Shown here: positions 1 through 64,000 of the stretch, in pieces
Layout of the letters: every line of letters begins with the position of its first letter
Numbering within the stretch: the first letter of the stretch is position 1
Assembly (NCBI RefSeq): GCF_030818955.1
Contig: NZ_JAUTBF010000001.1
Coordinates: 3,348,001 to 3,412,000, forward strand
DNA: 64,000 nt
Direction of reading: 5' to 3'
From: Microbacterium trichothecenolyticum
Lineage (GTDB): Bacteria; Actinomycetota; Actinomycetes; Actinomycetales; Microbacteriaceae
Made by a program: the position numbers and the translations under genes
The notes under the pieces: model-generated
Seen by the model: only the letters and a program-made list of their open reading frames with translations
Database searches by the model: none
Told to the model about the DNA's origin: nothing

Positions 1-16
1 CATCGCGACGCCCGGC

Positions 17-1601
17 TCACCCCGCCAGGATCTCGAGCGCCGCCATCGCCGCGTTCTGCCCGCCGATGCCGCTGACGGCGCCTCCGCGTTGCGCGCTCGA
101 TCCGCACAGCAGCACGCGCGGGTGCACCGTCGCGACGCCCCACCGCTCGGCCGCGCTCGTCGCCGGAGTCGACAGCCACGGCCACGACAGCCCGCCGTGG
201 AAGATGTCGCCGCCGACCATGTTCAACGACTCCTCGAGATCGAGCGTGCTCCGTGCCTCGATGCAGAGGCGTCCATCTGGTGCTCGATAGATACAGTCGC
301 GCAGCGGCTCGGCCAGTACGGCGTCGAGCGACTGCTGCGCCGCCGCGAGGAGCCGGGCGCCGGCGGCGACCGGATCGGTGTCCGCGATGAGTCGGTGCGG
401 CACCTGCAGGCCGAACATCGTCAGCGTCTGCGCGCCGCTGGCCTGCAGCTCGGCGCCCAGGATCGAGGGGTCGCTGAGGGAGTGGCAGTAGATCTCGACG
501 GGAAGTGGCGCGGGGATGAGACCTCCCGATGCGGCGACGTACGCGGCATCCAGTTGGGTCAAGGTCTCGTTGACGTGGAAGGTGCCCGAGAACGCGGCCT
601 CGGGTGAGACGGAGCTGTCGCGCAGTCGGGGCAGTCGTGACAGCAGCATGTTGACCTTGATCTGTGCGCCCTCGGGTTCGTCGGCCCCCGTCGTCGTTGC
701 GCCGCCGGCGGCGAGCAGTCCGTCGAGGACACGGCGTCCGACCCCGCTCAACACGAGGGTGCCGTGGAACACCTCGGAACGGTCGGTCATCGTATGCACC
801 TCGCCGGCGGGCGAGACCGAGATCACGTCGACACCGGTGACGATCTCGGCTCCGGCGGCGCGCGCCGCCCGCTCGAGCTCGGCGGTGACGGCGCCCATCC
901 CGCCGACCGGGACATCCCAGTGCCCCGTCTCGTTGCCGATCACGTGGTACAGGAAGCAGCGGTTCTGCGCGAGAGAGGGGTCGTCCGACCATGAGAACGT
1001 GCCGATGAGCCCGTCCGTCAGGGCGATCCCGCGGGCGAGGTCGCTGTCGAGCGAGGCGCGCAGCAGGTCGCCGAGCGGGCGCTCGGTCACAGCGGTCCAC
1101 AGGGCGTCGTCGCCCACGCGCTCGCGTACCTCGTCGGCCGTGGGCAGGGGCTCTGTCATCGTGGGGAAGACGGCGCGCCCCAGCGGTGATAGGCGCGCAT
1201 CGAGGGCGGCGAAGCGCTCCGCCTCGCCCGTGTCACCCAGGGTTCGTGCGAACGACGCGGCCGTCGCCACGGCATCGCCGGTGTCGATGAGCAGACCACG
1301 GGTGGGGTCGCTCGGGTCGGGGGTGTACGAGGAGTAGCGGCGGCGCCGCAGCGCGATGCGCAGGCCGAGGTCATCGATGATCTTCTGCGGCAGCAGGCTC
1401 ACCAGGTACGAGTACCGCGACAGGCGGGCATCGACCCCCCGCCCACGGACGTTCCGACACGGCGGCGCCGCCCACGGCATCCGCTCTCTCGATCACCACC
1501 ACCCGGCGCCCGGCGCGGGCGAGGTAGGCCGCGGCGACGAGGGCGTTGTGCCCGCCTCCCACGATGACGACGTCGTACCGGCGAGTATCCGAAGCGGTCA
1601 T
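17..1601 (-). pseudogene. Phytoene desaturase-like FAD-dependent oxidoreductase, frameshifted
   Basis: The N-terminal piece (ATG at 1601) carries a Rossmann FAD-binding start, [20 protein letters not shown], followed by an [10 protein letters not shown] stretch. The rest of the protein, including a C-terminal FAD-contact region (LLCGSSAQRGGAVSGIGG), lies in another frame down to 17. The break is in a six-C run at 1435-1440: with five C the reading runs [20 protein letters not shown] without interruption, and the total becomes exactly 528 codons including stop. The family (CrtI, retinol saturase, amine-oxidase-like flavoproteins) oxidises lipophilic or amine substrates; the substrate here cannot be told. 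Either a real one-base insertion in a homopolymer or a sequencing error. Confidence 0.8.
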
Positions 1602-1661
1602 AGGTCCACGCTAACGACGGCGGGGGCTCGGCGAGAGGGGTGGCGCAGTAGCGTGGATGCC

Positions 1662-2462
1662 ATGACTCTCCCCGCGGAACTGCTCGACATCGCCACGCGC
1701 ATCGCCCGGGAGGCGGGTGAGCTCGCGCATCGTCGCCGCACCGAGGGCGTGACGGTGGCCGCGACGAAGTCGGCGGCTGCGGACATCGTCACCGCCGCCG
1801 ATCGCGAAGTGGAGGCGTTCATCCGCGCCGAACTCGCGCGCGAACGGCCCGACGACGGCTTCTTCGGCGAGGAATCGGGCGCCGAAGAGGGCACGAGCGG
1901 CATCACCTGGGTCGTCGACCCGATCGACGGCACCGTCAACTACGCCTATGGCATCCCCGCGTGGGCGGTGAGCATCGCCGCCGTCGAAGGCAGTGCCGAC
2001 ACGGCGACCTGGACGGCCCTGGCCGGCGCGGTCTTCAACCCGGTGACCGGCGAGCTGTTCCGCGCTTCGCGGGGTGGCGGCGCGTGGCTCGGCGAGCAGC
2101 GTCTGGCCGTGTCGGCGAATGTCGGCGAGGCCGGAGGGCTGGTCGCCACCGGGTTCGGTTACAACCCGGCGACCCACGGTCCCGCGCTCGACCAGCTCGC
2201 CCGCGTCATGCCCATCGCGCGCGATGTGCGCCGCATCGGCGCGGCGTCGCTCGACCTGGCGTCGGTCGCCGCCGGACGCGTCGACGCCTACTACGAACGG
2301 GGCACGCAGCCGTGGGATCACGCGGCCGGTGCCCTGTTGGTCGAGGAGGCGGGCGGCATCGTCGGCGGCGCGCCGGGCGGTCGTCCGGGCAACGGCATGG
2401 TCATCGCGGCCGGCCCTGAGTTCTACGGGCGTCTAGAGGAGAAGCTCGACGTCATCGGGTGA
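1662..2462 (+). CDS. Inositol monophosphatase family protein
   Basis: 266 aa, normal for the family. The metal-dependent phosphatase motifs are all present: GEESG at about residues 69-73, DPIDGT at 86-91 and WDHAAG near 215. Family members hydrolyse inositol-1-phosphate, histidinol phosphate, 3'-phosphoadenosine 5'-phosphate or fructose-1,6-bisphosphate using two or three Mg2+ ions; which substrate applies is not decided by these motifs. The reading frame is open further upstream, but ATG at 1662 starts the conserved helix (LDIATRIAREAGELA) and lies just outside the divergent oxidoreductase gene, so it is the chosen start. Cytosolic. Confidence 0.9.
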   Translation: MTLPAELLDIATRIAREAGELAHRRRTEGVTVAATKSAAADIVTAADREVEAFIRAELARERPDDGFFGEESGAEEGTSGITWVVDPIDGTVNYAYGIPAWAVSIAAVEGSADTATWTALAGAVFNPVTGELFRASRGGGAWLGEQRLAVSANVGEAGGLVATGFGYNPATHGPALDQLARVMPIARDVRRIGAASLDLASVAAGRVDAYYERGTQPWDHAAGALLVEEAGGIVGGAPGGRPGNGMVIAAGPEFYGRLEEKLDVIG

Positions 2463-2501
2463 AGCCGGGCAGCTTCCATGGCTTTCCCAGACCACCCGGG
2501 G

Positions 2502-2610
2502 TAGGCTGTTTACCAGTTCGTTATCTTCCGCAACCCGAAGCTGCGGAAGTGGCCAAGCCCTAAAGCCCGAAGCCGTCGCGCCTGCGACACGACACGAGAG
2601 CCCTCGCGCG
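2502..2610 (+). promoter_or_regulatory. Putative promoter and structured 5' leader of the M23 peptidase gene
   Basis: A TAGGCT -10-like hexamer lies at 2502-2507, about 100 nt before the TTG start. The intervening leader holds a perfect 7-bp hairpin, CTTCCGC (2525-2531) with GCGGAAG (2543-2549), and its loop word CCCGAAGC (2534-2541) recurs at 2566-2573. Long leaders of actinobacterial cell-wall peptidase genes sometimes carry the c-di-AMP (ydaO) riboswitch; I do not recognise its conserved core here, so this is only a candidate structured leader. Confidence 0.35.
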
Positions 2611-4116
2611 TTGCCGTCAGAATCCCCCTCGACTGAGCCCGCCTACATCCGGCGGTCGCGTCGCCCCGTCGCCCTGCCCGCCACCGAAGCCGCGTCGTCG
2701 ACCCCCGTTCCGCAGCTGACCCGGGCTGAGATGCGCCGTCGTGCGCAGGCCGACGCCGCCGTGATGGCGATGGATGCCGATGCCCCTGCCGCCGCGATCC
2801 CGTCGGAGCCGGCGCCGGTCGATGCCGACGTCGCCGCGCAGTCCGAGATCCTCGAAAGCGTCGCTGCCGCCGTCATCGAGACGGTGATCGCCGCGACGAT
2901 CGAGCCGACCCTGCCCGAGGGCCCCACCGTCGCGGCTGCCGAGAGCGACGCCCTCGAGGTCACCGTCGTCGACGAGCGCCGCAACGACGACGCCGATGTC
3001 GCCGTCATCCTGCAGAGCGCCGACGCCGACGTCGCGACCACGCCGGTGACCCTGCCGACCTCGCCCATCACGCTCCCGGTGAGCCGCAGGGCGCGTCGTC
3101 GCCCGCAGGCCGACGTCATCATCGACACCGCGAGTGTCGACGCCCCCGTGGTCGCCGAACCGCTCTCCCTCGCTCCCGCCGAGACGGTTTCCGTCGACGC
3201 CCGCCCGTCGTCCGCGTCGCCCCGCGACGACAGTGCCGACGAGTTCGAGTCCGCCGCGCGGCTGTTCGCCTTCACCGGCGAGAACGCGGTACAGAGCCCC
3301 GCGTCCGTCGCCCCCGCGCCTCAGCCGGTCGCCGAAGGGCTGCCTCCGGTGGCCGCTGCGCCGCGCACGCGTCGCAACGTGCGCCGCATCGCGACCGCCT
3401 CGTTCTCGGTGGGCGTGATGGGTGTCGTCGGCCTGCTGACCGTGGGCATGACCATGCCCGTCAGTGCCCTGGCATCCGTCAACGGCACCGACAGTGTCGC
3501 GTCGACCGACACGGTGACCACGCGTCTCGCCGTCACCGGCGGCGACGTCGCCCCCGGTGACGGAGCGGTCCAGGCCTACGTGGCACCCGCGCAGGCGCAG
3601 GCGGCAGTCGTCGACCGCGCCGACGGCTACAGTGCCACCACTTACGCCAAGATGGCCGCCGACTCGGGCATCAGCAACCCCTCCAACTTCTACGTCAACG
3701 ATCCGACGGCGCCCATCCAGTGGCCCTTCGCGGTCGGTGTGCCGATCACGTACGGCTTCGGCATGCGCGACGGCAACATGCACGAGGGCGCCGACTTCGT
3801 CCCCGGCGAGGGAGCACCGGTCCAGGCCATCGCCGACGGCGTGGTGCGTATCGCGACCGAGCAGGGCGGCGCCTTCGGCGTCACCGTGCTCATCGACCAC
3901 CAGATCGACGGCCAGCTCGTCTCGAGCCGCTACGGGCACATGCAGTACGGCTCGCTGCAGGTCACCCCGGGCGAGCACGTGAAGGTCGGCCAGTTCCTCG
4001 GCCGCACCGGCAACACGGGTCGCTCGTTCGGCGCGCACACGCACGTCGAAATCCTGCAGAACGGCACCACGCCCATCGACCCCATCGTCTGGCTGCGTCA
4101 GCACGCCGGCGGTTGA
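2611..4116 (+). CDS. Membrane-anchored M23 family metallopeptidase
   Basis: 501 aa from a TTG codon at 2611. Residues 1-265 are a low-complexity, Ala/Asp/Val-rich region with short basic patches; one membrane segment follows near 268-290 (SVGVMGVVGLLTVGMTM), then a linker and a C-terminal LytM/M23 domain. The zinc ligands are visible: H-E-G-A-D (HxxxD) near 392 and HTHVE (HxH) near 483. M23 enzymes cleave peptidoglycan peptide cross-bridges, so the catalytic domain should lie outside the membrane and the long N-terminal part inside. A later start cannot be excluded, because the N-terminal half is not conserved-looking; no ATG lies near 2611 in frame. Confidence 0.85.
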   Translation: MPSESPSTEPAYIRRSRRPVALPATEAASSTPVPQLTRAEMRRRAQADAAVMAMDADAPAAAIPSEPAPVDADVAAQSEILESVAAAVIETVIAATIEPTLPEGPTVAAAESDALEVTVVDERRNDDADVAVILQSADADVATTPVTLPTSPITLPVSRRARRRPQADVIIDTASVDAPVVAEPLSLAPAETVSVDARPSSASPRDDSADEFESAARLFAFTGENAVQSPASVAPAPQPVAEGLPPVAAAPRTRRNVRRIATASFSVGVMGVVGLLTVGMTMPVSALASVNGTDSVASTDTVTTRLAVTGGDVAPGDGAVQAYVAPAQAQAAVVDRADGYSATTYAKMAADSGISNPSNFYVNDPTAPIQWPFAVGVPITYGFGMRDGNMHEGADFVPGEGAPVQAIADGVVRIATEQGGAFGVTVLIDHQIDGQLVSSRYGHMQYGSLQVTPGEHVKVGQFLGRTGNTGRSFGAHTHVEILQNGTTPIDPIVWLRQHAGG

Positions 4117-4147
4117 TCCCGATTCGTGAGAGAGTGTCGCGGTCTGA

Positions 4148-4153
4148 TATTCT
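4148..4153 (+). promoter_or_regulatory. Putative -10 box of the tRNA-Thr/tRNA-Met unit
   Basis: TATTCT 35 nt upstream of tRNA-Thr. No convincing -35 hexamer is seen. A short hairpin (CCCGGA, loop gcga, TCCGGG; 4164-4179) lies between the box and the tRNA and would be in the 5' leader of the precursor. Confidence 0.45.
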
Positions 4154-4182
4154 CTTCTAGTTGCCCGGAGCGATCCGGGTAC

Positions 4183-4254
4183 GCCCCGATAGCTCAGTGG
4201 CAGAGCACTTCCATGGTAAGGAAGGGGTCGTCAGTTCAATCCTGACTCGGGGCT
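4183..4254 (+). tRNA. tRNA-Thr (GGT)
   Basis: 72-nt cloverleaf: acceptor GCCCCGA pairs with TCGGGGC (4247-4253), anticodon stem CTTCC/GGAAG encloses the loop ATGGTAA, giving anticodon GGT (Thr codons ACC/ACU). The T loop reads GTTCAAT. The CCA end is not encoded. It shares a short spacer with tRNA-Met and is probably co-transcribed. Confidence 0.95.
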
Positions 4255-4288
4255 CAAGGCATCCTCATCTGAACATCGGATGCCGTGC

Positions 4289-4362
4289 GGCGGGGTAGCT
4301 CAGTTGGTGAGAGCGCACGACTCATAATCGTGAGGTCGCGGGTTCAAGCCCCGCTCCCGCTA
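4289..4362 (+). tRNA. tRNA-Met (CAT)
   Basis: 74-nt cloverleaf: acceptor GGCGGGG pairs with TCCCGCT through two G-U pairs at its ends, anticodon stem CACGA/TCGTG encloses CTCATAA, giving anticodon CAT. The paired 1-72 position argues for elongator tRNA-Met rather than initiator. CCA is not encoded. The genes that follow to about 8.1 kb look accessory, so the 3' end could be an integration site; I looked for a second copy of its 3' end downstream and saw none. Confidence 0.93.
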
Positions 4363-4523
4363 CTTCTGGGATAGGACTCGAGTCTTACTCGAGCAATTGG
4401 CCACGGCCAAGGCGCGGAATCTCCGCGGTGATGGCTCAGACGCGTTCTCGTCCTTGCCCTATCGCGGGTCACGAGACCCTGCTGACCTGCTTTTCGTTGA
4501 GTCCAATCAGCAGAGAGTGGCGG

Positions 4524-4778
4524 TCACTGGTAGTCCGGGTCCGACTGAGCAGCGATCTGTCTGATCGGCATCGAACGGCTGCTCAGATCGATCACCGTGT
4601 TCTGGAATTCGCCATCCGTTGCCTGCGTCGATTCAGGAGACAGGTGTTCGATTGGCACGAGAGCAGCTACGCCCTTGCCGTGCCGGGTGAGGACGATGGA
4701 CTCGCCCCCGAATCGGACGCGGTTGACGAGTTCTGAGAGCTGCCCGCGGGCCTCGGAAACTGGAACTTCATCCGCCAT
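4524..4778 (-). CDS. Phd/YefM family antitoxin, no toxin partner
   Basis: 84 aa. The N-terminal pattern (VPVSEARGQLSELVNRVRFG, then ESIVLTRHGKGVAALVP) is the DNA-binding fold of Phd/YefM antitoxins, which repress their own promoter and neutralise a RelE/YoeB, VapC-like or Doc toxin. No toxin gene lies on either side: upstream is a divergent MFS gene, and the 160 bp between this stop and tRNA-Met have no plausible reading frame. Two TGTACA words just upstream of its start match the core recognised by E. coli YefM. It may act as an orphan repressor or as a defence against an unlinked toxin. Confidence 0.85.
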   Translation of the reverse strand: MADEVPVSEARGQLSELVNRVRFGGESIVLTRHGKGVAALVPIEHLSPESTQATDGEFQNTVIDLSSRSMPIRQIAAQSDPDYQ

Positions 4779-4795
4779 GTCACAATGCTACATTA

Positions 4796-4810
4796 TGTAC
4801 AATTTGTACA
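4796..4810. promoter_or_regulatory. YefM-type double TGTACA operator
   Basis: TGTACA occurs at 4796-4801 and 4805-4810, forming TGTACAATTTGTACA, a near-perfect palindrome. E. coli YefM is known to bind palindromes with a TGTACA core. The site lies 18 bp from the antitoxin ATG and 12 bp from the GTG of the divergent MFS gene, and overlaps AT-rich -10-like sequence for both genes, so one protein could control both. Confidence 0.65.
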
Positions 4811-4822
4811 AAATGCTGTGAG

Positions 4823-6046
4823 GTGAGAGACGTGGTCAATCGGGCGGAGGACGGTCGTAGCTTCGGGTGGCTGTGGGGCGCCACGGTAGGGGCCGCGCTG
4901 GGTGACGGTCTATCGATGACGGCCTTCCCGTTGTTGATCGCCGGTCAGACGCGGGATCCGTTCATCGTCTCTCTTCTGCAGGTCGCGACGGGCCTGCCTT
5001 GGCTGCTGGTCGGTCTCGTGGCGGGGGCCCTGGTCGATCGATGGGACCGCCGAGCGGTCATGTGGCGCACTGACCTGGCACGCCTGTGTATCGCCCTCTC
5101 GCTCGGGGTGCTGGTCGCGCTCGGTCATGCACCGGTGGCCGTCGTTCTGCTCGCGGCTTTCCTTCTTGCGTGTGGGTCGACGTTGATCCGCAGCGCGGCG
5201 CCCGCGTTGCTCCCCACACTCGTCCGGCGCGAAAAGCTGGCGCACGCGAACGGACGCCTGCAGGCGGGTTCAACCGTTTCGGGAAGCTTCCTCGGCCCCG
5301 CCGCGGGAAGCGTGCTGTACTCCCTCTCCGCGGCCGCGCCCTTCCTCACGCAGACGTTCGCCCTGGTCGTGTCGACAGTGTGCGTGTGGCGACTCCCCGC
5401 GACCCTCGTGCCGTCAGCATCGCGAACAGTGCGCAGCTCGATCTGGGTCGAGACCGCTGAGGGGGTGCGGTGGCTGGCTGCGCACCGAGTTCTGCGCTCC
5501 ATCGCAGTCGGCACGATTCTGCTCGCAGCCTCAACCGGCGTGCTCCTCGCCGTTCTTGTCATTCATGTGCTGGAGTTCTTACGCCTGCCGCCCGTGGGGT
5601 ACGGCTTGCTCATCAGCGTGTACGCCGTCGGCAGCGTCGCGGGGTCACTCTTCACCGCACGACTCCGACACACACTCGGAACCAATCGGTGTCTGCTGAC
5701 TTCTGCGTTCCTCGGGACTGTTTCCATCGCAGCCCTCTCGATGGCGTCCAACGCTGTTCTCGCAGGAGGCGCCCTCTTCGCCCTCGGCGTCGCGACCATG
5801 CTGTGGAACATCCTGGCGGTCACGGTTCGACAGGAGCTCACCCCGAACCACCTTCTCGGGCGCGTGACGAGCGCGTTCACCGTCGCCGGCGTGGGCACCG
5901 CACCCATCGCCGCCCCGCTAGGGGGCGTCATGGCCTCTCTCACCAACACGTCGGTGGCAATCGGCGGCGCAGCGCTCCTCTGCGCATGTGCATGCATCGC
6001 CGTCAGTCGACTCCCGAACCTCGACGACACAGAACGCGCCAAGTAG
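4823..6046 (+). CDS. MFS transporter, drug-efflux type
   Basis: 407 aa, about 12 hydrophobic segments. After the second segment comes DRWDRRAVMWRTD, a form of the MFS loop motif (D-R-x-x-R-R). Overall resemblance is to the MFS_3 group of macrolide/siderophore exporters, which use the proton gradient; the substrate cannot be inferred. Starts at GTG 4823 after a GAGGTGAG stretch, divergent from the antitoxin gene with the shared operator between them. Base composition is visibly less GC-rich than in the neighbouring housekeeping genes, consistent with acquisition. Confidence 0.85.
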   Translation: MRDVVNRAEDGRSFGWLWGATVGAALGDGLSMTAFPLLIAGQTRDPFIVSLLQVATGLPWLLVGLVAGALVDRWDRRAVMWRTDLARLCIALSLGVLVALGHAPVAVVLLAAFLLACGSTLIRSAAPALLPTLVRREKLAHANGRLQAGSTVSGSFLGPAAGSVLYSLSAAAPFLTQTFALVVSTVCVWRLPATLVPSASRTVRSSIWVETAEGVRWLAAHRVLRSIAVGTILLAASTGVLLAVLVIHVLEFLRLPPVGYGLLISVYAVGSVAGSLFTARLRHTLGTNRCLLTSAFLGTVSIAALSMASNAVLAGGALFALGVATMLWNILAVTVRQELTPNHLLGRVTSAFTVAGVGTAPIAAPLGGVMASLTNTSVAIGGAALLCACACIAVSRLPNLDDTERAK

Positions 6047-6059
6047 AGGGAGTCATGTT

Positions 6060-6079
6060 GCGAATCCGATCGGTTTCGC
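6060..6079. repeat. Palindrome, upstream copy flanking the sigma cassette
   Basis: GCGAATCCGATCGGTTTCGC, a palindrome with one mismatched pair, extended by T/A outside. It matches 19 of 20 positions of the core of the perfect palindrome at 7531-7568. It lies 13 bp after the MFS stop codon and about 95 bp before the next gene. It lacks a T tract, so it is more like a protein-binding or recombination site than a terminator. Confidence 0.7.
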
Positions 6080-6174
6080 ACCGTCCACAGAATCGAAGAG
6101 GACCGCGGCAACGATTCTGGGGGTCGGTGACATGTTCCGTGTAGAGGTATCAACACCGGACGACGGGATCCAGC

Positions 6175-6894
6175 ATGATCGACACCAGCGACGACCAGAC
6201 TGACCAGCAGCTTCACGCGTTGTTGCGCGCGGCTTCCCCCCACGTGACGGAGGACAGCGGTCGTGTACGCCGGATGCTGCGCGAAGTCGCTCAGGGGCAC
6301 AGCAACAGCAGATCTCGACCGACGCGCCGGTTCAAGATCGCTGCGGCCGTCACGGCGCCGCTGTTCCTCCTGGGCTCGGCCACCGCCGCGTATGCGGCAG
6401 CCGGCGGCTGGTCCTGGTACTGGGACGCGTCAAAGAGTAACGGAGGCGCGAGCCAGACTGAATCGTGGCTTCCGGGAGCGCAGATCCCCGATGCGCGGGT
6501 GATCTATTCGCTGCCCGGCGGCGGCTCGTGTGAACTGCGGATGTGGGGATTCAACGTCACGCCCCAACCTGATGCGCCCGACGACATTCTTTTCGATCCA
6601 CGCGCGGCTGACCTTGCGCGCGAGTTCGCCGCCTCGGCGGATATCGCCACCCTCATGGACGTCCAAAGCGTTATCGAGGAGAACCGCTCCGACGCGAACT
6701 GGGGACCTAACGACAACGGTGAGCCAGAACCGTTCGGCTACGGCACCGATCGCTACAACGAGGACGTGGAGTATCACTCGGCGGCGCAAGAAGCGATCAA
6801 CGACGTGATCACTGGGCACCTCGAGTCGATAGGAGTGCCCTCCAACGGGCTCGGGTGGGAAGGGCAAGAAGTTTGTGCCGGGGTCGACGAGTGA
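6175..6894 (+). CDS. Single-pass membrane protein, possible anti-sigma factor
   Basis: 239 aa: a charged cytoplasmic N-terminus of about 58 residues (QQLHALLRAASPHV...), one membrane helix near 59-80 (IAAAVTAPLFLLGSATAAYAAA) and an acidic extracytoplasmic domain of about 160 residues with two Cys. The stop overlaps the sigma-factor start (GTGA), so the two are translationally coupled. Topology and coupling suggest an anti-sigma partner, but no zinc-binding HxxxCxxC motif of ZAS anti-sigmas is present, and the membrane gene comes first, the reverse of the usual order. No family recognised. Confidence 0.7.
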   Translation: MIDTSDDQTDQQLHALLRAASPHVTEDSGRVRRMLREVAQGHSNSRSRPTRRFKIAAAVTAPLFLLGSATAAYAAAGGWSWYWDASKSNGGASQTESWLPGAQIPDARVIYSLPGGGSCELRMWGFNVTPQPDAPDDILFDPRAADLAREFAASADIATLMDVQSVIEENRSDANWGPNDNGEPEPFGYGTDRYNEDVEYHSAAQEAINDVITGHLESIGVPSNGLGWEGQEVCAGVDE

Positions 6895-7394
6895 GGCGAT
6901 CTGCGAAGGACAAATCGGAGGCCCGTTATCTGGCTCTCGTTGATGAAGCCGCGCTCGACGTGCTCCGATATCTCCAACGGCGGATGCCGACTGAGGCGGC
7001 CGACCTCCTCAACGATGCCCTCCTCGTCGCCTGGCAGAAACGCGCGCGACTGCCCGAGAACGTTATAGACGCCCGGATGTGGCTCTTCGGTATAGCGCGT
7101 AACCTCCTGCGCAATGGCGTGCGTACAGAAATCCGACGCTCAGCTCTGAACGAAACTCTCCGCGCTGAACTGACCGTTACAACCGCTCCGCCCGCTGACG
7201 ACGGAGCTGCGATCCGCGACCTCATCGAACGCTTGCCTCCCGACGTCGCGGAGGTGATCACTCTCGTTCACTGGGAGGGGTTTAGTCTCGCGGACATTGC
7301 CCGTCTTCAGAGCGTTCCCTCCGCGACCGTGCGAGGACGATATAGACGGGGCAAGGAACTGCTCCTGTCAGCCACCTCAGCGGCTAGGAAGTAG
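6891..7394 (+). CDS. ECF-type RNA polymerase sigma factor
   Basis: 167 aa from GTG 6891, overlapping the stop of the membrane-protein gene by 4 bp; an earlier in-frame start would lie inside that gene. Region 2 is recognisable (ADLLNDALLVAWQKRARLPE, then ARMWLFGIARNLLRNGVR) and region 4 has the helix-turn-helix (PPDVAEVITLVHWEGFSLADIARLQSVPSATVRGRYRRG). Such factors direct RNA polymerase to a small stress or surface regulon. The less GC-rich codon use and the flanking repeated palindrome suggest a mobile or acquired cassette. Confidence 0.88.
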   Translation: MRRSAKDKSEARYLALVDEAALDVLRYLQRRMPTEAADLLNDALLVAWQKRARLPENVIDARMWLFGIARNLLRNGVRTEIRRSALNETLRAELTVTTAPPADDGAAIRDLIERLPPDVAEVITLVHWEGFSLADIARLQSVPSATVRGRYRRGKELLLSATSAARK

Positions 7395-7530
7395 GACCAC
7401 GATGAACCCCATCCACCCCGCCTCGATCACGCTGCCCCGATCACGCAGGTGACCATTCCTACAGTCGGAACCACCGATGCCGCGGCACCAACACCATCGT
7501 GAGCCAGTCGGCGAAGTAACATCGGCGCCT

Positions 7531-7568
7531 CGTGTTGACGCGAAACCGATCGGTTTCGCGTCAACACG
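7531..7568. repeat. Perfect 38-bp palindrome, downstream copy flanking the sigma cassette
   Basis: Two 19-bp halves with no spacer; the central 20 bp (7540-7559) are GCGAAACCGATCGGTTTCGC and nearly equal the palindrome at 6060-6079. No T tract follows. A perfect spacerless palindrome of this length is a good binding site for a dimeric regulator or recombinase; as a transcript it would fold into a hairpin. The bases from 7395 to 7530 otherwise hold no supportable gene. Confidence 0.75.
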
Positions 7569-7601
7569 ATGGTCTGATGTGGCCCGGTAGGGACCACCGG
7601 C

Positions 7602-7733
7602 TTATGCGACCGTGCTGCCGAACGTCAACGGCGGCAGGAGGCCTCTCGCGGCAGCGCATGCGCGTGCCACGATGAGTGAGGGATCGACAATTTCGCCGCT
7701 CGCGATCGCGGCGTCCAGCTCACCAAGCTTCAT
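7602..7733 (-). CDS. Short hypothetical ORF, possibly a gene remnant
   Basis: 43 aa from ATG 7733 (MKLGELDAAIASGEIVDPSL...). The frame stays open upstream and looks coding for about 30 more codons (EFEPANSSEKESQYTTPRTNRR), but it has no ATG, GTG or TTG there, so the true start is lost or absent. No family recognised. It may be the 3' end of a decayed gene left between the palindrome and the zinc-ribbon gene. Confidence 0.35.
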   Translation of the reverse strand: MKLGELDAAIASGEIVDPSLIVARACAAARGLLPPLTFGSTVA

Positions 7734-7846
7734 GCGGGCGTACTTGACCTGCTCCGCCGGATCTGAGGAGCGCCGATTTGTTCGAGGAGTGGTGTACTGG
7801 CTCTCCTTCTCAGACGAGTTAGCTGGCTCGAACTCGCTCGGCCTGG

Positions 7847-7866
7847 GGGGCTGACGTCTCAGCCCC
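7847..7866. terminator. Hairpin at the end of the zinc-ribbon gene
   Basis: GGGGCTGA, loop cgtc, TCAGCCCC: an 8-bp perfect stem that includes the stop codon of the zinc-ribbon gene. There is no T run, so efficiency is uncertain. Confidence 0.4.
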
Positions 7867-8050
7867 ATCCTTCGGCCCAGCGGTCGCCGGTGCGGGCGGG
7901 GCCCGAGGCGTCCGGCTCTGACCACTCGAGCCGAAAGCCGCACTCGCGGCACTCGTCGGCGCCCAGGCCCTCGTCGAGCAGCGGGTGCATCGTGACGCCG
8001 CACGCCGGGCAGATCGGCTGCGCGGTGTCGTCGTAGGGGTCTCGGTACAT
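7859..8050 (-). CDS. Small zinc-ribbon protein
   Basis: 63 aa from ATG 8050 (MYRDPYDDTAQPICPACG). Two CxxC knuckles, CPAC and CREC, about 18 residues apart form a classic zinc ribbon; the C-terminal tail is polar. An upstream start at 8101 would add 17 residues of low-quality sequence, so 8050 is preferred. Function unknown: proteins of this size and shape are usually metal-binding accessory or nucleic-acid-associated proteins. Divergent from the ABC transporter genes. Confidence 0.7.
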   Translation of the reverse strand: MYRDPYDDTAQPICPACGVTMHPLLDEGLGADECRECGFRLEWSEPDASGPARTGDRWAEGWG

Positions 8051-8198
8051 CGTGGTCGTTCCGATCGTGCTCGCTCGGCCCCTCGGGCTCTCAGGGACCA
8101 CGTGGTGAACGCGTCTTGCGCGCGGGCTGTTCCCTGCCGGCTCGTCGACCGTTCACATCCGCGTGACATTCCGGCAAAACCCGTGGCGATTCACCCCC

Positions 8199-8204
8199 TA
8201 TTCT
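8199..8204 (+). promoter_or_regulatory. -10 box giving an apparently leaderless ABC transporter mRNA
   Basis: TATTCT ends 7 nt before the GTG start at 8212, so the transcript would begin at or next to the start codon. There is no Shine-Dalgarno sequence in the short gap, as expected for leaderless actinobacterial messages. Confidence 0.5.
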
Positions 8205-8211
8205 CAGCTTT

Positions 8212-8976
8212 GTGAGTGCAGCGATCCAGGCCACCGGCGTGGTCAAGAAGTTCGGCGATGTAACCAGCGTGGCGGGCCTGAACCTCGCCGTTCCAGAAGG
8301 GTCTTTCTACGGGATCGCGGGCCCCAACGGCGCGGGCAAGACCACCTCGATCCGCATGATCACGGGACTTCTCGAACCGGATGCCGGGACCATCGAGGTA
8401 GCCGGAACATCGGTGTGGCCAAATCCTCGTGCCGCGAAGGCCGTGCTCGGATATGTGGCCGACAATCCGCCGCTCTTCGGACGCCTGAATGCCCGAGAAA
8501 TGTTGGACTACGCGGGAATGCTGCGCGGCATGAAGGCGGCCGATATCCGCAGCCGCGGCGACGACCTCCTGCGTGTGCTCGACCTGCAGGCCGACGCGGG
8601 GCGGCCCATCGCCGACTTCTCGCTCGGCATGACCAAGCGTGTCGGTCTGGCCGTGGCCATGCTCCACAGTCCCCGCGTGCTCATCCTCGACGAGCCGTTC
8701 GGTGCGCTCGACCCGGTCAACACGCGCGTCATGGAGGAGATGCTCCAGGTGTTCCGCACGGGTGGGGGAACCGTGGTGTTCTCCAGCCACGTGCTCGACG
8801 TGGTGCAGCGGTTGTGCGACCGGGTCGCGATCATCGCCAAGGGCGCGCTGGTCGCCGAGGGCACCGTCGCCGAACTCTCGCACGGTGGGTCCCTGCAAGA
8901 CGCCTTCGTCGACCTGGTCGGCGGGCGCGAGCTCGAGAAGGGAGACCTCTCGTGGCTTTCGTCCTCGCCCGCCTGA
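8212..8976 (+). CDS. ABC transporter ATP-binding protein
   Basis: 254 aa. Walker A GPNGAGKT near residues 38-45, the signature region FSLGMTKRVGLA near 138, Walker B VLILDEPF near 158, and an H-loop SSHV. It belongs to the CcmA/DrrA-like class that energises ABC-2 type exporters. Its 3' end overlaps the permease gene by 25 bp, so the two form one transporter. No promoter other than the -10 box just upstream is seen. Confidence 0.93.
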   Translation: MSAAIQATGVVKKFGDVTSVAGLNLAVPEGSFYGIAGPNGAGKTTSIRMITGLLEPDAGTIEVAGTSVWPNPRAAKAVLGYVADNPPLFGRLNAREMLDYAGMLRGMKAADIRSRGDDLLRVLDLQADAGRPIADFSLGMTKRVGLAVAMLHSPRVLILDEPFGALDPVNTRVMEEMLQVFRTGGGTVVFSSHVLDVVQRLCDRVAIIAKGALVAEGTVAELSHGGSLQDAFVDLVGGRELEKGDLSWLSSSPA

Positions 8977-10508
8977 GACTTGCCCTCCAGCTCGGTACCG
9001 CCCGATCCTCGGGCGGAGGCGTCGCCATCTTCGTGCTGGGGTGGGTCGCCGGCGTCATCGTGGGGCTGGGCGGCGGCGCTGTCGTGGCCGCGCTCGATTC
9101 GGGGATCAGCCCGATCGGTGATCTGCTGGTCCTGCTGCTGTTCGTGGCGATCTTCGGTGCCTGGGTCGTGCTGCCGATCGCCACACCCATGCCGACCGCG
9201 AACATCATCGACCCCGAGGTGCTCGAGCAGTACCCGCTCAGCCGTACGCAGCAGGTGACGGGGCTGCTGTTGGGCGGACTGCTGACGCCCACGGCGACGG
9301 CGACCTTCCTGACCGCCGTGGGGGGCGTGGCTGCCACCAACGTCGACCTGTCGTCCCGCGCGGTCGCGGTGGGCGGGGCGGTGCTGTTCACCCTGCTGTG
9401 CGTCGCGTCGTCGTATGGCGTCCGCGCCCTGTTCACCGAAGCGCTCACTGCGCGTCGCGGGCGCACCGTCGCCCTGGTGCTCTCGACGCTCGTCATCGCC
9501 GCGATCTATATCCTCCCGCACCTGCTGTCGCCGGTGCTGGGCCTGGCCCAAGACGCGGGCGTCATCTTCGTGACCGTCCTCACGTGGACACCGCCGGGGG
9601 CAGCCGGCGCTCTCGGCTACGTGCTGGTGGCCGGCGACGTCGGCGGAGTCATCGGTCGCGTCGGCGTCATCCTCGCCACGATCGGTCTCGCGCTGTTGCT
9701 CTGGGGGGTGGCGCTGCGGCGCCACGTGAAGGGCGGGTCGGTCGACCAGGTCGCCCCTCGCGCGCGCGCGACATCGAGCGACCTGGCGCTCGTGCCGCTC
9801 CTGCTGCATCCCTTCCCCGCGGGGGCGACGCTCGGTGCCGCCAGCCAGCACCTGCGGTATTACTTCTTCCGCGCGCCTCGCGCGGCACAGTTCATCGTGC
9901 TGGGGCCCCTGGTTGCGGCACTGTTCGCGGTCTCGCAATTGCACACGGCCGGTCTGGTGTTCGCCAGCGCCGTCGCCGCTGTCGCCATGAGCTCGAGTGT
10001 TCTGATGAACCTGTTCGGTTACGACGGGCGGGGTGTCGAGACGACCGTCGAGACGGGGGCGTCACTGAGCAGCGTCCTGCGCGGCAAGCTGCTCGCGGTC
10101 TCGCTCTTCCTCGTGCCGACGGTCGCGCTGTTCACGATCGCCCTGGGGCTCGTGACAGGGTTGGCCGCCGACATCCCGTTGGCGCTCGTCGCCGCACTCG
10201 CTTCCCTGCTGCTGGCCTTCGCCACGGGAGCCGCGTGCAGCGTGTGGAACCCGTTCGATCAGGCTGCCCCGCAGGGTGATCGCAGCACGGTCGCGGTACG
10301 TATGATCGGAGCGTTCGGCCTCACGTTCGCTCTCGTCTACGGCGCGGGGGCGTTCTGCAGCTGGGTGCAGCCCGTCATCCCGCTCGACCTCGTGCTGGCC
10401 GTCGCGCTCGTGGCCACGGCAGCGCTGGCACTCGTCTCGACCCGTCTCAGCGGGGCGTTCCTCGATCGAAACCCCCAGCGTCTGGTCGCCGCGTTCACCC
10501 CGCGGTGA
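8952..10508 (+). CDS. ABC-2-like membrane permease
   Basis: 518 aa from GTG 8952 (MAFVLARLRLALQLGTARS). Roughly twelve hydrophobic segments in two halves separated by a polar stretch near 255-285, as in other multi-spanning exporter permeases of Gram-positive bacteria. Paired with the overlapping ATPase gene upstream. Substrate unknown: an exported lipid, peptide or drug are all possible. The frame is open well upstream, but that part is antisense-like sequence over the ATPase gene, so the later GTG is chosen. Confidence 0.85.
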   Translation: MAFVLARLRLALQLGTARSSGGGVAIFVLGWVAGVIVGLGGGAVVAALDSGISPIGDLLVLLLFVAIFGAWVVLPIATPMPTANIIDPEVLEQYPLSRTQQVTGLLLGGLLTPTATATFLTAVGGVAATNVDLSSRAVAVGGAVLFTLLCVASSYGVRALFTEALTARRGRTVALVLSTLVIAAIYILPHLLSPVLGLAQDAGVIFVTVLTWTPPGAAGALGYVLVAGDVGGVIGRVGVILATIGLALLLWGVALRRHVKGGSVDQVAPRARATSSDLALVPLLLHPFPAGATLGAASQHLRYYFFRAPRAAQFIVLGPLVAALFAVSQLHTAGLVFASAVAAVAMSSSVLMNLFGYDGRGVETTVETGASLSSVLRGKLLAVSLFLVPTVALFTIALGLVTGLAADIPLALVAALASLLLAFATGAACSVWNPFDQAAPQGDRSTVAVRMIGAFGLTFALVYGAGAFCSWVQPVIPLDLVLAVALVATAALALVSTRLSGAFLDRNPQRLVAAFTPR

Positions 10509-10546
10509 GCGTGCGCACGAGCCCTCTTCCGAAGGAGTCAGAACAC

Positions 10547-10774
10547 ATGTCGAACACCCCCGCACCGAACGTCGGCAAAGCACGTCTGTGGCTCAACAGC
10601 TTCATCATGGGCGTCTTCGCCAGCTGCGGATACCTCATCGTCGCGCTGATCAATCAGCATGACATCCTGACGGTCGTGATCAGCATGGCCGCTATCGCCG
10701 TCGTTCTCACGCCCGTCTTCTACTGGCTGAACTCCCGTCGGGCGAAGATGGGCGACGCGCCGAAGCGCCCCTGA
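10547..10774 (+). CDS. Small two-helix membrane protein
   Basis: 75 aa from ATG 10547, preceded by AAGGAG at good spacing, which decides this start over an upstream GTG. Two hydrophobic segments (FIMGVFASCGYLIVALI and VVISMAAIAVVLTPVFYWL) and a basic C-terminus. No family recognised. It lies 38 bp after the ABC permease and may be part of that transcription unit. Confidence 0.7.
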   Translation: MSNTPAPNVGKARLWLNSFIMGVFASCGYLIVALINQHDILTVVISMAAIAVVLTPVFYWLNSRRAKMGDAPKRP

Positions 10775-10788
10775 GACGACGCATTCCC

Positions 10789-12225
10789 TCACTCCAACAG
10801 CGCCGAGGCGTCCTCGTGCAAGAGGGCGCGCGCAGCGTTGCCGATGACGGCGCTGTACGTGGGGTACGCGAAGCGCACCCCCGCGAGGGTGGCGACGTCG
10901 ATCCCGGCCGCCATCGCGGTGGTGACCGACTGGATCACCTCGACGGCGTTCTCGCCCACCGCGTGGGCACCCAGGATGAGTTCGCGACGACGGTCGGCGA
11001 TGAGCATGAGGAACCCGCGCTCGCGATCGTCGATCACGGCGCGGTCGAGCTCGGCGAAACGGACGACCGCCACCACGCACGAGGGATCGCGCTCACGTGC
11101 CTGTTCCTCGGTGAGGCCGACCCCGGCGTAGTCGGGATCGGTGAACCCGCCGGCCGGCAGGAGGTGGTGGGGCGTGCGGCGGTTGGCGCCGAGGACGGCG
11201 TTCTCGGCGGCCGCCTCTCCCTCGAACTGCGCCGCTTGCACGAGCATGTCGCGACCGTTGGCATCGCCGACGGCGAGGATGTGCGGCACGACCGTGCGGA
11301 AGTACCGGTCGACGGGAATGGCGGAGCGCTCGACCTCGATACCGGCGTTGTCCAGCCCGAGGTCTTCGACGTCGGCGGGCCAGCCCGTCGCCATGATCAC
11401 CACGTCGACGTCGACCGTTCGCGATGTCCCGTCTTCTCTCCACGCGAGCGCGATGGATCCCTCGGCGCTGCGGTCGAGCCGCTCGACCGTTTCGATGCCG
11501 GTGTGCACGTCGACGCCGTGGTGGGAGACAGACGCGGCGATCGCCTCCGAGATGCGCGCGTCGGAGGTGACGAGCACGCGAGGAGCGACGTCGAGCAGAG
11601 TGACCTCCGACCCGAACGAGCGGAACACGGTCACCAGCTGCGCGCCGGTGTTGCCCGCGCCGATGACGGCGACCCGTCGAGGCAGCGCGGTGAGCGACAG
11701 CACGTCCTCGGGTACGGTCGCAAGCTCTGCCCCCGGAATGGGCAGACGGCGGGAATGCCCGCCCACGCAGATGAGGATCGACTCCGCGCGGATACGACGC
11801 CCGCTCTCGAGCACGAGGGTGTGCTCGTCCGCGAAGCGCGCGCGCCCCTCGTGGACCAGGTCGACCCCGGCTGCCGCGAACCGCTCCATTTCCCGTTTGA
11901 TCGAGCGCACGGCATCCACGCGTTCGTGCACGCGGGCCACGACTGCGGCCCAGTCGACGTGCGGTTCGTTCACGACGATGCCGTAGTCGTCGGCCGACCT
12001 CGTCTCACGCATGAGACGCGCAGCCTTCGCCAGCACGCGGGTAGGGACACAGCCGGTGTTCACGCAGGTGCCGCCGACCCGCCCGGCCTCCAGCACGACC
12101 ACCGAGGCGCCGAGCTCGGCCGCTCGCAGCGCCGCGGCGGTTCCGGCGGGTCCTGCGCCGATCACGGCGATGTCGTAAATGTCGGCGTCGTGGTTCACGG
12201 CATCCCTCTCAGCGGTCGAGACCAC
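10789..12225 (-). CDS. Pyridine nucleotide-disulfide oxidoreductase, mercuric reductase-like
   Basis: 478 aa. FAD-binding GAGPAGTAAA near residue 20, redox-active disulfide CVNTGC near 53-58, NAD(P)-binding GAGNTGAQ near 190 and the second FAD motif ILAVGDAN near 320. The C-terminal active-site HPTxxE of true dihydrolipoamide dehydrogenases and glutathione reductases is replaced by YPTYSAVI, so it is unlikely to be Lpd. The substrate is unknown; quinone or metal-ion reductases of this shape exist. Ends 14 bp from the convergent small membrane gene. Confidence 0.85.
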   Translation of the reverse strand: MVSTAERDAVNHDADIYDIAVIGAGPAGTAAALRAAELGASVVVLEAGRVGGTCVNTGCVPTRVLAKAARLMRETRSADDYGIVVNEPHVDWAAVVARVHERVDAVRSIKREMERFAAAGVDLVHEGRARFADEHTLVLESGRRIRAESILICVGGHSRRLPIPGAELATVPEDVLSLTALPRRVAVIGAGNTGAQLVTVFRSFGSEVTLLDVAPRVLVTSDARISEAIAASVSHHGVDVHTGIETVERLDRSAEGSIALAWREDGTSRTVDVDVVIMATGWPADVEDLGLDNAGIEVERSAIPVDRYFRTVVPHILAVGDANGRDMLVQAAQFEGEAAAENAVLGANRRTPHHLLPAGGFTDPDYAGVGLTEEQARERDPSCVVAVVRFAELDRAVIDDRERGFLMLIADRRRELILGAHAVGENAVEVIQSVTTAMAAGIDVATLAGVRFAYPTYSAVIGNAARALLHEDASALLE

Positions 12226-12270
12226 CAGTCAAGTGCGCACGGAGCACTCCACGTGGGGGGTTGCGCCGGG

Positions 12271-12525
12271 TCAGAAGCGCTCGTACAGGTCGGTGGCGCT
12301 GAGCCCCGTGCCGCCGATGGCGCGGACGCCGGGAGCCGGGCGCAGGTCGAACGACTCGCCGTCGTGCAAAAGCACGGCGGTGTAGTCGCCCCGGGTGTCG
12401 AGTTTCACCTCGAACCGCCCCGTGTCGATCAGGCGCAGGGTGACCACCGCGCCGCTGCGCGCGAGGAAGCTCACTTCTTTCTCGCGCGCCGTCGGCAGGG
12501 GGATGATCGGCTCGTCGGCGTCCAT
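12271..12525 (-). CDS. Conserved-looking small hypothetical protein
   Basis: 84 aa from ATG 12525 (MDADEPIIPLPTAREKEVSF). The sequence alternates hydrophobic and polar residues in short strands (AVVTLRLIDTGRFEVKLDTRG), suggesting a small beta-rich domain. No signal peptide or recognisable motif. The frame is open upstream to 12753, but that part is Arg/Ser-rich antisense of the epimerase gene. Lies 45 bp upstream of the disulfide reductase gene on the same strand, so probably co-transcribed with it. Confidence 0.6.
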   Translation of the reverse strand: MDADEPIIPLPTAREKEVSFLARSGAVVTLRLIDTGRFEVKLDTRGDYTAVLLHDGESFDLRPAPGVRAIGGTGLSATDLYERF

Positions 12526-12613
12526 CGTGCGAGTGTGACACGCCGCGGTCGCGGCCAGACGTCGTTGCGCTCGCGCGCCGAACGTGCTGTCGTGTGCGCC
12601 CCGGGCGCACCGG

Positions 12614-13456
12614 TCAGCGGTGATCGCGCCAGGAGTGCTGAGGTTCGTATCCGAGCAGTCGGCGGGCTTTGTCGATCGACAGCAGGGTGGTGTTCTCGCC
12701 GAGGTCGCCGCGCGTCTCGACGTCCGGGAACACCTCGGCCACCAACTCGGCATTGGGGCGGGTCATGACGGTGTCGGCTGCCGCGATGATGAACGTGTCG
12801 AACCCCGCCGGAGCGGTCGCGAGCGCGCGCTCGACGGCCTGGGCACCGTCGCGCGCGTCGATGTACCCCCACAGGTTCCACTTGCGGGTGCGCACGTCGT
12901 CGTCGAAGGGGAAGGCGGCGTAGTCGTCGGGGACCATCACGTTCGAGAATCGCAGGGCCGTGATCGACAGCGTCGGGTGCCACCGCACGAGCTCGGCCGC
13001 CAGGTGCTCCTCGAGGGTCTTCACGAGCGAGTACACCGACTCGGGTCGCGGCGGGTACTGCTCGTCGACGGGAATGTACGGCGGCGGCGTGTCGAACGGC
13101 AGGCCCAGCACGGTCTCGCTCGAGGCGTACACGATCTTCTGGATGCCGAGACGCACGGCCGTCCAGAACACGTTGAACGTGCTCGCCATGTTGTTGTGGA
13201 ACGTCGCGATGTCGGAACGGATACCCGGTGCGGGGATCGCACCGAGGTGCACGAGGGCGTCGACACCGTCGTGCTGGTCGTTCACTCCCGCGAGGGCGTC
13301 GATGACCTGACCGTAGTCGGTGAGATCGACCTGCACGAAGCCGGGGCCACGCTCTCCGCGGACGTCGAGGCCGATCACGTCGTGTCCGCTCGCGCGCAGC
13401 TCGCGGGCGACGACGGTACCGAGTTTTCCGGACGAACCGGTGAGGGCGATGCGCAT
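12614..13456 (-). CDS. NAD-dependent epimerase/dehydratase (extended SDR)
   Basis: 280 aa from ATG 13456. The Rossmann motif GSSGKLG is near residue 8, D-V-x-G follows the second strand, and the catalytic YSLVK is near 138. Length and motif spacing match nucleotide-sugar epimerases or uronate dehydrogenases. The substrate is not indicated by the context. Start chosen at the ATG that begins the first beta strand (MRIALTGSSGKLG), preceded by AGGAG-like sequence. Confidence 0.85.
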   Translation of the reverse strand: MRIALTGSSGKLGTVVARELRASGHDVIGLDVRGERGPGFVQVDLTDYGQVIDALAGVNDQHDGVDALVHLGAIPAPGIRSDIATFHNNMASTFNVFWTAVRLGIQKIVYASSETVLGLPFDTPPPYIPVDEQYPPRPESVYSLVKTLEEHLAAELVRWHPTLSITALRFSNVMVPDDYAAFPFDDDVRTRKWNLWGYIDARDGAQAVERALATAPAGFDTFIIAAADTVMTRPNAELVAEVFPDVETRGDLGENTTLLSIDKARRLLGYEPQHSWRDHR

Positions 13457-13673
13457 GAGGCTCCTTCGCGTCGGGGCACGTGTCGTCGACACTAGCGGCA
13501 TCATGCGACACGGTCGCCGGATGCCGTCTCGGAGTCGGAGGCCATTGCCATGTCTTCGTCGTCGCGTCAAGATCGCCGTCCCATTCGGGGCGGGTGTGTT
13601 TCGTTATGGGGACGGACCCCGTTCGCGAACGGTCAGCGACCGGGTGCCGACGATCAGCCGACAGGAACACGCG

Positions 13674-14216
13674 ATGCCCTCTTTGTCCTCCGCGACGGAT
13701 GCGTTCCTCGCATCACGCGCGGCCGACGGCGATCAGATCGCCTTCGGAGTGCTGGTGCGACGCCACGCGCCTTTCCTCGTGGCTTTCGCGACGCGGTTGA
13801 CGCGGTCGCGCGCCGACGCCGACGACTGCGTGCAGGAGGCCCTCATCACCGCGTGGCGCCGGCTGCCCGACCTCAGCGAGCCTGAGAAGGTGCGCAGCTG
13901 GCTCACCACGATCGTGTCGCGCAAGGTCACCGACCGGATGCGGGCGCGCAAGATCTCGGAGCAGATCGATGAAGAGATGGTGTCGGCGACGGATGACCCC
14001 GAGCGCGCGGTTGTGGCATCGTCGCAGATGGACGCGTTGAAAAAGGTCTTGGCGGATCTGCCGGAGGATCTGCGGGTCGTCTGGGTCCTTCGCGAGATCG
14101 GCGGGCACAGCTACGACGAGATCGCTGTCGAGGTGGGCGAATCGGCAGCCACCGTCCGCGGCCGCCTCGCCCGGGCGCGCAAGACCGTGTTGGAACGCAT
14201 GCAGGACTGGAGGTGA
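13674..14216 (+). CDS. ECF-type RNA polymerase sigma factor
   Basis: 180 aa from ATG 13674. Region 2 (AFGVLVRRHAPFLVAFATRL ... ADDCVQEALITAWRRLPDL) and region 4 (LPEDLRVVWVLREIGGHSYDEIAVEVGESAATVRGRLARARK) are intact. Followed at 4 bp by an Asp23-like gene and a further small gene, an arrangement in which the sigma factor is likely to respond to envelope stress and the partners act at the membrane. Not closely similar to the sigma factor at 6891. Confidence 0.9.
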   Translation: MPSLSSATDAFLASRAADGDQIAFGVLVRRHAPFLVAFATRLTRSRADADDCVQEALITAWRRLPDLSEPEKVRSWLTTIVSRKVTDRMRARKISEQIDEEMVSATDDPERAVVASSQMDALKKVLADLPEDLRVVWVLREIGGHSYDEIAVEVGESAATVRGRLARARKTVLERMQDWR

Positions 14217-14220
14217 CCGA

Positions 14221-14793
14221 GTGAGCGAGCACAACGACGACATCGGGGGCTCGGGCTACTCGCTCGAGGACCTCTCGGCGTACCTCGACCGCGCGCGCGT
14301 CCCGCGCATCGCCGCCATCGAGCGCAACGCCCAGTGCCAGGCCGTGCTGGCCTCCATGGAGCGCATGGGCCAACTCTCGCGCGAGATCGTGGAGGAGCAG
14401 GCTGTCCGCCCCCTCGCCGAGTCCTGGTACGACGACATCATGCGCGAGGTCATGCGGGAGTTTCGTGCCGGTCGTGACATTCCCCTCGCGCGGACCGACG
14501 ACGGAACGGAGCTCGTGGTCACCGAGGGAGCCCTGTACGAACTCATCCGCTCGGTGGGCGACGGCGTCGAGGGATTGCTGGTCGGTCGCGTCCGGCTCGA
14601 TCAGCCGCAGACCGACGCGCCGCTCGACGTGAGAGTGACGGTGAGCGTGCGCTTCGGCCGGGCCATGACCGACGCGGTCGATGAGATGCGCGACGGCATC
14701 CGCACGGCCATCGAACGGCACGGCGACCTCCGGGTCGGCCGCGTGGACGTCACCGTCGGCGACGTGCACATCGACGAGGAGGACGACGAATGA
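14221..14793 (+). CDS. Asp23/Gls24-like envelope stress protein
   Basis: 190 aa from GTG 14221. The middle and C-terminal part (TELVVTEGALYELIRSVGDGVEGLLVGRV, then LDVRVTVSVRFGRAMTDAVDEMRDGIRTAIE) has the alternating strand/helix pattern of the Asp23/Gls24 fold. Asp23-family proteins are membrane-associated scaffolds induced by alkaline or envelope stress. The N-terminal helix region resembles an anti-sigma-like docking segment, but this is only an impression. Its stop overlaps the next start (ATGA). Confidence 0.6.
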   Translation: MSEHNDDIGGSGYSLEDLSAYLDRARVPRIAAIERNAQCQAVLASMERMGQLSREIVEEQAVRPLAESWYDDIMREVMREFRAGRDIPLARTDDGTELVVTEGALYELIRSVGDGVEGLLVGRVRLDQPQTDAPLDVRVTVSVRFGRAMTDAVDEMRDGIRTAIERHGDLRVGRVDVTVGDVHIDEEDDE

Positions 14794-15110
14794 CCGGGAT
14801 TCCGGCGGCCGAAGTCGCGCCGCGCATCGACCTCGCGGTGACGGCCGTCGACGGCGTGAGGGAGTGCTACTCCGCCCGTCCGGTCGTGGCCCGCGCCTAC
14901 GAACGCGTGGCCGACGTGGAAGGCTCGCTCGCCGCGGTGGAGCAGAGCGACGGTGCCCGGGCGATCACCGTGTGCATCGGCGTCTCGGCCGTCGACGACG
15001 CGGCCGTCGTGGCGTCGGCCGCGGCCACCGCCGCGCGCGGCGCCGGTGGCGACGACGTGCCCGCCACGGTGCGGGTGCGCGTGGCCCGGCTCGTCGCGCC
15101 CGCTTCCTAG
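14790..15110 (+). CDS. Hypothetical protein coupled to the Asp23-like gene
   Basis: 106 aa; ATG overlaps the preceding stop by 4 bp, so translation is probably coupled. Ala/Val-rich with alternating hydrophobicity (RIDLAVTAVDGVRECYSARP, later DVPATVRVRVARLVAP), which could be a second, shorter Asp23-like domain. No clear motif or signal peptide. Third gene of the sigma-factor unit. Confidence 0.6.
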   Translation: MTGIPAAEVAPRIDLAVTAVDGVRECYSARPVVARAYERVADVEGSLAAVEQSDGARAITVCIGVSAVDDAAVVASAAATAARGAGGDDVPATVRVRVARLVAPAS

Positions 15111-15178
15111 CGAGTTCCCGGCCGCCGGTCGACGGGGCACAATACGCTGGGAGCACCGACCACATCCCCGGAGGCCGA

Positions 15179-16027
15179 ATGCCCACGCCGCCCCTCATCG
15201 CCGTCACCGGATCCACCGGAGCCGTGGGGGGCCGTGTCGCCCGAGACCTCGCCGCCCGTGGCATCCCGCAGCGGCTTCTCGTGCGTGACGCCTCGCGTGC
15301 ACCCGCGCTCGACGGTGCCGAGGTGCACGTCGCCCGTTACTCGGATGGGGATGCCGCCCGCGCGGCGCTGCAGGGAGTCGAGACGCTGTTCATGGTGTCG
15401 GCCTCCGAGACCGCCGACCGGGTGGAGCACCACCGAACGTTCGTCGAGGCCGCAGCCGACGCGGGTGTCCGGGCGATCGTCTACACGTCGTTCCTGGCCG
15501 CCGCGGCCGACGCGGTCTTCACCCTGGGCCGTGACCACGCCGCGACCGAGGACATCATCCGCTCCTCCGGCATGCGGTGGACGTTCCTGCGCGACAACTT
15601 CTACATGGACATGATGGAGCTCTTCGCCGGCGACGACGGGGTGATCCGTGGGCCCGCCGGTGACGGACGCTGCTCGCTCGTGTCGCGCTCCGACGTCGCC
15701 GCGACCGCGGTGTCGGTGCTGCTGGACTCCGCGGGTCACGCCGACACCGCCTACGACCTCACGGGCCCGCAGGCTCTGACCATGACCGAGGTGGCGCAGA
15801 AGATCTCGGCCGTGCGAGGACACCCCGTGCGTTTCGTCGACGAGTCGGTCGACGAGGCGTACGCCTCGCGAGCGGCGTTCGGCGCCCCGCGGTGGCAGGT
15901 CGATGCGTGGGTCAGCACCTACACGGCGATCGCCAGCGGCGACCTCGCCGGAGTGTCGGGCGACGTAGAGCGGGTGACGGGCCGACCGCCGCAGACCTTC
16001 GAAGAGTTCCTGGGCGCCGTCTCGTGA
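15179..16027 (+). CDS. NmrA-like NAD(P)-binding oxidoreductase
   Basis: 282 aa. The N-terminus has the atypical SDR motif GSTGAVGGRVARDL; further on come MVSASETADRVEHHRTFVEAA and GMRWTFLRDNFYMD, which typify the NmrA/QorB group of NAD(P)H-binding quinone or azo reductases and redox sensors. No catalytic YxxxK. Probably binds NAD(P)H; enzymatic role unproven. Monocistronic by spacing. Confidence 0.85.
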   Translation: MPTPPLIAVTGSTGAVGGRVARDLAARGIPQRLLVRDASRAPALDGAEVHVARYSDGDAARAALQGVETLFMVSASETADRVEHHRTFVEAAADAGVRAIVYTSFLAAAADAVFTLGRDHAATEDIIRSSGMRWTFLRDNFYMDMMELFAGDDGVIRGPAGDGRCSLVSRSDVAATAVSVLLDSAGHADTAYDLTGPQALTMTEVAQKISAVRGHPVRFVDESVDEAYASRAAFGAPRWQVDAWVSTYTAIASGDLAGVSGDVERVTGRPPQTFEEFLGAVS

Positions 16028-16080
16028 GTCGTTCCGCGGGCTCGGGTCGGCCGGGGCGCCACGCGGCCCCGCGCGTCGGG

Positions 16081-16086
16081 TATGCT
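16081..16086 (+). promoter_or_regulatory. -10 box of the cbs-metB operon, leaderless start on the leader peptide
   Basis: TATGCT ends 6 nt before the GTG of the leader ORF at 16093, placing the likely transcription start at that GTG. The -35 region is too GC-rich to call. Confidence 0.55.
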
Positions 16087-16092
16087 GTCCGC

Positions 16093-16119
16093 GTGCTGAC
16101 CTGTCGCTGTTGTCGCTGA
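16093..16119 (+). CDS. Cysteine-rich leader peptide (MLTCRCCR)
   Basis: GTG CTG ACC TGT CGC TGT TGT CGC TGA encodes eight residues, three of them Cys, all with the rare TGT codon. It sits 75 nt upstream of the cystathionine beta-synthase start and appears to be the first ORF of the transcript. Short leader ORFs with polycysteine tracts upstream of sulfur-assimilation genes are established in mycobacteria, where cysteinyl-tRNA supply controls translation of the downstream gene. Here the Cys codons and the sulfur-amino-acid operon fit the same logic. Confidence 0.75.
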   Translation: MLTCRCCR

Positions 16120-16193
16120 ACGCCCCGCGTTCTCTTTTCGACGACCCCGTCAGCCTTCCGCGCCCCCCGGCGCCCCACCCTCAGGACACCACC

Positions 16194-17198
16194 GTGCGTT
16201 ACGCCCAGAGCGTCGCCGACCTCGTCGGCAACACCCCCCTCGTCCGCCTCACCCGCGTCACCGACGGCATCGCCGCGACGGTGCTGGCGAAGATCGAGTA
16301 CGTCAACCCCGGCGGCTCGGCGAAGGACCGCATCGCCGCCAACATCATCGACGCCGCCGAGCGTGACGGACACCTGCAGCCCGGCGGCGTGATCGTCGAG
16401 CCGACCAGCGGCAACACCGGCGTCGGACTCGCCCTCGTCGCGCAGCAGCGCGGCTACCGCTGCGTCTTCGTCGTGCCCGACAAGGTCGCCGAGGACAAGC
16501 GCGCGGTGCTGCGGGCCTACGGAGCCGAGGTCGTGGTGACCCCCACCAACGTCGAGCCCGACGACCCCGACTCGTACTACAGCGTGTCGGACCGGCTCGT
16601 GCGGGAGATCCCCGGGGCGTTCAAGCCCAACCAGTACGCCAACCCGAACGGCCCCCGCAGTCACTACGAGACCACCGGTCCCGAGATCTGGCGCGATACT
16701 GACGGGACGCTCACGCATTTCGTGGCCGGCGTCGGCACGGGCGGCACGATCAGCGGTACGGGCCGCTACCTGCGTGAGGTCGCGGGCTCGAGCGTGCGCA
16801 TCGTCGGCGTCGACCCGGTCGGCTCGATCTATTCGGGCGGCGACATCCACGGCTACGACGTCGAGGGCGTCGGCGAAGACTTCTGGCCCCCGGCCTTCGA
16901 CCCCACGGTGGTCGACGCCTACGAGCGCGTGTCCGACGCCGAGTCGTTCGCGATGACCCGCCGCCTCGCCCGCGAAGAGGGCTTGCTCGTCGGCGGCTCC
17001 AGCGGAATGGCCGTCGTCGGAGCCCTGCGCGTCGCCCGCGACCTGCCCGCCGACGCCGTCATGGTCGTCGTCCTGCCCGACCACGGTCGCGGCTACCTCA
17101 GCAAGATCTTCGACGACGAGTGGATGACCGCGCGCGGCTACGACGTCGACGCCCCGGCATCCGTTCTTCCCTCGAGCACCCAGGAGCACTCCGCATGA
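16194..17198 (+). CDS. cbs: Cystathionine beta-synthase / cysteine synthase family
   Basis: 334 aa from GTG 16194 (MRYAQSVADLVGNTPLVRL), the usual start of the family; an upstream TTG at 16110 would overlap the leader peptide. The PLP lysine is in NPGGSAKDRIA near residue 41, the substrate loop in TSGNTG near 72 and the phosphate-binding GTGGTISG near 183. It lacks the C-terminal CBS regulatory pair, so it is the short bacterial form. It likely condenses serine (or O-acetylserine) with homocysteine. The ATGA overlap with the gamma-synthase gene indicates a two-gene transsulfuration operon under the Cys-rich leader. Confidence 0.88.
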   Translation: MRYAQSVADLVGNTPLVRLTRVTDGIAATVLAKIEYVNPGGSAKDRIAANIIDAAERDGHLQPGGVIVEPTSGNTGVGLALVAQQRGYRCVFVVPDKVAEDKRAVLRAYGAEVVVTPTNVEPDDPDSYYSVSDRLVREIPGAFKPNQYANPNGPRSHYETTGPEIWRDTDGTLTHFVAGVGTGGTISGTGRYLREVAGSSVRIVGVDPVGSIYSGGDIHGYDVEGVGEDFWPPAFDPTVVDAYERVSDAESFAMTRRLAREEGLLVGGSSGMAVVGALRVARDLPADAVMVVVLPDHGRGYLSKIFDDEWMTARGYDVDAPASVLPSSTQEHSA

Positions 17199-18355
17199 GC
17201 ACCCACGACGCCGCCCGCGGCTTCGACAGCCTCGCCGTCCACGCAGGGCAAGCGCCCGACGAGACCACCGGCGCCGTCATTCCGCCGATCCACGTCTCCA
17301 CGACGTACGCGCAGGACGGCATCGGGGGTCTGCGCAATGGCTACGAGTACGGCCGCAGCGGCAACCCGACCCGCACGGCGCTGGAGACGCAGATCGCCGC
17401 GCTGGAGGGGGGCGTGCGCGCGCTGTCGTTCTCGTCGGGCCTCGCCGGTGAAGACGCGCTGCTGCGTGCAGCGCTCGTCCCCGGCGACGAGGTGCTGCTC
17501 GGCAACGACGTCTACGGCGGCACCTACCGCCTGCTCGCCCGCGTGCTCGGTCCCTGGGGCGTGAAGCTTCGCGTGGTCGACATGAGCGACCTGGATGCCG
17601 TGGCGGCGGCGATCGACGAGCGTGCGCCGCGCATGGTCTGGGTCGAGACGCCCAGCAACCCGATGCTGCGCATCACCGACATCGCCGGTCTCGCGCGCCT
17701 TGGCCACGCGGCCGGTGCGATCGTGGTCGTGGACAACACGTTCGCCTCACCCGCGCTGCAGCGCCCGATCGCCCTGGGCGCCGACGTCGTCGTGCACTCC
17801 GCCACGAAGTACCTCGGCGGACACAGCGACGTCGTCGGCGGCGCTCTCGCGTTCGCCGACGCGGAGCTGGCCGAGAAGACGCAGTTCCTGCAGTTCGCCG
17901 CCGGGGCGGTGTCGGGCCCGTTCGACGCGTACCTGACCACGCGCGGCATCAAGACCCTCGGCATCCGCATGGAACGCCACAGCGCGAACGCGCAGGCAAT
18001 CGCCGAGTACCTCGCCGGGCACGACCGTGTCGCGAAGGTCTACTACCCGGGCCTCTCGACGCACCCCGGCCACGAGCTCGCCGCGTCGCAGATGAGCGGC
18101 TTCGGCGGCATCGTCTCGCTCGAGCTCGCCGACGGTGCCACCGCCCGCCGGTTCGCGGAGTCGACGCGCCTGTTCACCCTCGCGGAGTCGCTCGGCGGTG
18201 TCGAATCGCTCGTGAACTACCCGGATGCCATGACCCACGCGTCGGTGCGCGGCACCGAGCTCGCGGTGCCCGACACGATCGTGCGACTGTCGGTCGGTAT
18301 CGAGTCGGTCGACGACCTCGTCGCCGACGTCGACCGGGCGCTCGCCGCGCTCTGA
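17195..18355 (+). CDS. metB: Cystathionine gamma-synthase/lyase (PLP)
   Basis: 386 aa, typical for Cys/Met metabolism PLP enzymes. Visible landmarks: YEYGRSGNPTR near 48-58, SSGLAGEDAL near 79, VVVDNTFASP near 175 and the PLP lysine in VVHSATKYLGGHSD near 201-208. The family interconverts cystathionine, homocysteine and cysteine; synthase and lyase cannot be told apart with certainty from these motifs, but pairing with cbs favours reverse transsulfuration (lyase) as strongly as the metB name suggests the synthase. Membership of the cysteine-leader operon is clear. Confidence 0.88.
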   Translation: MSTHDAARGFDSLAVHAGQAPDETTGAVIPPIHVSTTYAQDGIGGLRNGYEYGRSGNPTRTALETQIAALEGGVRALSFSSGLAGEDALLRAALVPGDEVLLGNDVYGGTYRLLARVLGPWGVKLRVVDMSDLDAVAAAIDERAPRMVWVETPSNPMLRITDIAGLARLGHAAGAIVVVDNTFASPALQRPIALGADVVVHSATKYLGGHSDVVGGALAFADAELAEKTQFLQFAAGAVSGPFDAYLTTRGIKTLGIRMERHSANAQAIAEYLAGHDRVAKVYYPGLSTHPGHELAASQMSGFGGIVSLELADGATARRFAESTRLFTLAESLGGVESLVNYPDAMTHASVRGTELAVPDTIVRLSVGIESVDDLVADVDRALAAL

Positions 18356-18430
18356 CCCGGGCGCGCGCCGCGCTCTGACGGGCGCGCGCCGCGCCCTGAC
18401 CCGGGGCGCCGCGTCCTGACCCGCGGCCAC
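18346..18430 (+). repeat. GC-rich imperfect tandem repeat over the metB 3' end
   Basis: Three to four units of about 24 bp, each containing a form of GCGCTCTGACCCGGGCGC; the first unit includes the last codons and stop of metB. The repeats fill most of the 113-bp gap to the convergent reductase gene and could fold into GC-only hairpins that act as a terminator. Looks like local slippage duplication. Confidence 0.6.
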
Positions 18431-18468
18431 CGCCACTGCACGCGTTGGCTCGCGCCGCGCCGCCGCGG

Positions 18469-19104
18469 TCACCGCGCCGCGCGGGCGAGGTTGCGCTCGA
18501 GCTCGTCGCGGTTCTGGCGCACGACGTAGGCGGGCTGGTCGCGCTCGACGCGCCAGCTCTCCGACAGGGGGCCGATGTTGACCGTGTCGAACCCGAACTC
18601 GTCATAGATGCGCGTCACGAGGGCGGCGGCGGCGTCGGAGTCGCTGGAGGTAGCGAGCGCGCGACGGTTCTCGGTGCCGGCGGGGGAGCCGTCGGTGAGG
18701 ATATCGGCGGCCATGATGTGATTGAACGCCTTCACGACGGTCGACTGCGGCAGGTGCTCCTGCAGCATCTGGGACGTGGTCGTCTGCTTGTCATCGAGGG
18801 CGATGATGTGGCCGTCGCGCTCGAAGTAGTAGTTGTTCGTGTCGAGCACGGTCTTGCCGGCCAGCGGCTCCACGGGCACGTCGCGGTAGGCCTTGAGCGG
18901 CACCGTCACGACGGCGATGTCCGCCGCCTCGGCCGCCTCGGCGGCGGTGGCTGCTCGCGCTCGATCTCCCACCGATGCGACGAGGGCAGTGAGGGTCTCG
19001 GGCCCGCGCGAGTTCGCGATCACGACGTCGTAGCCGTTCTTCGCGAAGCCCTTCGCGAGGGCCGAGCCGATGTGTCCTGCTCCGATGATTCCTACGGTTG
19101 TCAT
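18469..19104 (-). CDS. NADPH-dependent F420 reductase-like protein
   Basis: 211 aa from ATG 19104. N-terminal dinucleotide-binding motif VGIIGAGHIGSALAKGF; then VIANSRGP and DIAVVTVPL as in F420-dependent NADP reductases and related 6-phosphogluconate-dehydrogenase-like oxidoreductases. Family members transfer hydride between NADPH and F420 or reduce other carbonyls. A well-formed promoter on the same strand lies 69 nt upstream, unusually AT-rich for this region. Confidence 0.8.
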   Translation of the reverse strand: MTTVGIIGAGHIGSALAKGFAKNGYDVVIANSRGPETLTALVASVGDRARAATAAEAAEAADIAVVTVPLKAYRDVPVEPLAGKTVLDTNNYYFERDGHIIALDDKQTTTSQMLQEHLPQSTVVKAFNHIMAADILTDGSPAGTENRRALATSSDSDAAAALVTRIYDEFGFDTVNIGPLSESWRVERDQPAYVVRQNRDELERNLARAAR

Positions 19105-19172
19105 GCGAACCGGCAACCGTGTCGGGGACACGGACATTCCCGGTCGCCCCGCCGAGACATCACCGGCGTAAA

Positions 19173-19201
19173 TAATTAGCAGCTTGAGATATTCATGTCA
19201 A
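19173..19201 (-). promoter_or_regulatory. Consensus-like sigma-70 promoter of the F420 reductase-like gene
   Basis: Read on the minus strand: TTGACA (19201-19196), a 17-bp spacer, TAATTA (19178-19173). Start of transcription would be near 19166, giving a leader of about 60 nt. This is the best-matching housekeeping promoter in the window, so the gene is probably expressed constitutively unless repressed. Confidence 0.7.
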
Positions 19202-19312
19202 CCGCCCTTCCCGCGCGGCGCGCACGCCTTAACGTCTTACCTGTCGCACCCTCGCGCGAGTGGTCGCCGGCCGGTGTTCGGGTCACCGTCCTGCTGGACC
19301 TGTGAGGGCGAC

Positions 19313-19358
19313 GGCCCCCGGTGGACGCGGCTTCGGACCACCGGGGGCCGCTTTCTTT
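19313..19358 (+). terminator. Strong hairpin with T-rich tail upstream of the TauE gene
   Basis: GGCCCCCGGTGG (19313-19324) pairs perfectly with CCACCGGGGGCC (19338-19349), followed by a CTTTCTTTCC tail. In sequence it is a plus-strand intrinsic terminator, yet no plus-strand gene ends here: the gene to the left runs the other way. It lies 29 bp before the TauE/SafE start, so it could be a leader attenuator of that gene or end a small RNA transcribed from about 19.2 kb. Confidence 0.65.
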
Positions 19359-19386
19359 CCCCGGCCCGAATGCGAGACTGGTCGTC

Positions 19387-20184
19387 GTGCACGTCACAAC
19401 CCGCCCACCCCGCACCGCTCGCTTCTTTCTCGTGTGCGTGGCTGTCGGGCTGCTCGCGGGTCTGATGTCGGGCCTGTTCGGTGTCGGCGGCGGAACGGTG
19501 ATCGTGCCGCTGCTGGTGCTCGTCCTCGGCTTCGACCAGCGTCTCGCCGCGGGGACCTCGCTCGCCGCGATCGTGCCGATCGCCTCGGTGGGCGTGATCA
19601 CTTACGCCGTCGAGGGCCACGTCGCGTGGCTTCCCGCCCTGATCCTCGCCGCGGGCGCCGTCGGCGGTGCGCAGATCGGCACCTGGCTGCTGCCGAAGCT
19701 GTCGCAGACCGCCCTGCGCTGGTCTTTCGTCGCGTTCCTGCTCGTCGTGATCGTGAGCCTGTACTTCGTCATCCCCTCCCGTGACGCCGAGCTGGAACTC
19801 ACCTGGATCACGGGACCGGGGCTCGCGGTGCTCGGTGTGGTCACCGGCATCCTGGCGGGTCTGCTGGGCGTGGGCGGGGGCATCATCGTGGTCCCGGCGT
19901 TGCTCTTGCTGTTCGGTGCGAGCGACCTGATCGCGAAGGGCACCTCGTTGCTCATGATGATCCCGACGGCTCTGTCGGGCACCGCGGGTAATTTGCGTCG
20001 TCGCAACGTCGACCTCGCGGGTGCGGCGTGCGTGGGCGTCGCCGCGTGCGCGACCACCGCGCTCGGCGCGCAGATCGCCATGGCCGTCGATCCGTTCGTG
20101 GCGAACGTGCTCTTCTCGGTCTTCCTCGTCTTCATCGCCGGGCAGATCGCGGTGAAAGCGGTGCGCGGCCGTCATCAGCGCTGA
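19387..20184 (+). CDS. TauE/SafE family anion exporter
   Basis: 265 aa, eight or so hydrophobic segments. The internal duplication of the family is obvious: GLFGVGGGTVIVPLL near 25 and GLLGVGGGIIVVPALL near 160. Members transport sulfite, sulfoacetate or other organosulfur anions across the cytoplasmic membrane. Starts at GTG 19387 just before the first helix. The neighbouring transsulfuration operon makes a sulfur role attractive, though it is in a separate unit behind a terminator-like hairpin. Confidence 0.85.
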   Translation: MHVTTRPPRTARFFLVCVAVGLLAGLMSGLFGVGGGTVIVPLLVLVLGFDQRLAAGTSLAAIVPIASVGVITYAVEGHVAWLPALILAAGAVGGAQIGTWLLPKLSQTALRWSFVAFLLVVIVSLYFVIPSRDAELELTWITGPGLAVLGVVTGILAGLLGVGGGIIVVPALLLLFGASDLIAKGTSLLMMIPTALSGTAGNLRRRNVDLAGAACVGVAACATTALGAQIAMAVDPFVANVLFSVFLVFIAGQIAVKAVRGRHQR

Positions 20185-20232
20185 CGCGGCCGACCGCCGG
20201 TCACGATCCGGACCCCGCCGTAGACTGGTCAG

Positions 20233-20682
20233 GTGCCCGTGAATCCTGATCTGGTCGGTCGTGCCTTCCCGCCGACCGTGCCCTACCTGGTCGGCCGCGA
20301 GAAGGTGCGCGAGTTCGCCCGCGCCGTCTTCGCCGACGCCCCGCAGCACTCCGACCCCGACGCCGCGCGCGCGCTCGGGTACGCCGACGTCGTCGCTCCG
20401 CCGACGTTCGCGATGGTGGTGCAGGACCTCACCCTGCAGCAGCTGCTCGGCGACCCCGACTCGGGCATCGAACTGTCGCGCCTGGTGCACGCGGAGCAGC
20501 GCTTCCGCTACACCCGCCCCATCGTCGCGGGCGACGAGCTCGTCGCGACCCTGTCGGTCACCGGCATCCGTTCGATGGGCGGCAACGCGATGATCACCAG
20601 CGAGGCCGAGATCGTGGATGCCGACGGCGCCCACGTCGTGACCACGACCAGTGTTCTGCTGGCGGGGGAGGCGGGTGCATGA
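20233..20682 (+). CDS. hadA: HadA-like MaoC-family dehydratase subunit
   Basis: 149 aa from GTG 20233. N-terminal hot-dog type subunit without the catalytic Asp-His; the landmarks are VGRAFPPTVPYLVGREKVREFA and ADVVAPPTFAMV. In actinobacteria HadA pairs with a catalytic HadB to dehydrate (3R)-hydroxyacyl-ACP in fatty acid elongation. The stop overlaps the hadB start (ATGA), as expected for subunits of one complex. The hadA-hadB-murB order is conserved in the phylum. Confidence 0.82.
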   Translation: MPVNPDLVGRAFPPTVPYLVGREKVREFARAVFADAPQHSDPDAARALGYADVVAPPTFAMVVQDLTLQQLLGDPDSGIELSRLVHAEQRFRYTRPIVAGDELVATLSVTGIRSMGGNAMITSEAEIVDADGAHVVTTTSVLLAGEAGA

Positions 20683-21083
20683 GCGGGTTCATCGTGGGCG
20701 AGGTCATCGCCGAGCGCTCCGTGCATCTGACCCGCGAGTCGCTCGTGCGCTATGCGGGGGCATCCGGCGATTTCAACCCCATCCACTACCGCGACGACGT
20801 CGCCGCAGCCGTCGGTCTTCCGGGGGTGCTCGCGCACGGCATGCTCACGATGGGCATCGCGGTGGGTACGCTCGCGGATGCGCTGGGTGACTCCGGCCGC
20901 ATCGCCGAGTACGGTGTCCGGTTCACGCGACCCGTCGTCGTCGACCCCGAGACCGGCGCCGACCTGCACGTGAGCGCGAAGGTGGGTGCGGTCGACGACG
21001 AGATAGCCCGCATCGACCTCACCGTCACGTTCGCCGAGACCACCGTGCTCGGCAAGGCGCAGGTGCGGGTGCGGCTGCCCTGA
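20679..21083 (+). CDS. hadB: HadB-like (3R)-hydroxyacyl-ACP dehydratase subunit
   Basis: 134 aa. MaoC hot-dog domain with the catalytic pair in ASGDFNPIHYRDD (Asp, then His five residues on) near 31-43, and GLPGVLAHGMLTMG. Works with the preceding hadA product. Its stop overlaps the murB start by 1 bp (TGATG), so all three genes are translationally coupled. Confidence 0.85.
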   Translation: MSGFIVGEVIAERSVHLTRESLVRYAGASGDFNPIHYRDDVAAAVGLPGVLAHGMLTMGIAVGTLADALGDSGRIAEYGVRFTRPVVVDPETGADLHVSAKVGAVDDEIARIDLTVTFAETTVLGKAQVRVRLP

Positions 21084-22219
21084 TGCCCGAGGTCCCTCCG
21101 ATCCCGCTCTCGCAGCTGACCACTCTGCGTACCGGTGGCACGCCCGCCCGCATCGTCGAGGCGCGCACCGCCGCCGAGCTCGTCGCCGCGCTCCGCGAGG
21201 TGTGGGCCGAGGGTGAGCCGTGGTTCGTGCTCGGCGGCGGATCGAACCTCTTCGCCGGCGACGAGCCCTTCGAGGGCACCGTCGTGCTCGTGCGCACCGC
21301 GGGGATCGAGGAGCTCCCGGGGTCGCGCCCCGGAACCGTACGCCTGCGCGTCCAGGCAGGTCACGACTGGGACGCTCTGGTGGCGGAGACCGTCGAGCGG
21401 GGGCTCGCCGGGATCGAGGCGATGTCGGGCATTCCGGGTACCGTCGGTGCCGCCCCCGTGCAGAACGTCGGCGCGTACGGCCAGGAGATCGTGCAGACCC
21501 TCGTCGAGGTGGAGCTGATCGACGAGTCGACGGGCGAGGTCTCGGTCGTTCCCGCGGTCGAACTCGGCCTGGGCTTTCGTACCTCAGTGCTCAAGCAGCA
21601 TTACGGCTCGATCCCCGATCGTTCGGCGGTGATCCTCTCGGTCACCCTCGAGCTCGAGCGCATTGGCGACGGTGCCCGACCCATCGTGGGGGAGCAGTTG
21701 CGGGGGGCACTGGGCCTGGATGCCGATGAGGCGGTGTCGCTGCGCTGGATCCGCGATCACGTGCTGGCGACGCGCGCCCGCAAGGGGATGGTGCTCGACG
21801 CGCAGGACCCGGACACCTGGAGTGCCGGTTCGTTCTTCCAGAACGCCATCGTCTCGGAGGCGTTCGCCCGGACTCTGCCCGACGCGTGCCCGAAGTGGCC
21901 GATGGCGCCGGTGCTCGACCCGGTGACGGTGATCCCGCTCGCCGCGTTCGATGGCATCCTTCCGCCGCCCGTGGTGGAGCGGCACGAGGTCAAGGTCAGC
22001 GCCGCGTGGCTCATCGAGAACGCGGGATTGCGCCGCGGCTTCCGCTTGCCGCGCTCGCGCGCGGGGCTGTCGACCAAGCACACCCTCGCCCTGACCAACC
22101 GCGGCGAGGCGACGGCGGCCGAGATCGCCGAACTCGCCCGCTTCGTCCAGAGCCGGGTGCACGCGGAGTTCGGTCTGCTGCTGCAGCCCGAGCCGGTGCT
22201 GGTCAACGTCGAGTTGTAG
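21083..22219 (+). CDS. murB: UDP-N-acetylenolpyruvoylglucosamine reductase
   Basis: 378 aa. FAD-binding landmarks LTTLRTGG near 11, FVLGGGSNL near 52 and GLAGIEAMSGIPGTVGAAPVQNVGAYGQE near 110-138; the catalytic serine region is SAGSFFQNAIVSE near 245, and the C-terminal SAAWLIENAGL is present. It reduces UDP-GlcNAc-enolpyruvate to UDP-MurNAc with NADPH in the cytosol, the second committed step of peptidoglycan synthesis. Expected to be essential. Confidence 0.93.
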   Translation: MPEVPPIPLSQLTTLRTGGTPARIVEARTAAELVAALREVWAEGEPWFVLGGGSNLFAGDEPFEGTVVLVRTAGIEELPGSRPGTVRLRVQAGHDWDALVAETVERGLAGIEAMSGIPGTVGAAPVQNVGAYGQEIVQTLVEVELIDESTGEVSVVPAVELGLGFRTSVLKQHYGSIPDRSAVILSVTLELERIGDGARPIVGEQLRGALGLDADEAVSLRWIRDHVLATRARKGMVLDAQDPDTWSAGSFFQNAIVSEAFARTLPDACPKWPMAPVLDPVTVIPLAAFDGILPPPVVERHEVKVSAAWLIENAGLRRGFRLPRSRAGLSTKHTLALTNRGEATAAEIAELARFVQSRVHAEFGLLLQPEPVLVNVEL

Positions 22220-22244
22220 CCCGCCCGCGCAGCGCGGCCGGTGT

Positions 22245-22327
22245 GCCGTCGGGCGGAGGCAGTGGTCGGACGTGCCGGGTGGGGATGCCGGTGGGTCGGT
22301 GTGTCGGTTCTGGTTTCCGTCTGACGG
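22245..22327. repeat. 82-bp palindromic element, copy A
   Basis: Outer arm GCCGTCGGGCGGAG (22245-22258), centre GGGGATGCCG, inner word CGGTGTGTCGG, and a degraded right outer arm ending TGACGG. Lies in the gap between the convergent ends of murB and the aminotransferase gene, 49 bp before copy B. The most decayed copy of the family. Confidence 0.6.
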
Positions 22328-22375
22328 TTCGGCGGGGGAGGTCCTGCTGCAGGCCGGTGCCGTCGTTGTGGCAGT

Positions 22376-22457
22376 ACCGTCCCGCGGGGTCTTCGTCGAC
22401 ACGCCGCCCTACGGGGGCACCGACGCGGCGTGTCGACCACGGACTCCGCAGGACGGT
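22376..22457. repeat. 82-bp palindromic element, copy B
   Basis: Outer arms ACCGTCCCGCGGGGT and ACTCCGCAGGACGGT pair with one or two mismatches; the inner arms GTCGACACGCCG (22395-22406) and CGGCGTGTCGAC (22426-22437) pair perfectly. Sits between the convergent ends of murB and the aminotransferase gene and would fold into a long two-part hairpin. Confidence 0.75.
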
Positions 22458-22506
22458 TACGCGGCGCCATGCCGCGGGCGGCGACCGACCCCGCCTCCTC
22501 CCGGCG

Positions 22507-23707
22507 TCAGGAGAACAGGCGCTGGAGGCGCTGCACGCCCTCGAGGAGCTGCTCGTCGCCGAGGGCGTAGGACAGGCGCAGGTAGCCGCTGGGGCCGAAG
22601 GCCTCGCCGGGGACCACGGCCACTTCGGCCTTCTCGAGGATGAGGTCGGCGAGCTCGAGCGAGGTGGTGGGCGTGACGCCGTCCCAGGAACGGTTCAGCA
22701 GTCCCTGCACGTCGGGGTAGACGTAGAACGCGCCGAGGGGGTTCGGCACCTCGACACCGTCGATCTTGGCCAGTTCCGACACGATCAGCTGACGGCGGCG
22801 GTCGAAGGCGAGACGGAACTGCTCCGCCTCGTCCTGCGGGCCGTTGAGGGCTGCGGCCGCGGCGATCTGAGCGACGTTGTTGACGTTGCTCGTCAGGTGC
22901 GACTGCAGGTTGCCGGCGAGCTTCATGGCATCCGCCGGTCCCACCATCCAGCCCACGCGCCACCCGGTCATGGCGTAGGTCTTCGCGACGCCGTTGACGA
23001 GGATCGTCTGCTCGGCGAGCTCGGGAACGGCCTCGACGATCGACACCGCGCGGGTGCCTTCGTAGGTGAGGTTCTGATAGATCTCGTCGGTGATGACCCA
23101 GATGCCGTGCTCGAGCGCCCAGCGGCCGATCTCGGCGGTCTCTTCGGGGGTGTAGACCGAGCCGGTCGGGTTCGAGGGCGAGACGAAGACGAGCACGGTC
23201 GTCTTGTCGGTGCGGGCGGCCTCGAGCTGCGCGACGGTGACCTTGTAGTCCTGGTCGGCACCGGCGAACACCTCGACGGGGGTACCGTCGGCGAGGGCGA
23301 TCGCCTCGGGGTAAGTGGTCCAGTACGGCGCGGGCAGCAGAACCTCGTCGCCGGGGTTCACCACGGTCTGGAAGGCCTGGTACACCGACTGCTTGCCGCC
23401 GTTGGTGACGATGACCTGCGACGGCGCCACCTCGAGGCGCGGAGTCGCGCAGCGTCTTGGCCGCGATCGCTTCGCGCAGCACCGGGAGCCCTGCGGCGGG
23501 GGTGTAGCGGTAGTTCTTGGGGTTCTGCAGCGCCTCGGCGGCGGCATCCACGATGAACGAGGGTGTGGCGAAGTCGGGCTCGCCCGCGGCGTAGGAGATG
23601 ACCGGTCGGCCGGCGGCCTGGAGGGCCTTCGCCTTGGCATCGACCTTCAGGGTCGCGGACTCGGCGATGGCGGACAGCTTGCGGGAGAGCGGGGCGCGGG
23701 AAGTCAC
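22507..23707 (-). pseudogene. aspC: Aspartate/tyrosine aminotransferase (class I/II PLP), frameshifted
   Basis: The N-terminal part ([20 protein letters not shown] ... [14 protein letters not shown] ... [19 protein letters not shown]) and the rest ([17 protein letters not shown] ... [12 protein letters not shown] ... [17 protein letters not shown] with the PLP lysine ... [10 protein letters not shown]) are in different frames. The break is near 23437-23443, where a conserved D-S-G-L-E-V is expected and one extra base is present; removing it gives exactly 400 codons. Likely a family I aspartate transaminase, normally a housekeeping gene beside murB in this lineage, which makes a sequencing error as plausible as real loss. 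Confidence 0.82.
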
Positions 23708-23796
23708 GGGGAAAGCCTACTGTTTGCGCCCTCGCGCGGAGAGGGTGTGACGCCGCGCGGTCTGGGGCGGGCGCACGGCTCCGATAGCGTGGCGGG

Positions 23797-25092
23797 GTGA
23801 CAGCAGAACCCCTCGCACCCCCGCGTACCCACCGTCGTGCGATCGGATTCCTGCTCAAACTGGGCGTGGCCAGCATCATCGTCGGCATCGCGACCGGTCT
23901 CGCGGTGCTGCTGCTGGTCTGGATCGTGCACTCGATCGAGCACCTGATCTGGGGCCACGAAGAGGGTCCGTTCCTCGACGGACTCCCGATGCCGTCGCCG
24001 TGGTGGCTGCCGATCGTCACGGTGGGGGGTGCGGGTGTCATCGCCGCCGTCGGGTGGTACCTGATCCGCCGTTTCGGCCGTAAGCTCGCCACCGTCGAGC
24101 AGGGCGTCGACGGCGCGCACATGCCCTGGTGGGAGACGCTCGTCGACACGGTGCTGCAGGTGACCTCGGTCGCCCTCGGCGCCTCGATCGGCAAAGAGGT
24201 CGCGCCGCGCGAGCTCTCCGCGATGGCGGGCTCGAAGATCGTGCGCTGGTTCGGCCTCAACGCCCGGTGGTGCCGCATCCTCATCGCCTCCGCCGCCGGC
24301 GCGGGTCTCGCCGCGGTCTACAACGTGCCGCTGGGCGGCGCGCTGTTCGCGATCGAGATCCTGCTCGCCCAGTTCAGCGTGGGTGCTGCGGTCGTCGCCC
24401 TGTCGGTCAGCGCGATCGCCACCTTCGTCGCGCGTCCGCTGGTGGGGGAGGAGTCGCTGTACCAGGTGGCATCCCTCGAGGTGAACGCCTCGCTCGTGGT
24501 CGCCGCCCTGCTGATCGGTCCGCTCATGGGCTGGGGGGCGACGAGCTTCGCGACCGTGACGAAGGCGCTCGGCCGGTTCCGCCCGACGGGCTGGAAGCTG
24601 CTCGTCGTTCTGCCCCTGACCTTCACCGCGGTCGGTGTGCTGGGGGCGTTCTTCCCGCTCATCCTCGGCAACGGCCGTGCTCTGGCCACCGCGGGCTTCG
24701 ACCTCTCGCAGCCGGCGCTACTGCTGCTCCTGCTCGCGCTGCTGAAGTACGTCGCCACCACCGTCTCGCTCGGGTCGGGTGCCATCGGCGGCACCCTGCA
24801 GCCCTCGGTCGCGATCGGCGCGGCGCTCGGCGCCGCCGCCGCGGCGGGATGGGCGTTCATCTGGCCGGGCGCCGATGCCACAGCCCTCGCCATCGTCGCG
24901 GCGGCGGCGTTCCTGGCATCCAACATGCGCGCCCCGTTCACGGCGATCGCCCTGGTGATCGAGTTCACCGACACCGGGTTCACGCTGCTGCTGCCGATCT
25001 TCCTGGCCGTGGCCGGGTCGCTCGCGGCCTCGCGGCTGTCGTCGCGCGCGGGCCTGCGGAAGTTCGCGCCGATCGACCCGGGCCGGGAGTAG
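23797..25092 (+). CDS. ClC family chloride channel/transporter
   Basis: 431 aa, about ten membrane helices. Anion-selectivity motifs are visible in modified form: GASIGKEVAPRE near 127 (GxxxGxEgP class), AAVYNVPLGGALFAIEI near 170-187, and SGAIGGTLQPSVAIGAALG near 328 (GxFxP class). ClC proteins move chloride or fluoride by channel or H+ antiport mechanism; no C-terminal CBS domains are present. Starts at GTG 23797, 89 bp from the divergent aminotransferase. Confidence 0.87.
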   Translation: MTAEPLAPPRTHRRAIGFLLKLGVASIIVGIATGLAVLLLVWIVHSIEHLIWGHEEGPFLDGLPMPSPWWLPIVTVGGAGVIAAVGWYLIRRFGRKLATVEQGVDGAHMPWWETLVDTVLQVTSVALGASIGKEVAPRELSAMAGSKIVRWFGLNARWCRILIASAAGAGLAAVYNVPLGGALFAIEILLAQFSVGAAVVALSVSAIATFVARPLVGEESLYQVASLEVNASLVVAALLIGPLMGWGATSFATVTKALGRFRPTGWKLLVVLPLTFTAVGVLGAFFPLILGNGRALATAGFDLSQPALLLLLLALLKYVATTVSLGSGAIGGTLQPSVAIGAALGAAAAAGWAFIWPGADATALAIVAAAAFLASNMRAPFTAIALVIEFTDTGFTLLLPIFLAVAGSLAASRLSSRAGLRKFAPIDPGRE

Positions 25093-25109
25093 GCCGCCGA
25101 GTCGCGTGA

Positions 25110-25142
25110 CGAGGGGCCGGGGCTCGTGGCCCCGACCCCTCG
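25110..25142. terminator. Bidirectional terminator-like hairpin between ClC and aceB
   Basis: CGAGGGGCCGGGGC, loop tcgtg, GCCCCGACCCCTCG: a 14-bp stem with one mismatch in the 59-bp gap between convergent genes. No T tract on either strand. Confidence 0.6.
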
Positions 25143-25151
25143 GCATCCGGC

Positions 25152-26819
25152 TCAGTCCAGGTATTTCGCGTACGCCGGAAGCGTCAGGAACGCCGGGAAC
25201 TCCGGGCGCAGCGCCACCTCGCGGAACACCTCGGCGGCGTCGTCGAAGCGGTCGCCGTCGGACCGCGGTGCCTCGGCGAGCACGCCCTTCACGAGTCCCT
25301 CGACGAAGGCGCGGGTGATGGCATCCCCCTCCGCCGTGACGCGGTCCTGGTGGATCCACTGCCAGATCTGCGAGCGCGAGATCTCGGCGGTCGCGGCATC
25401 TTCCATGAGGTCGTCGATCGCCACGGCGCCGAGGCCCCGCAGCCACGCCTCGAGGTAGCGGATCGCCACAGACACGTTGCCGCGCACGCCGGCCCTGGTG
25501 ATGGGCAGGCCGATCCGCAGATCGAGCAGGTCGGCGGGGTCGATCGACACCTCGTCGCGCGTGCGCCCGAGCTGGTTCGGCTCGTCGCCCAGCACCGCGT
25601 CGAACTCCGCGCGCGCCACCGGGATGAGATCGGGGTGGGCAACCCAGGTGCCGTCGAAGCCGTCTCCGGCCTCGCGCCGCTTGTCGGCGGCGACCTTCTC
25701 GAACGCCGCTGCGGTCACCTCGGGCTTGCGGCGGTTGGGGATGAACGCGCTCATGCCGCCGATCGCGTACGCGCCCCGCTTGTGGCAGGTCTGCACGAGC
25801 AGCTCGGTGTAGGCCCGCATGAACGGCACCGTCATCGTGACCTCGCTGCGGTCCGGCAGCACGAATCGCGCCCCGCGACCGCGGTAGGTCTTGATGATCG
25901 AGAAGATGTAGTCCCAGCGGCCGGCGTTCAGGCCCGCGCAGTGGTCGCGCAGGGCGAAGAGGATCTCCTCCATCTCGAACGCCGCGGGCAGCGTCTCGAT
26001 GAGCACCGTCGCGCGGATCGTGCCGTGCGCGAGGCCCAGCCGCTCCTCGGTGAACGAGAAGACGTCATCCCACAGGCGCGCCTCCTCGGCCGACTCGATC
26101 TTCGCCAGGTAGAAGTACGGCCCCCGGCCCGCCGCGATCAGCGCGTGCGCGTTGTGGAACACGTACAGCCCGTAATCGACGAGGGATCCGGATGCCGGCA
26201 GCTCACGGCCGGAGCGATCGACGAACGTCACGTGCTTCTCGGGCAGGTGCCAGCCGCGCGGGCGCATCACGATCGTCGGCGTCCGCTCGGCGGTGACCTC
26301 GTAGCGCTTGCCCTCGGCGTTCGTGAACGACAGCTGCCCGCGGATCGCGTCGAACAGCGAGAGCTGCCCGCCGATGACGTTCCGCCAGGTCGGGCTCGTG
26401 GCATCCTCCTGATCGGCCAGCCACACCCGCGCACCGGAGTTCAGTGCGTTGATGGTCATCTTCGGGTCGGTGGGGCCGGTGATCTCGACGCGGCGGTCCT
26501 CCAGGCCCGGGCCAGCGCCGGCCACGCGCCACGACGGGTCGTCGCGGATGTGCGCGGTGTCGGCGCGGAAGTGCGGGTCGTCGCCCGTGCCGATCTCGAA
26601 GCGCCGGCGCTCGCGTGCGGCGAGCCGGTCGTGCCGGCGCCGGGCGAAGCGGTCGTGCAGCTCCGTGAGGAACGCGATCGCCGCGGGCGTGAGGATCTCG
26701 GCATCCCGGCCTTCGAGGGGGCGTTCGAGGCGCAGGTGGGGGACGGATGCCGCGGCCTGCGGCGTCGCGCCGGCCGGTGTCGTGGTGGTCGGGGGCGGGG
26801 GAGAGGTGATGAGGGTCAT
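25152..26819 (-). CDS. aceB: Malate synthase A
   Basis: 555 aa from ATG 26819, the usual length for malate synthase A. Signature elements: DPKMTINALNSGARVWLADQEDATSPTW near 115-142, RPRGWHLPEKHV near 190, ATVLIETLPAAFEMEEIL near 268 and RWDYIFSIIK near 302. It condenses glyoxylate with acetyl-CoA to malate in the glyoxylate shunt. The upstream frame is open beyond 26819, but that stretch is intergenic inverted repeat. It follows aceA on the same strand after 148 bp that contain a large hairpin and a G-rich run, so it may have its own promoter. Confidence 0.93.
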   Translation of the reverse strand: MTLITSPPPPTTTTPAGATPQAAASVPHLRLERPLEGRDAEILTPAAIAFLTELHDRFARRRHDRLAARERRRFEIGTGDDPHFRADTAHIRDDPSWRVAGAGPGLEDRRVEITGPTDPKMTINALNSGARVWLADQEDATSPTWRNVIGGQLSLFDAIRGQLSFTNAEGKRYEVTAERTPTIVMRPRGWHLPEKHVTFVDRSGRELPASGSLVDYGLYVFHNAHALIAAGRGPYFYLAKIESAEEARLWDDVFSFTEERLGLAHGTIRATVLIETLPAAFEMEEILFALRDHCAGLNAGRWDYIFSIIKTYRGRGARFVLPDRSEVTMTVPFMRAYTELLVQTCHKRGAYAIGGMSAFIPNRRKPEVTAAAFEKVAADKRREAGDGFDGTWVAHPDLIPVARAEFDAVLGDEPNQLGRTRDEVSIDPADLLDLRIGLPITRAGVRGNVSVAIRYLEAWLRGLGAVAIDDLMEDAATAEISRSQIWQWIHQDRVTAEGDAITRAFVEGLVKGVLAEAPRSDGDRFDDAAEVFREVALRPEFPAFLTLPAYAKYLD

Positions 26820-26860
26820 GGCCGTGACTTTCCGTATTTTCGGCGCCCCCCGTCCTGCAT

Positions 26861-26922
26861 GTTGAGTGTCCAGAACACGCCGTACGACACGAGGCCGAAA
26901 CGGCGTGTCCTGGACACTCAAC
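26861..26922. repeat. 23-bp-arm inverted repeat between aceA and aceB
   Basis: Arms at 26861-26883 and 26900-26922 pair over 23 bp with one mismatch, loop of 16 bp. The arms begin GTTGAGTGTCCAG. It would form a very stable RNA hairpin on either strand; placed between the two shunt genes it could be a terminator or attenuator that sets the aceA/aceB ratio. Confidence 0.75.
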
Positions 26923-26967
26923 GGAAGGGGGGCGAGGGGGGGGAGGGGGGAGAGAGGGGGGAGGGGG
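26923..26967 (+). repeat. G-run tract at the aceA 3' end
   Basis: Almost pure purine stretch with seven runs of four or more G separated by single A or C, ending at the aceA stop codon. On the plus strand it could form G-quadruplex DNA; in the aceA mRNA it is a C-rich tail. Confidence 0.7.
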
Positions 26968-28266
26968 TTAGTGGAACTGGGCGGTCTCCGTCGAACCCGC
27001 GAGAGCCAGGGTGGCGCTGTCGGGGTTGAGCGCGGTCGAGACGACGTCGAAGTAGCCGGTGCCCGCCTCGCGCTGGTGGCGCGTGGCGGTGTAGCCGTTG
27101 GCTTCGGCGGCGAACTCGGCCTCCTGCAGCTCGACGTACGCGCTCATGGCGCGTTCGGCGTAGCCGCGGGCGAGGTCGAACATCGAGTGGTTGACGGCGT
27201 GGAAGCCGGCCAGGGTGATGAACTGGAACGCGTAGCCCATCGCCGCCAGCTCCGCCTGGAACGTCGCGATCTGGGCGTCGTCGAGGTGGCGCTTCCAGTT
27301 GAAGCTGGGCGAGCAGTTGTACGCGAGCTTCTTGCCCGGGAAACGGGCGTGGATCGCCTCGGCGAAACGGCGCGCGAGCTCGATGTCGGGCTCGCCCGTC
27401 TCGACCCACAGCAGGTCGGCGTAGGGCGCGAAGGCCAGGCCGCGGGCGATGACGGCAGGAAGGCCCGGACGCACCCGGTAGAACCCCTCCGTCGTGCGCT
27501 CGCCGGTGAGGAACTCCCGGTCGCGCTCGTCGACGTCGCTGGTCAGCAGGTCGGCGGCCAGGGCGTCGGTGCGCGCGATGATCACCGTCGGCACCCCGGC
27601 GACGTCGGCCGCCAGGCGCGAGGCGTTGAGCGTGCGGATGTGCTGCTGGATCGGCACGAGCACCTTGCCGCCGAGGTGGCCGCACTTCTTCTCGCTCGCG
27701 AGCTGGTCCTCCCAGTGGATGCCGGCGGCCCCCGCCTGGATGAGCGACTGCGCGAGCTCGTAGGCGTTGAGCGGACCGCCGAAGCCGGCCTCGGCGTCGG
27801 CGACGATCGGCGCGAGCCAGTCCTGAGTCACTTCTCCCTCGGCTCGTTCGATCTGGTCCTGGCGCAGCAGGGCGTTGTTGATGCGGCGGACGACGGCGGG
27901 CACCGAGTTGGCCGGGTACAGGCTCTGGTCGGGGTAGGTCTGTCCCGCGAGGTTGCCGTCGGCGGCGACCTGCCAGCCGCTGAGGTAGATGGCCTTGAGC
28001 CCGGCGCGCACCTGCTGCACGGCCTGGCCGCCGGTGTACGCGCCGAGCGCACGGACGTACTCCTCGGTGTGGATGAGGTTCCAGAGGTTCTCGGCCCCGC
28101 GGCGGGCGAGCGTCGCCTCTTCGCGGACGGTGCCCCGGAGGCGGACGACATCGTCGGCCGAGAACGTGCGCTCGATGCCGTCCCACCGGGGGTCGGCGTC
28201 CCACGAGGCACGGAGCTCGGCGGCGGTTTCGGTCTGGTCGCCGGGACGCAGCGGGTTGATCGTCAT
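26968..28266 (-). CDS. aceA: Isocitrate lyase
   Basis: 432 aa, the short bacterial form. The active-site signature KKCGHLGGK with catalytic Cys is near residue 190; GWQVAADGN near 92, [13 protein letters not shown] near 155 and YNCSPSFNW near 314 are also present. It cleaves isocitrate to succinate and glyoxylate, the entry step of the glyoxylate shunt needed on acetate, fatty acids or ethanol. Divergent from the RamB-like regulator, whose C. glutamicum relative represses aceA and aceB. Confidence 0.95.
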
Positions 28267-28320
28267 GAGCTTCTCCTTCGGATGCCGGGGCGTCGGTGCC
28301 CCGTGACGACCACTGTGCGC

Positions 28321-28372
28321 GAAGATCGACGCCCTGAAACCGCATCCGCGTTGTGAAGATTGCCCGATCTTC
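28321..28372. promoter_or_regulatory. Candidate RamB-type operator between aceA and the regulator gene
   Basis: GAAGAT (28355-28360), six bp, ATCTTC (28367-28372) form an inverted repeat, and another GAAGATCG lies at 28321-28328, all in the 128-bp divergent gap. The words are not the published C. glutamicum RamB consensus, so this rests on symmetry and position. Confidence 0.4.
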
Positions 28373-28394
28373 TGCGGCTGTGAGACTCTGGCGT

Positions 28395-29873
28395 ATGGAC
28401 ACCGGCGTCTCGATTTCTTCGGCATCCCTTCCGCTCGACGATGAAGAGGTGGACACCCTCACCATCGGCCGACGCATCCGTCAGCTGCGCACCGCGCGCG
28501 GCCTGACCCTCGACGACCTCGCCACCGCGGTCGGCCGCGCTCCGAGTCAGATGTCGATGATCGAGAACGGTCGCCGAGAGGCCAAGCTCACCCTCCTCCA
28601 GGCGATCGCCCGCGCGCTGGAGTGCAGGCTCGACCAGATCCTGGATGCCGAGCCCCTCGACGCCCGCGCCACCCTCGAGCTGTCGGTCGAACGCGCGATG
28701 CGCGGGCAGACGTTCCAGGCCCTGGGAATCGCGCCGTTCCGGGTCGGGCGCGCGGTGCCGGATGAGGCGCTCGCCGCGATGCTCGCGCTGCAGGCCGAGA
28801 TCGAACGCCTGCGGGAGGAGCGGTCGGCAACACCCGAGGAGGCGCGACGCGCGAACGTCGCCCTACGCCGCCTGATGCGCACGCAGGACAACCACTTCCC
28901 GGAGCTCGAGCGCGTGGCATCCGAGATTCGGGAAGCGATCGCGCACCCCGGCGGCCCGCTCACGCAGCGCGGGGCGAGCGACATCGCCGCGCACCTCGGC
29001 TTCTCGCTGCACTACGTGCCCGACCTGCCGTCGTCGACGCGCAGCATCGCGGATGCCAAGAACGGTCGGCTGTACCTCTCGACGAAGGTCGCGAAGGGCG
29101 ACCCGCGCGCGGCGGTGCTGCAGGCGCTGTCGAGCCGAATCCTCGGACACGGCGAGCCGACGAGCTACGACGAGTTCCTTCGCCAGCGCGTGGAGACGAA
29201 CTACCTCACCGGGGCACTGCTCATGCCTGAGGCGCACGTCGTCACGGCCCTGCGCGAGGCGAAGGAACGGCGCACGATCAGCATCGAAGACCTCCGCGAC
29301 GCCTATTCGGTGTCGTACGAGACCGCCGCGCACCGCTTCACCAACCTCGCGACCGTGCACCTCGGCATCCCGGTGCACTTCCTGAAGGTGCACGAGTCGG
29401 GGACGATCACGAAGGCGTACGAGAACGACGACGTGAACTTCCCCACCGACCGGCTGGGCTCGATCGAGGGGCAGATGTGCTGCCGGCGGTGGACGAGCCG
29501 TGTGGTGTTCGACGAGGACGACCTGTTCAACCCGTATTACCAGTACACCGACACCGGGAACGGCACGTACTGGTGCACGGCGCGCGTGGAGCAGTCGAGC
29601 GAGGGCGCGCACTCGGTGAGCGTGGGGGTGCGCTTCGACGACACGCGGTGGTTCCGCGGGCGGGACACGCCGAACCGCGGGGTGTCGCGGCACTCGGTCG
29701 AGACGTGCTGCCGGCGTGCGCCCGCGGAGCTCGAGAACGCATGGCGCGGACAGGCGTGGCCGAACGTGCGCACGCCGCGGACACTGCTCGCGACCCTGCC
29801 GACCGGGGCGTTTCCGGGGGTGGACACGACGGAGATGTACGAGTTCCTGCAGGCGCACGCGCCGGGGGAGTGA
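28395..29873 (+). CDS. RamB-like short-chain acyl-CoA-responsive regulator (XRE, ScfR family)
   Basis: 492 aa from ATG 28395. An N-terminal XRE helix-turn-helix ([39 protein letters not shown]) near 23-60 is followed by an ImmA/IrrE-like middle and a Cys-rich C-terminal region ([23 protein letters not shown]) as in RamB, the repressor of acetate-metabolism genes in C. glutamicum. Position beside aceA supports that role. Start chosen because it places the helix-turn-helix at the usual distance; an upstream start would overlap the aceA promoter. Confidence 0.88.
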
Positions 29874-29882
29874 CGCCGCCCG

Positions 29883-30860
29883 TCAGTCCCACCCCACGCT
29901 GCTCACCCGGTATTCGGACGGGAGAGTCCCATACTGCTTGCGAAACGCCCGGTTCAGGTGCGACAGATCGCTGAAGCCCCATCGCTTGGCGAGGTCGCCG
30001 AGAGTGCCGGGGATGCCGGCGCGCAGGTCTGACGCGCACGCCTCCAGGCGCTTGAGCATGACCATGCGCGCGTAGCTCTGCTCTCCCTCCTCATAGAGAG
30101 CGTGAAGTTTGCGGAGGGAGATCGCGAATCTCTGGGCCGTCGCGGCGGCGGACAGGTCGCCGTCGCGCAGATTCCGCTGGACGTGCCGCTCGATCTCCGC
30201 GCGGAGTGCGCCATCGACCTGCGCGCGATCCCACGATGCGGTGCGGCGCGCGACGTTGTCGAGAGCCGCGACGACGACCGCGTGGACGGCGGTCTCGGCC
30301 GCGAGCGATGCCGTCGGGTCGAGACGCTCGGCGTTGCGCCACACACCGAGCATGGTGGACAGCGCGACCGCGGACGCTCCCGTGCGCTCCCCCGTCTGCA
30401 GCGTCGCCGTCACGCTCCCGGGATCGTGCAGTTGGCCGAGCACACGAGTGCGGGGCAGGCGATAGGACAACACGCGCCACCGCCGATGTCCGGGATCTTC
30501 GATGTAGTGCTGGCGGTACTCCCGCGTGGTGTCGACCACCGAGAATCCGCCCGCCGGGATCGCCGCCCGACGACCGTCCTGCTCCACGACGCAGCGTCCC
30601 TCGAGCACGACGTTGACGAAGAGGAAGTGCTCGTCCGTGCGACCGATCTCGGAGCGTCCGTGCGTGATGACCTGGGTGCGCGAGGCGATCTCCGCCCCGT
30701 TCGACTCGGCGAGCCGGGCCGAGCGGACCCAACCCGACGGTTCATCGCCGCGACGGCCATCCAGTTCTGCGGAGAGCGGTGTGAACGCCTGGCACAGCAC
30801 TTCGCGCCAGAAGGGGAATCGTTCCTTGGCCGGAAGGGCGTCCAGGCTCCAGTACGCCAT
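29883..30860 (-). CDS. AraC family transcriptional regulator
   Basis: 325 aa from ATG 30860, preceded by AGGAGGACAC. N-terminal ligand region of the AraC-binding-like type (EIGRTDEHFLFVNVVLEGRCVVEQDGRRA ... GGFSVVDTTREYRQHY), C-terminal double helix-turn-helix (GDLSAAATAQRFAISLRKLHALYE and IPGTLGDLAKRWGFSDLSHLNRAFRKQYGTLPSEYR). Divergent from the flavin reductase and monooxygenase genes across 226 bp, so it probably activates them. Convergent with the RamB-like gene, 9 bp apart. Confidence 0.9.
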   Translation of the reverse strand: MAYWSLDALPAKERFPFWREVLCQAFTPLSAELDGRRGDEPSGWVRSARLAESNGAEIASRTQVITHGRSEIGRTDEHFLFVNVVLEGRCVVEQDGRRAAIPAGGFSVVDTTREYRQHYIEDPGHRRWRVLSYRLPRTRVLGQLHDPGSVTATLQTGERTGASAVALSTMLGVWRNAERLDPTASLAAETAVHAVVVAALDNVARRTASWDRAQVDGALRAEIERHVQRNLRDGDLSAAATAQRFAISLRKLHALYEEGEQSYARMVMLKRLEACASDLRAGIPGTLGDLAKRWGFSDLSHLNRAFRKQYGTLPSEYRVSSVGWD

Positions 30861-31086
30861 GTGTCCTCCTACGAACGTGGTCGGGGCCTCCAGATTCGCG
30901 CGCTCTTCCTCCCGGGGAATTACCCGTCGATTTCTCTCACGTAACGAAGCACGCACGCGTGTGGCGGGCGTCTGGGATGAGCGTGCACGAGCGGCAGAAC
31001 CAATGCGCACCATCGGCTTTCCGCGTCGGTTCGGGGTGGGTGTGCGACGTAGCTTCCCCTCATCCATCGAGCCCAGGGAGCGAAAC

Positions 31087-31626
31087 ATGAACCCCTCACC
31101 CCCGCCGATCACGCAGGATTCGGCGCCCGTGCCCGTCGTCGATGCGGTCGACTTCCGCGACGGCATGCGAAAACTCGCGTCGGGGATAGCCCTCGTCACC
31201 ACCAGCGGCGACACGGGCCCGGCCGGTCTGGCCGTCACGGCGGTGAGCTCGGTCAGCTTCGAGCCTCCCTCGCTGCTGATCTGCGTCAACCGGACTGCCT
31301 CTGCCCACGACGCGATCCTGGCGACGGGCGGCTTCGTCGTCAACGTCCTCGCGGGTGAGCACATCGGCATCCTGGAGTCGTTCTCGCAGAGCGCCCGCCG
31401 TCACGAGCGATTCGCCCACCCCGACTGGACGACCGCCGACTCCGGGATGCCCGTGCTGCGTTCGGCGCTCGCGGCGTTCGAATGCCGGATCACCGAGCGC
31501 GTCGGATACGGCACTCACTCGATCATCATCGGCGACGTCGTGGCCGCGCGCTCCGACGACGGCACCGCCGACCCCCTCATCTACCTCGACCGCCACACCC
31601 GATCCCTCGCCGAACACTCGGCCTGA
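31087..31626 (+). CDS. Flavin reductase family protein
   Basis: 179 aa from ATG 31087 after an AGGGAGCG ribosome site. FMN-reductase fold signatures: FRDGMRKLASGIALVTTSGD near 20-40, GLAVTAVSSVSFEPPSLLICVN near 45-66 and a terminal GDVVAARSDDGTADPLIYLDR. Such proteins supply FMNH2 or FADH2 to a two-component monooxygenase. The next gene, 21 bp on, encodes exactly such a partner, so the pair is one enzyme system. Confidence 0.9.
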   Translation: MNPSPPPITQDSAPVPVVDAVDFRDGMRKLASGIALVTTSGDTGPAGLAVTAVSSVSFEPPSLLICVNRTASAHDAILATGGFVVNVLAGEHIGILESFSQSARRHERFAHPDWTTADSGMPVLRSALAAFECRITERVGYGTHSIIIGDVVAARSDDGTADPLIYLDRHTRSLAEHSA

Positions 31627-31647
31627 CAGCACCACGAAGGAAACCTC

Positions 31648-33057
31648 ATGAGCCGTCCTCGACTGATCCTCAACGCCTTCACGATGAACGTCGTCTCGCA
31701 CGTCTACCACGGTCTGTGGCGTCATCCGGAGAACACCCAACTGCACCTCAACGACCTCGAGACATGGATAGAGCTGGCCCGCATCGCGGAGGAGGGGAAG
31801 TTCGACGCGCTGTTCTTCGCAGATGTCGTCGGCATCGACCCCGCTTACAACGGCAGCTGGGACACCTATATCCGGGAGGGGTTGCAGATTCCCTGCAACG
31901 ATCCCGCCGCCCTGTGCGCCGCGCTCATCTCGGTCACCGAGAACCTGGGGTTGACCTTCACCAGCTCCATCCTCAGCGAGCACCCCTTCAGCTTCGCGCG
32001 CAAGGTGTCGACCATGGACCAGCTGAGCAAGGGGCGCATCGGCTGGAACATCGTCACGAGCGTCTCGCACAACGCCGCCCAGAACTACGGTCTCGACGAG
32101 ATCGTCGCCCACGACCGACGCTACGAGTGGGCCGAGGAGTACATGGACGTGGTCTACAAGCTGTGGGAGGGCTCGTGGGACGAAGGGGCGGTGCTCGCCG
32201 ATCGTGAAGCCGGTGTCTACGCCGACAAGGACAAGATCCACCGCATCTACCACCAGGGCGAGTCCTATCGCGTCATGGGACCGCATCTGGTCGCGCCGTC
32301 GCGGCAGCGCACGCCCGTGCTCTATCAGGCGGGGGCGTCGGGTCGCGGGCGGGAGTTCGCGGCGAAGCACGCGGAGGGGACGTTCGTGGTGTTCCCCAGC
32401 ATCGACGGGGCGCGGCGCGGCATCGCGGAACAGCGTGCGATCGCCGTCCGCAACGGACGTCGAGCCGACGACCTCAAGTTCATCCAGGGCATGTCCTTCG
32501 TGATCGGCAGCACCGAGGAAGAGGCGCAGCGCAAGGCCGCCGAGATCGACGAGTGGGTCAGTTATGAGGGTCTCGCCGCGCACATCAGCCGGGACATGGG
32601 AATCGACCTGGCACAGTTCGACCCGGAGATGCCGATCGAGCAGACCGATGTCGTCGGGGTCCAGGGGTTCGCGCGCGTCTTCGAAGACGCCAACCCCGGC
32701 AAGAAGGCACGGGTGGCCGATGTCGCCGGCGCCCTGTCGTACAACCTGCGGATGGTGGGCACGCCCGAATCGATCGCCGACCGCCTGGAGCAATGGCAAG
32801 ACGCCGGGGTCGACGGGCTCAACATCATCGCGCAGCACCTCCCGGGTTCCTACCGCGACTTCGTCGAGCACGTCATCCCGGTCCTGCAGGAGCGCGGACT
32901 CGCGCAGCGGGAATACGCACCCGGGACCTTGCGCGAACGCCTCTTCCCCGGTTCGGGCGGTCGTCTGGCCGAGCGGCACCCCGCCGCGCAGTATCGCGGG
33001 GCGTTCCAGGCGGAGGATGTGCTGAGCGCGAGCGGGACGGGCGCCGCCTGGCGCTGA
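31648..33057 (+). CDS. FMNH2-dependent monooxygenase (NtaA/SnaA/DszA-type LLM)
   Basis: 469 aa. Luciferase-like fold with the family hallmarks: the opening LILNAFTMNVVSHVYHGLWRHP, ARIAEEGKFDALFFADV near 50, TSSILSEHPFSFARKVSTMDQLSKGRIGWNIVTS near 110-143 and PVLYQAGASGRGREFAAKHAE near 225. Family members (nitrilotriacetate, dibenzothiophene sulfone, pristinamycin, alkane sulfinate and N-heterocycle oxygenases) use reduced flavin from a partner reductase, here the preceding gene. Substrate unknown; downstream hydantoinase and DUF917 genes suggest a nitrogen or sulfur heterocycle. Confidence 0.9.
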   Translation: MSRPRLILNAFTMNVVSHVYHGLWRHPENTQLHLNDLETWIELARIAEEGKFDALFFADVVGIDPAYNGSWDTYIREGLQIPCNDPAALCAALISVTENLGLTFTSSILSEHPFSFARKVSTMDQLSKGRIGWNIVTSVSHNAAQNYGLDEIVAHDRRYEWAEEYMDVVYKLWEGSWDEGAVLADREAGVYADKDKIHRIYHQGESYRVMGPHLVAPSRQRTPVLYQAGASGRGREFAAKHAEGTFVVFPSIDGARRGIAEQRAIAVRNGRRADDLKFIQGMSFVIGSTEEEAQRKAAEIDEWVSYEGLAAHISRDMGIDLAQFDPEMPIEQTDVVGVQGFARVFEDANPGKKARVADVAGALSYNLRMVGTPESIADRLEQWQDAGVDGLNIIAQHLPGSYRDFVEHVIPVLQERGLAQREYAPGTLRERLFPGSGGRLAERHPAAQYRGAFQAEDVLSASGTGAAWR

Positions 33058-33070
33058 CCCCGCACATCGC

Positions 33071-33096
33071 GGAGGGGTGGTCCGCACCACCCCTCC
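33071..33096 (+). terminator. Terminator-like hairpin after the monooxygenase gene
   Basis: GGAGGGGTGGT, loop CCGC, ACCACCCCTCC: perfect 11-bp stem 14 bp after the stop codon, without a T tract. It probably separates the two-gene monooxygenase unit from the permease operon. Confidence 0.65.
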
Positions 33097-33132
33097 GCCG
33101 CGCGGACCGGGAATCTCGCACCGGCGAGAGTG

Positions 33133-33176
33133 GGCGAAGTGCACATTGGCGATGCACATCAGGGCGAATCGCACAT
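33133..33176 (+). promoter_or_regulatory. Three direct repeats, 15-bp period, upstream of the permease operon
   Basis: GGCGA begins at 33133, 33148 and 33163, each followed by GCACAT ending at 33146, 33159 and 33176. The exact 15-bp spacing and the position 72 bp before the permease start suggest an activator binding site, plausibly for the PucR regulator encoded at the end of the operon or for the AraC regulator. Confidence 0.65.
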
Positions 33177-33247
33177 GTCGTCCGACGGATGCCGGGAATA
33201 ACGTGTGCAGCACCCGCACCGTCCCTCTTCCGCAAAAGGACACTTCC

Positions 33248-34588
33248 ATGGCACGTATGGCACACGCCGACGACTTCGCCCTCAGCCGCGTGACACCCGA
33301 CGCCCAGAAGCACTGGTTCGGCATCGCCGTCCAGCGCTTCGGCCAGGTCTCGGCCCTGTCGCAGTTCCTCCTCGGCGCCACCCTCGGGTACGCGATGACC
33401 TTCAGCGAGGCCTTCCTCGCGCTGCTGCTCGGCTCGATCATCCTCGAAGTGATCATGTGCATCGTCGGCATCATCGGGCAGAAGGAGGGACTGAACACGG
33501 CGCTCCTGGCCCGCTGGACCGGCTTCGGCGAGATCGGTGCCTCGCTCGTGGGCCTGGCGATCGGCATCAGCCTCATCGGCTGGTTCGGCATCCAGTCGGC
33601 CATCTCGGCCGAGTCGCTCGACTCGCTGCTGCCGGGAATCATGCCGATGTGGGCGTGGAGCCTGCTGTTCGGCCTCGCCGTGACCGCGATCGTCGCCGTC
33701 GGCTTCGTCGGCATGCAGTGGCTCGCCAACATCACCGTGCCGCTGTTCCTCGTGCTCGTGGGCTGGTCGATCATCACCGAACTCAGCAACCACTCCCTCG
33801 GTGACCTCATCACCTCGCCCGCCCCCGGACCCACCATGAGCGTGTGGCAGGGCACGGCGATCGTCGCCGGCGGCCTGATCGTCGGCGCGATCATCACCGC
33901 CGACATGACCCGCTTCAATCGCTCCAAGGCCGACGTCGTCAAGCAGACGGTCGTGGGCGTCTCGCTCGGCGAATTCGTCATCGGCCTGTCGGGCGTGCTG
34001 CTGGCCCACGCGGCGCAGACGGGCAACATCGTCGCGATCGTGACGTCGTCGGTGGGCCTGGTGGGCCTCATCATCGTCATCACGGGCACCCTGAAGATCA
34101 ACGACTGGAACCTGTACTCCTCGACGCTGGGCCTGGTGAACTTCATCTCCACCGCGTTCGGCAAGAACCTGCACCGCGTCACGACGACCATCGTGCTCGG
34201 CGTCGTCGGCTCGATCCTCGCCGCGGCCGGCATCCTGTCGCAGTTCACCGGATTCCTCATCATCCTCGGCGTCGTCTTCCCGCCCATCGCCGGCATCATG
34301 GTCGCGGAATACTTCTTCGTGCGCCGCTGGCGTGGCGAGCTCGACGCCTCGCGCGCCGAGGGACGCCTGCCGAGCACCGCCCCGCGCCTGGTGCCCGTGA
34401 CCCTCGTGGTCTGGCTCGTCTCGGCCCTCGTGGGCTACTTCGTCACCTGGGGGATCCCGGCGATCTCCTCGCTCGTGCTCTCGATCGTGCTGTACACCGT
34501 CGCCGGAAAGCTCGGCTGGGTGCGCGGTGTCGGCGAGGCGACGACCGCGCAGGCTCCCGTGCGCGACGCCGCCCCCGTGGCATCCTGA
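33248..34588 (+). CDS. CodB-like NCS1 permease (purine/cytosine/hydantoin family)
   Basis: 446 aa, about twelve membrane helices. The opening SRVTPDAQKHWFGIAVQRFGQVSALSQFLLGATLGYAM and the mid-protein ADMTRFNRSKADVV are typical of the cytosine permease branch of NCS1, proton- or sodium-coupled importers of nucleobases, hydantoins and related heterocycles. First gene of a tightly packed operon with hydantoinase, DUF917 and regulator genes, so it most likely imports the pathway substrate. Confidence 0.9.
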   Translation: MARMAHADDFALSRVTPDAQKHWFGIAVQRFGQVSALSQFLLGATLGYAMTFSEAFLALLLGSIILEVIMCIVGIIGQKEGLNTALLARWTGFGEIGASLVGLAIGISLIGWFGIQSAISAESLDSLLPGIMPMWAWSLLFGLAVTAIVAVGFVGMQWLANITVPLFLVLVGWSIITELSNHSLGDLITSPAPGPTMSVWQGTAIVAGGLIVGAIITADMTRFNRSKADVVKQTVVGVSLGEFVIGLSGVLLAHAAQTGNIVAIVTSSVGLVGLIIVITGTLKINDWNLYSSTLGLVNFISTAFGKNLHRVTTTIVLGVVGSILAAAGILSQFTGFLIILGVVFPPIAGIMVAEYFFVRRWRGELDASRAEGRLPSTAPRLVPVTLVVWLVSALVGYFVTWGIPAISSLVLSIVLYTVAGKLGWVRGVGEATTAQAPVRDAAPVAS

Positions 34589-34615
34589 CCCCCCCGAACG
34601 AAAGAAGCTCCACCC

Positions 34616-36169
34616 ATGCACATCGGCATCGACGTCGGCGGGACCAACACCGACGCAGTGCTCATGGACGGCAAGGTCACCCTCGCCGGCGTGAAGAAGT
34701 CCACCAGTCCGGATGTCACCACCGGCATCGTCGACGCGATCGCGGCCCTGCGCACCGAACGCGACTTCGCCGGCTCCGACATCGACGCGGTCATGATCGG
34801 CACCACCCACTTCATCAACGCTCTCGTGCAGGCCCAGCGCCTCGCGCCGACCGCCGCGGTGCGGCTGGGGCTTCCCGCCACGAAGGCCCTCCCGCCGCTC
34901 GTGGACTGGCCCGGGGTGCTGACCGAGGCCATCCAGGCGCGCAGCTACCTCGCGCATGGCGGCTACGAGTTCGACGGGCGGCCGATTTCGCCTCTCGACG
35001 AGGACGAGCTGCGCGGGATCGCCGCCGACATGAAGGCCCACGGCGTGCGCTCGGTGGCGATCTCGTCGGTGTTCTCGCCGGTCAACCACGACCTCGAGGT
35101 GCGTGCGGCCGAGATCCTCGGCGACGTGCTCGGACCCGACGTGGCGATCTCGCTCTCGCACGAGATCGGCCGGATCGGCTTGCTCGAGCGCGAGAACGCC
35201 ACGATCATCAACGCAGCGCTCCGCGAACTCGCGTCCGAGATCGTCGACGGCCTGACCGCGGCCGTGCGTGCGCAAGGGATCGAGGCGCCCATCTTCCTCA
35301 GCCAGAACGACGGCACACTGATGGACGAGGACTACGTGCGCCTCTACCCCGTCGCCACCTTCGCGTCGGGCCCGACGAACTCCATGCGCGGGGCCGCCCT
35401 CACCAGCGGCCTGCAGACCTGCGCCGTCGTCGACATCGGGGGCACGACGGCCGACATCGGTCTGCTCAACGCCGGATTCCCGCGCGAGACGGCGAACGAG
35501 GTCAAGGTCGCCGGCATCCGCACCAATTTCCGGATGCCGGATGTGCTGTCGATCGGCATCGGCGGCGGCTCGATCGTCGATGAGCAGACCGCGGAGGTCG
35601 GGCCCGCATCGGTGGGCTACCGTCTGACCGAGGAGGCGCTGGTGTTCGGCGGCTCCACCCTCACCGCGACCGACATCGCCGTGGCGGCCGGGCGCGCGAA
35701 CGTGGGCGACCCCTCTCGCGTCGCGCACCTCGACCCCGCCTTCGTCGAGCGCGTGCTGGCGCGCATCGCCGATCGTGTGGCCGAGGCCGTCGACCGCATG
35801 CGCACCTCGCCCGAGCCGATCCCGGTGGTCGCCGTCGGCGGTGGCAGCATCCTCCTCCCCGAGGAGCTGCCCCTGTTCGGCGCCGTGCACCGCCCGCGCA
35901 ACTACGCCGTCGCCAACGCCATCGGCGCCTCGATCGCCCAGGTGGGCGGCGAGATCGACAAGGTCTACGCGATCGAGGCGGGTCGGCGCGACGAGGGCAT
36001 CGCCGCGATCCGCGCGGAGGCCGTCGACAAGGCCATCGCCGCGGGCGCGCGTCCGTCGTCGGTGTCCATCGTCGACTTCGACGAGGTGCCGATCCCGTAC
36101 CTTCCCGGAAACGCCACGCGCGTGCGCGTGAAGGCCGTCGGAGATCTCGACATGGGCGTGCGGGCGTGA
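34616..36169 (+). CDS. Hydantoinase A/oxoprolinase (HyuA) family protein
   Basis: 517 aa, a compact member. ASKHA-type phosphate loops: IGIDVGGTNTDAVLM at the N-terminus and CAVVDIGGTTADIGLL near 270; VAVGGGSILLPEELP near 405. HyuA-family proteins drive ATP-dependent hydrolysis of cyclic amides such as N-methylhydantoin and 5-oxoproline, usually with a HyuB partner. No HyuB is encoded here; instead DUF917 genes overlap its end (GTGA), suggesting they replace or complement HyuB. Confidence 0.9.
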   Translation: MHIGIDVGGTNTDAVLMDGKVTLAGVKKSTSPDVTTGIVDAIAALRTERDFAGSDIDAVMIGTTHFINALVQAQRLAPTAAVRLGLPATKALPPLVDWPGVLTEAIQARSYLAHGGYEFDGRPISPLDEDELRGIAADMKAHGVRSVAISSVFSPVNHDLEVRAAEILGDVLGPDVAISLSHEIGRIGLLERENATIINAALRELASEIVDGLTAAVRAQGIEAPIFLSQNDGTLMDEDYVRLYPVATFASGPTNSMRGAALTSGLQTCAVVDIGGTTADIGLLNAGFPRETANEVKVAGIRTNFRMPDVLSIGIGGGSIVDEQTAEVGPASVGYRLTEEALVFGGSTLTATDIAVAAGRANVGDPSRVAHLDPAFVERVLARIADRVAEAVDRMRTSPEPIPVVAVGGGSILLPEELPLFGAVHRPRNYAVANAIGASIAQVGGEIDKVYAIEAGRRDEGIAAIRAEAVDKAIAAGARPSSVSIVDFDEVPIPYLPGNATRVRVKAVGDLDMGVRA

Positions 36170-37254
36170 GCTGGCAGCTCACCCCGTCGCTCGTCGGCGA
36201 CCTCGCCCGCGGTGCCGCCGTGCTCGGTACCGGGGGCGGGGGAGACCCGTACATCGGGGCGCTCCTGGCGCGTCAGGCGCTCGCCGCGCACGGTCCCGTC
36301 ACGGTCGTGGGCCTCGACGAACTGCCCGATGACGCCCTCGTGCTCACCGTCGCGATGATGGGCGCGCCGACCGTCATGGTCGAGAAGCTCCCGAGCCTTG
36401 ACGAGGTCGTCGCCCCGGTGCACGCGCTCGGTGCCTCGCTGGGGCGCCCGGTCACCCACATCGCGTGCGCCGAGGCGGGAGGCGTGAACTCCACCATCCC
36501 CATCGCCGCGGCGGCCGCCCTCGGCCTGCCCCTTCTGGATGCCGACGGCATGGGTCGCGCCTTCCCCGAGCTGCAGATGGTTCTGCCGACCCTCTACGGC
36601 GTCACCGCGTCACCCCTCGCCTTCGCCGACGAGAAGGGCAACACCGCGGTGCTGTCGACCATCGACAACACCTGGACCGAGCGCATCGCCCGCGTCGCGT
36701 GCGTCGAGATGGGCTGCTCGGTCATGCTCGCCGGCTTCGCCATGTCGGGTGCGACGGCGCGCGAGGCCCTCGTCCCGGCGTCACTGTCGGCGTGCCTGTC
36801 GATCGGTCGCGGCATCGTCGATGCGCGTGAGGCCAAGACCGACCCGGTCGCCGCGGTCGTCGACGCCCTCGGCGGGCGCGAGGTGTTCGAGGGCAAGGTC
36901 GTCGACGTCGAGCGGGGAACGACCGCCGGCTTCGCCCGCGGCAACGCCCGCATCGAGGGCCCGGGCGACACGCTGACGCTGTCGTTCCAGAACGAGCACC
37001 TCATCGCGCGCACGACCGCCGGCATCCTGGTCACCACGCCCGATCTCATCATCGTGGTGGATGCCGAGAGCGCCGAGCCCATCACCACCGAGGGGCTGCG
37101 CTACGGCCAGCGCGTCCGCGTCATCGCCGCCCCCAGCGACGAGCGCTGGCACGCACCCGAGGCCCTCGCCATGGTCGGTCCCGGCTACTTCGGCTACGAC
37201 CTGCCCTCACACCGCTTCGACGGAACCATCGAGAACTCGGAGACCGCCGCATGA
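36166..37254 (+). CDS. DUF917 family protein, first paralog
   Basis: 362 aa. The N-terminal glycine motif LGTGGGGDPYIG near 22-33, HIACAEAGGVNSTIPIAAAA near 100 and LDADGMGRAFPELQM near 125 define the family; the C-terminal part has TPDLIIVVDAESAEPITTEGLRYGQ near 290. DUF917 (Pfam PF06032) has, as I recall, been renamed for S-methyl-thiohydantoin desulfurase; otherwise it is known as a companion of HyuA and CodB genes. Overlaps both neighbours by 4 bp. Confidence 0.88.
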   Translation: MSWQLTPSLVGDLARGAAVLGTGGGGDPYIGALLARQALAAHGPVTVVGLDELPDDALVLTVAMMGAPTVMVEKLPSLDEVVAPVHALGASLGRPVTHIACAEAGGVNSTIPIAAAAALGLPLLDADGMGRAFPELQMVLPTLYGVTASPLAFADEKGNTAVLSTIDNTWTERIARVACVEMGCSVMLAGFAMSGATAREALVPASLSACLSIGRGIVDAREAKTDPVAAVVDALGGREVFEGKVVDVERGTTAGFARGNARIEGPGDTLTLSFQNEHLIARTTAGILVTTPDLIIVVDAESAEPITTEGLRYGQRVRVIAAPSDERWHAPEALAMVGPGYFGYDLPSHRFDGTIENSETAA

Positions 37255-38378
37255 GCTGGACCCTGACCGCCGCCGACCTGCCCGACCTGGCCCGTGGAGC
37301 GACGCTGCTCGGCACCGGCGGAGGCGGCGACCCCTACATCGGTCAGAAGCTCGTCGAGCGCGTGCTCGGCGCGGGGAGCATCACGGTGCTCGACCCCGAC
37401 GAGATCGCCGACGACATGTTCGTCATCCCGACGGCGCAGATGGGCGCGCCGACCGTGATGATCGAGAAGATCCCGGCCGGTACCGAGCCCACCCTGGCGC
37501 TGCGGACCCTCGAGAAGCACCTCGGCCGCACCGCCGACGCGACGATGCCGATCGAGTGCGGCGGCATCAACTCGATGATCCCGCTGCTCGTCGCCGCCGA
37601 GACGGGGCTGCCCGTGGTGGATGCCGACGGCATGGGCCGAGCGTTCCCGGAACTGTCGATGGAGACCTTCGCCGTCTACGGCGTGCACGGCTCGCCCCTC
37701 GCTCTCGCGGGCGAGCGCGGTGAGACGGCGATCATCGACACCGGCGACGACGACCGGCAGATGGAATGGCTCGCCCGCGGCGTCACGATCCGCCTCGGCG
37801 GGGTGGCGCACATCGCCGAGTACGCCATGACCGGAGCCGACGTCAGGCGCACCGCGATCCCGCGGACCCTGTCGATGGCCCTGGCGCTGGGGCGTGGCAT
37901 CCGCGAGGCCCGTGAGCAGCATCGCTCGCCGTTCGAGGCCATCGCCGACGTGCTGTCGACGACGCTGTACCCGCACGTGCGGGAGCTGTTCGTCGGCAAG
38001 GTCACCGACGTCGAGCGGCGCACCACCGACGGGTTCGCCAAGGGGCGCGCGACCATCTCGGCCCTCGACCCCGCCGATGACGCGACCCTCGAGGTGGCCT
38101 TCCAGAACGAGAACCTCACCGCCCGCCGTGACGGCGAGCTCGTGGCGATCGTGCCCGACCTCATCTGCATCACCGACATCGAGTCGGCAGAGCCCATCAC
38201 CACCGAGGGCTTGCGGTACGGCCAGCGCGTGCGCGTGCTGGGCATCTCCACGCCCGACATCATGCGCACCCCTGGCGCGCTCGCCGCGTTCGGTCCGTCG
38301 GCGTTCGGTCTCGCCGACGCGTTCGAGCCGGTCGAGCAGTTGCGGGGCGCCGAGGTGCGGCGGCTCATTACCCTGTGA
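37251..38378 (+). CDS. DUF917 family protein, second paralog
   Basis: 375 aa; the same motifs as its upstream neighbour, with LGTGGGGDPYIGQKL near 20, IECGGINSMIPLLVAA near 103, DADGMGRAFPELSM near 124 and VPDLICITDIESAEPITTEGLRYGQ near 300. The two are clearly related but diverged between the motifs, so they may form a heteromer or act on successive substrates. ATGA and GTGA overlaps couple it to both neighbours. Confidence 0.88.
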   Translation: MSWTLTAADLPDLARGATLLGTGGGGDPYIGQKLVERVLGAGSITVLDPDEIADDMFVIPTAQMGAPTVMIEKIPAGTEPTLALRTLEKHLGRTADATMPIECGGINSMIPLLVAAETGLPVVDADGMGRAFPELSMETFAVYGVHGSPLALAGERGETAIIDTGDDDRQMEWLARGVTIRLGGVAHIAEYAMTGADVRRTAIPRTLSMALALGRGIREAREQHRSPFEAIADVLSTTLYPHVRELFVGKVTDVERRTTDGFAKGRATISALDPADDATLEVAFQNENLTARRDGELVAIVPDLICITDIESAEPITTEGLRYGQRVRVLGISTPDIMRTPGALAAFGPSAFGLADAFEPVEQLRGAEVRRLITL

Positions 38379-39388
38379 GCATGAGAACCCTCGGGCCCGA
38401 GCGCCTGCCGGCGCTGGCCCGGGGGTTCGCGCTGCTCGGCGCGGGCGGCGGGGGTACCACGACGCTGCTCGAGCTCATGGCGGGCGAGGTGCTCGACGGA
38501 CCGGTCGCGTTGCACGACGTCGACGACCTCGATCCGTCGACCCCGTGCGTCGCCGTGGGCTTCGCCGGGTCCACGTACCTCCTGGGCGAACGGGTGCCCG
38601 GGGATGACGCCTTCGCCCCGCTTCTGGCCGCGGCCGAACGATGGACGGGCGTCGCGGCGGCGGCCGTGTGCGCCATGGAGGGGGCGGGTCTGAACGGTCT
38701 GGCGCCGTTCCTCCTCGCCCGCGAGCACACCCTCGTCGACGCCGACCTCATGGGGCGCGCCCTTCCCGGCATCGACCAGCTCTCGCTCGTCGTGGACGCC
38801 GTGCCCGGGGTCGTGCTCGTCGCCGACACCGGCGGGGGCGTCATGGTCGTGGAGTCGTCGCGGGCGGCCGATGTCGAGAGCCTCGTGCGCGCGAGCATCA
38901 TCCGTGCCGGGGGAGCGGGCGCCGTGCTCGTAGCCGGTTTCACCGTCGGCGACCTCGCCGACCACGGCATCCGGGGCACGTTCGCCCGCGCCCTCGCGCT
39001 CGGCGACGCCGACGTGTTCGGCGACGACCTCCCCGGGGCGCGCGCCCTCGGCGCGGGGCGCGTGAGCGCGGTGGATGCCGTGCCGGACGATGCCTTCGCG
39101 CGGTCGGTCGAGGTGACCGGCGACGACGGGGCGCTGCTGCGCCTGGTCGCGCGCTCGGAGTTCCTCGCCGTCACCCGCGACGGGCAGACGATCGCCGCAT
39201 CGCCCGACATCCTCGTCGCGATCGACTCCGTGTCGGGCGACGTGCTGCAGGTCGACGCCGTGACCCTCGCCCGGCACGTGCGGGTGCTGGCGCTGTCGGC
39301 ACCGCCGTGGTGGACGGACGCGCTCGAACGCCTGGCGCACGTGGTACCGGCCGCGTACGGCTTGCGCGATCTGGAGGTGGAGTCGTGA
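38375..39388 (+). CDS. DUF917 family protein, third and divergent paralog
   Basis: 337 aa from GTG 38375 (or ATG 38381). It keeps the framework (LGAGGGGTTTLLEL near 22, CAMEGAGLNGLAPFLLA near 108, LVDADLMGRALPGI near 128) but the GGDPYIG loop has become GGTTTLL, and the C-terminal ESAEPITTEG element is replaced by DSVSGDVLQVDAVTLARHV. The altered residues are ones shared by the other two copies, so this one may be a regulatory or structural subunit, or have another substrate. Confidence 0.8.
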   Translation: MSMRTLGPERLPALARGFALLGAGGGGTTTLLELMAGEVLDGPVALHDVDDLDPSTPCVAVGFAGSTYLLGERVPGDDAFAPLLAAAERWTGVAAAAVCAMEGAGLNGLAPFLLAREHTLVDADLMGRALPGIDQLSLVVDAVPGVVLVADTGGGVMVVESSRAADVESLVRASIIRAGGAGAVLVAGFTVGDLADHGIRGTFARALALGDADVFGDDLPGARALGAGRVSAVDAVPDDAFARSVEVTGDDGALLRLVARSEFLAVTRDGQTIAASPDILVAIDSVSGDVLQVDAVTLARHVRVLALSAPPWWTDALERLAHVVPAAYGLRDLEVES

Positions 39389-39419
39389 CGGCCTCGATCC
39401 GCGATCCCCGGGGGCTCTC

Positions 39420-40928
39420 GTGACGCCCCTGGAGCTGCGCGCGCTGCTCGCGCACCCCGCGAACGGTCGGGCGCGGGTACTCGTCGAGGTCGCGGGCGTC
39501 GATGCCTTCGCCGGGGTGATCGTCGCCGCGCGCGAGGCGACGCTGCCCGCGCGCGGAGATCGCGAGCTCGCCGCGCTGACCGAGCCTCCACCCTCGGCGC
39601 CGTGGCAGCAGGACGCCCTCGTGCGGCGGGTGCGCGATCGCGGCTTCCGCGGCCTCGCCCTGCCGGGGGCCGATGCGCTGGGTGCCGGAAGCCGCGGCCT
39701 CGCCGCCCGGCTCGGACTCACCCTGCTGGCCGTCGACGATCCGATGGCCCTGGCCCGCGCCGGGTGGGAGCTGGTGCAGGGGCGCGACGCTCTGACGCTC
39801 GGGTACGTGCGGCGCGTGGCGCAGTCGATCGAGTACTCCGCCGCGCATCTGGCCGATCTGCTCCGTCATCTCTCGGCCAGCGTCGGTCACGGCGTGGCCC
39901 TCATCGACGCCGAGGGAGTGTTGCTGCAGGCCGGCGGCGACCTGCCCGAGGCGGTTCGCGCGGCGATCGACTTCGGGCTCTGGCAGGATGCGGTCTCGGT
40001 CGCGGAGGGAGCGGCAGCGTCCGTGCGCGTCGACAGTCCGAGCCGCGCCGGGCTGCGGTTGGCCGTCTTCGGTACGGGGTTGAGCGCCGCGCAGTTGTCG
40101 GCGCTGGCGGTCGCCGCCGAGGTGGCGATGCCGGCGGTCGCCGCCCGTATCCTCATCGACGAGGTGGCCGACGTGAGCGATGTCGCCGTGGCATCCGGTC
40201 TGCTGCGCGAGTTCCTCGAAGCCCGCGACGCCCGCGACCCCGATGTCGAGCAGCGCATGAGCGAGCGCGGCTGGCGCATGGGCGGGTACCACCTCGCGTT
40301 CCGCATCGCCGGGCGACGCCGCCTCGAGACGCTCGAACTGTTGCGCTTCGTGCGCCGGAGCCTGGCCGCCTTGCCCGTCGATTCGCAGGCCGTCACCAGC
40401 GGCCGCGGGGTGACCGGTTGGCTCAGCTTCGCAGAGCCGCCCACACCCGCCCGTCTCGACGAACACGTGGCCGCGGTGCGCGCCCTGCACGACCACGCGC
40501 GCCGGTCGTTCGACGTCGCGACCGGTGTGGGCTCGCTCGACAGCGGCGCGAGCGGGCTGCTGCGCAGCATCGACGGCGCGGTCGACGGCGTGCGCATCGC
40601 CACGGGACGCGCCGCGACCGGATGGTTCGTGCGGCTCGACGCCCTCGGCGTCGAGCAGGTGCTGCTGTCGTGGGCGGGATCCGACACGTTCGTCCCCGCC
40701 GCTGAGTCGTTGCTCGCGCCCCTCGCTTCGCACGGACCGGAACTGCTCGAGACGCTGACGGCCTACCTCGACCACGAGTCGGGCGTCTCGGCGACGGCGA
40801 CCGCCCTGGGCCTGCACCGCAACACCGTGGCGATGCGCATCGCCCGCGCGCAGGAACTGCTCGGCGTCGACCTCACCGACACCGACGCCCGCCTCGCCCT
40901 GCACCTCGCCTGCCGCGCGCTGCGTTGA
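39420..40928 (+). CDS. PucR/CdaR-type transcriptional regulator
   Basis: 502 aa from GTG 39420. N-terminal PucR-like ligand region, a central GGDEF-like fold, and the C-terminal helix-turn-helix (AYLDHESGVSATATALGLHRNTVAMRIARAQELLGVDL) near 455-490. PucR regulators typically control purine, allantoin, hydantoin or amine catabolism and are encoded within their regulon. Last gene of the permease-hydantoinase-DUF917 operon, 31 bp after the third DUF917 gene; the 15-bp-period repeats upstream of the operon are candidate targets. Confidence 0.88.
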   Translation: MTPLELRALLAHPANGRARVLVEVAGVDAFAGVIVAAREATLPARGDRELAALTEPPPSAPWQQDALVRRVRDRGFRGLALPGADALGAGSRGLAARLGLTLLAVDDPMALARAGWELVQGRDALTLGYVRRVAQSIEYSAAHLADLLRHLSASVGHGVALIDAEGVLLQAGGDLPEAVRAAIDFGLWQDAVSVAEGAAASVRVDSPSRAGLRLAVFGTGLSAAQLSALAVAAEVAMPAVAARILIDEVADVSDVAVASGLLREFLEARDARDPDVEQRMSERGWRMGGYHLAFRIAGRRRLETLELLRFVRRSLAALPVDSQAVTSGRGVTGWLSFAEPPTPARLDEHVAAVRALHDHARRSFDVATGVGSLDSGASGLLRSIDGAVDGVRIATGRAATGWFVRLDALGVEQVLLSWAGSDTFVPAAESLLAPLASHGPELLETLTAYLDHESGVSATATALGLHRNTVAMRIARAQELLGVDLTDTDARLALHLACRALR

Positions 40929-41011
40929 CGGTGCCGGACGACTCCGGCGGCTCCAGCCTCCCGGGCCGGAGTGCGGGTGTATCGTCGTGCGGCTGCGGGG
41001 CCGTGGGGTGT

Positions 41012-41094
41012 GTCGTCGTGCGGAGGAGGGTTGTGGCGCGCCGTTCGGGGGTGCCGATGGCGCGGCGTGTCGTGGATGAACTCCGCATGGCGGT
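41012..41094. repeat. 82-bp palindromic element, copy G
   Basis: Outer arms GTCGTCGTGCGGAG (41012-41025) and CTCCGCATGGCGGT (41081-41094), inner GCGCGCCG and CGGCGTGTCG, centre GGGGGTGCCG. The only copy seen between two genes in tandem rather than convergent. The rest of the 291-bp gap before the glycosidase holds no gene; its last 60 bp carry the promoter. Confidence 0.65.
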
Positions 41095-41137
41095 CGGCGC
41101 GGCGCCGACCCGCGTCGCGCGGAGCGTCGGAGACGGG

Positions 41138-41167
41138 TTGCGTAAAAACCTATCGCGTGTAAGGTTT
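41138..41167 (+). promoter_or_regulatory. Putative promoter with overlapping inverted repeat, glycosidase gene
   Basis: TTGCGT (41138-41143), 16-bp spacer, TAAGGT (41160-41165). The inverted repeat AAACCT (41146-41151) / AGGTTT (41162-41167) with a CG-rich centre overlaps it, as LacI- or TetR-family operators often do. The promoter of the sugar ABC operon at 45160 has the same layout. Confidence 0.5.
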
Positions 41168-41219
41168 CTGCTCAGTGAGCTCCGTCCCCCCGGAGCGCTT
41201 TCGATGAGGAGAGCACGTC

Positions 41220-42821
41220 ATAAAGCACACTTTCGCGGCATCCACCGCGGTCGTCGGACTCGTCCTGGGCGGTCTCGCCGCGGCATCCCCCGCCGTCGCC
41301 GCACCGCCCGAGAAACCCGGCCCTCCCGGGCATGCCGGTCCGCCCGCCCACGCCGGACCCGGCGCACGCGACCTCGAACGCTACGCCGCCGCCACCTGGG
41401 CCTCGCTCGCGGCGATGGCCCATGAGAACACCGGCCTGCCCGACGACAACATCGGCGGCGCGCTGGAGGAGTCCACGGCATCCGGATACACCTCGCCGAC
41501 CAACATCGGCGGGTACCTCTGGTCGACGGTGACAGCGCGCGACCTCGGCATCATCGACGCCGACGAGGCGCGCGAGCGCCTGACCGCCACGGTCTCCACG
41601 CTCGAGACGATGGAGCGCAACGATGCCAGCGGCATGTACTACAACTGGTATGCGCCCGACACCGGCGCGAAGCTCGAGATCTTCCCGACCTCGGGCGAGG
41701 TCATCCACCCGTTCCTCAGCACCGTCGACAACGGGTGGCTCGCGGCGGGGCTGCGGATCGTCCGCGAGGCCGAACCGACCCTCGCCGAGCGGGCCGACAC
41801 GCTCTACCGGTCGATGGACTTCTCGGCGTTCTTCGACGCGGCTGGTGCGGCGGGTCTTCCGGCCGGCACGAACCGCGGCGGCTTCTGGGAGGCCCCTCCC
41901 GGCGACGGCTGTGCGGTCGAGGCGCCGATGTACAACGGCAGCGGCGAGGCCGCGTTCTACACCTGCCACCATTACGACACGACCGTGAGCGAGAGCCGCA
42001 TCGCGACCTACCTCGGCATCTCGGAGGGGGCGATCCCGGCGACGGGGCTGTACGGCACCCACCGCACCATGCCCGCGGGCTGCGACTGGGCGTGGCAGGA
42101 GCAGCTGCCGACCGGCGAGACGCGCACCTACGACGGCGTCGACGTGTACGAGGGCGTGTATTCCTCCGACGGCATGTCGTTCGCGCCGAGCTGGGGCGGC
42201 AGCATGTTCGAGGCGCTCATGCCCGACCTGCTGATTCCCGAGAGCGAGTGGGGTCCGCGCTCGTGGGGCGTGAACCACCCGATCACGGTCGAGGTGCAGA
42301 AGAGGCACGGCCTGAAGGACGCCGGGTACGGCTTCTGGGGCTTCTCGCCCGCCAGCAACCCGTTCGGCGGATACGCCGAGTACGGCGTCGACGTCGCCGG
42401 CATCCGGTCCGACGGGTACACCTCGGATGCCGAGAAGACCGACGTCGACATCGACCGCCCGGGCTGCACCGAGGGGACGAACCCCGACCCGACGTTCGGC
42501 GACGGGGTCGTTACCCCGCACGCGGCGTTCCTCGCCCTGCCGTACGACCGCGCCGGCGTGCTGAAGAACCTGCGGGGCCTGGAGAAGAAGCTCGGCGCCT
42601 ACGGGCCCGGCGGGTTCTACGACGCCGTCGCGGTGAAGAGCGGCACGGTTGCGGAGCGTTACCTGTCGCTCGACCAGTCGATGATCATGGCCGCGATCGG
42701 CAACGCGCTGACCGGCGACTCGCTGAAGGACTACATGGTCGATGACAGGATGGAGCAGAACCTCCGGCCCGCCATCGAGCAGCAGGTCTTCGGCTCGTCA
42801 TGGGGCGATCGGCGTCCCTGA
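41220..42821 (+). CDS. Secreted glycosidase, PF10091 glucoamylase-like domain, ATA start
   Basis: 533 aa if translation begins at ATA 41220, which lies 8 nt after AGGAG (41207-41211) and opens a normal signal peptide (KHTFAASTAVVGLVLGGLAA, cleavage after AVA). No ATG, GTG or TTG occurs in frame until ATG 41415, which would delete the signal peptide and the start of the mature protein. The catalytic region has EVIHPFLSTVDNGWLAAGL, FAPSWGGSMFEALMPDLLIPE and GFWGFSPASNPFGGY, matching the PF10091 family that includes beta-1,2-glucanases. Either a rare ATA start or a mutated ATG. Confidence 0.8.
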   Translation: MKHTFAASTAVVGLVLGGLAAASPAVAAPPEKPGPPGHAGPPAHAGPGARDLERYAAATWASLAAMAHENTGLPDDNIGGALEESTASGYTSPTNIGGYLWSTVTARDLGIIDADEARERLTATVSTLETMERNDASGMYYNWYAPDTGAKLEIFPTSGEVIHPFLSTVDNGWLAAGLRIVREAEPTLAERADTLYRSMDFSAFFDAAGAAGLPAGTNRGGFWEAPPGDGCAVEAPMYNGSGEAAFYTCHHYDTTVSESRIATYLGISEGAIPATGLYGTHRTMPAGCDWAWQEQLPTGETRTYDGVDVYEGVYSSDGMSFAPSWGGSMFEALMPDLLIPESEWGPRSWGVNHPITVEVQKRHGLKDAGYGFWGFSPASNPFGGYAEYGVDVAGIRSDGYTSDAEKTDVDIDRPGCTEGTNPDPTFGDGVVTPHAAFLALPYDRAGVLKNLRGLEKKLGAYGPGGFYDAVAVKSGTVAERYLSLDQSMIMAAIGNALTGDSLKDYMVDDRMEQNLRPAIEQQVFGSSWGDRRP

Positions 42822-42891
42822 CGGCTCGACCGCTCGATGCCCGGTGCCTCGCGGGGGTGCCGGGCATCGACGTGTTCGGACGGGGGAGAGG

Positions 42892-43503
42892 ATGCCGATG
42901 ACCGACGCACCCGCGCAGCGCGCGCGTCGCGGCAGCTACGCCAAGGGGCAGCAGACCCGCCAGCGCATCGTCGACGAGGCGGTCGTGGTGTTCGGACGCT
43001 CCGGCGTCACGGCGGGGTCGCTTCGCGAGGTCGCCGCCCGCGTCGGTCTCACGCCCGCCGGCCTCCTGCACCACTTCGCGTCGAAGGAGGAGCTGTTCGC
43101 CGAGGTGCTGCGCCAGCGCGACGAGCGCGTGCGTGCGGCGGCGGGTGATCCGCACGAGCACACGCTCGTCGAGCAGATGAAGAAGGTCGTCGCCCACAAC
43201 GCCACGACCCGCGGCCTCACCTCGCTCTACAGCCTGGTCGTCGCGGAGGCCGGCGACCCCGCGCACCCCTCGCACGACGCTTTCGCGGACCGGTATCGCC
43301 AGAGCGCCGCGACGGCCGCCGACCTGCTCCGCGCCGGACAGGCCGCGGGCGAGGTGCGCGCCGACGTCGATCCCGAGCGGGCCGCGAGGCTCCTCAGCGC
43401 CGTGATGGACGGCCTGCAGCAGCAGTGGCTCCTCGACGAGACGGTCGATATGCCCGCGCTCTTCGCGGAGTTCGTGCGGGGGTATCTGCAGCCTCCGGCC
43501 TGA
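42892..43503 (+). CDS. TetR family transcriptional regulator
   Basis: 203 aa from ATG 42892; ATG 42898 has slightly better spacing from GGGAGAGG and could be the real start. N-terminal helix-turn-helix RQRIVDEAVVVFGRSGVTAGSLREVAARVGLTPAGLLHHFASKEEL, C-terminal ligand domain ending QQWLLDETVDMPALFAEFV. Lies 70 bp after the glycosidase gene on the same strand and probably regulates it or the nearby glycan genes. Confidence 0.88.
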   Translation: MPMTDAPAQRARRGSYAKGQQTRQRIVDEAVVVFGRSGVTAGSLREVAARVGLTPAGLLHHFASKEELFAEVLRQRDERVRAAAGDPHEHTLVEQMKKVVAHNATTRGLTSLYSLVVAEAGDPAHPSHDAFADRYRQSAATAADLLRAGQAAGEVRADVDPERAARLLSAVMDGLQQQWLLDETVDMPALFAEFVRGYLQPPA

Positions 43504-43543
43504 GTTCCGGCATCCGTCCGTCGACGTGAGGTCGCGCTGTGAA

Positions 43544-43625
43544 GCCGTCCTGCGGAGGTGGGGTCGTGATACCGGTGTCGCTGGGGCGGAGACGGGGGTG
43601 TGGGCCTCGGGGTCCGCGGGACGGC
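43544..43625. repeat. 82-bp palindromic element, copy F
   Basis: Outer arms GCCGTCCTGCGGAG (43544-43557) and TCCGCGGGACGGC (43613-43625) pair with one mismatch. Inner part is diverged (TACCGG, GGGTGTG). Located between the convergent ends of the TetR and DUF559 genes. The rest of that 266-bp gap (to 43769) is GC-rich sequence with no gene. Confidence 0.75.
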
Positions 43626-43769
43626 GGTGCGTGTGCGGGGCGGCGGTGTGTTCTCGGGGCCAGGGGTGTGGCATCTGTGTGCGGGGTGCCGGGTGGGGGC
43701 CGTCGTGCGGACGTGAACGTTGCAACGGGGGCCTCGGGCAGCGGTTCGGCGCCCGGTCCCGGCAGGGGA

Positions 43770-44624
43770 TCAGCGCCGGTGAATGCCCCGCTCGACGTGC
43801 GCGCCGATCGCGCGCTCGACCGTCTCCCAGTCGTGCACGACCAGCGCGTAGTCGAATCGGAGGGTGACGAAGCCTTGCGCCGCGGCCCGCGCGTCGCGAA
43901 GCAGGTCACGGTGCCGGTGCTCCGCGCTCCTATGGTTCTCGACGCCGTCGACCTCGACGATCAGAGCGTCGCCGATGAGGAGGTCAACTCGGCCCACCGT
44001 GTCGATCCGAACCTGCGTGCGCACGGTCAGGTCGAGATGGCGCAACCGCCATCGCACGAGAGACTCCAGCCCGCTCTCGGCGTCGCGCCGCGCGAGAGCG
44101 ATCGCCTCGCGAGCGAGAGGTGACGTGTTCTTCGCGAGCCAGTCCAGACCCGACCGACCGATCTTGCGTGCGTGGAGGGCGGACTCCAGGGCCACGAAGA
44201 ATTCCTCAACGCCGCGACAGAAGAAAATCTGTCGCAGGATGCCGCGGATCGTGGCGAGGCGGAACCTGTTGCGCTCCTCGTGGTCCCAGTGCTCGACGCA
44301 CACGCACCCGTCGTGCGGGTGTCCGTGCCCGTGCGGCCGCAGAGCGATGTGGAGGGGATCCGTCGGCGACAGGACCCAGAGTCCGACGTGCCGGGCGGCG
44401 CTGACGCAGGCGAGCGCTCCGCCATGCAGGGCCGCGCTCCGACGCGGCTCGCACGTCTCGGCATCCGCATACACCCCTCGCCGAAGGCGGACGAACGATC
44501 CGTTGCCGACCGCGCGGTCGATGTCGTGCCGACGGAACCCGGCCTCGAGGAGGTCGAGCCGTCGATGGATTCCGTCGGCTGGTGTGCACACGCCCTCATG
44601 ATCGTCATCGGCGACGCGCCGCAT
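43770..44624 (-). CDS. DUF559 domain protein with AbiEi-like N-terminus
   Basis: 284 aa from ATG 44624. The N-terminal part (HDIDRAVGNGSFVRLRRGVYAD) resembles the winged helix of AbiEi-type antitoxins; the C-terminal part is a Vsr/endonuclease-like DUF559 fold (VDLLIGDALIVEVDGVENH ... RHRDLLRDARAAAQGFVTLRFDY) with the D-x(n)-E-V-D core. Very common in actinobacteria, function unproven. The frame is open upstream to 45092, but that part is translated tandem-repeat DNA. No toxin partner is adjacent. Confidence 0.75.
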   Translation of the reverse strand: MRRVADDDHEGVCTPADGIHRRLDLLEAGFRRHDIDRAVGNGSFVRLRRGVYADAETCEPRRSAALHGGALACVSAARHVGLWVLSPTDPLHIALRPHGHGHPHDGCVCVEHWDHEERNRFRLATIRGILRQIFFCRGVEEFFVALESALHARKIGRSGLDWLAKNTSPLAREAIALARRDAESGLESLVRWRLRHLDLTVRTQVRIDTVGRVDLLIGDALIVEVDGVENHRSAEHRHRDLLRDARAAAQGFVTLRFDYALVVHDWETVERAIGAHVERGIHRR

Positions 44625-44700
44625 GCCCCGATTCGGACGATCTGTGGATGCCGACGGCATCCGGTGATCAGGGGAGGAGGAGTGCCGGATGCCATTCCCC

Positions 44701-44927
44701 GGCCGTCCTGCGGAGTCCGGTGAGCGGTGGTTCTGTGGCCGTCTGTCGTCCTGCGGACTTCGGTGCTGAGACCCCGGCCGTCCTGCGGAGTCTGATGGGC
44801 GGTGGTTCTGTGGCCGTCTGCCGTCCCGCGGACCTCGGCGCCGAGACCCCGTGCCGTCCTGCGGAGTCTGATGGGCGGTGGTTCTGTGGCCGTCTGCCGT
44901 CCCGCGGACCTCGGCGCCGAGACCCCG
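44701..44927. repeat. Tandem repeat, three units of 75-76 bp
   Basis: Units start at 44701, 44776 and 44852; the last two are almost identical. Each opens with GCCGTCCTGCGGAGT, the outer-arm word of the 82-bp palindromic family, in the same orientation. Fills the upstream half of the 622-bp gap between the divergent DUF559 and sugar-ABC genes; no credible gene is seen in that gap. Confidence 0.8.
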
Positions 44928-44963
44928 GTCGCGGCGGTGAATTCGGCAGGAAAGGTGGGCCAT

Positions 44964-45135
44964 CTCCGCAGGACGGCGGTGGGGCACGAGGGACGGTCGG
45001 CGGGCTGTGGCGGGACTCCGCAGGATGGCGGTGGGGGCGCGAGGGACGGTCGGCGGGCTGTGGCGGGACTCCGCAGGACGGCAGTGGGGCACGAGGGTCG
45101 ATCAACGGACGAGGGAGAGAACTCCGCAGGACGGC
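44964..45135. repeat. Tandem repeat, three units of 52-53 bp, inverted arm word
   Basis: CTCCGCAGGAyGGC, the complement of the word in the preceding array, starts at 44964, 45016, 45069 and 45122, with the units between repeating CGAGGGACGGTCGGCGGGCT. The two arrays together make a large inverted structure built from the arms of the 82-bp element. Confidence 0.8.
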
Positions 45136-45159
45136 GGGAACGACGGCGGCGGGAATGGG

Positions 45160-45187
45160 TTGCGGGGCAAAGGTTATGCGCTTAAAC
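45160..45187 (+). promoter_or_regulatory. Putative promoter and LacI-type operator of the sugar ABC operon
   Basis: TTGCGG (45160-45165), 16-bp spacer, TTAAAC (45182-45187). The imperfect palindrome TTATGCGCTTAA (45174-45185) with central GCGC overlaps the -10 box. The LacI regulator at the end of the operon is the obvious candidate to bind it. Confidence 0.5.
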
Positions 45188-45246
45188 TCGGCCACGACGT
45201 GCAGACGTGCACCCGACGACGGGTGCCAGGTTCGAGGAGGAACACC

Positions 45247-46509
45247 ATGAGAATCACCCGATGGAGCGCCGTGGCCGTTGTCGCCGCGGCGGCGATCGCT
45301 TTGACCGGCTGCGGCCGCACCTCCGACACCGGTTCCGGTGCCGCCGAGGCGAGCACGATCGGCGACGCGAAGGCCGAGGGCACGCTCACGATGTGGGCGA
45401 TGGGCGCCGAGGGCGAGGCGCTGCCCGAGTTCGTGAAGCAGTTCGAAGAGGCCAACCCCGGCGTCACCGTCGAGGTCACGCCCGTGCCCTGGGATGCCGC
45501 GTACAGCAAGTTCCAGACGGCGATCGCCGGCGGCAACACCCCCGACCTCGCCATGGTCGGCTCGACGTGGATGGCTGACTTCGGTGACGCGCTGCAGACC
45601 GTGCCCATCGACCTCTCGACCGACGGCATCTTCCCCGGCGCGATCGACTCCACGATGATCGACGACCGTGCGACCGGCGTGCCCTGGTACGTCGACACCC
45701 GCGTGCTGTACTACCGCACCGACATCGCGGCCCAGGCCGGATGGACCACGGCGCCCGCCACCTGGGACGACCTGAAGCAGATGGCGGCCGACATGCAGGC
45801 CAAGGGCGGTGCCGACTACGGCATCCGCTTCCCCGCCGGCAACGACTCGTTCCAGGGCAACCTGTGGATGCCGTGGTCCAACGGTGCCGAGCTCGAGAAC
45901 GGTTCGGAGTGGACCTTGGACACCCCCGAGACCGCCGAGGCGTTCGACTACTACCAGAGCTTCTACACCGACGGCATCGCCAACCCGGCCGCCGACCGCT
46001 CGGCGGGGGCCCAGGAGGCGGACTTCGTCTCGGGCGCGACCCCGATGCTCATCGACGGCCCCTTCCTCATCGGACAGCTCGAGGAGCTCGGCGGCGCCGG
46101 CTTCAGCGACAAGTTCACCACCGCGGTGCTGCCGACGAAGGAGTCGTCGACCTCCTTCAGTGGTGGCGCGAACCTCGCCGTGTTCGACAACTCGAAGAAC
46201 GCGACCAGCGCGTGGAAGCTCGTGCAGTGGCTCACCCAGCCCGACACGCAGGCCGCCTGGTACGCCGCGACCGGCGACCTCCCTGCCGTCCAGGATGCCT
46301 GGAAGGACGACGCCCTCGCCTCGTCGCCCACCCTCGCCGCCTTCGGCACGCAGCTCGAGACCGCCAAGTCGGTGCCCGCCGTCACGACGTGGGTGCAGGT
46401 GGCCGCGGCCGGTGACGCGATGCTCGAGAAGATCCGTCTGGGCCAGCAGTCGCCCGCCGACGGTCTGAAGGAGCTCCAGGCCACCGCCGACCAGCTGGGC
46501 CTGGGCTGA
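45247..46509 (+). CDS. Sugar ABC transporter substrate-binding lipoprotein
   Basis: 420 aa from ATG 45247 behind GAGGAGGAACACC. Signal peptide with lipobox LTGC near residues 20-23, so the protein is membrane-anchored outside the cell. Family 1 extracellular solute-binding fold: GTLTMWAMGAEGEALPEFVKQFEEANPGV, PVPWDAAYSKFQTAIAGGNTPDLAMVGSTW, GVPWYVDTRVLYYRTD. Binds an oligosaccharide for the permeases encoded next. First gene of the unit; the upstream frame runs through repeat DNA and is not coding. Confidence 0.92.
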   Translation: MRITRWSAVAVVAAAAIALTGCGRTSDTGSGAAEASTIGDAKAEGTLTMWAMGAEGEALPEFVKQFEEANPGVTVEVTPVPWDAAYSKFQTAIAGGNTPDLAMVGSTWMADFGDALQTVPIDLSTDGIFPGAIDSTMIDDRATGVPWYVDTRVLYYRTDIAAQAGWTTAPATWDDLKQMAADMQAKGGADYGIRFPAGNDSFQGNLWMPWSNGAELENGSEWTLDTPETAEAFDYYQSFYTDGIANPAADRSAGAQEADFVSGATPMLIDGPFLIGQLEELGGAGFSDKFTTAVLPTKESSTSFSGGANLAVFDNSKNATSAWKLVQWLTQPDTQAAWYAATGDLPAVQDAWKDDALASSPTLAAFGTQLETAKSVPAVTTWVQVAAAGDAMLEKIRLGQQSPADGLKELQATADQLGLG

Positions 46510-46513
46510 GATC

Positions 46514-47461
46514 ATGACGCAAGCAGTCGTGGGCGCGACCGGGCGGGCTCCGGCCCCCGGTCGCGCCCGCGCCGGCGGGGGATCGAGCCGCCGCCGGCGC
46601 CAGGGATGGGTCGCGTGGGGCTTCGCCCTGCCGTTCGTCGCGGTCTTCGCGATCTTCATGGTCGTGCCGATCGTGGGCTCGTTCGCGATGTCGTTCACCG
46701 ATTTCACGGCGCGCGACATCCGCTCGCCGTTCTCGGTGAACTTCGTCGGGCTCGAGCAGTACGCCGGGGTGCTGGGCGACCCCGTCTTCCTCACCTCGTT
46801 GGGCGTGACCGCGACGTTCGTCGTGGTCGGCATCCCGGTCACCATGGCGCTCGCCCTGGCCCTCGCCCTCGCCCTCAACGCGAGCAAGGGGCGCATCGTC
46901 TCGGTGCTCCGCGTGGGCTTCTACGCCCCGGTCGTGACGAGCATCGTCGCGGTCGCGGTGGTGTGGCGCTACATCCTCCAGCCGGAGGGCCTGCTCAACT
47001 CCGCGCTCGCGATCATCGGCATCCAGGGTCCGGACTGGCTCAACGACACCCGGACCGCGCTGCCGTCGCTCATCGCCATGGCGGTGTGGCGCAACGTCGG
47101 CACGCTCATGGTGATCTTCCTCGCCGGGCTCCAGGCCATTCCCACCGACGTGAAGGAAGCCGCCCTCATGGACGGCGCCTCGTCGTGGCGGCGTCTGACC
47201 TCGGTCACCCTGCCGCTGCTGCGCCCCACGTTGCTGCTGGGCGCGGTGCTCATCTCGGTCGGGTTCCTGCAGTTCTTCGAGGAAGCCTTCGTGATGACCC
47301 AGGGCGGCCCGCTCAACTCCACCCTCTCGGTGGCGTATTACACGTTCAAGCAGTTCGGCTTCGGGCAGTACGGCACGGCCTCGGCCGCGAGCTACCTGCT
47401 GTTCCTCGCGATCGCGCTGCTCAGCCTGGTGCAGTTCCGCGTGCTGCGCTCGAAGGATTGA
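46514..47461 (+). CDS. Sugar ABC transporter permease, MalF-type
   Basis: 315 aa, six predicted membrane helices after a basic N-terminus. The cytoplasmic coupling motif EAALMDGASSWRRLTSVTLPLLRP (EAA loop) is near residue 220. Pairs with the next permease. No ATPase is encoded in the operon, so the shared MsiK-type ATPase encoded elsewhere probably energises it, as is usual for actinobacterial CUT1 importers. Confidence 0.92.
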   Translation: MTQAVVGATGRAPAPGRARAGGGSSRRRRQGWVAWGFALPFVAVFAIFMVVPIVGSFAMSFTDFTARDIRSPFSVNFVGLEQYAGVLGDPVFLTSLGVTATFVVVGIPVTMALALALALALNASKGRIVSVLRVGFYAPVVTSIVAVAVVWRYILQPEGLLNSALAIIGIQGPDWLNDTRTALPSLIAMAVWRNVGTLMVIFLAGLQAIPTDVKEAALMDGASSWRRLTSVTLPLLRPTLLLGAVLISVGFLQFFEEAFVMTQGGPLNSTLSVAYYTFKQFGFGQYGTASAASYLLFLAIALLSLVQFRVLRSKD

Positions 47462-47472
47462 GGGAGGATGCC

Positions 47473-48372
47473 ATGACACTCACGTCACCCGCGGCTCCGG
47501 CCGTCGCCGCCGAGACCGTCGAGCCGCCGCGCCGTCGCCGCCGCTCCGAGAACCGGCTCACCCCCGGCCGCGCCCTGACCTACACGATCCTCGTCGTCGG
47601 CGTCATCGTCTGGATCCTGCCCTTCGCATGGATGCTGCTGGGCTCGGTCAAGACGCAACGCGAGATCCTGCAGCGCCCGCCGACGTGGTGGCCGCAGGAG
47701 TTCACCTGGGAGAACTTCGGCGCCTGGTTCGGGCAGCTGAACTTCGGCCAGTTCTTCGGCAACAGCATCGTCGTGGCCCTGTTCACCGTCCTCGGCAACC
47801 TCGTGTTCTGCTCGATGGTCGGCTACGCGCTGGCGAAGATGGACTTCCCCGGCAAGAAGGCGCTGTTCCTCGTCGTGATGGTGACGCTCATGGTCCCCGG
47901 CGTCGTCACCTTCGTGCCGCTGTTCGTGATGGTCTCCTCGCTCGGTCTCGTCGACACCTACGCGGCGCTGATCCTGCCGTTCGTCACGACCCCGCTCGGC
48001 GTCTTCCTCATGCGGCAGTTCATGCTCGGCATCCCGGATCCGCTGCTCGAGGCCGCGCGCATCGACGGCGCCGGGGAGCTGCGGATCTTCGCCCGGATCG
48101 TCATGCCGCTGTGCGGACCGCCGCTGGCGACCCTCGGCATTTTGACCTTCCTCGCCTCGTGGAACAACTTCCTCTGGCCGCTCGTGGCGGCGCAGACCGA
48201 GGCGAAGTACACCCTGCCGGTCGCGCTGTCGCTGTACTCGACGGGCCAGAACGCCACGGATTACGGCCTGTTGCTGGCCGGTTCCGTCCTCGTCATCGCG
48301 CCCATCATCCTGCTGTTCGTCTTCTTGCAGCGCTACTTCATCCAGGGCATCGCCTCGACCGGCCTGAAGTGA
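47473..48372 (+). CDS. Sugar ABC transporter permease, MalG-type
   Basis: 299 aa from ATG 47473. Six membrane helices; the EAA loop is EAARIDGAGELRIFARIVMPLCGP near 195, and the C-terminus FIQGIASTGLK is typical of MalG/LacG proteins. Eleven bp after the MalF-type gene. Confidence 0.92.
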   Translation: MTLTSPAAPAVAAETVEPPRRRRRSENRLTPGRALTYTILVVGVIVWILPFAWMLLGSVKTQREILQRPPTWWPQEFTWENFGAWFGQLNFGQFFGNSIVVALFTVLGNLVFCSMVGYALAKMDFPGKKALFLVVMVTLMVPGVVTFVPLFVMVSSLGLVDTYAALILPFVTTPLGVFLMRQFMLGIPDPLLEAARIDGAGELRIFARIVMPLCGPPLATLGILTFLASWNNFLWPLVAAQTEAKYTLPVALSLYSTGQNATDYGLLLAGSVLVIAPIILLFVFLQRYFIQGIASTGLK

Positions 48373-48458
48373 GGTGTCGGGGTGGGTCCGCGCCCACCCC
48401 GCCTCCGCCCCTCTGAGCTCCCGCCCGTCCGCAGACCGGCGGACCCGAAAGGACCCCC

Positions 48459-50318
48459 ATGACCTCCGCGAGCTTCCTCACCGCCCCCGACGGCACGCGC
48501 TTCCGCGACCTCAACGGCAACGGCGTGATGGACCCGTACGAGAACCCCACCCTCAGTGTCGACGAGCGCACCGACGACCTCGTCGCGCGGCTCAGCCTCG
48601 AGGAGAAGTGCGGTCTGATGTTCCAGACCGTGATCGAGGTCGGCGACGACGGCGAGGTGCTCGAGGCGCCCGGCAGGATCTCCAAGTCGCCCACGACGAC
48701 CGTGGTCGTGCACAAGAACATGAACCACTTCAACGTGCACGCGATCCGCACCGCCCGCCAGGCGGCGACCTGGAACAACAACCTGCAGGCGCTCGCCGAG
48801 GCGACGCCGCACGGCATCCCGGTCACCATCAGCACCGATCCGCGTCACGCGTTCGTCGAGAACACCGGTGTGGCCTTCTCGGCCGGGCCCTTCTCGCAGT
48901 GGCCCGAGGGGCTGGGGCTCGCGGCCCTCGACGACGTCGACACCGTGCGCGAGTTCGCCGAGGTCGCGCGCCGCGAGTACGTCGCCGTCGGCATCCGGGC
49001 AGCGCTGCACCCGCAGATCGACCTCGCCACCGAGCCGCGCTGGGGGCGGCAGGCCCAGACGCTGGGTCAGGATGCCGAGCGGGTCACCGCCTTCACCGCC
49101 GCCTACCTGCAGGGCTTCCAGGGCGACGAGCTCGGACCGGACAGCGTGGCATGCACGACCAAGCACTTCCCGGGCGGCGGTCCGCAGCAGGGCGGCGAGG
49201 ACGCGCACTTCCCGTACGGCCGCGAGCAGGTGTACCCCGGCGGCATGTTCGACTACCACCTCGAGCCGTTCCGCGAGGCGATCCGCCGCGGCACCGCCGC
49301 GATGATGCCGTACTACGGGATGCCGGTGGGCCTCGAGGTCGGCGGCGAACGGATCGAAGAGGTCGGCTTCGGCTACAACCGTCAGATCGTCACGGGGCTG
49401 CTGCGCGAGAAGCTCGGCTACGACGGTGTCGTGGTCACCGACTGGGAGCTCGTCAACGACAACCACGTCGGCGACCAGGTGCTGCCCGCGCGCGCCTGGG
49501 GCGTCGAGCACCTCACCGCGGTCGAGCGCATGGAGAAGATCCTGGATGCCGGCAGCGACCAATTCGGCGGGGAGGAGTGCGTCGACATGCTCATCGACCT
49601 CGTCCGCTCGGGCCGGGTGTCCGAGGAGCGCATCGACGCCTCCGTCCGGCGTCTGCTGCGGGTGAAGTTCCAGCTCGGGCTGTTCGACGACCCGTACGTC
49701 GACGTCGACGAGGCCGAGCGCATCGTCGGCAACGCCGAGTTCCGCGCCCTGGGGGAGCGGGCGCAGGCGCGTTCGCTGACCGTGCTCGTGAACGAGGGGT
49801 CCATCCTTCCCCTGCGGCCGGTCGACGCCGTCTACGTCGAGGGCTTCCGCCCCGACGACGTCGCCGAGCTCGGCCGTGTCGTCACCGACCCCGCCGAGGC
49901 CGACCTTGCGATCGTGCGCATCGGCGCCCCGTTCGATCCGCGCGACGACCTCTTCCTCGAGGCGTGGTTCCACCAGGGTTCGCTGGAGTTCGCGCCGGGG
50001 CTGGTGTACCGCCTGAACCAGATCGCGGCATCCTGCCCGCTCGTGATCGTGGTGAACCTCGATCGCCCCGCGATCCTCACCCCGTTCGTCGGTCACGCCG
50101 CGGCGATCGTCGCCGACTACGGCAGCTCCGCGGCCGCCGTGCTCGACGCGCTGACCGGCCGGGTCGCGCCGCGCGGACGCCTGCCGATCGAGATCCCCCG
50201 GTCGATGGATGCCGTGCGATCCTCGCGCGAGGATGTACCGTCGGACACCGGTGACCCGATCTTCCCCGTGCACCACGGGCTGGAGCTGGTGGAGCCGGCT
50301 GTGCTGCAGAGGGGATAG
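48459..50318 (+). CDS. Glycoside hydrolase family 3 beta-glucosidase-like enzyme
   Basis: 619 aa, no signal peptide, so cytoplasmic. N-terminal TIM barrel: LSLEEKCGLMFQT near 45, GIPVTISTDPRHAF near 120, TKHFPGGGPQQGGEDAHF near 235 and the nucleophile region GYDGVVVTDWELVND near 322 (catalytic Asp in TDW). C-terminal alpha/beta sandwich with LVNEGSILPLRP near 445 is shortened and lacks an Fn3 domain. Probably hydrolyses the oligosaccharide imported by the preceding ABC system from its non-reducing end. Confidence 0.92.
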   Translation: MTSASFLTAPDGTRFRDLNGNGVMDPYENPTLSVDERTDDLVARLSLEEKCGLMFQTVIEVGDDGEVLEAPGRISKSPTTTVVVHKNMNHFNVHAIRTARQAATWNNNLQALAEATPHGIPVTISTDPRHAFVENTGVAFSAGPFSQWPEGLGLAALDDVDTVREFAEVARREYVAVGIRAALHPQIDLATEPRWGRQAQTLGQDAERVTAFTAAYLQGFQGDELGPDSVACTTKHFPGGGPQQGGEDAHFPYGREQVYPGGMFDYHLEPFREAIRRGTAAMMPYYGMPVGLEVGGERIEEVGFGYNRQIVTGLLREKLGYDGVVVTDWELVNDNHVGDQVLPARAWGVEHLTAVERMEKILDAGSDQFGGEECVDMLIDLVRSGRVSEERIDASVRRLLRVKFQLGLFDDPYVDVDEAERIVGNAEFRALGERAQARSLTVLVNEGSILPLRPVDAVYVEGFRPDDVAELGRVVTDPAEADLAIVRIGAPFDPRDDLFLEAWFHQGSLEFAPGLVYRLNQIAASCPLVIVVNLDRPAILTPFVGHAAAIVADYGSSAAAVLDALTGRVAPRGRLPIEIPRSMDAVRSSREDVPSDTGDPIFPVHHGLELVEPAVLQRG

Positions 50319-50326
50319 GGACGCGG

Positions 50327-51454
50327 ATGGCGGAGGGGCAGGCGACGCGTCGACCGACCGTGTACGACGTCGCGCACGAGGCCAACGTCTCGATCGCCTC
50401 GGTGTCGTTCGCGTTCCGCCGCCCCGACAAGCTCAGTGACGCCACGCGTCAACGCGTGCTCGACGCGGCGCGGCGGCTGGGGTACGCCCCCAGCGCCGCC
50501 GCCCGCGGTCTCGCCCACGGGCGCACCGGCACGCTCGGCCTGCACGCCTTCGACCTGCTGCTGGAGCGCGCCGACCCGCTGGCCCAGCCGCTGAGCGGCA
50601 TGCACTCGCCGCCGCTCGACACCGGGGGAGTGATCCCCTGGGACCAGACCGACGACGACGTGCTCTCCGACCCGCGGGCCTTCCCCCTGTACGTCGACGA
50701 GGTGCAGCGCGGGTTCGAGCTGGAGTGCTGGGCTCTCGGGCGGCCGGTGATGCTGAGCAGCGGATCGGATGCCGACGTGTCGGTCGCCGACACGGTGGGA
50801 CGCGTCGACGGGCTGGCGATCTTCCCCTCGCCGCAGACCGCACCGACCCTCGCCCGGCACTCGCTGAACATCCCGATCGTGCTCTTCAGCGCCGCCCCCG
50901 CCGACGACAGCCACCACCGGGTGCGCGTCGACAATGCCCGCGGCATGCGGGCGCTGGTGGGTCACCTCGTCGACGAGCACGCCGCGACCGACCTCGCGTT
51001 CGTCGGGCGCCTCGAGGCCACGGATGCCGTCGAGCGACGCGACGCGCTGATCGCCGAGCTCGAGGCCCGTGGCATCCGTCCCCGTCTCGACGTGGTCGAC
51101 GCGACCGTCCGCGGGGCCGACGACCTCGTGCCGCAGCTGCGCGCCCTGATCGCCGAGGATCGGATGCCGCAGGCCTTCGTCTGCGCGACCGACCAGAACG
51201 CCTTCACCCTGCTCGACGTGCTCGCTTCCGAGGGTGTGCGCGTGCCCGCGGACGTGATCGTCACCGGGTTCGACGGCACCCTCGGCTCGCGCCTGACCAC
51301 CCCGCCGCTGACGACCGTGCGACAGCCGATGGAGGCCATGGGCCGTGCCGCCGCGCGGATCCTCGCCGGCACGGCCGGTGCTCCGCCCGCGGGCGGCGCG
51401 TTCGACGTCGTGTTCGAGCCGCGGGTGCAGGTGCGGGCGAGCTGCGGCTGCTGA
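50327..51454 (+). CDS. LacI family transcriptional regulator
   Basis: 375 aa. N-terminal helix-turn-helix and hinge: TVYDVAHEANVSIASVSFAFRRPDKLSDATRQRVLDAARRLGYAPSAAARGL. Periplasmic-binding-protein-like effector domain with a typical ending (PADVIVTGFDGTLGSRLTTPPLTTVRQPMEAMGRAAARIL). Encoded 8 bp after the GH3 gene, so it is the local repressor of the ABC-GH3 operon, responding to the imported sugar. Confidence 0.93.
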   Translation: MAEGQATRRPTVYDVAHEANVSIASVSFAFRRPDKLSDATRQRVLDAARRLGYAPSAAARGLAHGRTGTLGLHAFDLLLERADPLAQPLSGMHSPPLDTGGVIPWDQTDDDVLSDPRAFPLYVDEVQRGFELECWALGRPVMLSSGSDADVSVADTVGRVDGLAIFPSPQTAPTLARHSLNIPIVLFSAAPADDSHHRVRVDNARGMRALVGHLVDEHAATDLAFVGRLEATDAVERRDALIAELEARGIRPRLDVVDATVRGADDLVPQLRALIAEDRMPQAFVCATDQNAFTLLDVLASEGVRVPADVIVTGFDGTLGSRLTTPPLTTVRQPMEAMGRAAARILAGTAGAPPAGGAFDVVFEPRVQVRASCGC

Positions 51455-51543
51455 CCGGTCGGGGCGGTGTCGGCCGCGGGCGGTGCCGTTGTGCCGTCGT
51501 GCCGTTGCGCCGCGGTGTCGTCGTGCCGGAGTGCCTGCCTCGT

Positions 51544-51625
51544 GCCGTTGTGCGGAGTTCGTGGGTGATACGCCGGTTGGGGATGCCGTGGACTCGGTGT
51601 GTCGGTTCGGGAGTCCGCGGGAGGG
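51544..51625. repeat. 82-bp palindromic element, copy C
   Basis: Left outer arm GCCGTTGTGCGGAG (51544-51557), inner TACGCCGG and CGGTGTGTCGG, centre GGGGATGCCG, right arm TCCGCGGGAGGG. Starts exactly 100 bp before copy D; the two share most of their sequence. Lies between the convergent LacI and hypothetical genes. Confidence 0.75.
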
Positions 51626-51643
51626 TCGGTGTGGGTGGGTCGT

Positions 51644-51726
51644 GCCGTTGTGCGGAGTTGGTGGGTGACACGCCGGCTGGGGATGCCGTGGACCCGGCGT
51701 GGGAGATCGGAACTCCGCCCGACGGC
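51644..51726. repeat. 82-bp palindromic element, copy D
   Basis: Outer arms GCCGTTGTGCGGAG (51644-51657) and CTCCGCCCGACGGC (51713-51726), inner GACACGCCGG and CCCGGCGTG, centre GGGGATGCCG. Second of two tandem copies in the same convergent gap. Confidence 0.78.
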
Positions 51727-51742
51727 CCGCGGTGACGGCGAC

Positions 51743-52357
51743 TCACATGGCGTTCCACCGCAGCCGCGGCGCCCCGAGGTCGGCGCGGAGGGCGGCGGGG
51801 TCGGCGACAGGGAAGAGGGTGACGATCCGATCGTCGACGGCGTAGGCGAGCGCGGCGGAACCGTCGGGGTGCCGCTCACCGATGGCGATGCGGGCCGAGC
51901 GGCCGTCGACCGTCTCGACGAGGGCATCGGCGCGAGAGAGGACCGATCTGGCCGCCGCTGTCGCTCGAACGAGCAGCGTCTCGGCGGTGCCCCACGGCTG
52001 GAGGCCTCCGGCGGGCAGGCCGCACGCGCGCTCGAGCTCGCCCGACAGCCAACGCTCGCGTTTGAGGCCGTACGGCGTGGGCGTGGTCGACAGCAGGTAT
52101 CCGTACACGTGCAGCAGTCCGGCATTGCCGACGGGCCATCGCGCCGACAGCCCCGTGCGTCGGTGCAGTTCCTCGAAGAGCGGTCGTGCCACGACCGCCG
52201 CGCCGACGTTCTCGTCGATCACGGTCGAAAGCCCCCACGTCGCGAAACGGCCGGCGTCGCGATCGTCGGCGAGGGCGGCGGCGAGCCACGGCAGGGAGTC
52301 GATGGCGGCCGACGGGTCGGAGGCGGCGAGGGCCGATGCGGCATCGAGAGAGGTCAC
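51743..52357 (-). CDS. Hypothetical protein
   Basis: 204 aa, mostly helical, Ala/Arg-rich, no signal peptide or membrane segment. Segments such as GLSTVIDENVGAAVVARPLFEELHRRTGL and VGNAGLLHVYGYLLSTTPTPYGLKRERW look conserved rather than random, and codon use fits the neighbourhood, so it is taken as real. No family recognised. Divergent from the HAD-Phn operon across 115 bp holding paired operators. Confidence 0.65.
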   Translation of the reverse strand: MTSLDAASALAASDPSAAIDSLPWLAAALADDRDAGRFATWGLSTVIDENVGAAVVARPLFEELHRRTGLSARWPVGNAGLLHVYGYLLSTTPTPYGLKRERWLSGELERACGLPAGGLQPWGTAETLLVRATAAARSVLSRADALVETVDGRSARIAIGERHPDGSAALAYAVDDRIVTLFPVADPAALRADLGAPRLRWNAM

Positions 52358-52409
52358 CGCCCCACGCTACGACGGCGCGGCCGCATCGTTTACACGGTGT
52401 TTACCGGGT

Positions 52410-52456
52410 GTGGACGCAACGTCCACATATAAGGCGCATCATGGACGCAACGTCCA
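52410..52456 (+). promoter_or_regulatory. Promoter bracketed by two identical palindromic operators
   Basis: TGGACGCAACGTCCA occurs at 52411-52425 and 52442-52456, 31 bp apart (about three helical turns), flanking a TATAAG -10 box (52428-52433). Each site is a perfect 6-bp inverted repeat with a 3-bp centre. The downstream site lies 16 bp before the HAD gene start. Likely repressor sites; the RpiR regulator at the end of the operon is the natural candidate. Confidence 0.7.
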
Positions 52457-52472
52457 CACGACAGGAGGCTCC

Positions 52473-53201
52473 GTGCCACGCCCCGTCCTCATCTTCGACT
52501 TCGACGGTACCGTCGCCCTCGGCGACGGCCCCCTGCTGGCCTACGCCCGCGCCGTCGCCGCCCACACGGCATCCCCCGATACGTTCGTCGCGGCGGTCGC
52601 CGCGCAGCTCGCCGCCCCCACGGCCGACGTCATCGACGGCTACGACGTGGTGCGCCGCGCGGCCGAGGCCGAGGCGATTCCCGCTGACGCCCTGTCCGCC
52701 GCTTATCGCGAGAGCCGCGCGCACCTGGGCACACCGGCGGCGCCGATCGCGACCGCCGCCGGCCTCATCGGGTTCCTGCAGGGCGTGGATGCCGAACGCT
52801 TGCTCGTCACGAACGCCCCGGCGACGCGTCTCGACGAGGCGCTCACCGCGCTCGGCCTGGCGGGGCTGTTCGACCGGATCGTCACCGACGCCGCCAAGCC
52901 CGTCGGACTCGAACTGCTCCTCGACACTCTCGGCGAGGGTGTTCGCGTCCTGGCGATCGGCGACGTGTGGCGCAACGATCTCGCCCCCGCCCACGCGCGC
53001 GGTCACGCCACCGCCCTGGTCGCCGGCTACCCCGACCCCGCAGCCCGCCCCACCTTCCGCGCCGACACTCTCGACGACCTGTTCCCCGCGCTGGGCGACT
53101 GGGTCGCCGCCGCGGGTGACCGCTCTGCTCACGACCCCGCCCTCCGTCACTCCGCTCGCGTCGACGCATCCCCCGCCGAACACTTCCCTTTCTCCGCCTG
53201 A
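52473..53201 (+). CDS. HAD superfamily hydrolase
   Basis: 242 aa from GTG 52473 behind AGGAGG. Motif I is DFDGTVAL near residue 9 (nucleophile and acid/base Asp), motif II LLVTNAP near 110, motif III Lys in AAKPVG near 148 and motif IV IGDVWRNDLAPA near 165. A small helical cap follows motif I. Probably a phosphatase for a phosphorylated compound; the special lysine of phosphonoacetaldehyde hydrolase is not evident. First gene of the PhnD-C-E-E operon. Confidence 0.87.
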   Translation: MPRPVLIFDFDGTVALGDGPLLAYARAVAAHTASPDTFVAAVAAQLAAPTADVIDGYDVVRRAAEAEAIPADALSAAYRESRAHLGTPAAPIATAAGLIGFLQGVDAERLLVTNAPATRLDEALTALGLAGLFDRIVTDAAKPVGLELLLDTLGEGVRVLAIGDVWRNDLAPAHARGHATALVAGYPDPAARPTFRADTLDDLFPALGDWVAAAGDRSAHDPALRHSARVDASPAEHFPFSA

Positions 53202-53226
53202 ACCCACCCGACCCGCAGAAGGAATC

Positions 53227-54221
53227 ATGAACACTCGTCGCATCCGCCTCGCCGCCGCATCCGCCTCGCCGCCGCGTTCGCCGCGGCCGCTCTCGCCTCC
53301 GTCACCCTCGCGGGTTGCTCCGGCTCCGCCGGTGCATCCGACGCCGCGCCCGCCGCCGACCCCAGCTCACTCGTGCTGGCCCTCGTCCCCTCGCAGGACC
53401 AGGCGAACCTCGTCGACACCGCGAAGCCGCTCACCGACATGCTCACCGAGAAGCTCGGCATCCCGGTCACCGGTGTCGTGTCGAAGGACTACCAGGCCGC
53501 CGTCGAAGCCATGGGTGCCGGGCAGGCGCAGATCGGCTTCCTCCCCTCGTTGCAGCTCTGGCAGGCCAACGACCGCTACGGCGCCTCGGTGGTGCTGCAG
53601 ACCGAGCGCAACGGCAACATCACCTACCCCGGGCAATTCATGACGAACGACCCGGACAAGTACTGCCACACCCCGGTCGTCGAGCGCGACGGCATGAGCT
53701 TCTGCAACGGCGCCGACGCACTGAAGGGCCCTGCCGGACTCGACTCGATCACCAAGATCGCCGGGGCCAAGGTGGCCGTGCTCGGACCCGGCTCGCCCGC
53801 CGGGTACATCTACCCGATGCTCGCGCTGAAGGAGGCCGGCGTGAACATCGACGACGGCTTCCAGAAGGTGCCCGTCACCGCCAACGACGCCTCGGTGCTC
53901 GCGGTCTACAACGGTGACGCCGAGGTCGGCTTCAGCTTCTGGGACGCGCGCACGCTCGTGAAGAAGGACAAGCCTGACGTGGGCCAGAAGGTCGTCGTGT
54001 TCGCGCTCACGAACGAGATCCCCAACGACGGCGTCGCCGTGTCGAAGGACCTCTCGCCCGAGTTGCAGAAGAAGATCTCGTCGGCGCTCGAGGAGTACTC
54101 GACCACCGACGAGGGCTCCGCGGCGCTCAAGGCCGTCTACTCGATCACCAAGCTCGCCCCGGCCGACCCGTCCTCGCTCGACGTCGTCGCCCGGGCCGCG
54201 CAGGAGCTCGGACTCCAGTGA
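53227..54221 (+). pseudogene. phnD: PhnD-like phosphonate/phosphite-binding lipoprotein, disrupted by a 17-bp duplication
   Basis: ATG 53227 opens a signal peptide (MNTRRIRLAAA) that runs out of frame, because the 17-bp unit GCATCCGCCTCGCCGCC is present twice in tandem (53240-53256 and 53257-53273). With one copy the reading is MNTRRIRLAAAFAAAALASV, then lipobox LAGC, and exactly 326 codons to the stop. The mature part is intact: LVLALVPSQDQANLVDTAKP, GVVSKDYQAAVEAMGAGQAQIGFLPS and DAEVGFSFWDARTL are PhnD family hallmarks. As read, only a leaderless cytosolic form from GTG 53373 could be made. Confidence 0.88.
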
Positions 54222-55036
54222 CCACCGGTCCTGCGACCCAGGGCGTCGAGGTTCAGACCTCGGCGCCCTGGGGCATCCGTCTCGACGGTGTCTCGGTGCG
54301 CTACCCCAACGGCACGGTGGGGCTGCGCGAGGTGAGCGTCGACATCGCCCCCGGCGACCTCGTCGCCGTGGTCGGGCTCTCGGGCTCGGGCAAGTCCACG
54401 CTCATCCGCACGATCAACGGGCTCGTGCCGCCGACCTCGGGCACCGTCGAGGTCGGCGGGCGCCGGGTCGACGGCGTCTCGGGACGCCGTCTGCGCGAGA
54501 CGCGGGGCCAGATCGGCATGGTCTTCCAGAGCTTCAACCTCGCCGGTCGCACGAGCGTGCTCAACAACGTGCTCGTCGGGCGCCTCGCGCACACGCCGCT
54601 CTGGCGCACACTGCTCGGCGCCTACCGCCACGAGGACCGGCAGCTCGCCTTCGAGGCGCTCGACCGCGTGGGCATGCTGCCCAAGGTGTGGGACCGCGCG
54701 TCGGCGCTGTCGGGCGGTCAGCAGCAGCGGGTGGCGATTGCCCGCGCGCTCACGCAGCAGCCGCGGATCGTCCTCGCCGACGAGCCGGTCGCCAGCCTCG
54801 ACCCGCCCACCGCGCGCGGCGTCATGAACGACCTGCGACGCATCAACGAAGACCTCGGCATCACGGTGCTCGTGAACCTGCACCTGCTCGATCTCGCGCG
54901 CGAGTACGGCACGCGCATGATCGGCATGCGCGCCGGAGAGATCGTCTACGACGGGCCCGCGGCATCCGCCACCGACGCCGACTTCGCCGAGATCTACGGG
55001 CGCTCGGTGACCGCCGCCGACAGGCTCGAGCGATGA
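54218..55036 (+). CDS. phnC: PhnC-like ABC transporter ATPase
   Basis: 272 aa from GTG 54218, overlapping the binding-protein stop by 4 bp. Walker [11 protein letters not shown] near 54, signature [16 protein letters not shown] near 166 and Walker [15 protein letters not shown] near 185; the long insert with [14 protein letters not shown] is typical of PhnC. Energises import of phosphonates, phosphite or related organophosphorus compounds through the two following permeases. Confidence 0.92.
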
Positions 55037-55827
55037 CCTCGCTCACCGTGCCCGCTCGCCCGAAAGGGCGGTGGATGCCGTGGACCGCCGCCGCGGTGAT
55101 CGTCGCCGTCACGATCGTCATGTGCCTGCCGGGGATCGGCGTCGGCCTCGACATCGCCGCGATCGCCCGCAACTGGCAGCAGGGTGCCGTGCGCATCGTC
55201 GAGCTGCTGGCCCCGGACTGGTCGTTCTTCCCGCGCACGGTCGGCCCCCTGCTCGAGACGCTGCAGATGGCGGTGATCGGCACGGCCGTCGGTGCCGCGA
55301 TCTCGCTGCCGCTGAGCTTCTGGGCAGCGCGTCCGACGAACCCCGTGGGGTGGACGCGTGCGGTGCTGCGCGGCATCCTGAACATCGTCCGCGCCGTGCC
55401 CGAACTCGTCTACGCGGCGGTGCTCGTGGCGATGGTCGGCGTCGGCGCCCTTCCGGGCATCATCGCGCTCGTGCTGTTCAACGTCGGCATCGTGGTCAAG
55501 CTCGTGTCCGAGACGATCGACGCGTCCGACGCCGGTCCGCTGGAGGCGGGGCGCGCGGCAGGCGGCACGCAGACGCGTATCAACCGTGCGATCGCCCTGC
55601 CCGACACGTGGCCCGCGTTCATCTCGCAGACGCTCTACGTGTTCGAGCTGAACGTGCGCGCCTCCACGGTGCTCGGACTCGTCGGCGCGGGCGGGATCGG
55701 TCTGCTGATCGACGCCGTGCGCACCTTCTACCGCTACGACCAGCTGTCGCTCATCATCGTCGAGATCCTCGTGATCGTGGTCGTGCTCGACACCGTCAGC
55801 GACGCGATCCGCCGGAGGCTCGTATGA
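55033..55827 (+). CDS. phnE: PhnE-like ABC permease, first
   Basis: 264 aa; ATGA overlap with phnC. Six membrane helices, with [38 protein letters not shown] near 68 and the coupling loop [21 protein letters not shown] near 170. Probably forms a heterodimer with the next protein. Confidence 0.9.
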
Positions 55828-56648
55828 CCGCCCTCGCCCCCGCGCGCGCCGCCGCGCTCGTCGTGCCCCCGCGCCGCCGGAACCCCGTTCGCGTGATCGC
55901 CGGCGTCGTGCTCACGGCGATCGTCGTGGCCGCCTTCTGGTCGGCCGACATCGGGTGGTCCCGGCTCGGCGACCTGCCCGCCGAGATCGTGCGCTACCTC
56001 GGCCTGATGTTCGCCGCGCCGAACTGGTCGAAGCTGCCCGAGGCGCTCTGGCAGACCTGGCGCAGCGTCGAGATGGCGTGGATCGGCACCGTTCTCGGCA
56101 TCCTGATCGCGACCCCGCTGTCGCTCGTCGCGGCGCGCGGCTTCGGTCCGGCCCCGGTACGGGTGGCGCTGCGTCTCGTGTTCTCGCTCGTGCGCGCCGT
56201 ACCCGAGCTGGTGTTCGCGATCATCATCCTCTCGGTCACGGGGCTCACCCCGCTCACCGGTGCGCTCGCGCTGGCGGTCGGGGGAGTGGGCACGCTCGGC
56301 AAGTGGGGTTACGAGGCCGTCGAGAACGTCGCCCCCGGCCCCATCGAGGCCGCCCGCGCCGCTGGCGGGTCGACGGCGCAGGTGCTGCGCTGGGGCGTCT
56401 GGCCGCAGACGACCCCGACGTTCCTGTCGTTCTGGCTGTACCGCTTCGAGATCAACGTGCGCGCCTCGGCCGTTCTCGGCCTGATCGGCGTCGGGGGCAT
56501 CGGCGACATGCTCACCTCGTACACCCAGTACCGTGAGTGGTCGACGGTCGGCATGTTGCTGATCGTCGTCGTCGCCGTCACCGTCGCGATCGACGCGGTG
56601 TCGGGGCGCATCCGCCGCCGCATCATGGAGGGTCACCGTGTCCGCTGA
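55824..56648 (+). CDS. phnE: PhnE-like ABC permease, second
   Basis: 274 aa; ATGA overlap with the first permease. Same arrangement of helices, with WRSVEMAWIGTVLGILIATPLSLVAARGFGP near 82 and coupling loop EAARAAGGSTAQVLRWGVWPQ near 175. Two fused or adjacent PhnE genes are common in PhnCDE systems of Gram-positive bacteria. Its 3' end overlaps the regulator gene by 11 bp. Confidence 0.9.
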   Translation: MTALAPARAAALVVPPRRRNPVRVIAGVVLTAIVVAAFWSADIGWSRLGDLPAEIVRYLGLMFAAPNWSKLPEALWQTWRSVEMAWIGTVLGILIATPLSLVAARGFGPAPVRVALRLVFSLVRAVPELVFAIIILSVTGLTPLTGALALAVGGVGTLGKWGYEAVENVAPGPIEAARAAGGSTAQVLRWGVWPQTTPTFLSFWLYRFEINVRASAVLGLIGVGGIGDMLTSYTQYREWSTVGMLLIVVVAVTVAIDAVSGRIRRRIMEGHRVR

Positions 56649-57489
56649 GGTGCCCGTCACCGCTCGCATCGCGGCCGTGCGCAACTCGCTGCAGCCCAGC
56701 GAGCGCCGCGTCGCCGACCTCATCGTCGACGACCCGGACGCCGTCATCGAGCTGACCGCGCAGCAGATCGCCGACCGGGTGGGGGTGGGCCGGGCCACGG
56801 TCGTGCGTGCCTGCCAGACCTTCGGCTACCGCGGGTATCCGCAGCTGCGTGTCGCGCTCGCGGCGGAGCGGGGGCGCCGCGCGGCACCGGCGCCGACCGC
56901 CGAGGACGGCCCGCTCGGCGGCATCCGTTCCGCCATCGACCGCATCGCCGACGATCTGCGCGCGGCCACCAGCCTGCTCGATGCCGGTGTGGTCGCGCAG
57001 GTCGTGGATGCCGTCGTCGGGGCGCGACGGCTGTTGGTGGTGGCGAGCGGTCTCTCGGCGCCGGTGGCCACCGATCTCGCGATGCGCCTGACCGCGGTGG
57101 GGCGCTCGGCCGAGACCGTGGGCGACCCGATCGGCCAGCAGATCGCCGCCCGGCACCTCGCGCCCGACGACGTCTGCATCGTGATCAGCGGGTCGGGGGC
57201 GAACGAGGCGAGCCTGCGGGCTGCGGCGGCTGCGCGTGCGGCCGGCGCGCGCGTGATCGCCCTGACCTCGTTCGTCGCATCGCCCCTGACCGAACGCGCT
57301 GACCTCACCCTCGCGCTCGCGTCGGGCGGCACGTTCCGCGACGAGCTCGAACACACCTCGCGCATCGCCCACGCGGTCTTCGCCGAGGCGTTCGTCGATG
57401 CCGTGGCCCATGCCCGCTCCGGCGACGCCGCCCGCGCCCGCGCCCGGGTGCTCGAGATCCTCTCCGACAACCTCGGCGACGCCGGCTGA
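56638..57489 (+). CDS. MurR/RpiR family regulator with SIS domain
   Basis: 283 aa from GTG 56638. N-terminal RpiR helix-turn-helix (ARIAAVRNSLQPSERRVADLIVDDP ... TAQQIADRVGVGRATVVRACQTFGYRGYPQLRVAL) and C-terminal SIS domain (GARRLLVVASGLSAPVATDLAMRL ... DVCIVISGSGANEASLRAAAAARAAGARVIALT), which binds phosphorylated sugars. Last gene of the HAD-phn operon and probably its repressor. A sugar-phosphate sensor on a phosphonate-type importer hints that the real substrate is a phosphorylated sugar or polyol. Confidence 0.9.
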   Translation: MSAEVPVTARIAAVRNSLQPSERRVADLIVDDPDAVIELTAQQIADRVGVGRATVVRACQTFGYRGYPQLRVALAAERGRRAAPAPTAEDGPLGGIRSAIDRIADDLRAATSLLDAGVVAQVVDAVVGARRLLVVASGLSAPVATDLAMRLTAVGRSAETVGDPIGQQIAARHLAPDDVCIVISGSGANEASLRAAAAARAAGARVIALTSFVASPLTERADLTLALASGGTFRDELEHTSRIAHAVFAEAFVDAVAHARSGDAARARARVLEILSDNLGDAG

Positions 57490-57497
57490 CCCTCCCC

Positions 57498-57537
57498 TTC
57501 GGTTTCGGTTTCGGTTTCGGTTTCGGTTTCGGCTTCG
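57498..57537 (+). repeat. Hexamer microsatellite TTCGGT
   Basis: Five perfect TTCGGT units followed by TTCGGC and TTCG, 9 bp after the RpiR stop codon. A slippage-prone run in the convergent gap before the PucR gene; no coding effect expected. Confidence 0.9.
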
Positions 57538-57566
57538 ACGCCCGGTGCCGGCCCGGCATCCCCCGT

Positions 57567-57648
57567 GCCGTCGTGCGGAGTTCGTTCACGACACGCCGGT
57601 TCCGGCCGTCGGTGCCCGGTGTGTCGGGGCCGATCTCCGCAGGACGGC
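57567..57648. repeat. 82-bp palindromic element, copy E
   Basis: The best-preserved copy: outer arms GCCGTCGTGCGGAG (57567-57580) and CTCCGCAGGACGGC (57635-57648), inner GACACGCCGG and CCGGTGTGTCGG. Located between the convergent ends of the RpiR and PucR genes. The remainder of the gap to 57752 shows no gene. Confidence 0.82.
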
Positions 57649-57752
57649 ACGCCCCGCGGCCCCCCGCCCCGGCCGTGATCCCGGCCGGCTCTCACCTTCC
57701 CGGCCTTCCAGAACGGCCACGCCCACCGACGGTCAACGAGCGGCGCCCGGCC

Positions 57753-59282
57753 CTACCCCGCCAGCCGCAGCGCGGCCCACAGCTCGGCGCGGGCGGCGAA
57801 CGACGACAGATCCCGCTCGATGACGCGCTCGGCCTGGGCGATGCGGGCGCGCACGGTGTGGCGGTGGATGCCGAGCGCCTGCGCCGTCGCCTCGTGGGAG
57901 CAGTCGTGGGCGAGCCACGCGTCGAGCGTCTCGACGAGCGCCGACCCCTGCTCGACGTCGTACCGACGCAGCGGGGCCAGCGCGCCGTCGGCGACGGCCC
58001 GGGCGGCCTCCGAGCCGAGCGACGCGATGAGACCGGCTCGCGCGGTGTCGGCGAAGTCGGCCACGCCGGGCTCAGCGGTTCGCTCGCGCGCGGTGCGGGC
58101 TTGCGCCAGCGCACCCGAGAAGCCGTCGTACCCGGTCGGGGTGGAGCAGCCGATCACCGTCTCGAAGCGGTCGGCGATCTCATCGAGCAGCTCGCGTGCC
58201 CCGGTGGGCACGATCAGCACCAGGCCGTCGTCACCCCGCCCGAAGAACAGTTCGCCGCGTCGTTCGTGCGCGCGCAACTCGAGCCACTCGTTGAGCGCGG
58301 TCGAACGGGTTGCTGCGGCGGGGGTGAGCCCCACGAGCACGGGGGCCGCGGGCAGCGGACCGAACAGGTCGCGGCCGGCGCGGCGGGCGAGGGACGGATC
58401 GTCGGTGAGGAGCGTCTGCACGAGGCCGGCCCGGAACGTGCCGATCGCACGCCCGAGGCCATCCTGTTGCTCCAGGGCCAGGGCGGCCATCGCCACGACC
58501 GCGGTCACGACGTTGCGGGCCTCGTGATCGAGGTCGTCCGCGGCGACCGCGAGGGCCCCGCGCAGGTGGCCGCCGCGGCCGAGGGTCTGCAGGGTGACCG
58601 AGGTGTCGGCGACGCGCAACGACGCGGCGGCCCGGGTGCCGCGGCGCAGCACCATGGTCACCTCGGCGCCGACGCCTTCGCGGGTCGCGGTGTCGAGCCC
58701 GCCCGCGGGGTGTTCGACCCGCAGTGCCCCCGCCGCGTCGAACAGCCCCACCCAGCAGTCGAGCTGCTTCGACAACTCGGAGAGGGTGGCCGACAGCCCG
58801 TCGGGTCGCAGGGCCGCGAGTGACACGGCCCGCTGGGCGGCGAGCGACCAGCTGCGGCGGGCGTAGGCGTCGGCGGCGAGTGCTTCGGCTCCGGCGCGGG
58901 CCACCGCGATGAAGGGCGTGCGGTAGGGCACCTCGAACAGGGGCATCCCGGCCGCGAGGCATGCGGCCGTGAGGCCGGCGGGGATGCCGTCGCGCACGAC
59001 CTCCGTGCCGAAGCCCAACGCGCGCACTCCTCGCGCCGCCAGACGGCCGACGTACGCGGTGTAGTCGTCGTCGGTGGCGAACTGTGTCCCTGTCGTCAAC
59101 AGCACGAGCCCGTCGCTGAGGAACGGGGTCGGGTCGGAGAGGTCGCTGGAGTGCACCCAACGCACGGGACGGTCGACGCTTCCGGCGGGTAACGCCGCCT
59201 CGTCGACGACGAGGCGCAGCCGGAGGTCGCGGCGTGCGAGCAGAGCGCGCAGACTCGGCGGCGAGACGGCGGCGTCGACCAT
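57753..59282 (-). CDS. PucR family transcriptional regulator of the GABA/putrescine genes
   Basis: 509 aa from ATG 59282. N-terminal PucR domain (LRALLARRDLRLRLVVDEAALPAGSVDRPVRWVHSSDL ... PTPFLSDGLVLLTTG), central region, and C-terminal helix-turn-helix (LDAWLAHDCSHEATAQALGIHRHTVRARIAQAERVIERDL). Divergent from gabT across 92 bp, so it most likely activates the gabT-amine oxidase-gabD genes in response to an amine or GABA. Confidence 0.9.
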   Translation of the reverse strand: MVDAAVSPPSLRALLARRDLRLRLVVDEAALPAGSVDRPVRWVHSSDLSDPTPFLSDGLVLLTTGTQFATDDDYTAYVGRLAARGVRALGFGTEVVRDGIPAGLTAACLAAGMPLFEVPYRTPFIAVARAGAEALAADAYARRSWSLAAQRAVSLAALRPDGLSATLSELSKQLDCWVGLFDAAGALRVEHPAGGLDTATREGVGAEVTMVLRRGTRAAASLRVADTSVTLQTLGRGGHLRGALAVAADDLDHEARNVVTAVVAMAALALEQQDGLGRAIGTFRAGLVQTLLTDDPSLARRAGRDLFGPLPAAPVLVGLTPAAATRSTALNEWLELRAHERRGELFFGRGDDGLVLIVPTGARELLDEIADRFETVIGCSTPTGYDGFSGALAQARTARERTAEPGVADFADTARAGLIASLGSEAARAVADGALAPLRRYDVEQGSALVETLDAWLAHDCSHEATAQALGIHRHTVRARIAQAERVIERDLSSFAARAELWAALRLAG

Positions 59283-59289
59283 GATGACT

Positions 59290-59330
59290 CCTGTACGAGA
59301 CGTATACGACGGTGCTTGCGACTGTACAGG
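59290..59330. promoter_or_regulatory. Candidate PucR operator between the regulator and gabT
   Basis: CCTGTAC (59290-59296) and GTACAGG (59324-59330) form a 7-bp perfect inverted repeat with 27 bp between, next to the regulator start and 44 bp before gabT. Position is the main argument. Confidence 0.4.
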
Positions 59331-59374
59331 GGGGAGAGTGCGGGGCGTGATGCGGCGTCCGTAGCATCGCGGCC

Positions 59375-60724
59375 ATGAGCCTCGACACCCTCCCCACCGT
59401 CGGCGGTCCCTCGCTCGCCCAGGAGCGCCGCCTCGTCACCGCCATCCCCGGCCCGCGCTCGCAGGAACTGCTCGACCGCAAGGCCGCGGCCGTGGCATCC
59501 GGTGTCGGCCACACCGTGCCGATCCACGCCGTCGCGGCCGGCGGCGGCGTGGTCGTCGACGCCGACGGCAACTCGCTCATCGACCTCGGTTCGGGCATCG
59601 CCGTGACCAGCGTCGGCAACGCGCACCCCGCGGTCGTGAAGGCCGTGCAGGATCAGGTCGCCGCTTTCACGCACACGTGCTTCATGGTCTCTCCGTACGA
59701 CTCGTACGTCGCGGTCGCCGAGGCGCTGAACCGCCTCACCCCGGGTGATCACGTGAAAAAGAGCGCGCTGTTCAACTCCGGCGCCGAGGCGGTCGAGAAC
59801 GCCGTGAAGATCGCGCGCAAGCACACCGGCCGCCAGGCTGTCGTCGCCTTCGATCACGCCTATCACGGCCGCACGAACCTGACGATGGCGCTGACGGCGA
59901 AGAACATGCCGTACAAGAGCGGGTTCGGCCCGTTCGCCGCCGAGGTCTACCGTGCCCCGCTGTCGTACCCCTTCCGCGACGGCCTGTCGGGCCCCGACGC
60001 CGCCGCGAAGGCCATCTCGCTCATCGAGAAGCAGGTCGGTGCCGAGAACCTCGCCGCCGTCATCATCGAGCCGATCCAGGGCGAGGGCGGCTTCATCGTC
60101 CCCGCCGACGGCTTCCTCAACGCGATCGTCGACTGGTGCCGCGCCAACGGCGTCGTCTTCATCGCCGACGAGGTGCAGTCCGGCTTCGCCCGCACCGGCG
60201 CGATGTTCGCCTCCGAGCTGTTCGGCATCGTCCCCGACCTCGTCACCACCGCCAAGGGCATCGCGGGCGGCCTGCCGCTGGCCGCGGTCACCGGCCGCGC
60301 CGAGATCATGGATGCCACTCACACGGGCGGTCTGGGCGGCACCTACGGCGGCAACCCGATCGCGTGCGCCGCGGCTCTGGCATCCATCGACGCGTTCGAG
60401 AACGAGGGCTTCGTCGAACGTGCCCGCGCGATCGGCGACCTGCTGAAGGGACGGCTCCACGACCTCCAGGCGGCGGACCCGCGCATCGGAGACGTTCGCG
60501 GTCACGGCGCGATGATCGCTGCCGAGTTCGTCGACCCCACCACCGGCGCCCCCGACGCCGCTCTCACCGCCGCGGTGGCCAAGGCCGCGATCGCCGAGGG
60601 TGTGATCGTGCTCACCTGCGGCACGTACGGCAACGTCATCCGGTTCCTGCCGCCGCTGTCGATCGGCGACGAGCTGCTGAACGAGGGCCTCGACGTCATC
60701 GAGGCTGCCCTCGCCCGCAGCTGA
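59375..60724 (+). CDS. gabT: 4-aminobutyrate aminotransferase
   Basis: 449 aa. Class III aminotransferase landmarks: LIDLGSGIAVTSVGNAHPAVVKAV near 68, SGAEAVENAVKIARKHTGR near 132 (PLP phosphate), IIEPIQGEGGF near 230, FIADEVQSGFARTGAMFA near 262 and the PLP lysine in TTAKGIAGGLPLAAV near 293. It transfers the amino group of GABA to 2-oxoglutarate, giving succinate semialdehyde for the gabD product encoded 1.6 kb downstream. Confidence 0.92.
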   Translation: MSLDTLPTVGGPSLAQERRLVTAIPGPRSQELLDRKAAAVASGVGHTVPIHAVAAGGGVVVDADGNSLIDLGSGIAVTSVGNAHPAVVKAVQDQVAAFTHTCFMVSPYDSYVAVAEALNRLTPGDHVKKSALFNSGAEAVENAVKIARKHTGRQAVVAFDHAYHGRTNLTMALTAKNMPYKSGFGPFAAEVYRAPLSYPFRDGLSGPDAAAKAISLIEKQVGAENLAAVIIEPIQGEGGFIVPADGFLNAIVDWCRANGVVFIADEVQSGFARTGAMFASELFGIVPDLVTTAKGIAGGLPLAAVTGRAEIMDATHTGGLGGTYGGNPIACAAALASIDAFENEGFVERARAIGDLLKGRLHDLQAADPRIGDVRGHGAMIAAEFVDPTTGAPDAALTAAVAKAAIAEGVIVLTCGTYGNVIRFLPPLSIGDELLNEGLDVIEAALARS

Positions 60725-60810
60725 CGAGCGCCGGCGGCGGAGGCGTCGACCCGAACTCCGCCGCCGCCGGGGCCACCCCCACGACCTGCACGACAAGTAA
60801 GGATGCTTTC

Positions 60811-62271
60811 ATGGACGAGATCACCCGCGACGTGGTCGTCATCGGAGCCGGTGCCGCCGGTCTGACCGCCGCCAACGACCTGCGCAAGGCCGGCCTGTCG
60901 GTCGTCGTGCTCGAGGCACGCGACCGCGTGGGCGGGCGCCTGTGGACCGACGTCGTCGACGGGGCCCTGCTCGAGCTCGGCGGGCAATGGGTCTCACCCG
61001 ACCAGCAGGCGCTCATCGACACCGTCGCCGAGCTGGGCCTGGAGACCTACAGCCGCTACCGTGAGGGTGACAGCGTCTACGTCGGCCCGCACGGCGTGGC
61101 GAAGCGTTTCACGGGCGAGATGTTCCCGGTGGCACCCGAGACCGAGAAAGCCATCGACGAGATCACCGCGCGCCTGGATGCCATGGTCGCCGAGATCGAC
61201 CCCGACAAGCCGTGGGAGCACCCGAACGCCGCCGAGTGGGACAGGATCTCGTGGGACGCGTGGCTGCGAGAGCAGACCGACGACGACGAAGCGGTGCGCA
61301 ACCTCGCCTTCGCGACCGGATCGGCGATGCTGACCAAGCCCACGCACACGTTCTCGCTGCTGCAGTCGCTGCTCATGGCGGCATCCGCGGGGTCGTACTC
61401 GCACCTCGTCGACGCCGACTTCATCCTCGACAAGCGCGTGGTCGGGGGCCTCCAGCAGGTGCCCGAGCTGCTCGCCGAGCGCCTGGGCGACGACGTCGTG
61501 CTGAACCAGCCGGTGCGACGTATCGTCTGGGGCGCCGATCCCGCGCCGGGGGATCGCGCCACCGCGTCGACGACGGGCCGCCGGGTCGACGACCTGCGCG
61601 AACTGACCGCGCGCGTCGAGGCCGCGGCATCCTCACCCGCGGGCGTCACCGTCATCGCCGACGGCGTGACCGTCCGCGCCCGTTTCGCGATCCTCGCCCT
61701 GGCGCCCGTGCTGTACCCTCGCATCTCGTTCGAGCCGCCGCTGCCGCGCCTGCAGCACCAGATGCACCAGCACATCTCGATGGGCTTCGTCATCAAGGTG
61801 CACGCCGTGTACGAGACGCCGTTCTGGCGCGAGCAGGGTCTGTCCGGCACCGCGTTCAGCCCGTACGAGCTGTGCCACGAGGCGTACGACAACACCAACC
61901 ACGGTGACGAGCGCGGCACCCTCGTGGGCTTCGTGTCCGACCAGAACGCCGACGACCTGTTCCGTCTCGGCGCCGAGGAGCGCAAGCAGCGCATCCTCGA
62001 ATCGCTCTCGCACTACTACGGACCCGAGGCGAAGAACCCGATCGTCTACTACGAGAGCGACTGGGGCACCGAGGAGTGGACCCGCGGCGCGTACGCGGCG
62101 AGCTTCGACCTCGGCGGCCTGCACCGCTACGGGGCCGACCTGCGCGAGCCCTTCGGGCCGATCCACCTCGCGTGCAGCGACATGGCCGGCGCCGGATATC
62201 AGCACGTCGACGGAGCCATCCGTCAGGGGCACCGCGCTGCGCAGGAGATCCTCGAGCGAACGCGCGGATGA
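60811..62271 (+). CDS. Flavin monoamine oxidase, putrescine oxidase-like
   Basis: 486 aa from ATG 60811. FAD-binding VVVIGAGAAGLTAANDLRKAGLSVVVLEARDRVGGRLWT at the N-terminus, GALLELGGQWVSPDQ near 52, and the C-terminal FAD motif AGAGYQHVDGAIRQGHRAAQEIL near 455. Putrescine oxidases of actinobacteria have this shape and turn putrescine into 4-aminobutanal with release of H2O2. Its place between gabT and gabD argues for putrescine or GABA-derived amine degradation. An insert near 255-275 is unusually polar. Confidence 0.87.
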   Translation: MDEITRDVVVIGAGAAGLTAANDLRKAGLSVVVLEARDRVGGRLWTDVVDGALLELGGQWVSPDQQALIDTVAELGLETYSRYREGDSVYVGPHGVAKRFTGEMFPVAPETEKAIDEITARLDAMVAEIDPDKPWEHPNAAEWDRISWDAWLREQTDDDEAVRNLAFATGSAMLTKPTHTFSLLQSLLMAASAGSYSHLVDADFILDKRVVGGLQQVPELLAERLGDDVVLNQPVRRIVWGADPAPGDRATASTTGRRVDDLRELTARVEAAASSPAGVTVIADGVTVRARFAILALAPVLYPRISFEPPLPRLQHQMHQHISMGFVIKVHAVYETPFWREQGLSGTAFSPYELCHEAYDNTNHGDERGTLVGFVSDQNADDLFRLGAEERKQRILESLSHYYGPEAKNPIVYYESDWGTEEWTRGAYAASFDLGGLHRYGADLREPFGPIHLACSDMAGAGYQHVDGAIRQGHRAAQEILERTRG

Positions 62272-62352
62272 GTTCCGCAGGCATCGCCGCGCCGCTCGGC
62301 ATCCCCGCTCGCCGATCATGACCACCGACATCGACAGAGAAACGGAAAGCAC

Positions 62353-63714
62353 ATGAGCGATTACGCCGTCGTCAACCCGGCCACGGGAGAGACCCTCGCC
62401 GAATACGACACCCTGTCCGACGCCGGAGTGGATGCCGCGGTCGCGGCCGCGCACGACGGATACCGCGTCTGGTCGCGCACCGTCCCGGCCGAGCGTGCCG
62501 CAGCGATCCGCCGCGTCGCCGAACTGCACCGCGAGCGCCGCGACGAGCTCGCCGCGATCATCGTGCGCGAGATGGGCAAGCCGCTCGAGGCGGCGCTGGG
62601 CGAGGTGGACTTCGCCGCCGACATCACGGAGTTCTACGCCGACAACATCGACAAGATCACCGGCGACACCCCGCTCGACATCCTCGGTGAGGGCACCGCG
62701 GTGATCCGCCGCTCGCCGCTGGGCGTGCTGCTGGGCATCATGCCGTGGAACTTCCCCTACTACCAGGTCGCCCGTTTCGCGGCGCCGAACCTCGCGGTGG
62801 GCAACACGATCCTGCTGAAGCACGCTCCGCAGTGCCCCGAGTCGGCCGAGGCCCTGCAGGCGATGTACCGCGACGCGGGGTTCCCGGAGGGCGCCTACGT
62901 CAACATTCGCGTCACCAACGACCAGGCCGCGACGATCATCGCCGACCCCCGGGTGCAGGGTGTGTCGGTGACCGGTTCCGAGCGAGCCGGTGCCGCGGTC
63001 GCCGCCCTCGCCGGCCAGCACCTCAAGAAGGTCGCGCTCGAGCTCGGCGGCTCCGACCCGTTCATCCTGCTCTCCACCGACGACCTGGACGCCGCGGTGC
63101 AGGCCGCGGTCGACGCGCGCCTCGACAACAACGGCCAGTCCTGCAACGCCGCCAAGCGCTTCATCGTGATCGACGATCTGTACGACGCCTTCGTCGAGAA
63201 GTTCTCGGCCGCGCTCGGCGAGGCGAAGGTGGGCGACCCGTTCGCCGACGACACCGTGCTGGGTCCGCTGTCGTCGCTGGCGGCCGCCGAGCGCCTCGAC
63301 GAGCAGGTGCAGCGTGCCGTCGCCCAGGGCGCTACCGTCGTGGTCGGCGGCACGCGCGACGGCGCCTTCTACCCCGGCACCGTGCTCACGGGCGTCACCA
63401 GCGACATGGATGCCTACGGCGAGGAGTTCTTCGGCCCCGTCGGCACCGTCTACCGCGTATCGAGCGAGGACGAAGCGGTCGAGCTGGCGAACGACACCGG
63501 GTACGGCCTGGGCTCGTACGTCTTCACGACGGATGCCGAGCAGGCCCAGCGCATCGCCGACAAGATCGAGGCCGGCATGGTCTACGTCAACGTCGTGCTC
63601 GCCGATTCGCCCGAGCTGCCGTTCGGGGGCGTGAAGCGCAGTGGCACCTCGCGGGAGATGGGACTTCTCGCTGCCGACGAGTTCGTGAACAAGAAGCTCG
63701 TCCGCACGGCGTGA
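62353..63714 (+). CDS. gabD: Succinate-semialdehyde dehydrogenase (NADP+)
   Basis: 453 aa, the short form common for SSADH in actinobacteria. Landmarks: GVLLGIMPWNFPYYQVARFAAPNLAVGNTILLKHA near 115-150, the general base in KVALELGGSDPF near 230 and the catalytic Cys in DNNGQSCNAAKRF near 260. Oxidises succinate semialdehyde (and probably 4-aminobutanal or related aldehydes) to the acid, feeding the TCA cycle. Third gene of the amine pathway; it has its own GAAAGC-type ribosome site in an 81-bp gap. Confidence 0.92.
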   Translation: MSDYAVVNPATGETLAEYDTLSDAGVDAAVAAAHDGYRVWSRTVPAERAAAIRRVAELHRERRDELAAIIVREMGKPLEAALGEVDFAADITEFYADNIDKITGDTPLDILGEGTAVIRRSPLGVLLGIMPWNFPYYQVARFAAPNLAVGNTILLKHAPQCPESAEALQAMYRDAGFPEGAYVNIRVTNDQAATIIADPRVQGVSVTGSERAGAAVAALAGQHLKKVALELGGSDPFILLSTDDLDAAVQAAVDARLDNNGQSCNAAKRFIVIDDLYDAFVEKFSAALGEAKVGDPFADDTVLGPLSSLAAAERLDEQVQRAVAQGATVVVGGTRDGAFYPGTVLTGVTSDMDAYGEEFFGPVGTVYRVSSEDEAVELANDTGYGLGSYVFTTDAEQAQRIADKIEAGMVYVNVVLADSPELPFGGVKRSGTSREMGLLAADEFVNKKLVRTA

Positions 63715-63723
63715 ACCTCCCGC

Positions 63724-63755
63724 GTCCCCCGGCCCGGTGCGCCGTGCCGGGGGAC
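63724..63755 (+). terminator. Terminator-like hairpin after gabD
   Basis: GTCCCCCGGC (63724-63733) pairs perfectly with GCCGGGGGAC (63746-63755), loop of 12 nt, beginning 10 bp after the stop codon; no T tract. The following 186 bp to tRNA-Trp hold no gene; TAGACT at 63819-63824 could be a -10 box for the tRNA. Confidence 0.65.
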
Positions 63756-63941
63756 GCCCGCACGGCCCCGGCCATGTCGTGTGTGCCGGTCCGGTTCGCC
63801 AGGCCGGGGGACATGACATAGACTGGGGAGTGCAGTCGAAATCTGCATTCTTTCGCTGTGCCATCGGGTACGCGGCATCCCTCCCCGAGAGATTCCAGGC
63901 GCAAGCATGTCGATCTCGATTCCTGGATCCTCCGGGATCTT

Positions 63942-64000
<59 letters not shown>

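Follow-up and report, generated by a model that had tools for sequence, protein, structure and literature searches.

Dispersed 82-bp nested palindromes that appear to belong with an AbiEi-nuclease gene in Microbacterium

Seven nested palindromes lie in the window analysed here, a stretch of 64,000 nucleotides covering positions 3,348,001-3,412,000 of a one-contig genome of 3,735,270 bp (G000), whose murB gene has its best named matches in Microbacterium testaceum strains (92-93% identity). The original prediction was of a dispersed family with constant length, drifting spacers and REP-like behaviour, and this has been borne out. The palindromes appear to belong with a nuclease gene of the same window.

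Copies, architecture and placement

All seven elements were found where predicted, each 82-83 bp long (Table 1). A covariance model built from them finds 49 distinct places in the 3,735,270 bp at E<=0.1, in agreement with the expectation of further copies. The weakest of these matches reach E values up to 0.07. Most are 82 bp long (37 matches), followed by 83 bp (six) and 81 bp (three), with one each of 68, 74 and 84 bp. Three of them (414709, 2995735 and 3007961) are members of a sister family and another (3392896) falls within an arm array, so about 45 plain copies remain. The pattern CGTCSTGCGGAG-N45..60-CTCCGCASGACG occurs at 5 places in the genome versus none in the reversed control. The exact 12-mer CGTCSTGCGGAG is present 39 times, namely 31 times within elements, 6 times in the array at 44702-45135 and twice elsewhere. 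The distribution is uneven, with only 2 of the 49 matches between 0.46 and 2.2 Mb, or 46% of the chromosome (p=5e-11 for copies, p=9e-8 for gaps).

Table 1. Coordinates of features in the window
Feature	Position	Strand	Context
tRNA gene	4183-4254		
tRNA gene	4289-4362		
Nested palindrome	22245-22327	no strand	murB/aminotransferase convergent gap
Second nested palindrome of the murB/aminotransferase gap	22376-22457	no strand	convergent gap
Nested palindrome	41012-41094	no strand	tandem gap
Nested palindrome	43544-43625	no strand	3' side of the nuclease gene; inner arms divergent
AbiEi-nuclease gene, 284 aa	43770-44624	-	predicted AbiEi-like part (model residues 16-179) and Vsr/EDxHD-type nuclease domain (184-281)
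Three repeats of 75-76 bp, each having GCCGTCCTGCGGAG and GYCGTCCYGCGGAC as outer arms and lacking inner arms	44697-44923	+	upstream of the nuclease gene
Four single outer arms in reverse orientation, spacing 52-53 bp	44964-45135	-	upstream of the nuclease gene
Nested palindrome	51544-51625	no strand	convergent gap 3' of a LacI-type gene
Second nested palindrome of the LacI-type gap	51644-51726	no strand	convergent gap
Single palindrome at the PucR 3' end	57567-57648	no strand	
PucR-family regulator gene	57753-59282	-	anchor of a conserved site
tRNA gene	63942-64000		cut by the window end

When 42 elements from many species are aligned, one common layout emerges. Each half reads GTGC, about 7 bp whose sequence varies from clade to clade, CGGAG, 9 free positions and GACACGCCG, and faces its mirror image across a centre of 18-19 free positions. 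Across genomes the element spans 82-87 bp and is symmetric, with two arm pairs. When the inner palindrome GACACGCCG-N14..26-CGGCGTGTC was sought in 118 relatives, nearly all centres among the matches listed measured 17-19 bp, and the reversed control matched in one genome. Outer blocks are similar inside one genome, while both arms change between clades (161 cells changed on both sides versus 57.7 after shuffling, in an alignment whose pairing is inflated by the prior removal of candidates with fewer than 9 of 16 arm pairs). The 42 sequences that trained the resulting model, R2, include at least one (L043:2555-2640) that adjoins a nuclease gene of the type discussed below.

Several variants accompany the family. 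In L061, the murB-aminotransferase gap holds what by eye is a decayed element, with two outer arms and the inside missing. Sister palindromes (in G000 at the three places named above, and in L110, L173, L177, L183-L185 and L187) have the same or nearly the same inner arms, with outer arms immediately next to them (e.g. GTTGAGTGTCCA or CGAGTCGCCA), and their centre measures about 16-18 bp. No partner gene was found for the sister family. G042 (from another family of the order), L046 and L170 contain five exact copies of the inner palindrome with 18-bp centres, and two of these read as having outer arms that immediately adjoin. A search there for homologues of the 284-aa nuclease protein (P0001) gave none at E<=1e-10.

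Placement was assessed with gene calls from a simple codon-usage caller made for this analysis. As originally described, convergent gaps contain six of the seven window copies, with two gaps holding two copies each; the seventh, at 41012, occupies a tandem gap. Genome-wide, the 49 copies comprise 19 convergent, 21 tandem and 5 divergent cases and 4 inside called genes. The anticipated convergent excess thus stands as an enrichment (15 of 36 element gaps, a set that includes the arm array and two sister-type copies, versus 18 of 101 baseline gaps; p=0.005) but not as exclusivity, since 16 element gaps are tandem and 5 divergent. The baseline consists of own-genome gaps of at least 150 bp (18 convergent, 50 tandem, 33 divergent). 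Element gaps in two other genomes are 8 convergent and 9 tandem, with one further copy in a called gene (G028), and 5 convergent and 8 tandem (G020), with no divergent gap in either. When the three genomes are pooled against the same baseline, the convergent excess has p=7e-4 and the divergent depletion p=7e-5. REPs likewise show a convergent and unidirectional bias, according to PMC3733652.

A nuclease gene whose close relatives carry palindromes on both sides

The gene at 43770-44624 and the adjoining array of single outer arms at 44702-45135 were overlooked in the original prediction. Pfam assigns the 284-aa product to DUF559 above the cut-off and to MTES_1575 below it. Four nuclease-domain columns (E187, D214, D226 and H231) do not vary across an alignment of 60 sequences. 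The closest solved catalytic domain is that of I-Bth0305I, tied with NGO0050, and among PDB sequences none matches the protein family at E<=1. A Pfam scan of the two neighbours identified a TetR and a sugar-binding protein, and neither an AbiEii toxin nor a methyltransferase. The earlier statement that no transposase is linked to the repeats is literally true, but the nuclease gene lies inside the interval then reported and its close homologues are flanked by such palindromes. The suggested genome-encoded RAYT was not recovered, as PF01797 has no match at E<=0.001 in this genome; it matches in 4 of 118 genomes.

Of the 118 relatives searched, the 19 that scored best were each represented by their best homologue, and in 18 of these 19 cases full palindromes stand on both sides of the gene. 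The same is true of 3 of 20 further homologues at 42-53% identity (L249, L262 and L265) and of 0 of 20 distant paralogues at 32-46% identity, which show one weak one-sided match; the subfamily having been defined after the fact by its flanking palindromes, these three proportions are to be taken together. Two homologues in another genus of the family also have both-side palindromes. All 22 matched protein-coding stretches, the own one included, are open.

A sequence-independent test, scoring any repeat that the two 400-bp flanks of a gene have in common (score >=22), gives a positive result for 21 of 24 subfamily genes. It also does so, within the genus, for 34 of 47 AbiEi-DUF559 genes that are not in the subfamily (two loci are counted twice, giving 33 of 45 distinct ones, with L307 left out) and for 8 of 16 such genes outside the genus. 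Among the controls, no random own gene (0 of 185) and no murB gene (0 of 69) scored positive (0 of 254 together). In several loci, among them L260, L264, L266, L272 and L286, the flank repeat is plainly a palindrome, unrelated in sequence. The own-genome AbiEi-DUF559 paralogues at 635611, 1380588 and 2316629 (L269, L270 and L272) likewise carry unrelated repeats common to both flanks. With these counts from beyond the subfamily, both-side repeats appear characteristic of the protein family at large, and broad dispersal appears characteristic of this branch. The repeat family of paralogue 2316629 has five exact arm matches, four at the gene and one elsewhere; with one mismatch allowed its arm pattern is no commoner than the reversed control, and little dispersal is seen.

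Arms and proteins vary together. Across 12 genomes, arms flanking the gene match the dispersed arms of the same genome better than in any of 20,000 permutations (0 as high), in a comparison where some matches within genes are due to chance. G087 clearly departs from this pattern; G019 fits in the 22-sequence comparison. Identity between proteins correlates with identity between their arms (r=0.43, p=1e-4, n=22, uncorrected for phylogeny). By stretch, and again uncorrected, the correlation is 0.47 for the N-terminal part, 0.47 for the middle and 0.12 for the nuclease.

The position of the gene differs between genomes. A comparison of neighbours places it in at least three chromosomal contexts. 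At the 3' end of the PucR gene, three genomes (G080, G019 and G006) have a palindrome-nuclease-palindrome unit. The own genome, G085 and G075 have a single palindrome there (57567 in the own genome), and their nuclease gene lies between the TetR and sugar-binding protein genes. The unit is found beside PucR in G066 and G015 as well. Among the genomes compared, the site is occupied in three and has a single palindrome, which may be an unoccupied target, in three.

Across 71 genomes of the genus, at least 10 model rows (at most 38 were scored per genome) occur in 19 of 21 with a flanked gene versus 8 of 50 in which none was found (p=4e-9), and 34 of 71 are without a model match at E<=1e-4. The eight genomes with at least 10 rows and no flanked homologue found are G001, G010, G018, G023, G071, G073, G077 and G092, which may have lost the gene, have it on a missing contig or use another partner.

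Element symmetry and competing explanations

It had been proposed that paired positions stay complementary through selection on structure. Among 36 own-genome 82-bp copies, no such compensation emerged: 411 of 504 outer-arm positions are paired versus 407.9 after row permutation (p=0.28), and the covariation expected of the inner arms was equally missing (234 of 324 versus 236.2, p=0.61). Compensatory change is also not detected in G028 (19 copies) or G020 (21 copies), with p of 0.13-1.0 in a test where the inner arms of a few 87-bp rows are misaligned. Spacer identity is 0.431 versus 0.426 in column shuffles for all own-genome copies, neighbouring ones included, and between loci 0.516 versus 0.517 in G028 and 0.494 versus 0.514 in G020. 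Spacers are clearly alike only in neighbouring duplicates. Arms and distances that are kept, spacers that are free, and changes in one arm left unanswered in the other are the pattern of a two-fold symmetric protein target. On these sequence patterns, the symmetry looks like that of a dyad protein site rather than of RNA pairing; arms that change together between clades are also expected for a dyad binding site. Two results point against a protein site. In the own genome, two pairs just outside the 82 bp pair above permuted levels (p=0.017 and 0.013). In G000, G028 and G020, the two 9-bp spacers of an element match each other's complement less well than they match that of spacers from other elements (p of 0.003, 0.012 and 0.013), and the flanks mostly show no such effect.

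Could the elements instead be copied whole to new sites in REPIN fashion, by the nuclease or by a lost transposase? An enzyme gene flanked by cognate repeats, their dispersal in intergenic space and the neighbouring duplicates with identical spacers would all fit such RAYT-like dissemination. It is nonetheless unlikely, given that spacer identity between loci does not exceed column shuffles in three genomes (the own-genome figure including neighbours).

We consider it just as unlikely that the sites serve the host, with the AbiEi part acting as a global regulator, insulator or nucleoid-type protein at gene ends and the nuclease domain being incidental or regulatory. Conserved arms around free spacers of fixed length would suit this role, as would the avoidance of divergent gaps (5/36, 0/18 and 0/13, with the pooled probability given above against the own-genome baseline). 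Such a function sits poorly with the 34 of 71 genus genomes that have no model match, with the wholesale change of arms between clades and with the four invariant nuclease-domain residues.

Bidirectional transcription terminators or RNA hairpins are less probable still. The bias towards convergent gaps and 3' ends, a strong predicted consensus fold, spacers that in three genomes are less complementary than after permutation, as an open internal loop might need, and the weak covariation of the two outside pairs speak for them. Against them stand the absence of compensatory change in the arms and, in some species, a separate hairpin that by eye adjoins the element at murB. The association with the gene would also be left unexplained, and termination as the sole cause was rejected.

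Descent as a MITE from an insertion sequence with long bipartite terminal repeats, for which palindromic ends and intergenic location could be cited, is very improbable: all 28 exact half-sites of the genome lie within elements, so that there is no resident parent with exact ends, centres are nearly always 17-19 bp among the matches listed, and near-identical copies occur only as neighbours. A phage origin was rejected, as the 16 viral stretches that carry the inner palindrome pair at only 5-13 of 30 flanking positions and are mostly alike in sequence.

A proposed partnership and its relation to known systems

The 82-bp palindromes probably act as dispersed partner sites for the AbiEi-nuclease whose gene lies at 43770-44624. 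Computation established the flanking of the gene in relatives, the agreement of flanking and dispersed arms, the co-divergence of arms and protein, and the conserved arms with free spacers of fixed length. Binding, cleavage and homing-like mobility are what we infer from these sequences. Each half-site would consist of GTGC, the clade-specific block of about 7 bp, CGGAG, N9 and GACACGCCG, with two halves facing each other across 18-19 bp. The AbiEi part may bind the spaced inverted arms as a dimer or a dimer of dimers, and its N-terminal or middle region may confer specificity for the clade-specific block. The Vsr/EDxHD-type domain would then nick or cut at the palindrome, and breaks would be repaired by recombination with another palindrome copy. 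As a consequence, the gene could move between palindrome sites in a homing-like manner, leaving a single palindrome where it departs, and the copies could stay recognisable over long times.

Precedents exist for both halves of the protein. AbiEi binds inverted 11-mers spaced 27 bp (PMC3985639), and I-Bth0305I is reported to dimerise on a very long target of nearly 60 bp (PMC3943268). A DUF559 gene has been assigned to the EDxHD homing family (PMC9403480). By analogy, a fusion of AbiEi with an I-Bth0305I-type nuclease suits an 82-bp dyad target. The modelled catalytic fold, with its conserved acidic residues, resembles that of Vsr and I-Bth0305I. In contrast to I-Bth0305I, the predicted DNA-binding part is AbiEi-like, the gene is free-standing between palindromes rather than in an intron, and about 45 target-like sites occur in this genome. 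The predicted AbiEi fold recalls the type IV toxin-antitoxin system AbiE, but the adjacent AbiEii toxin is replaced by a fused nuclease domain. The protein differs from Vsr endonucleases in its added DNA-binding part and in having no methyltransferase among its two neighbours.

The nearest parallel is the REP/RAYT system. According to PMC3733652 and PMC3116915, REPs and REPINs are palindromic repeats between convergent and tandem genes, the RAYT gene is flanked by cognate repeats, and species with several repeat families have repeat-specific REPtrons. Here too an enzyme gene is flanked by genome-dispersed repeats. The enzyme, however, is a putative AbiEi and Vsr/EDxHD nuclease rather than a Y1 transposase. 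REPs are palindromes of 20-40 bp with a GTAG/CGTC tag at one end, whereas the present elements are four-armed, 82-87 bp long and without an unpaired tag, and copies at different loci show no spacer kinship. Among the open-access papers listed by a literature search, none linked DUF559/AbiEi nucleases with palindromes. The palindromes on both sides of close relatives of the nuclease gene suggest a partnership of gene and repeats that resembles REP/RAYT, has yet to be described and uses an unrelated enzyme.

A broader proposal is put forward more tentatively, at somewhat short of even chances: AbiEi-DUF559 proteins of Actinomycetes would form a new class of palindrome-partnered nucleases, in which each paralogue owns private both-side palindromes (an antitoxin operator turned homing target), some lineages have spread these over tens of positions in the chromosome, and the arms evolve together with the enzyme as lock and key. 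Palindromic repeats that lack a transposase elsewhere, such as CGTC REPs, could have their missing partner in this enzyme class.

An antitoxin-type DNA binder joined to a homing-type nuclease would thus stand to these repeats as RAYT stands to REP. The clade-specific arms would form a natural specificity series, and a family named only AbiEi, DUF559 or very-short-patch-repair endonuclease would gain a lead to its function. The role of orphan palindromes would likewise become testable.
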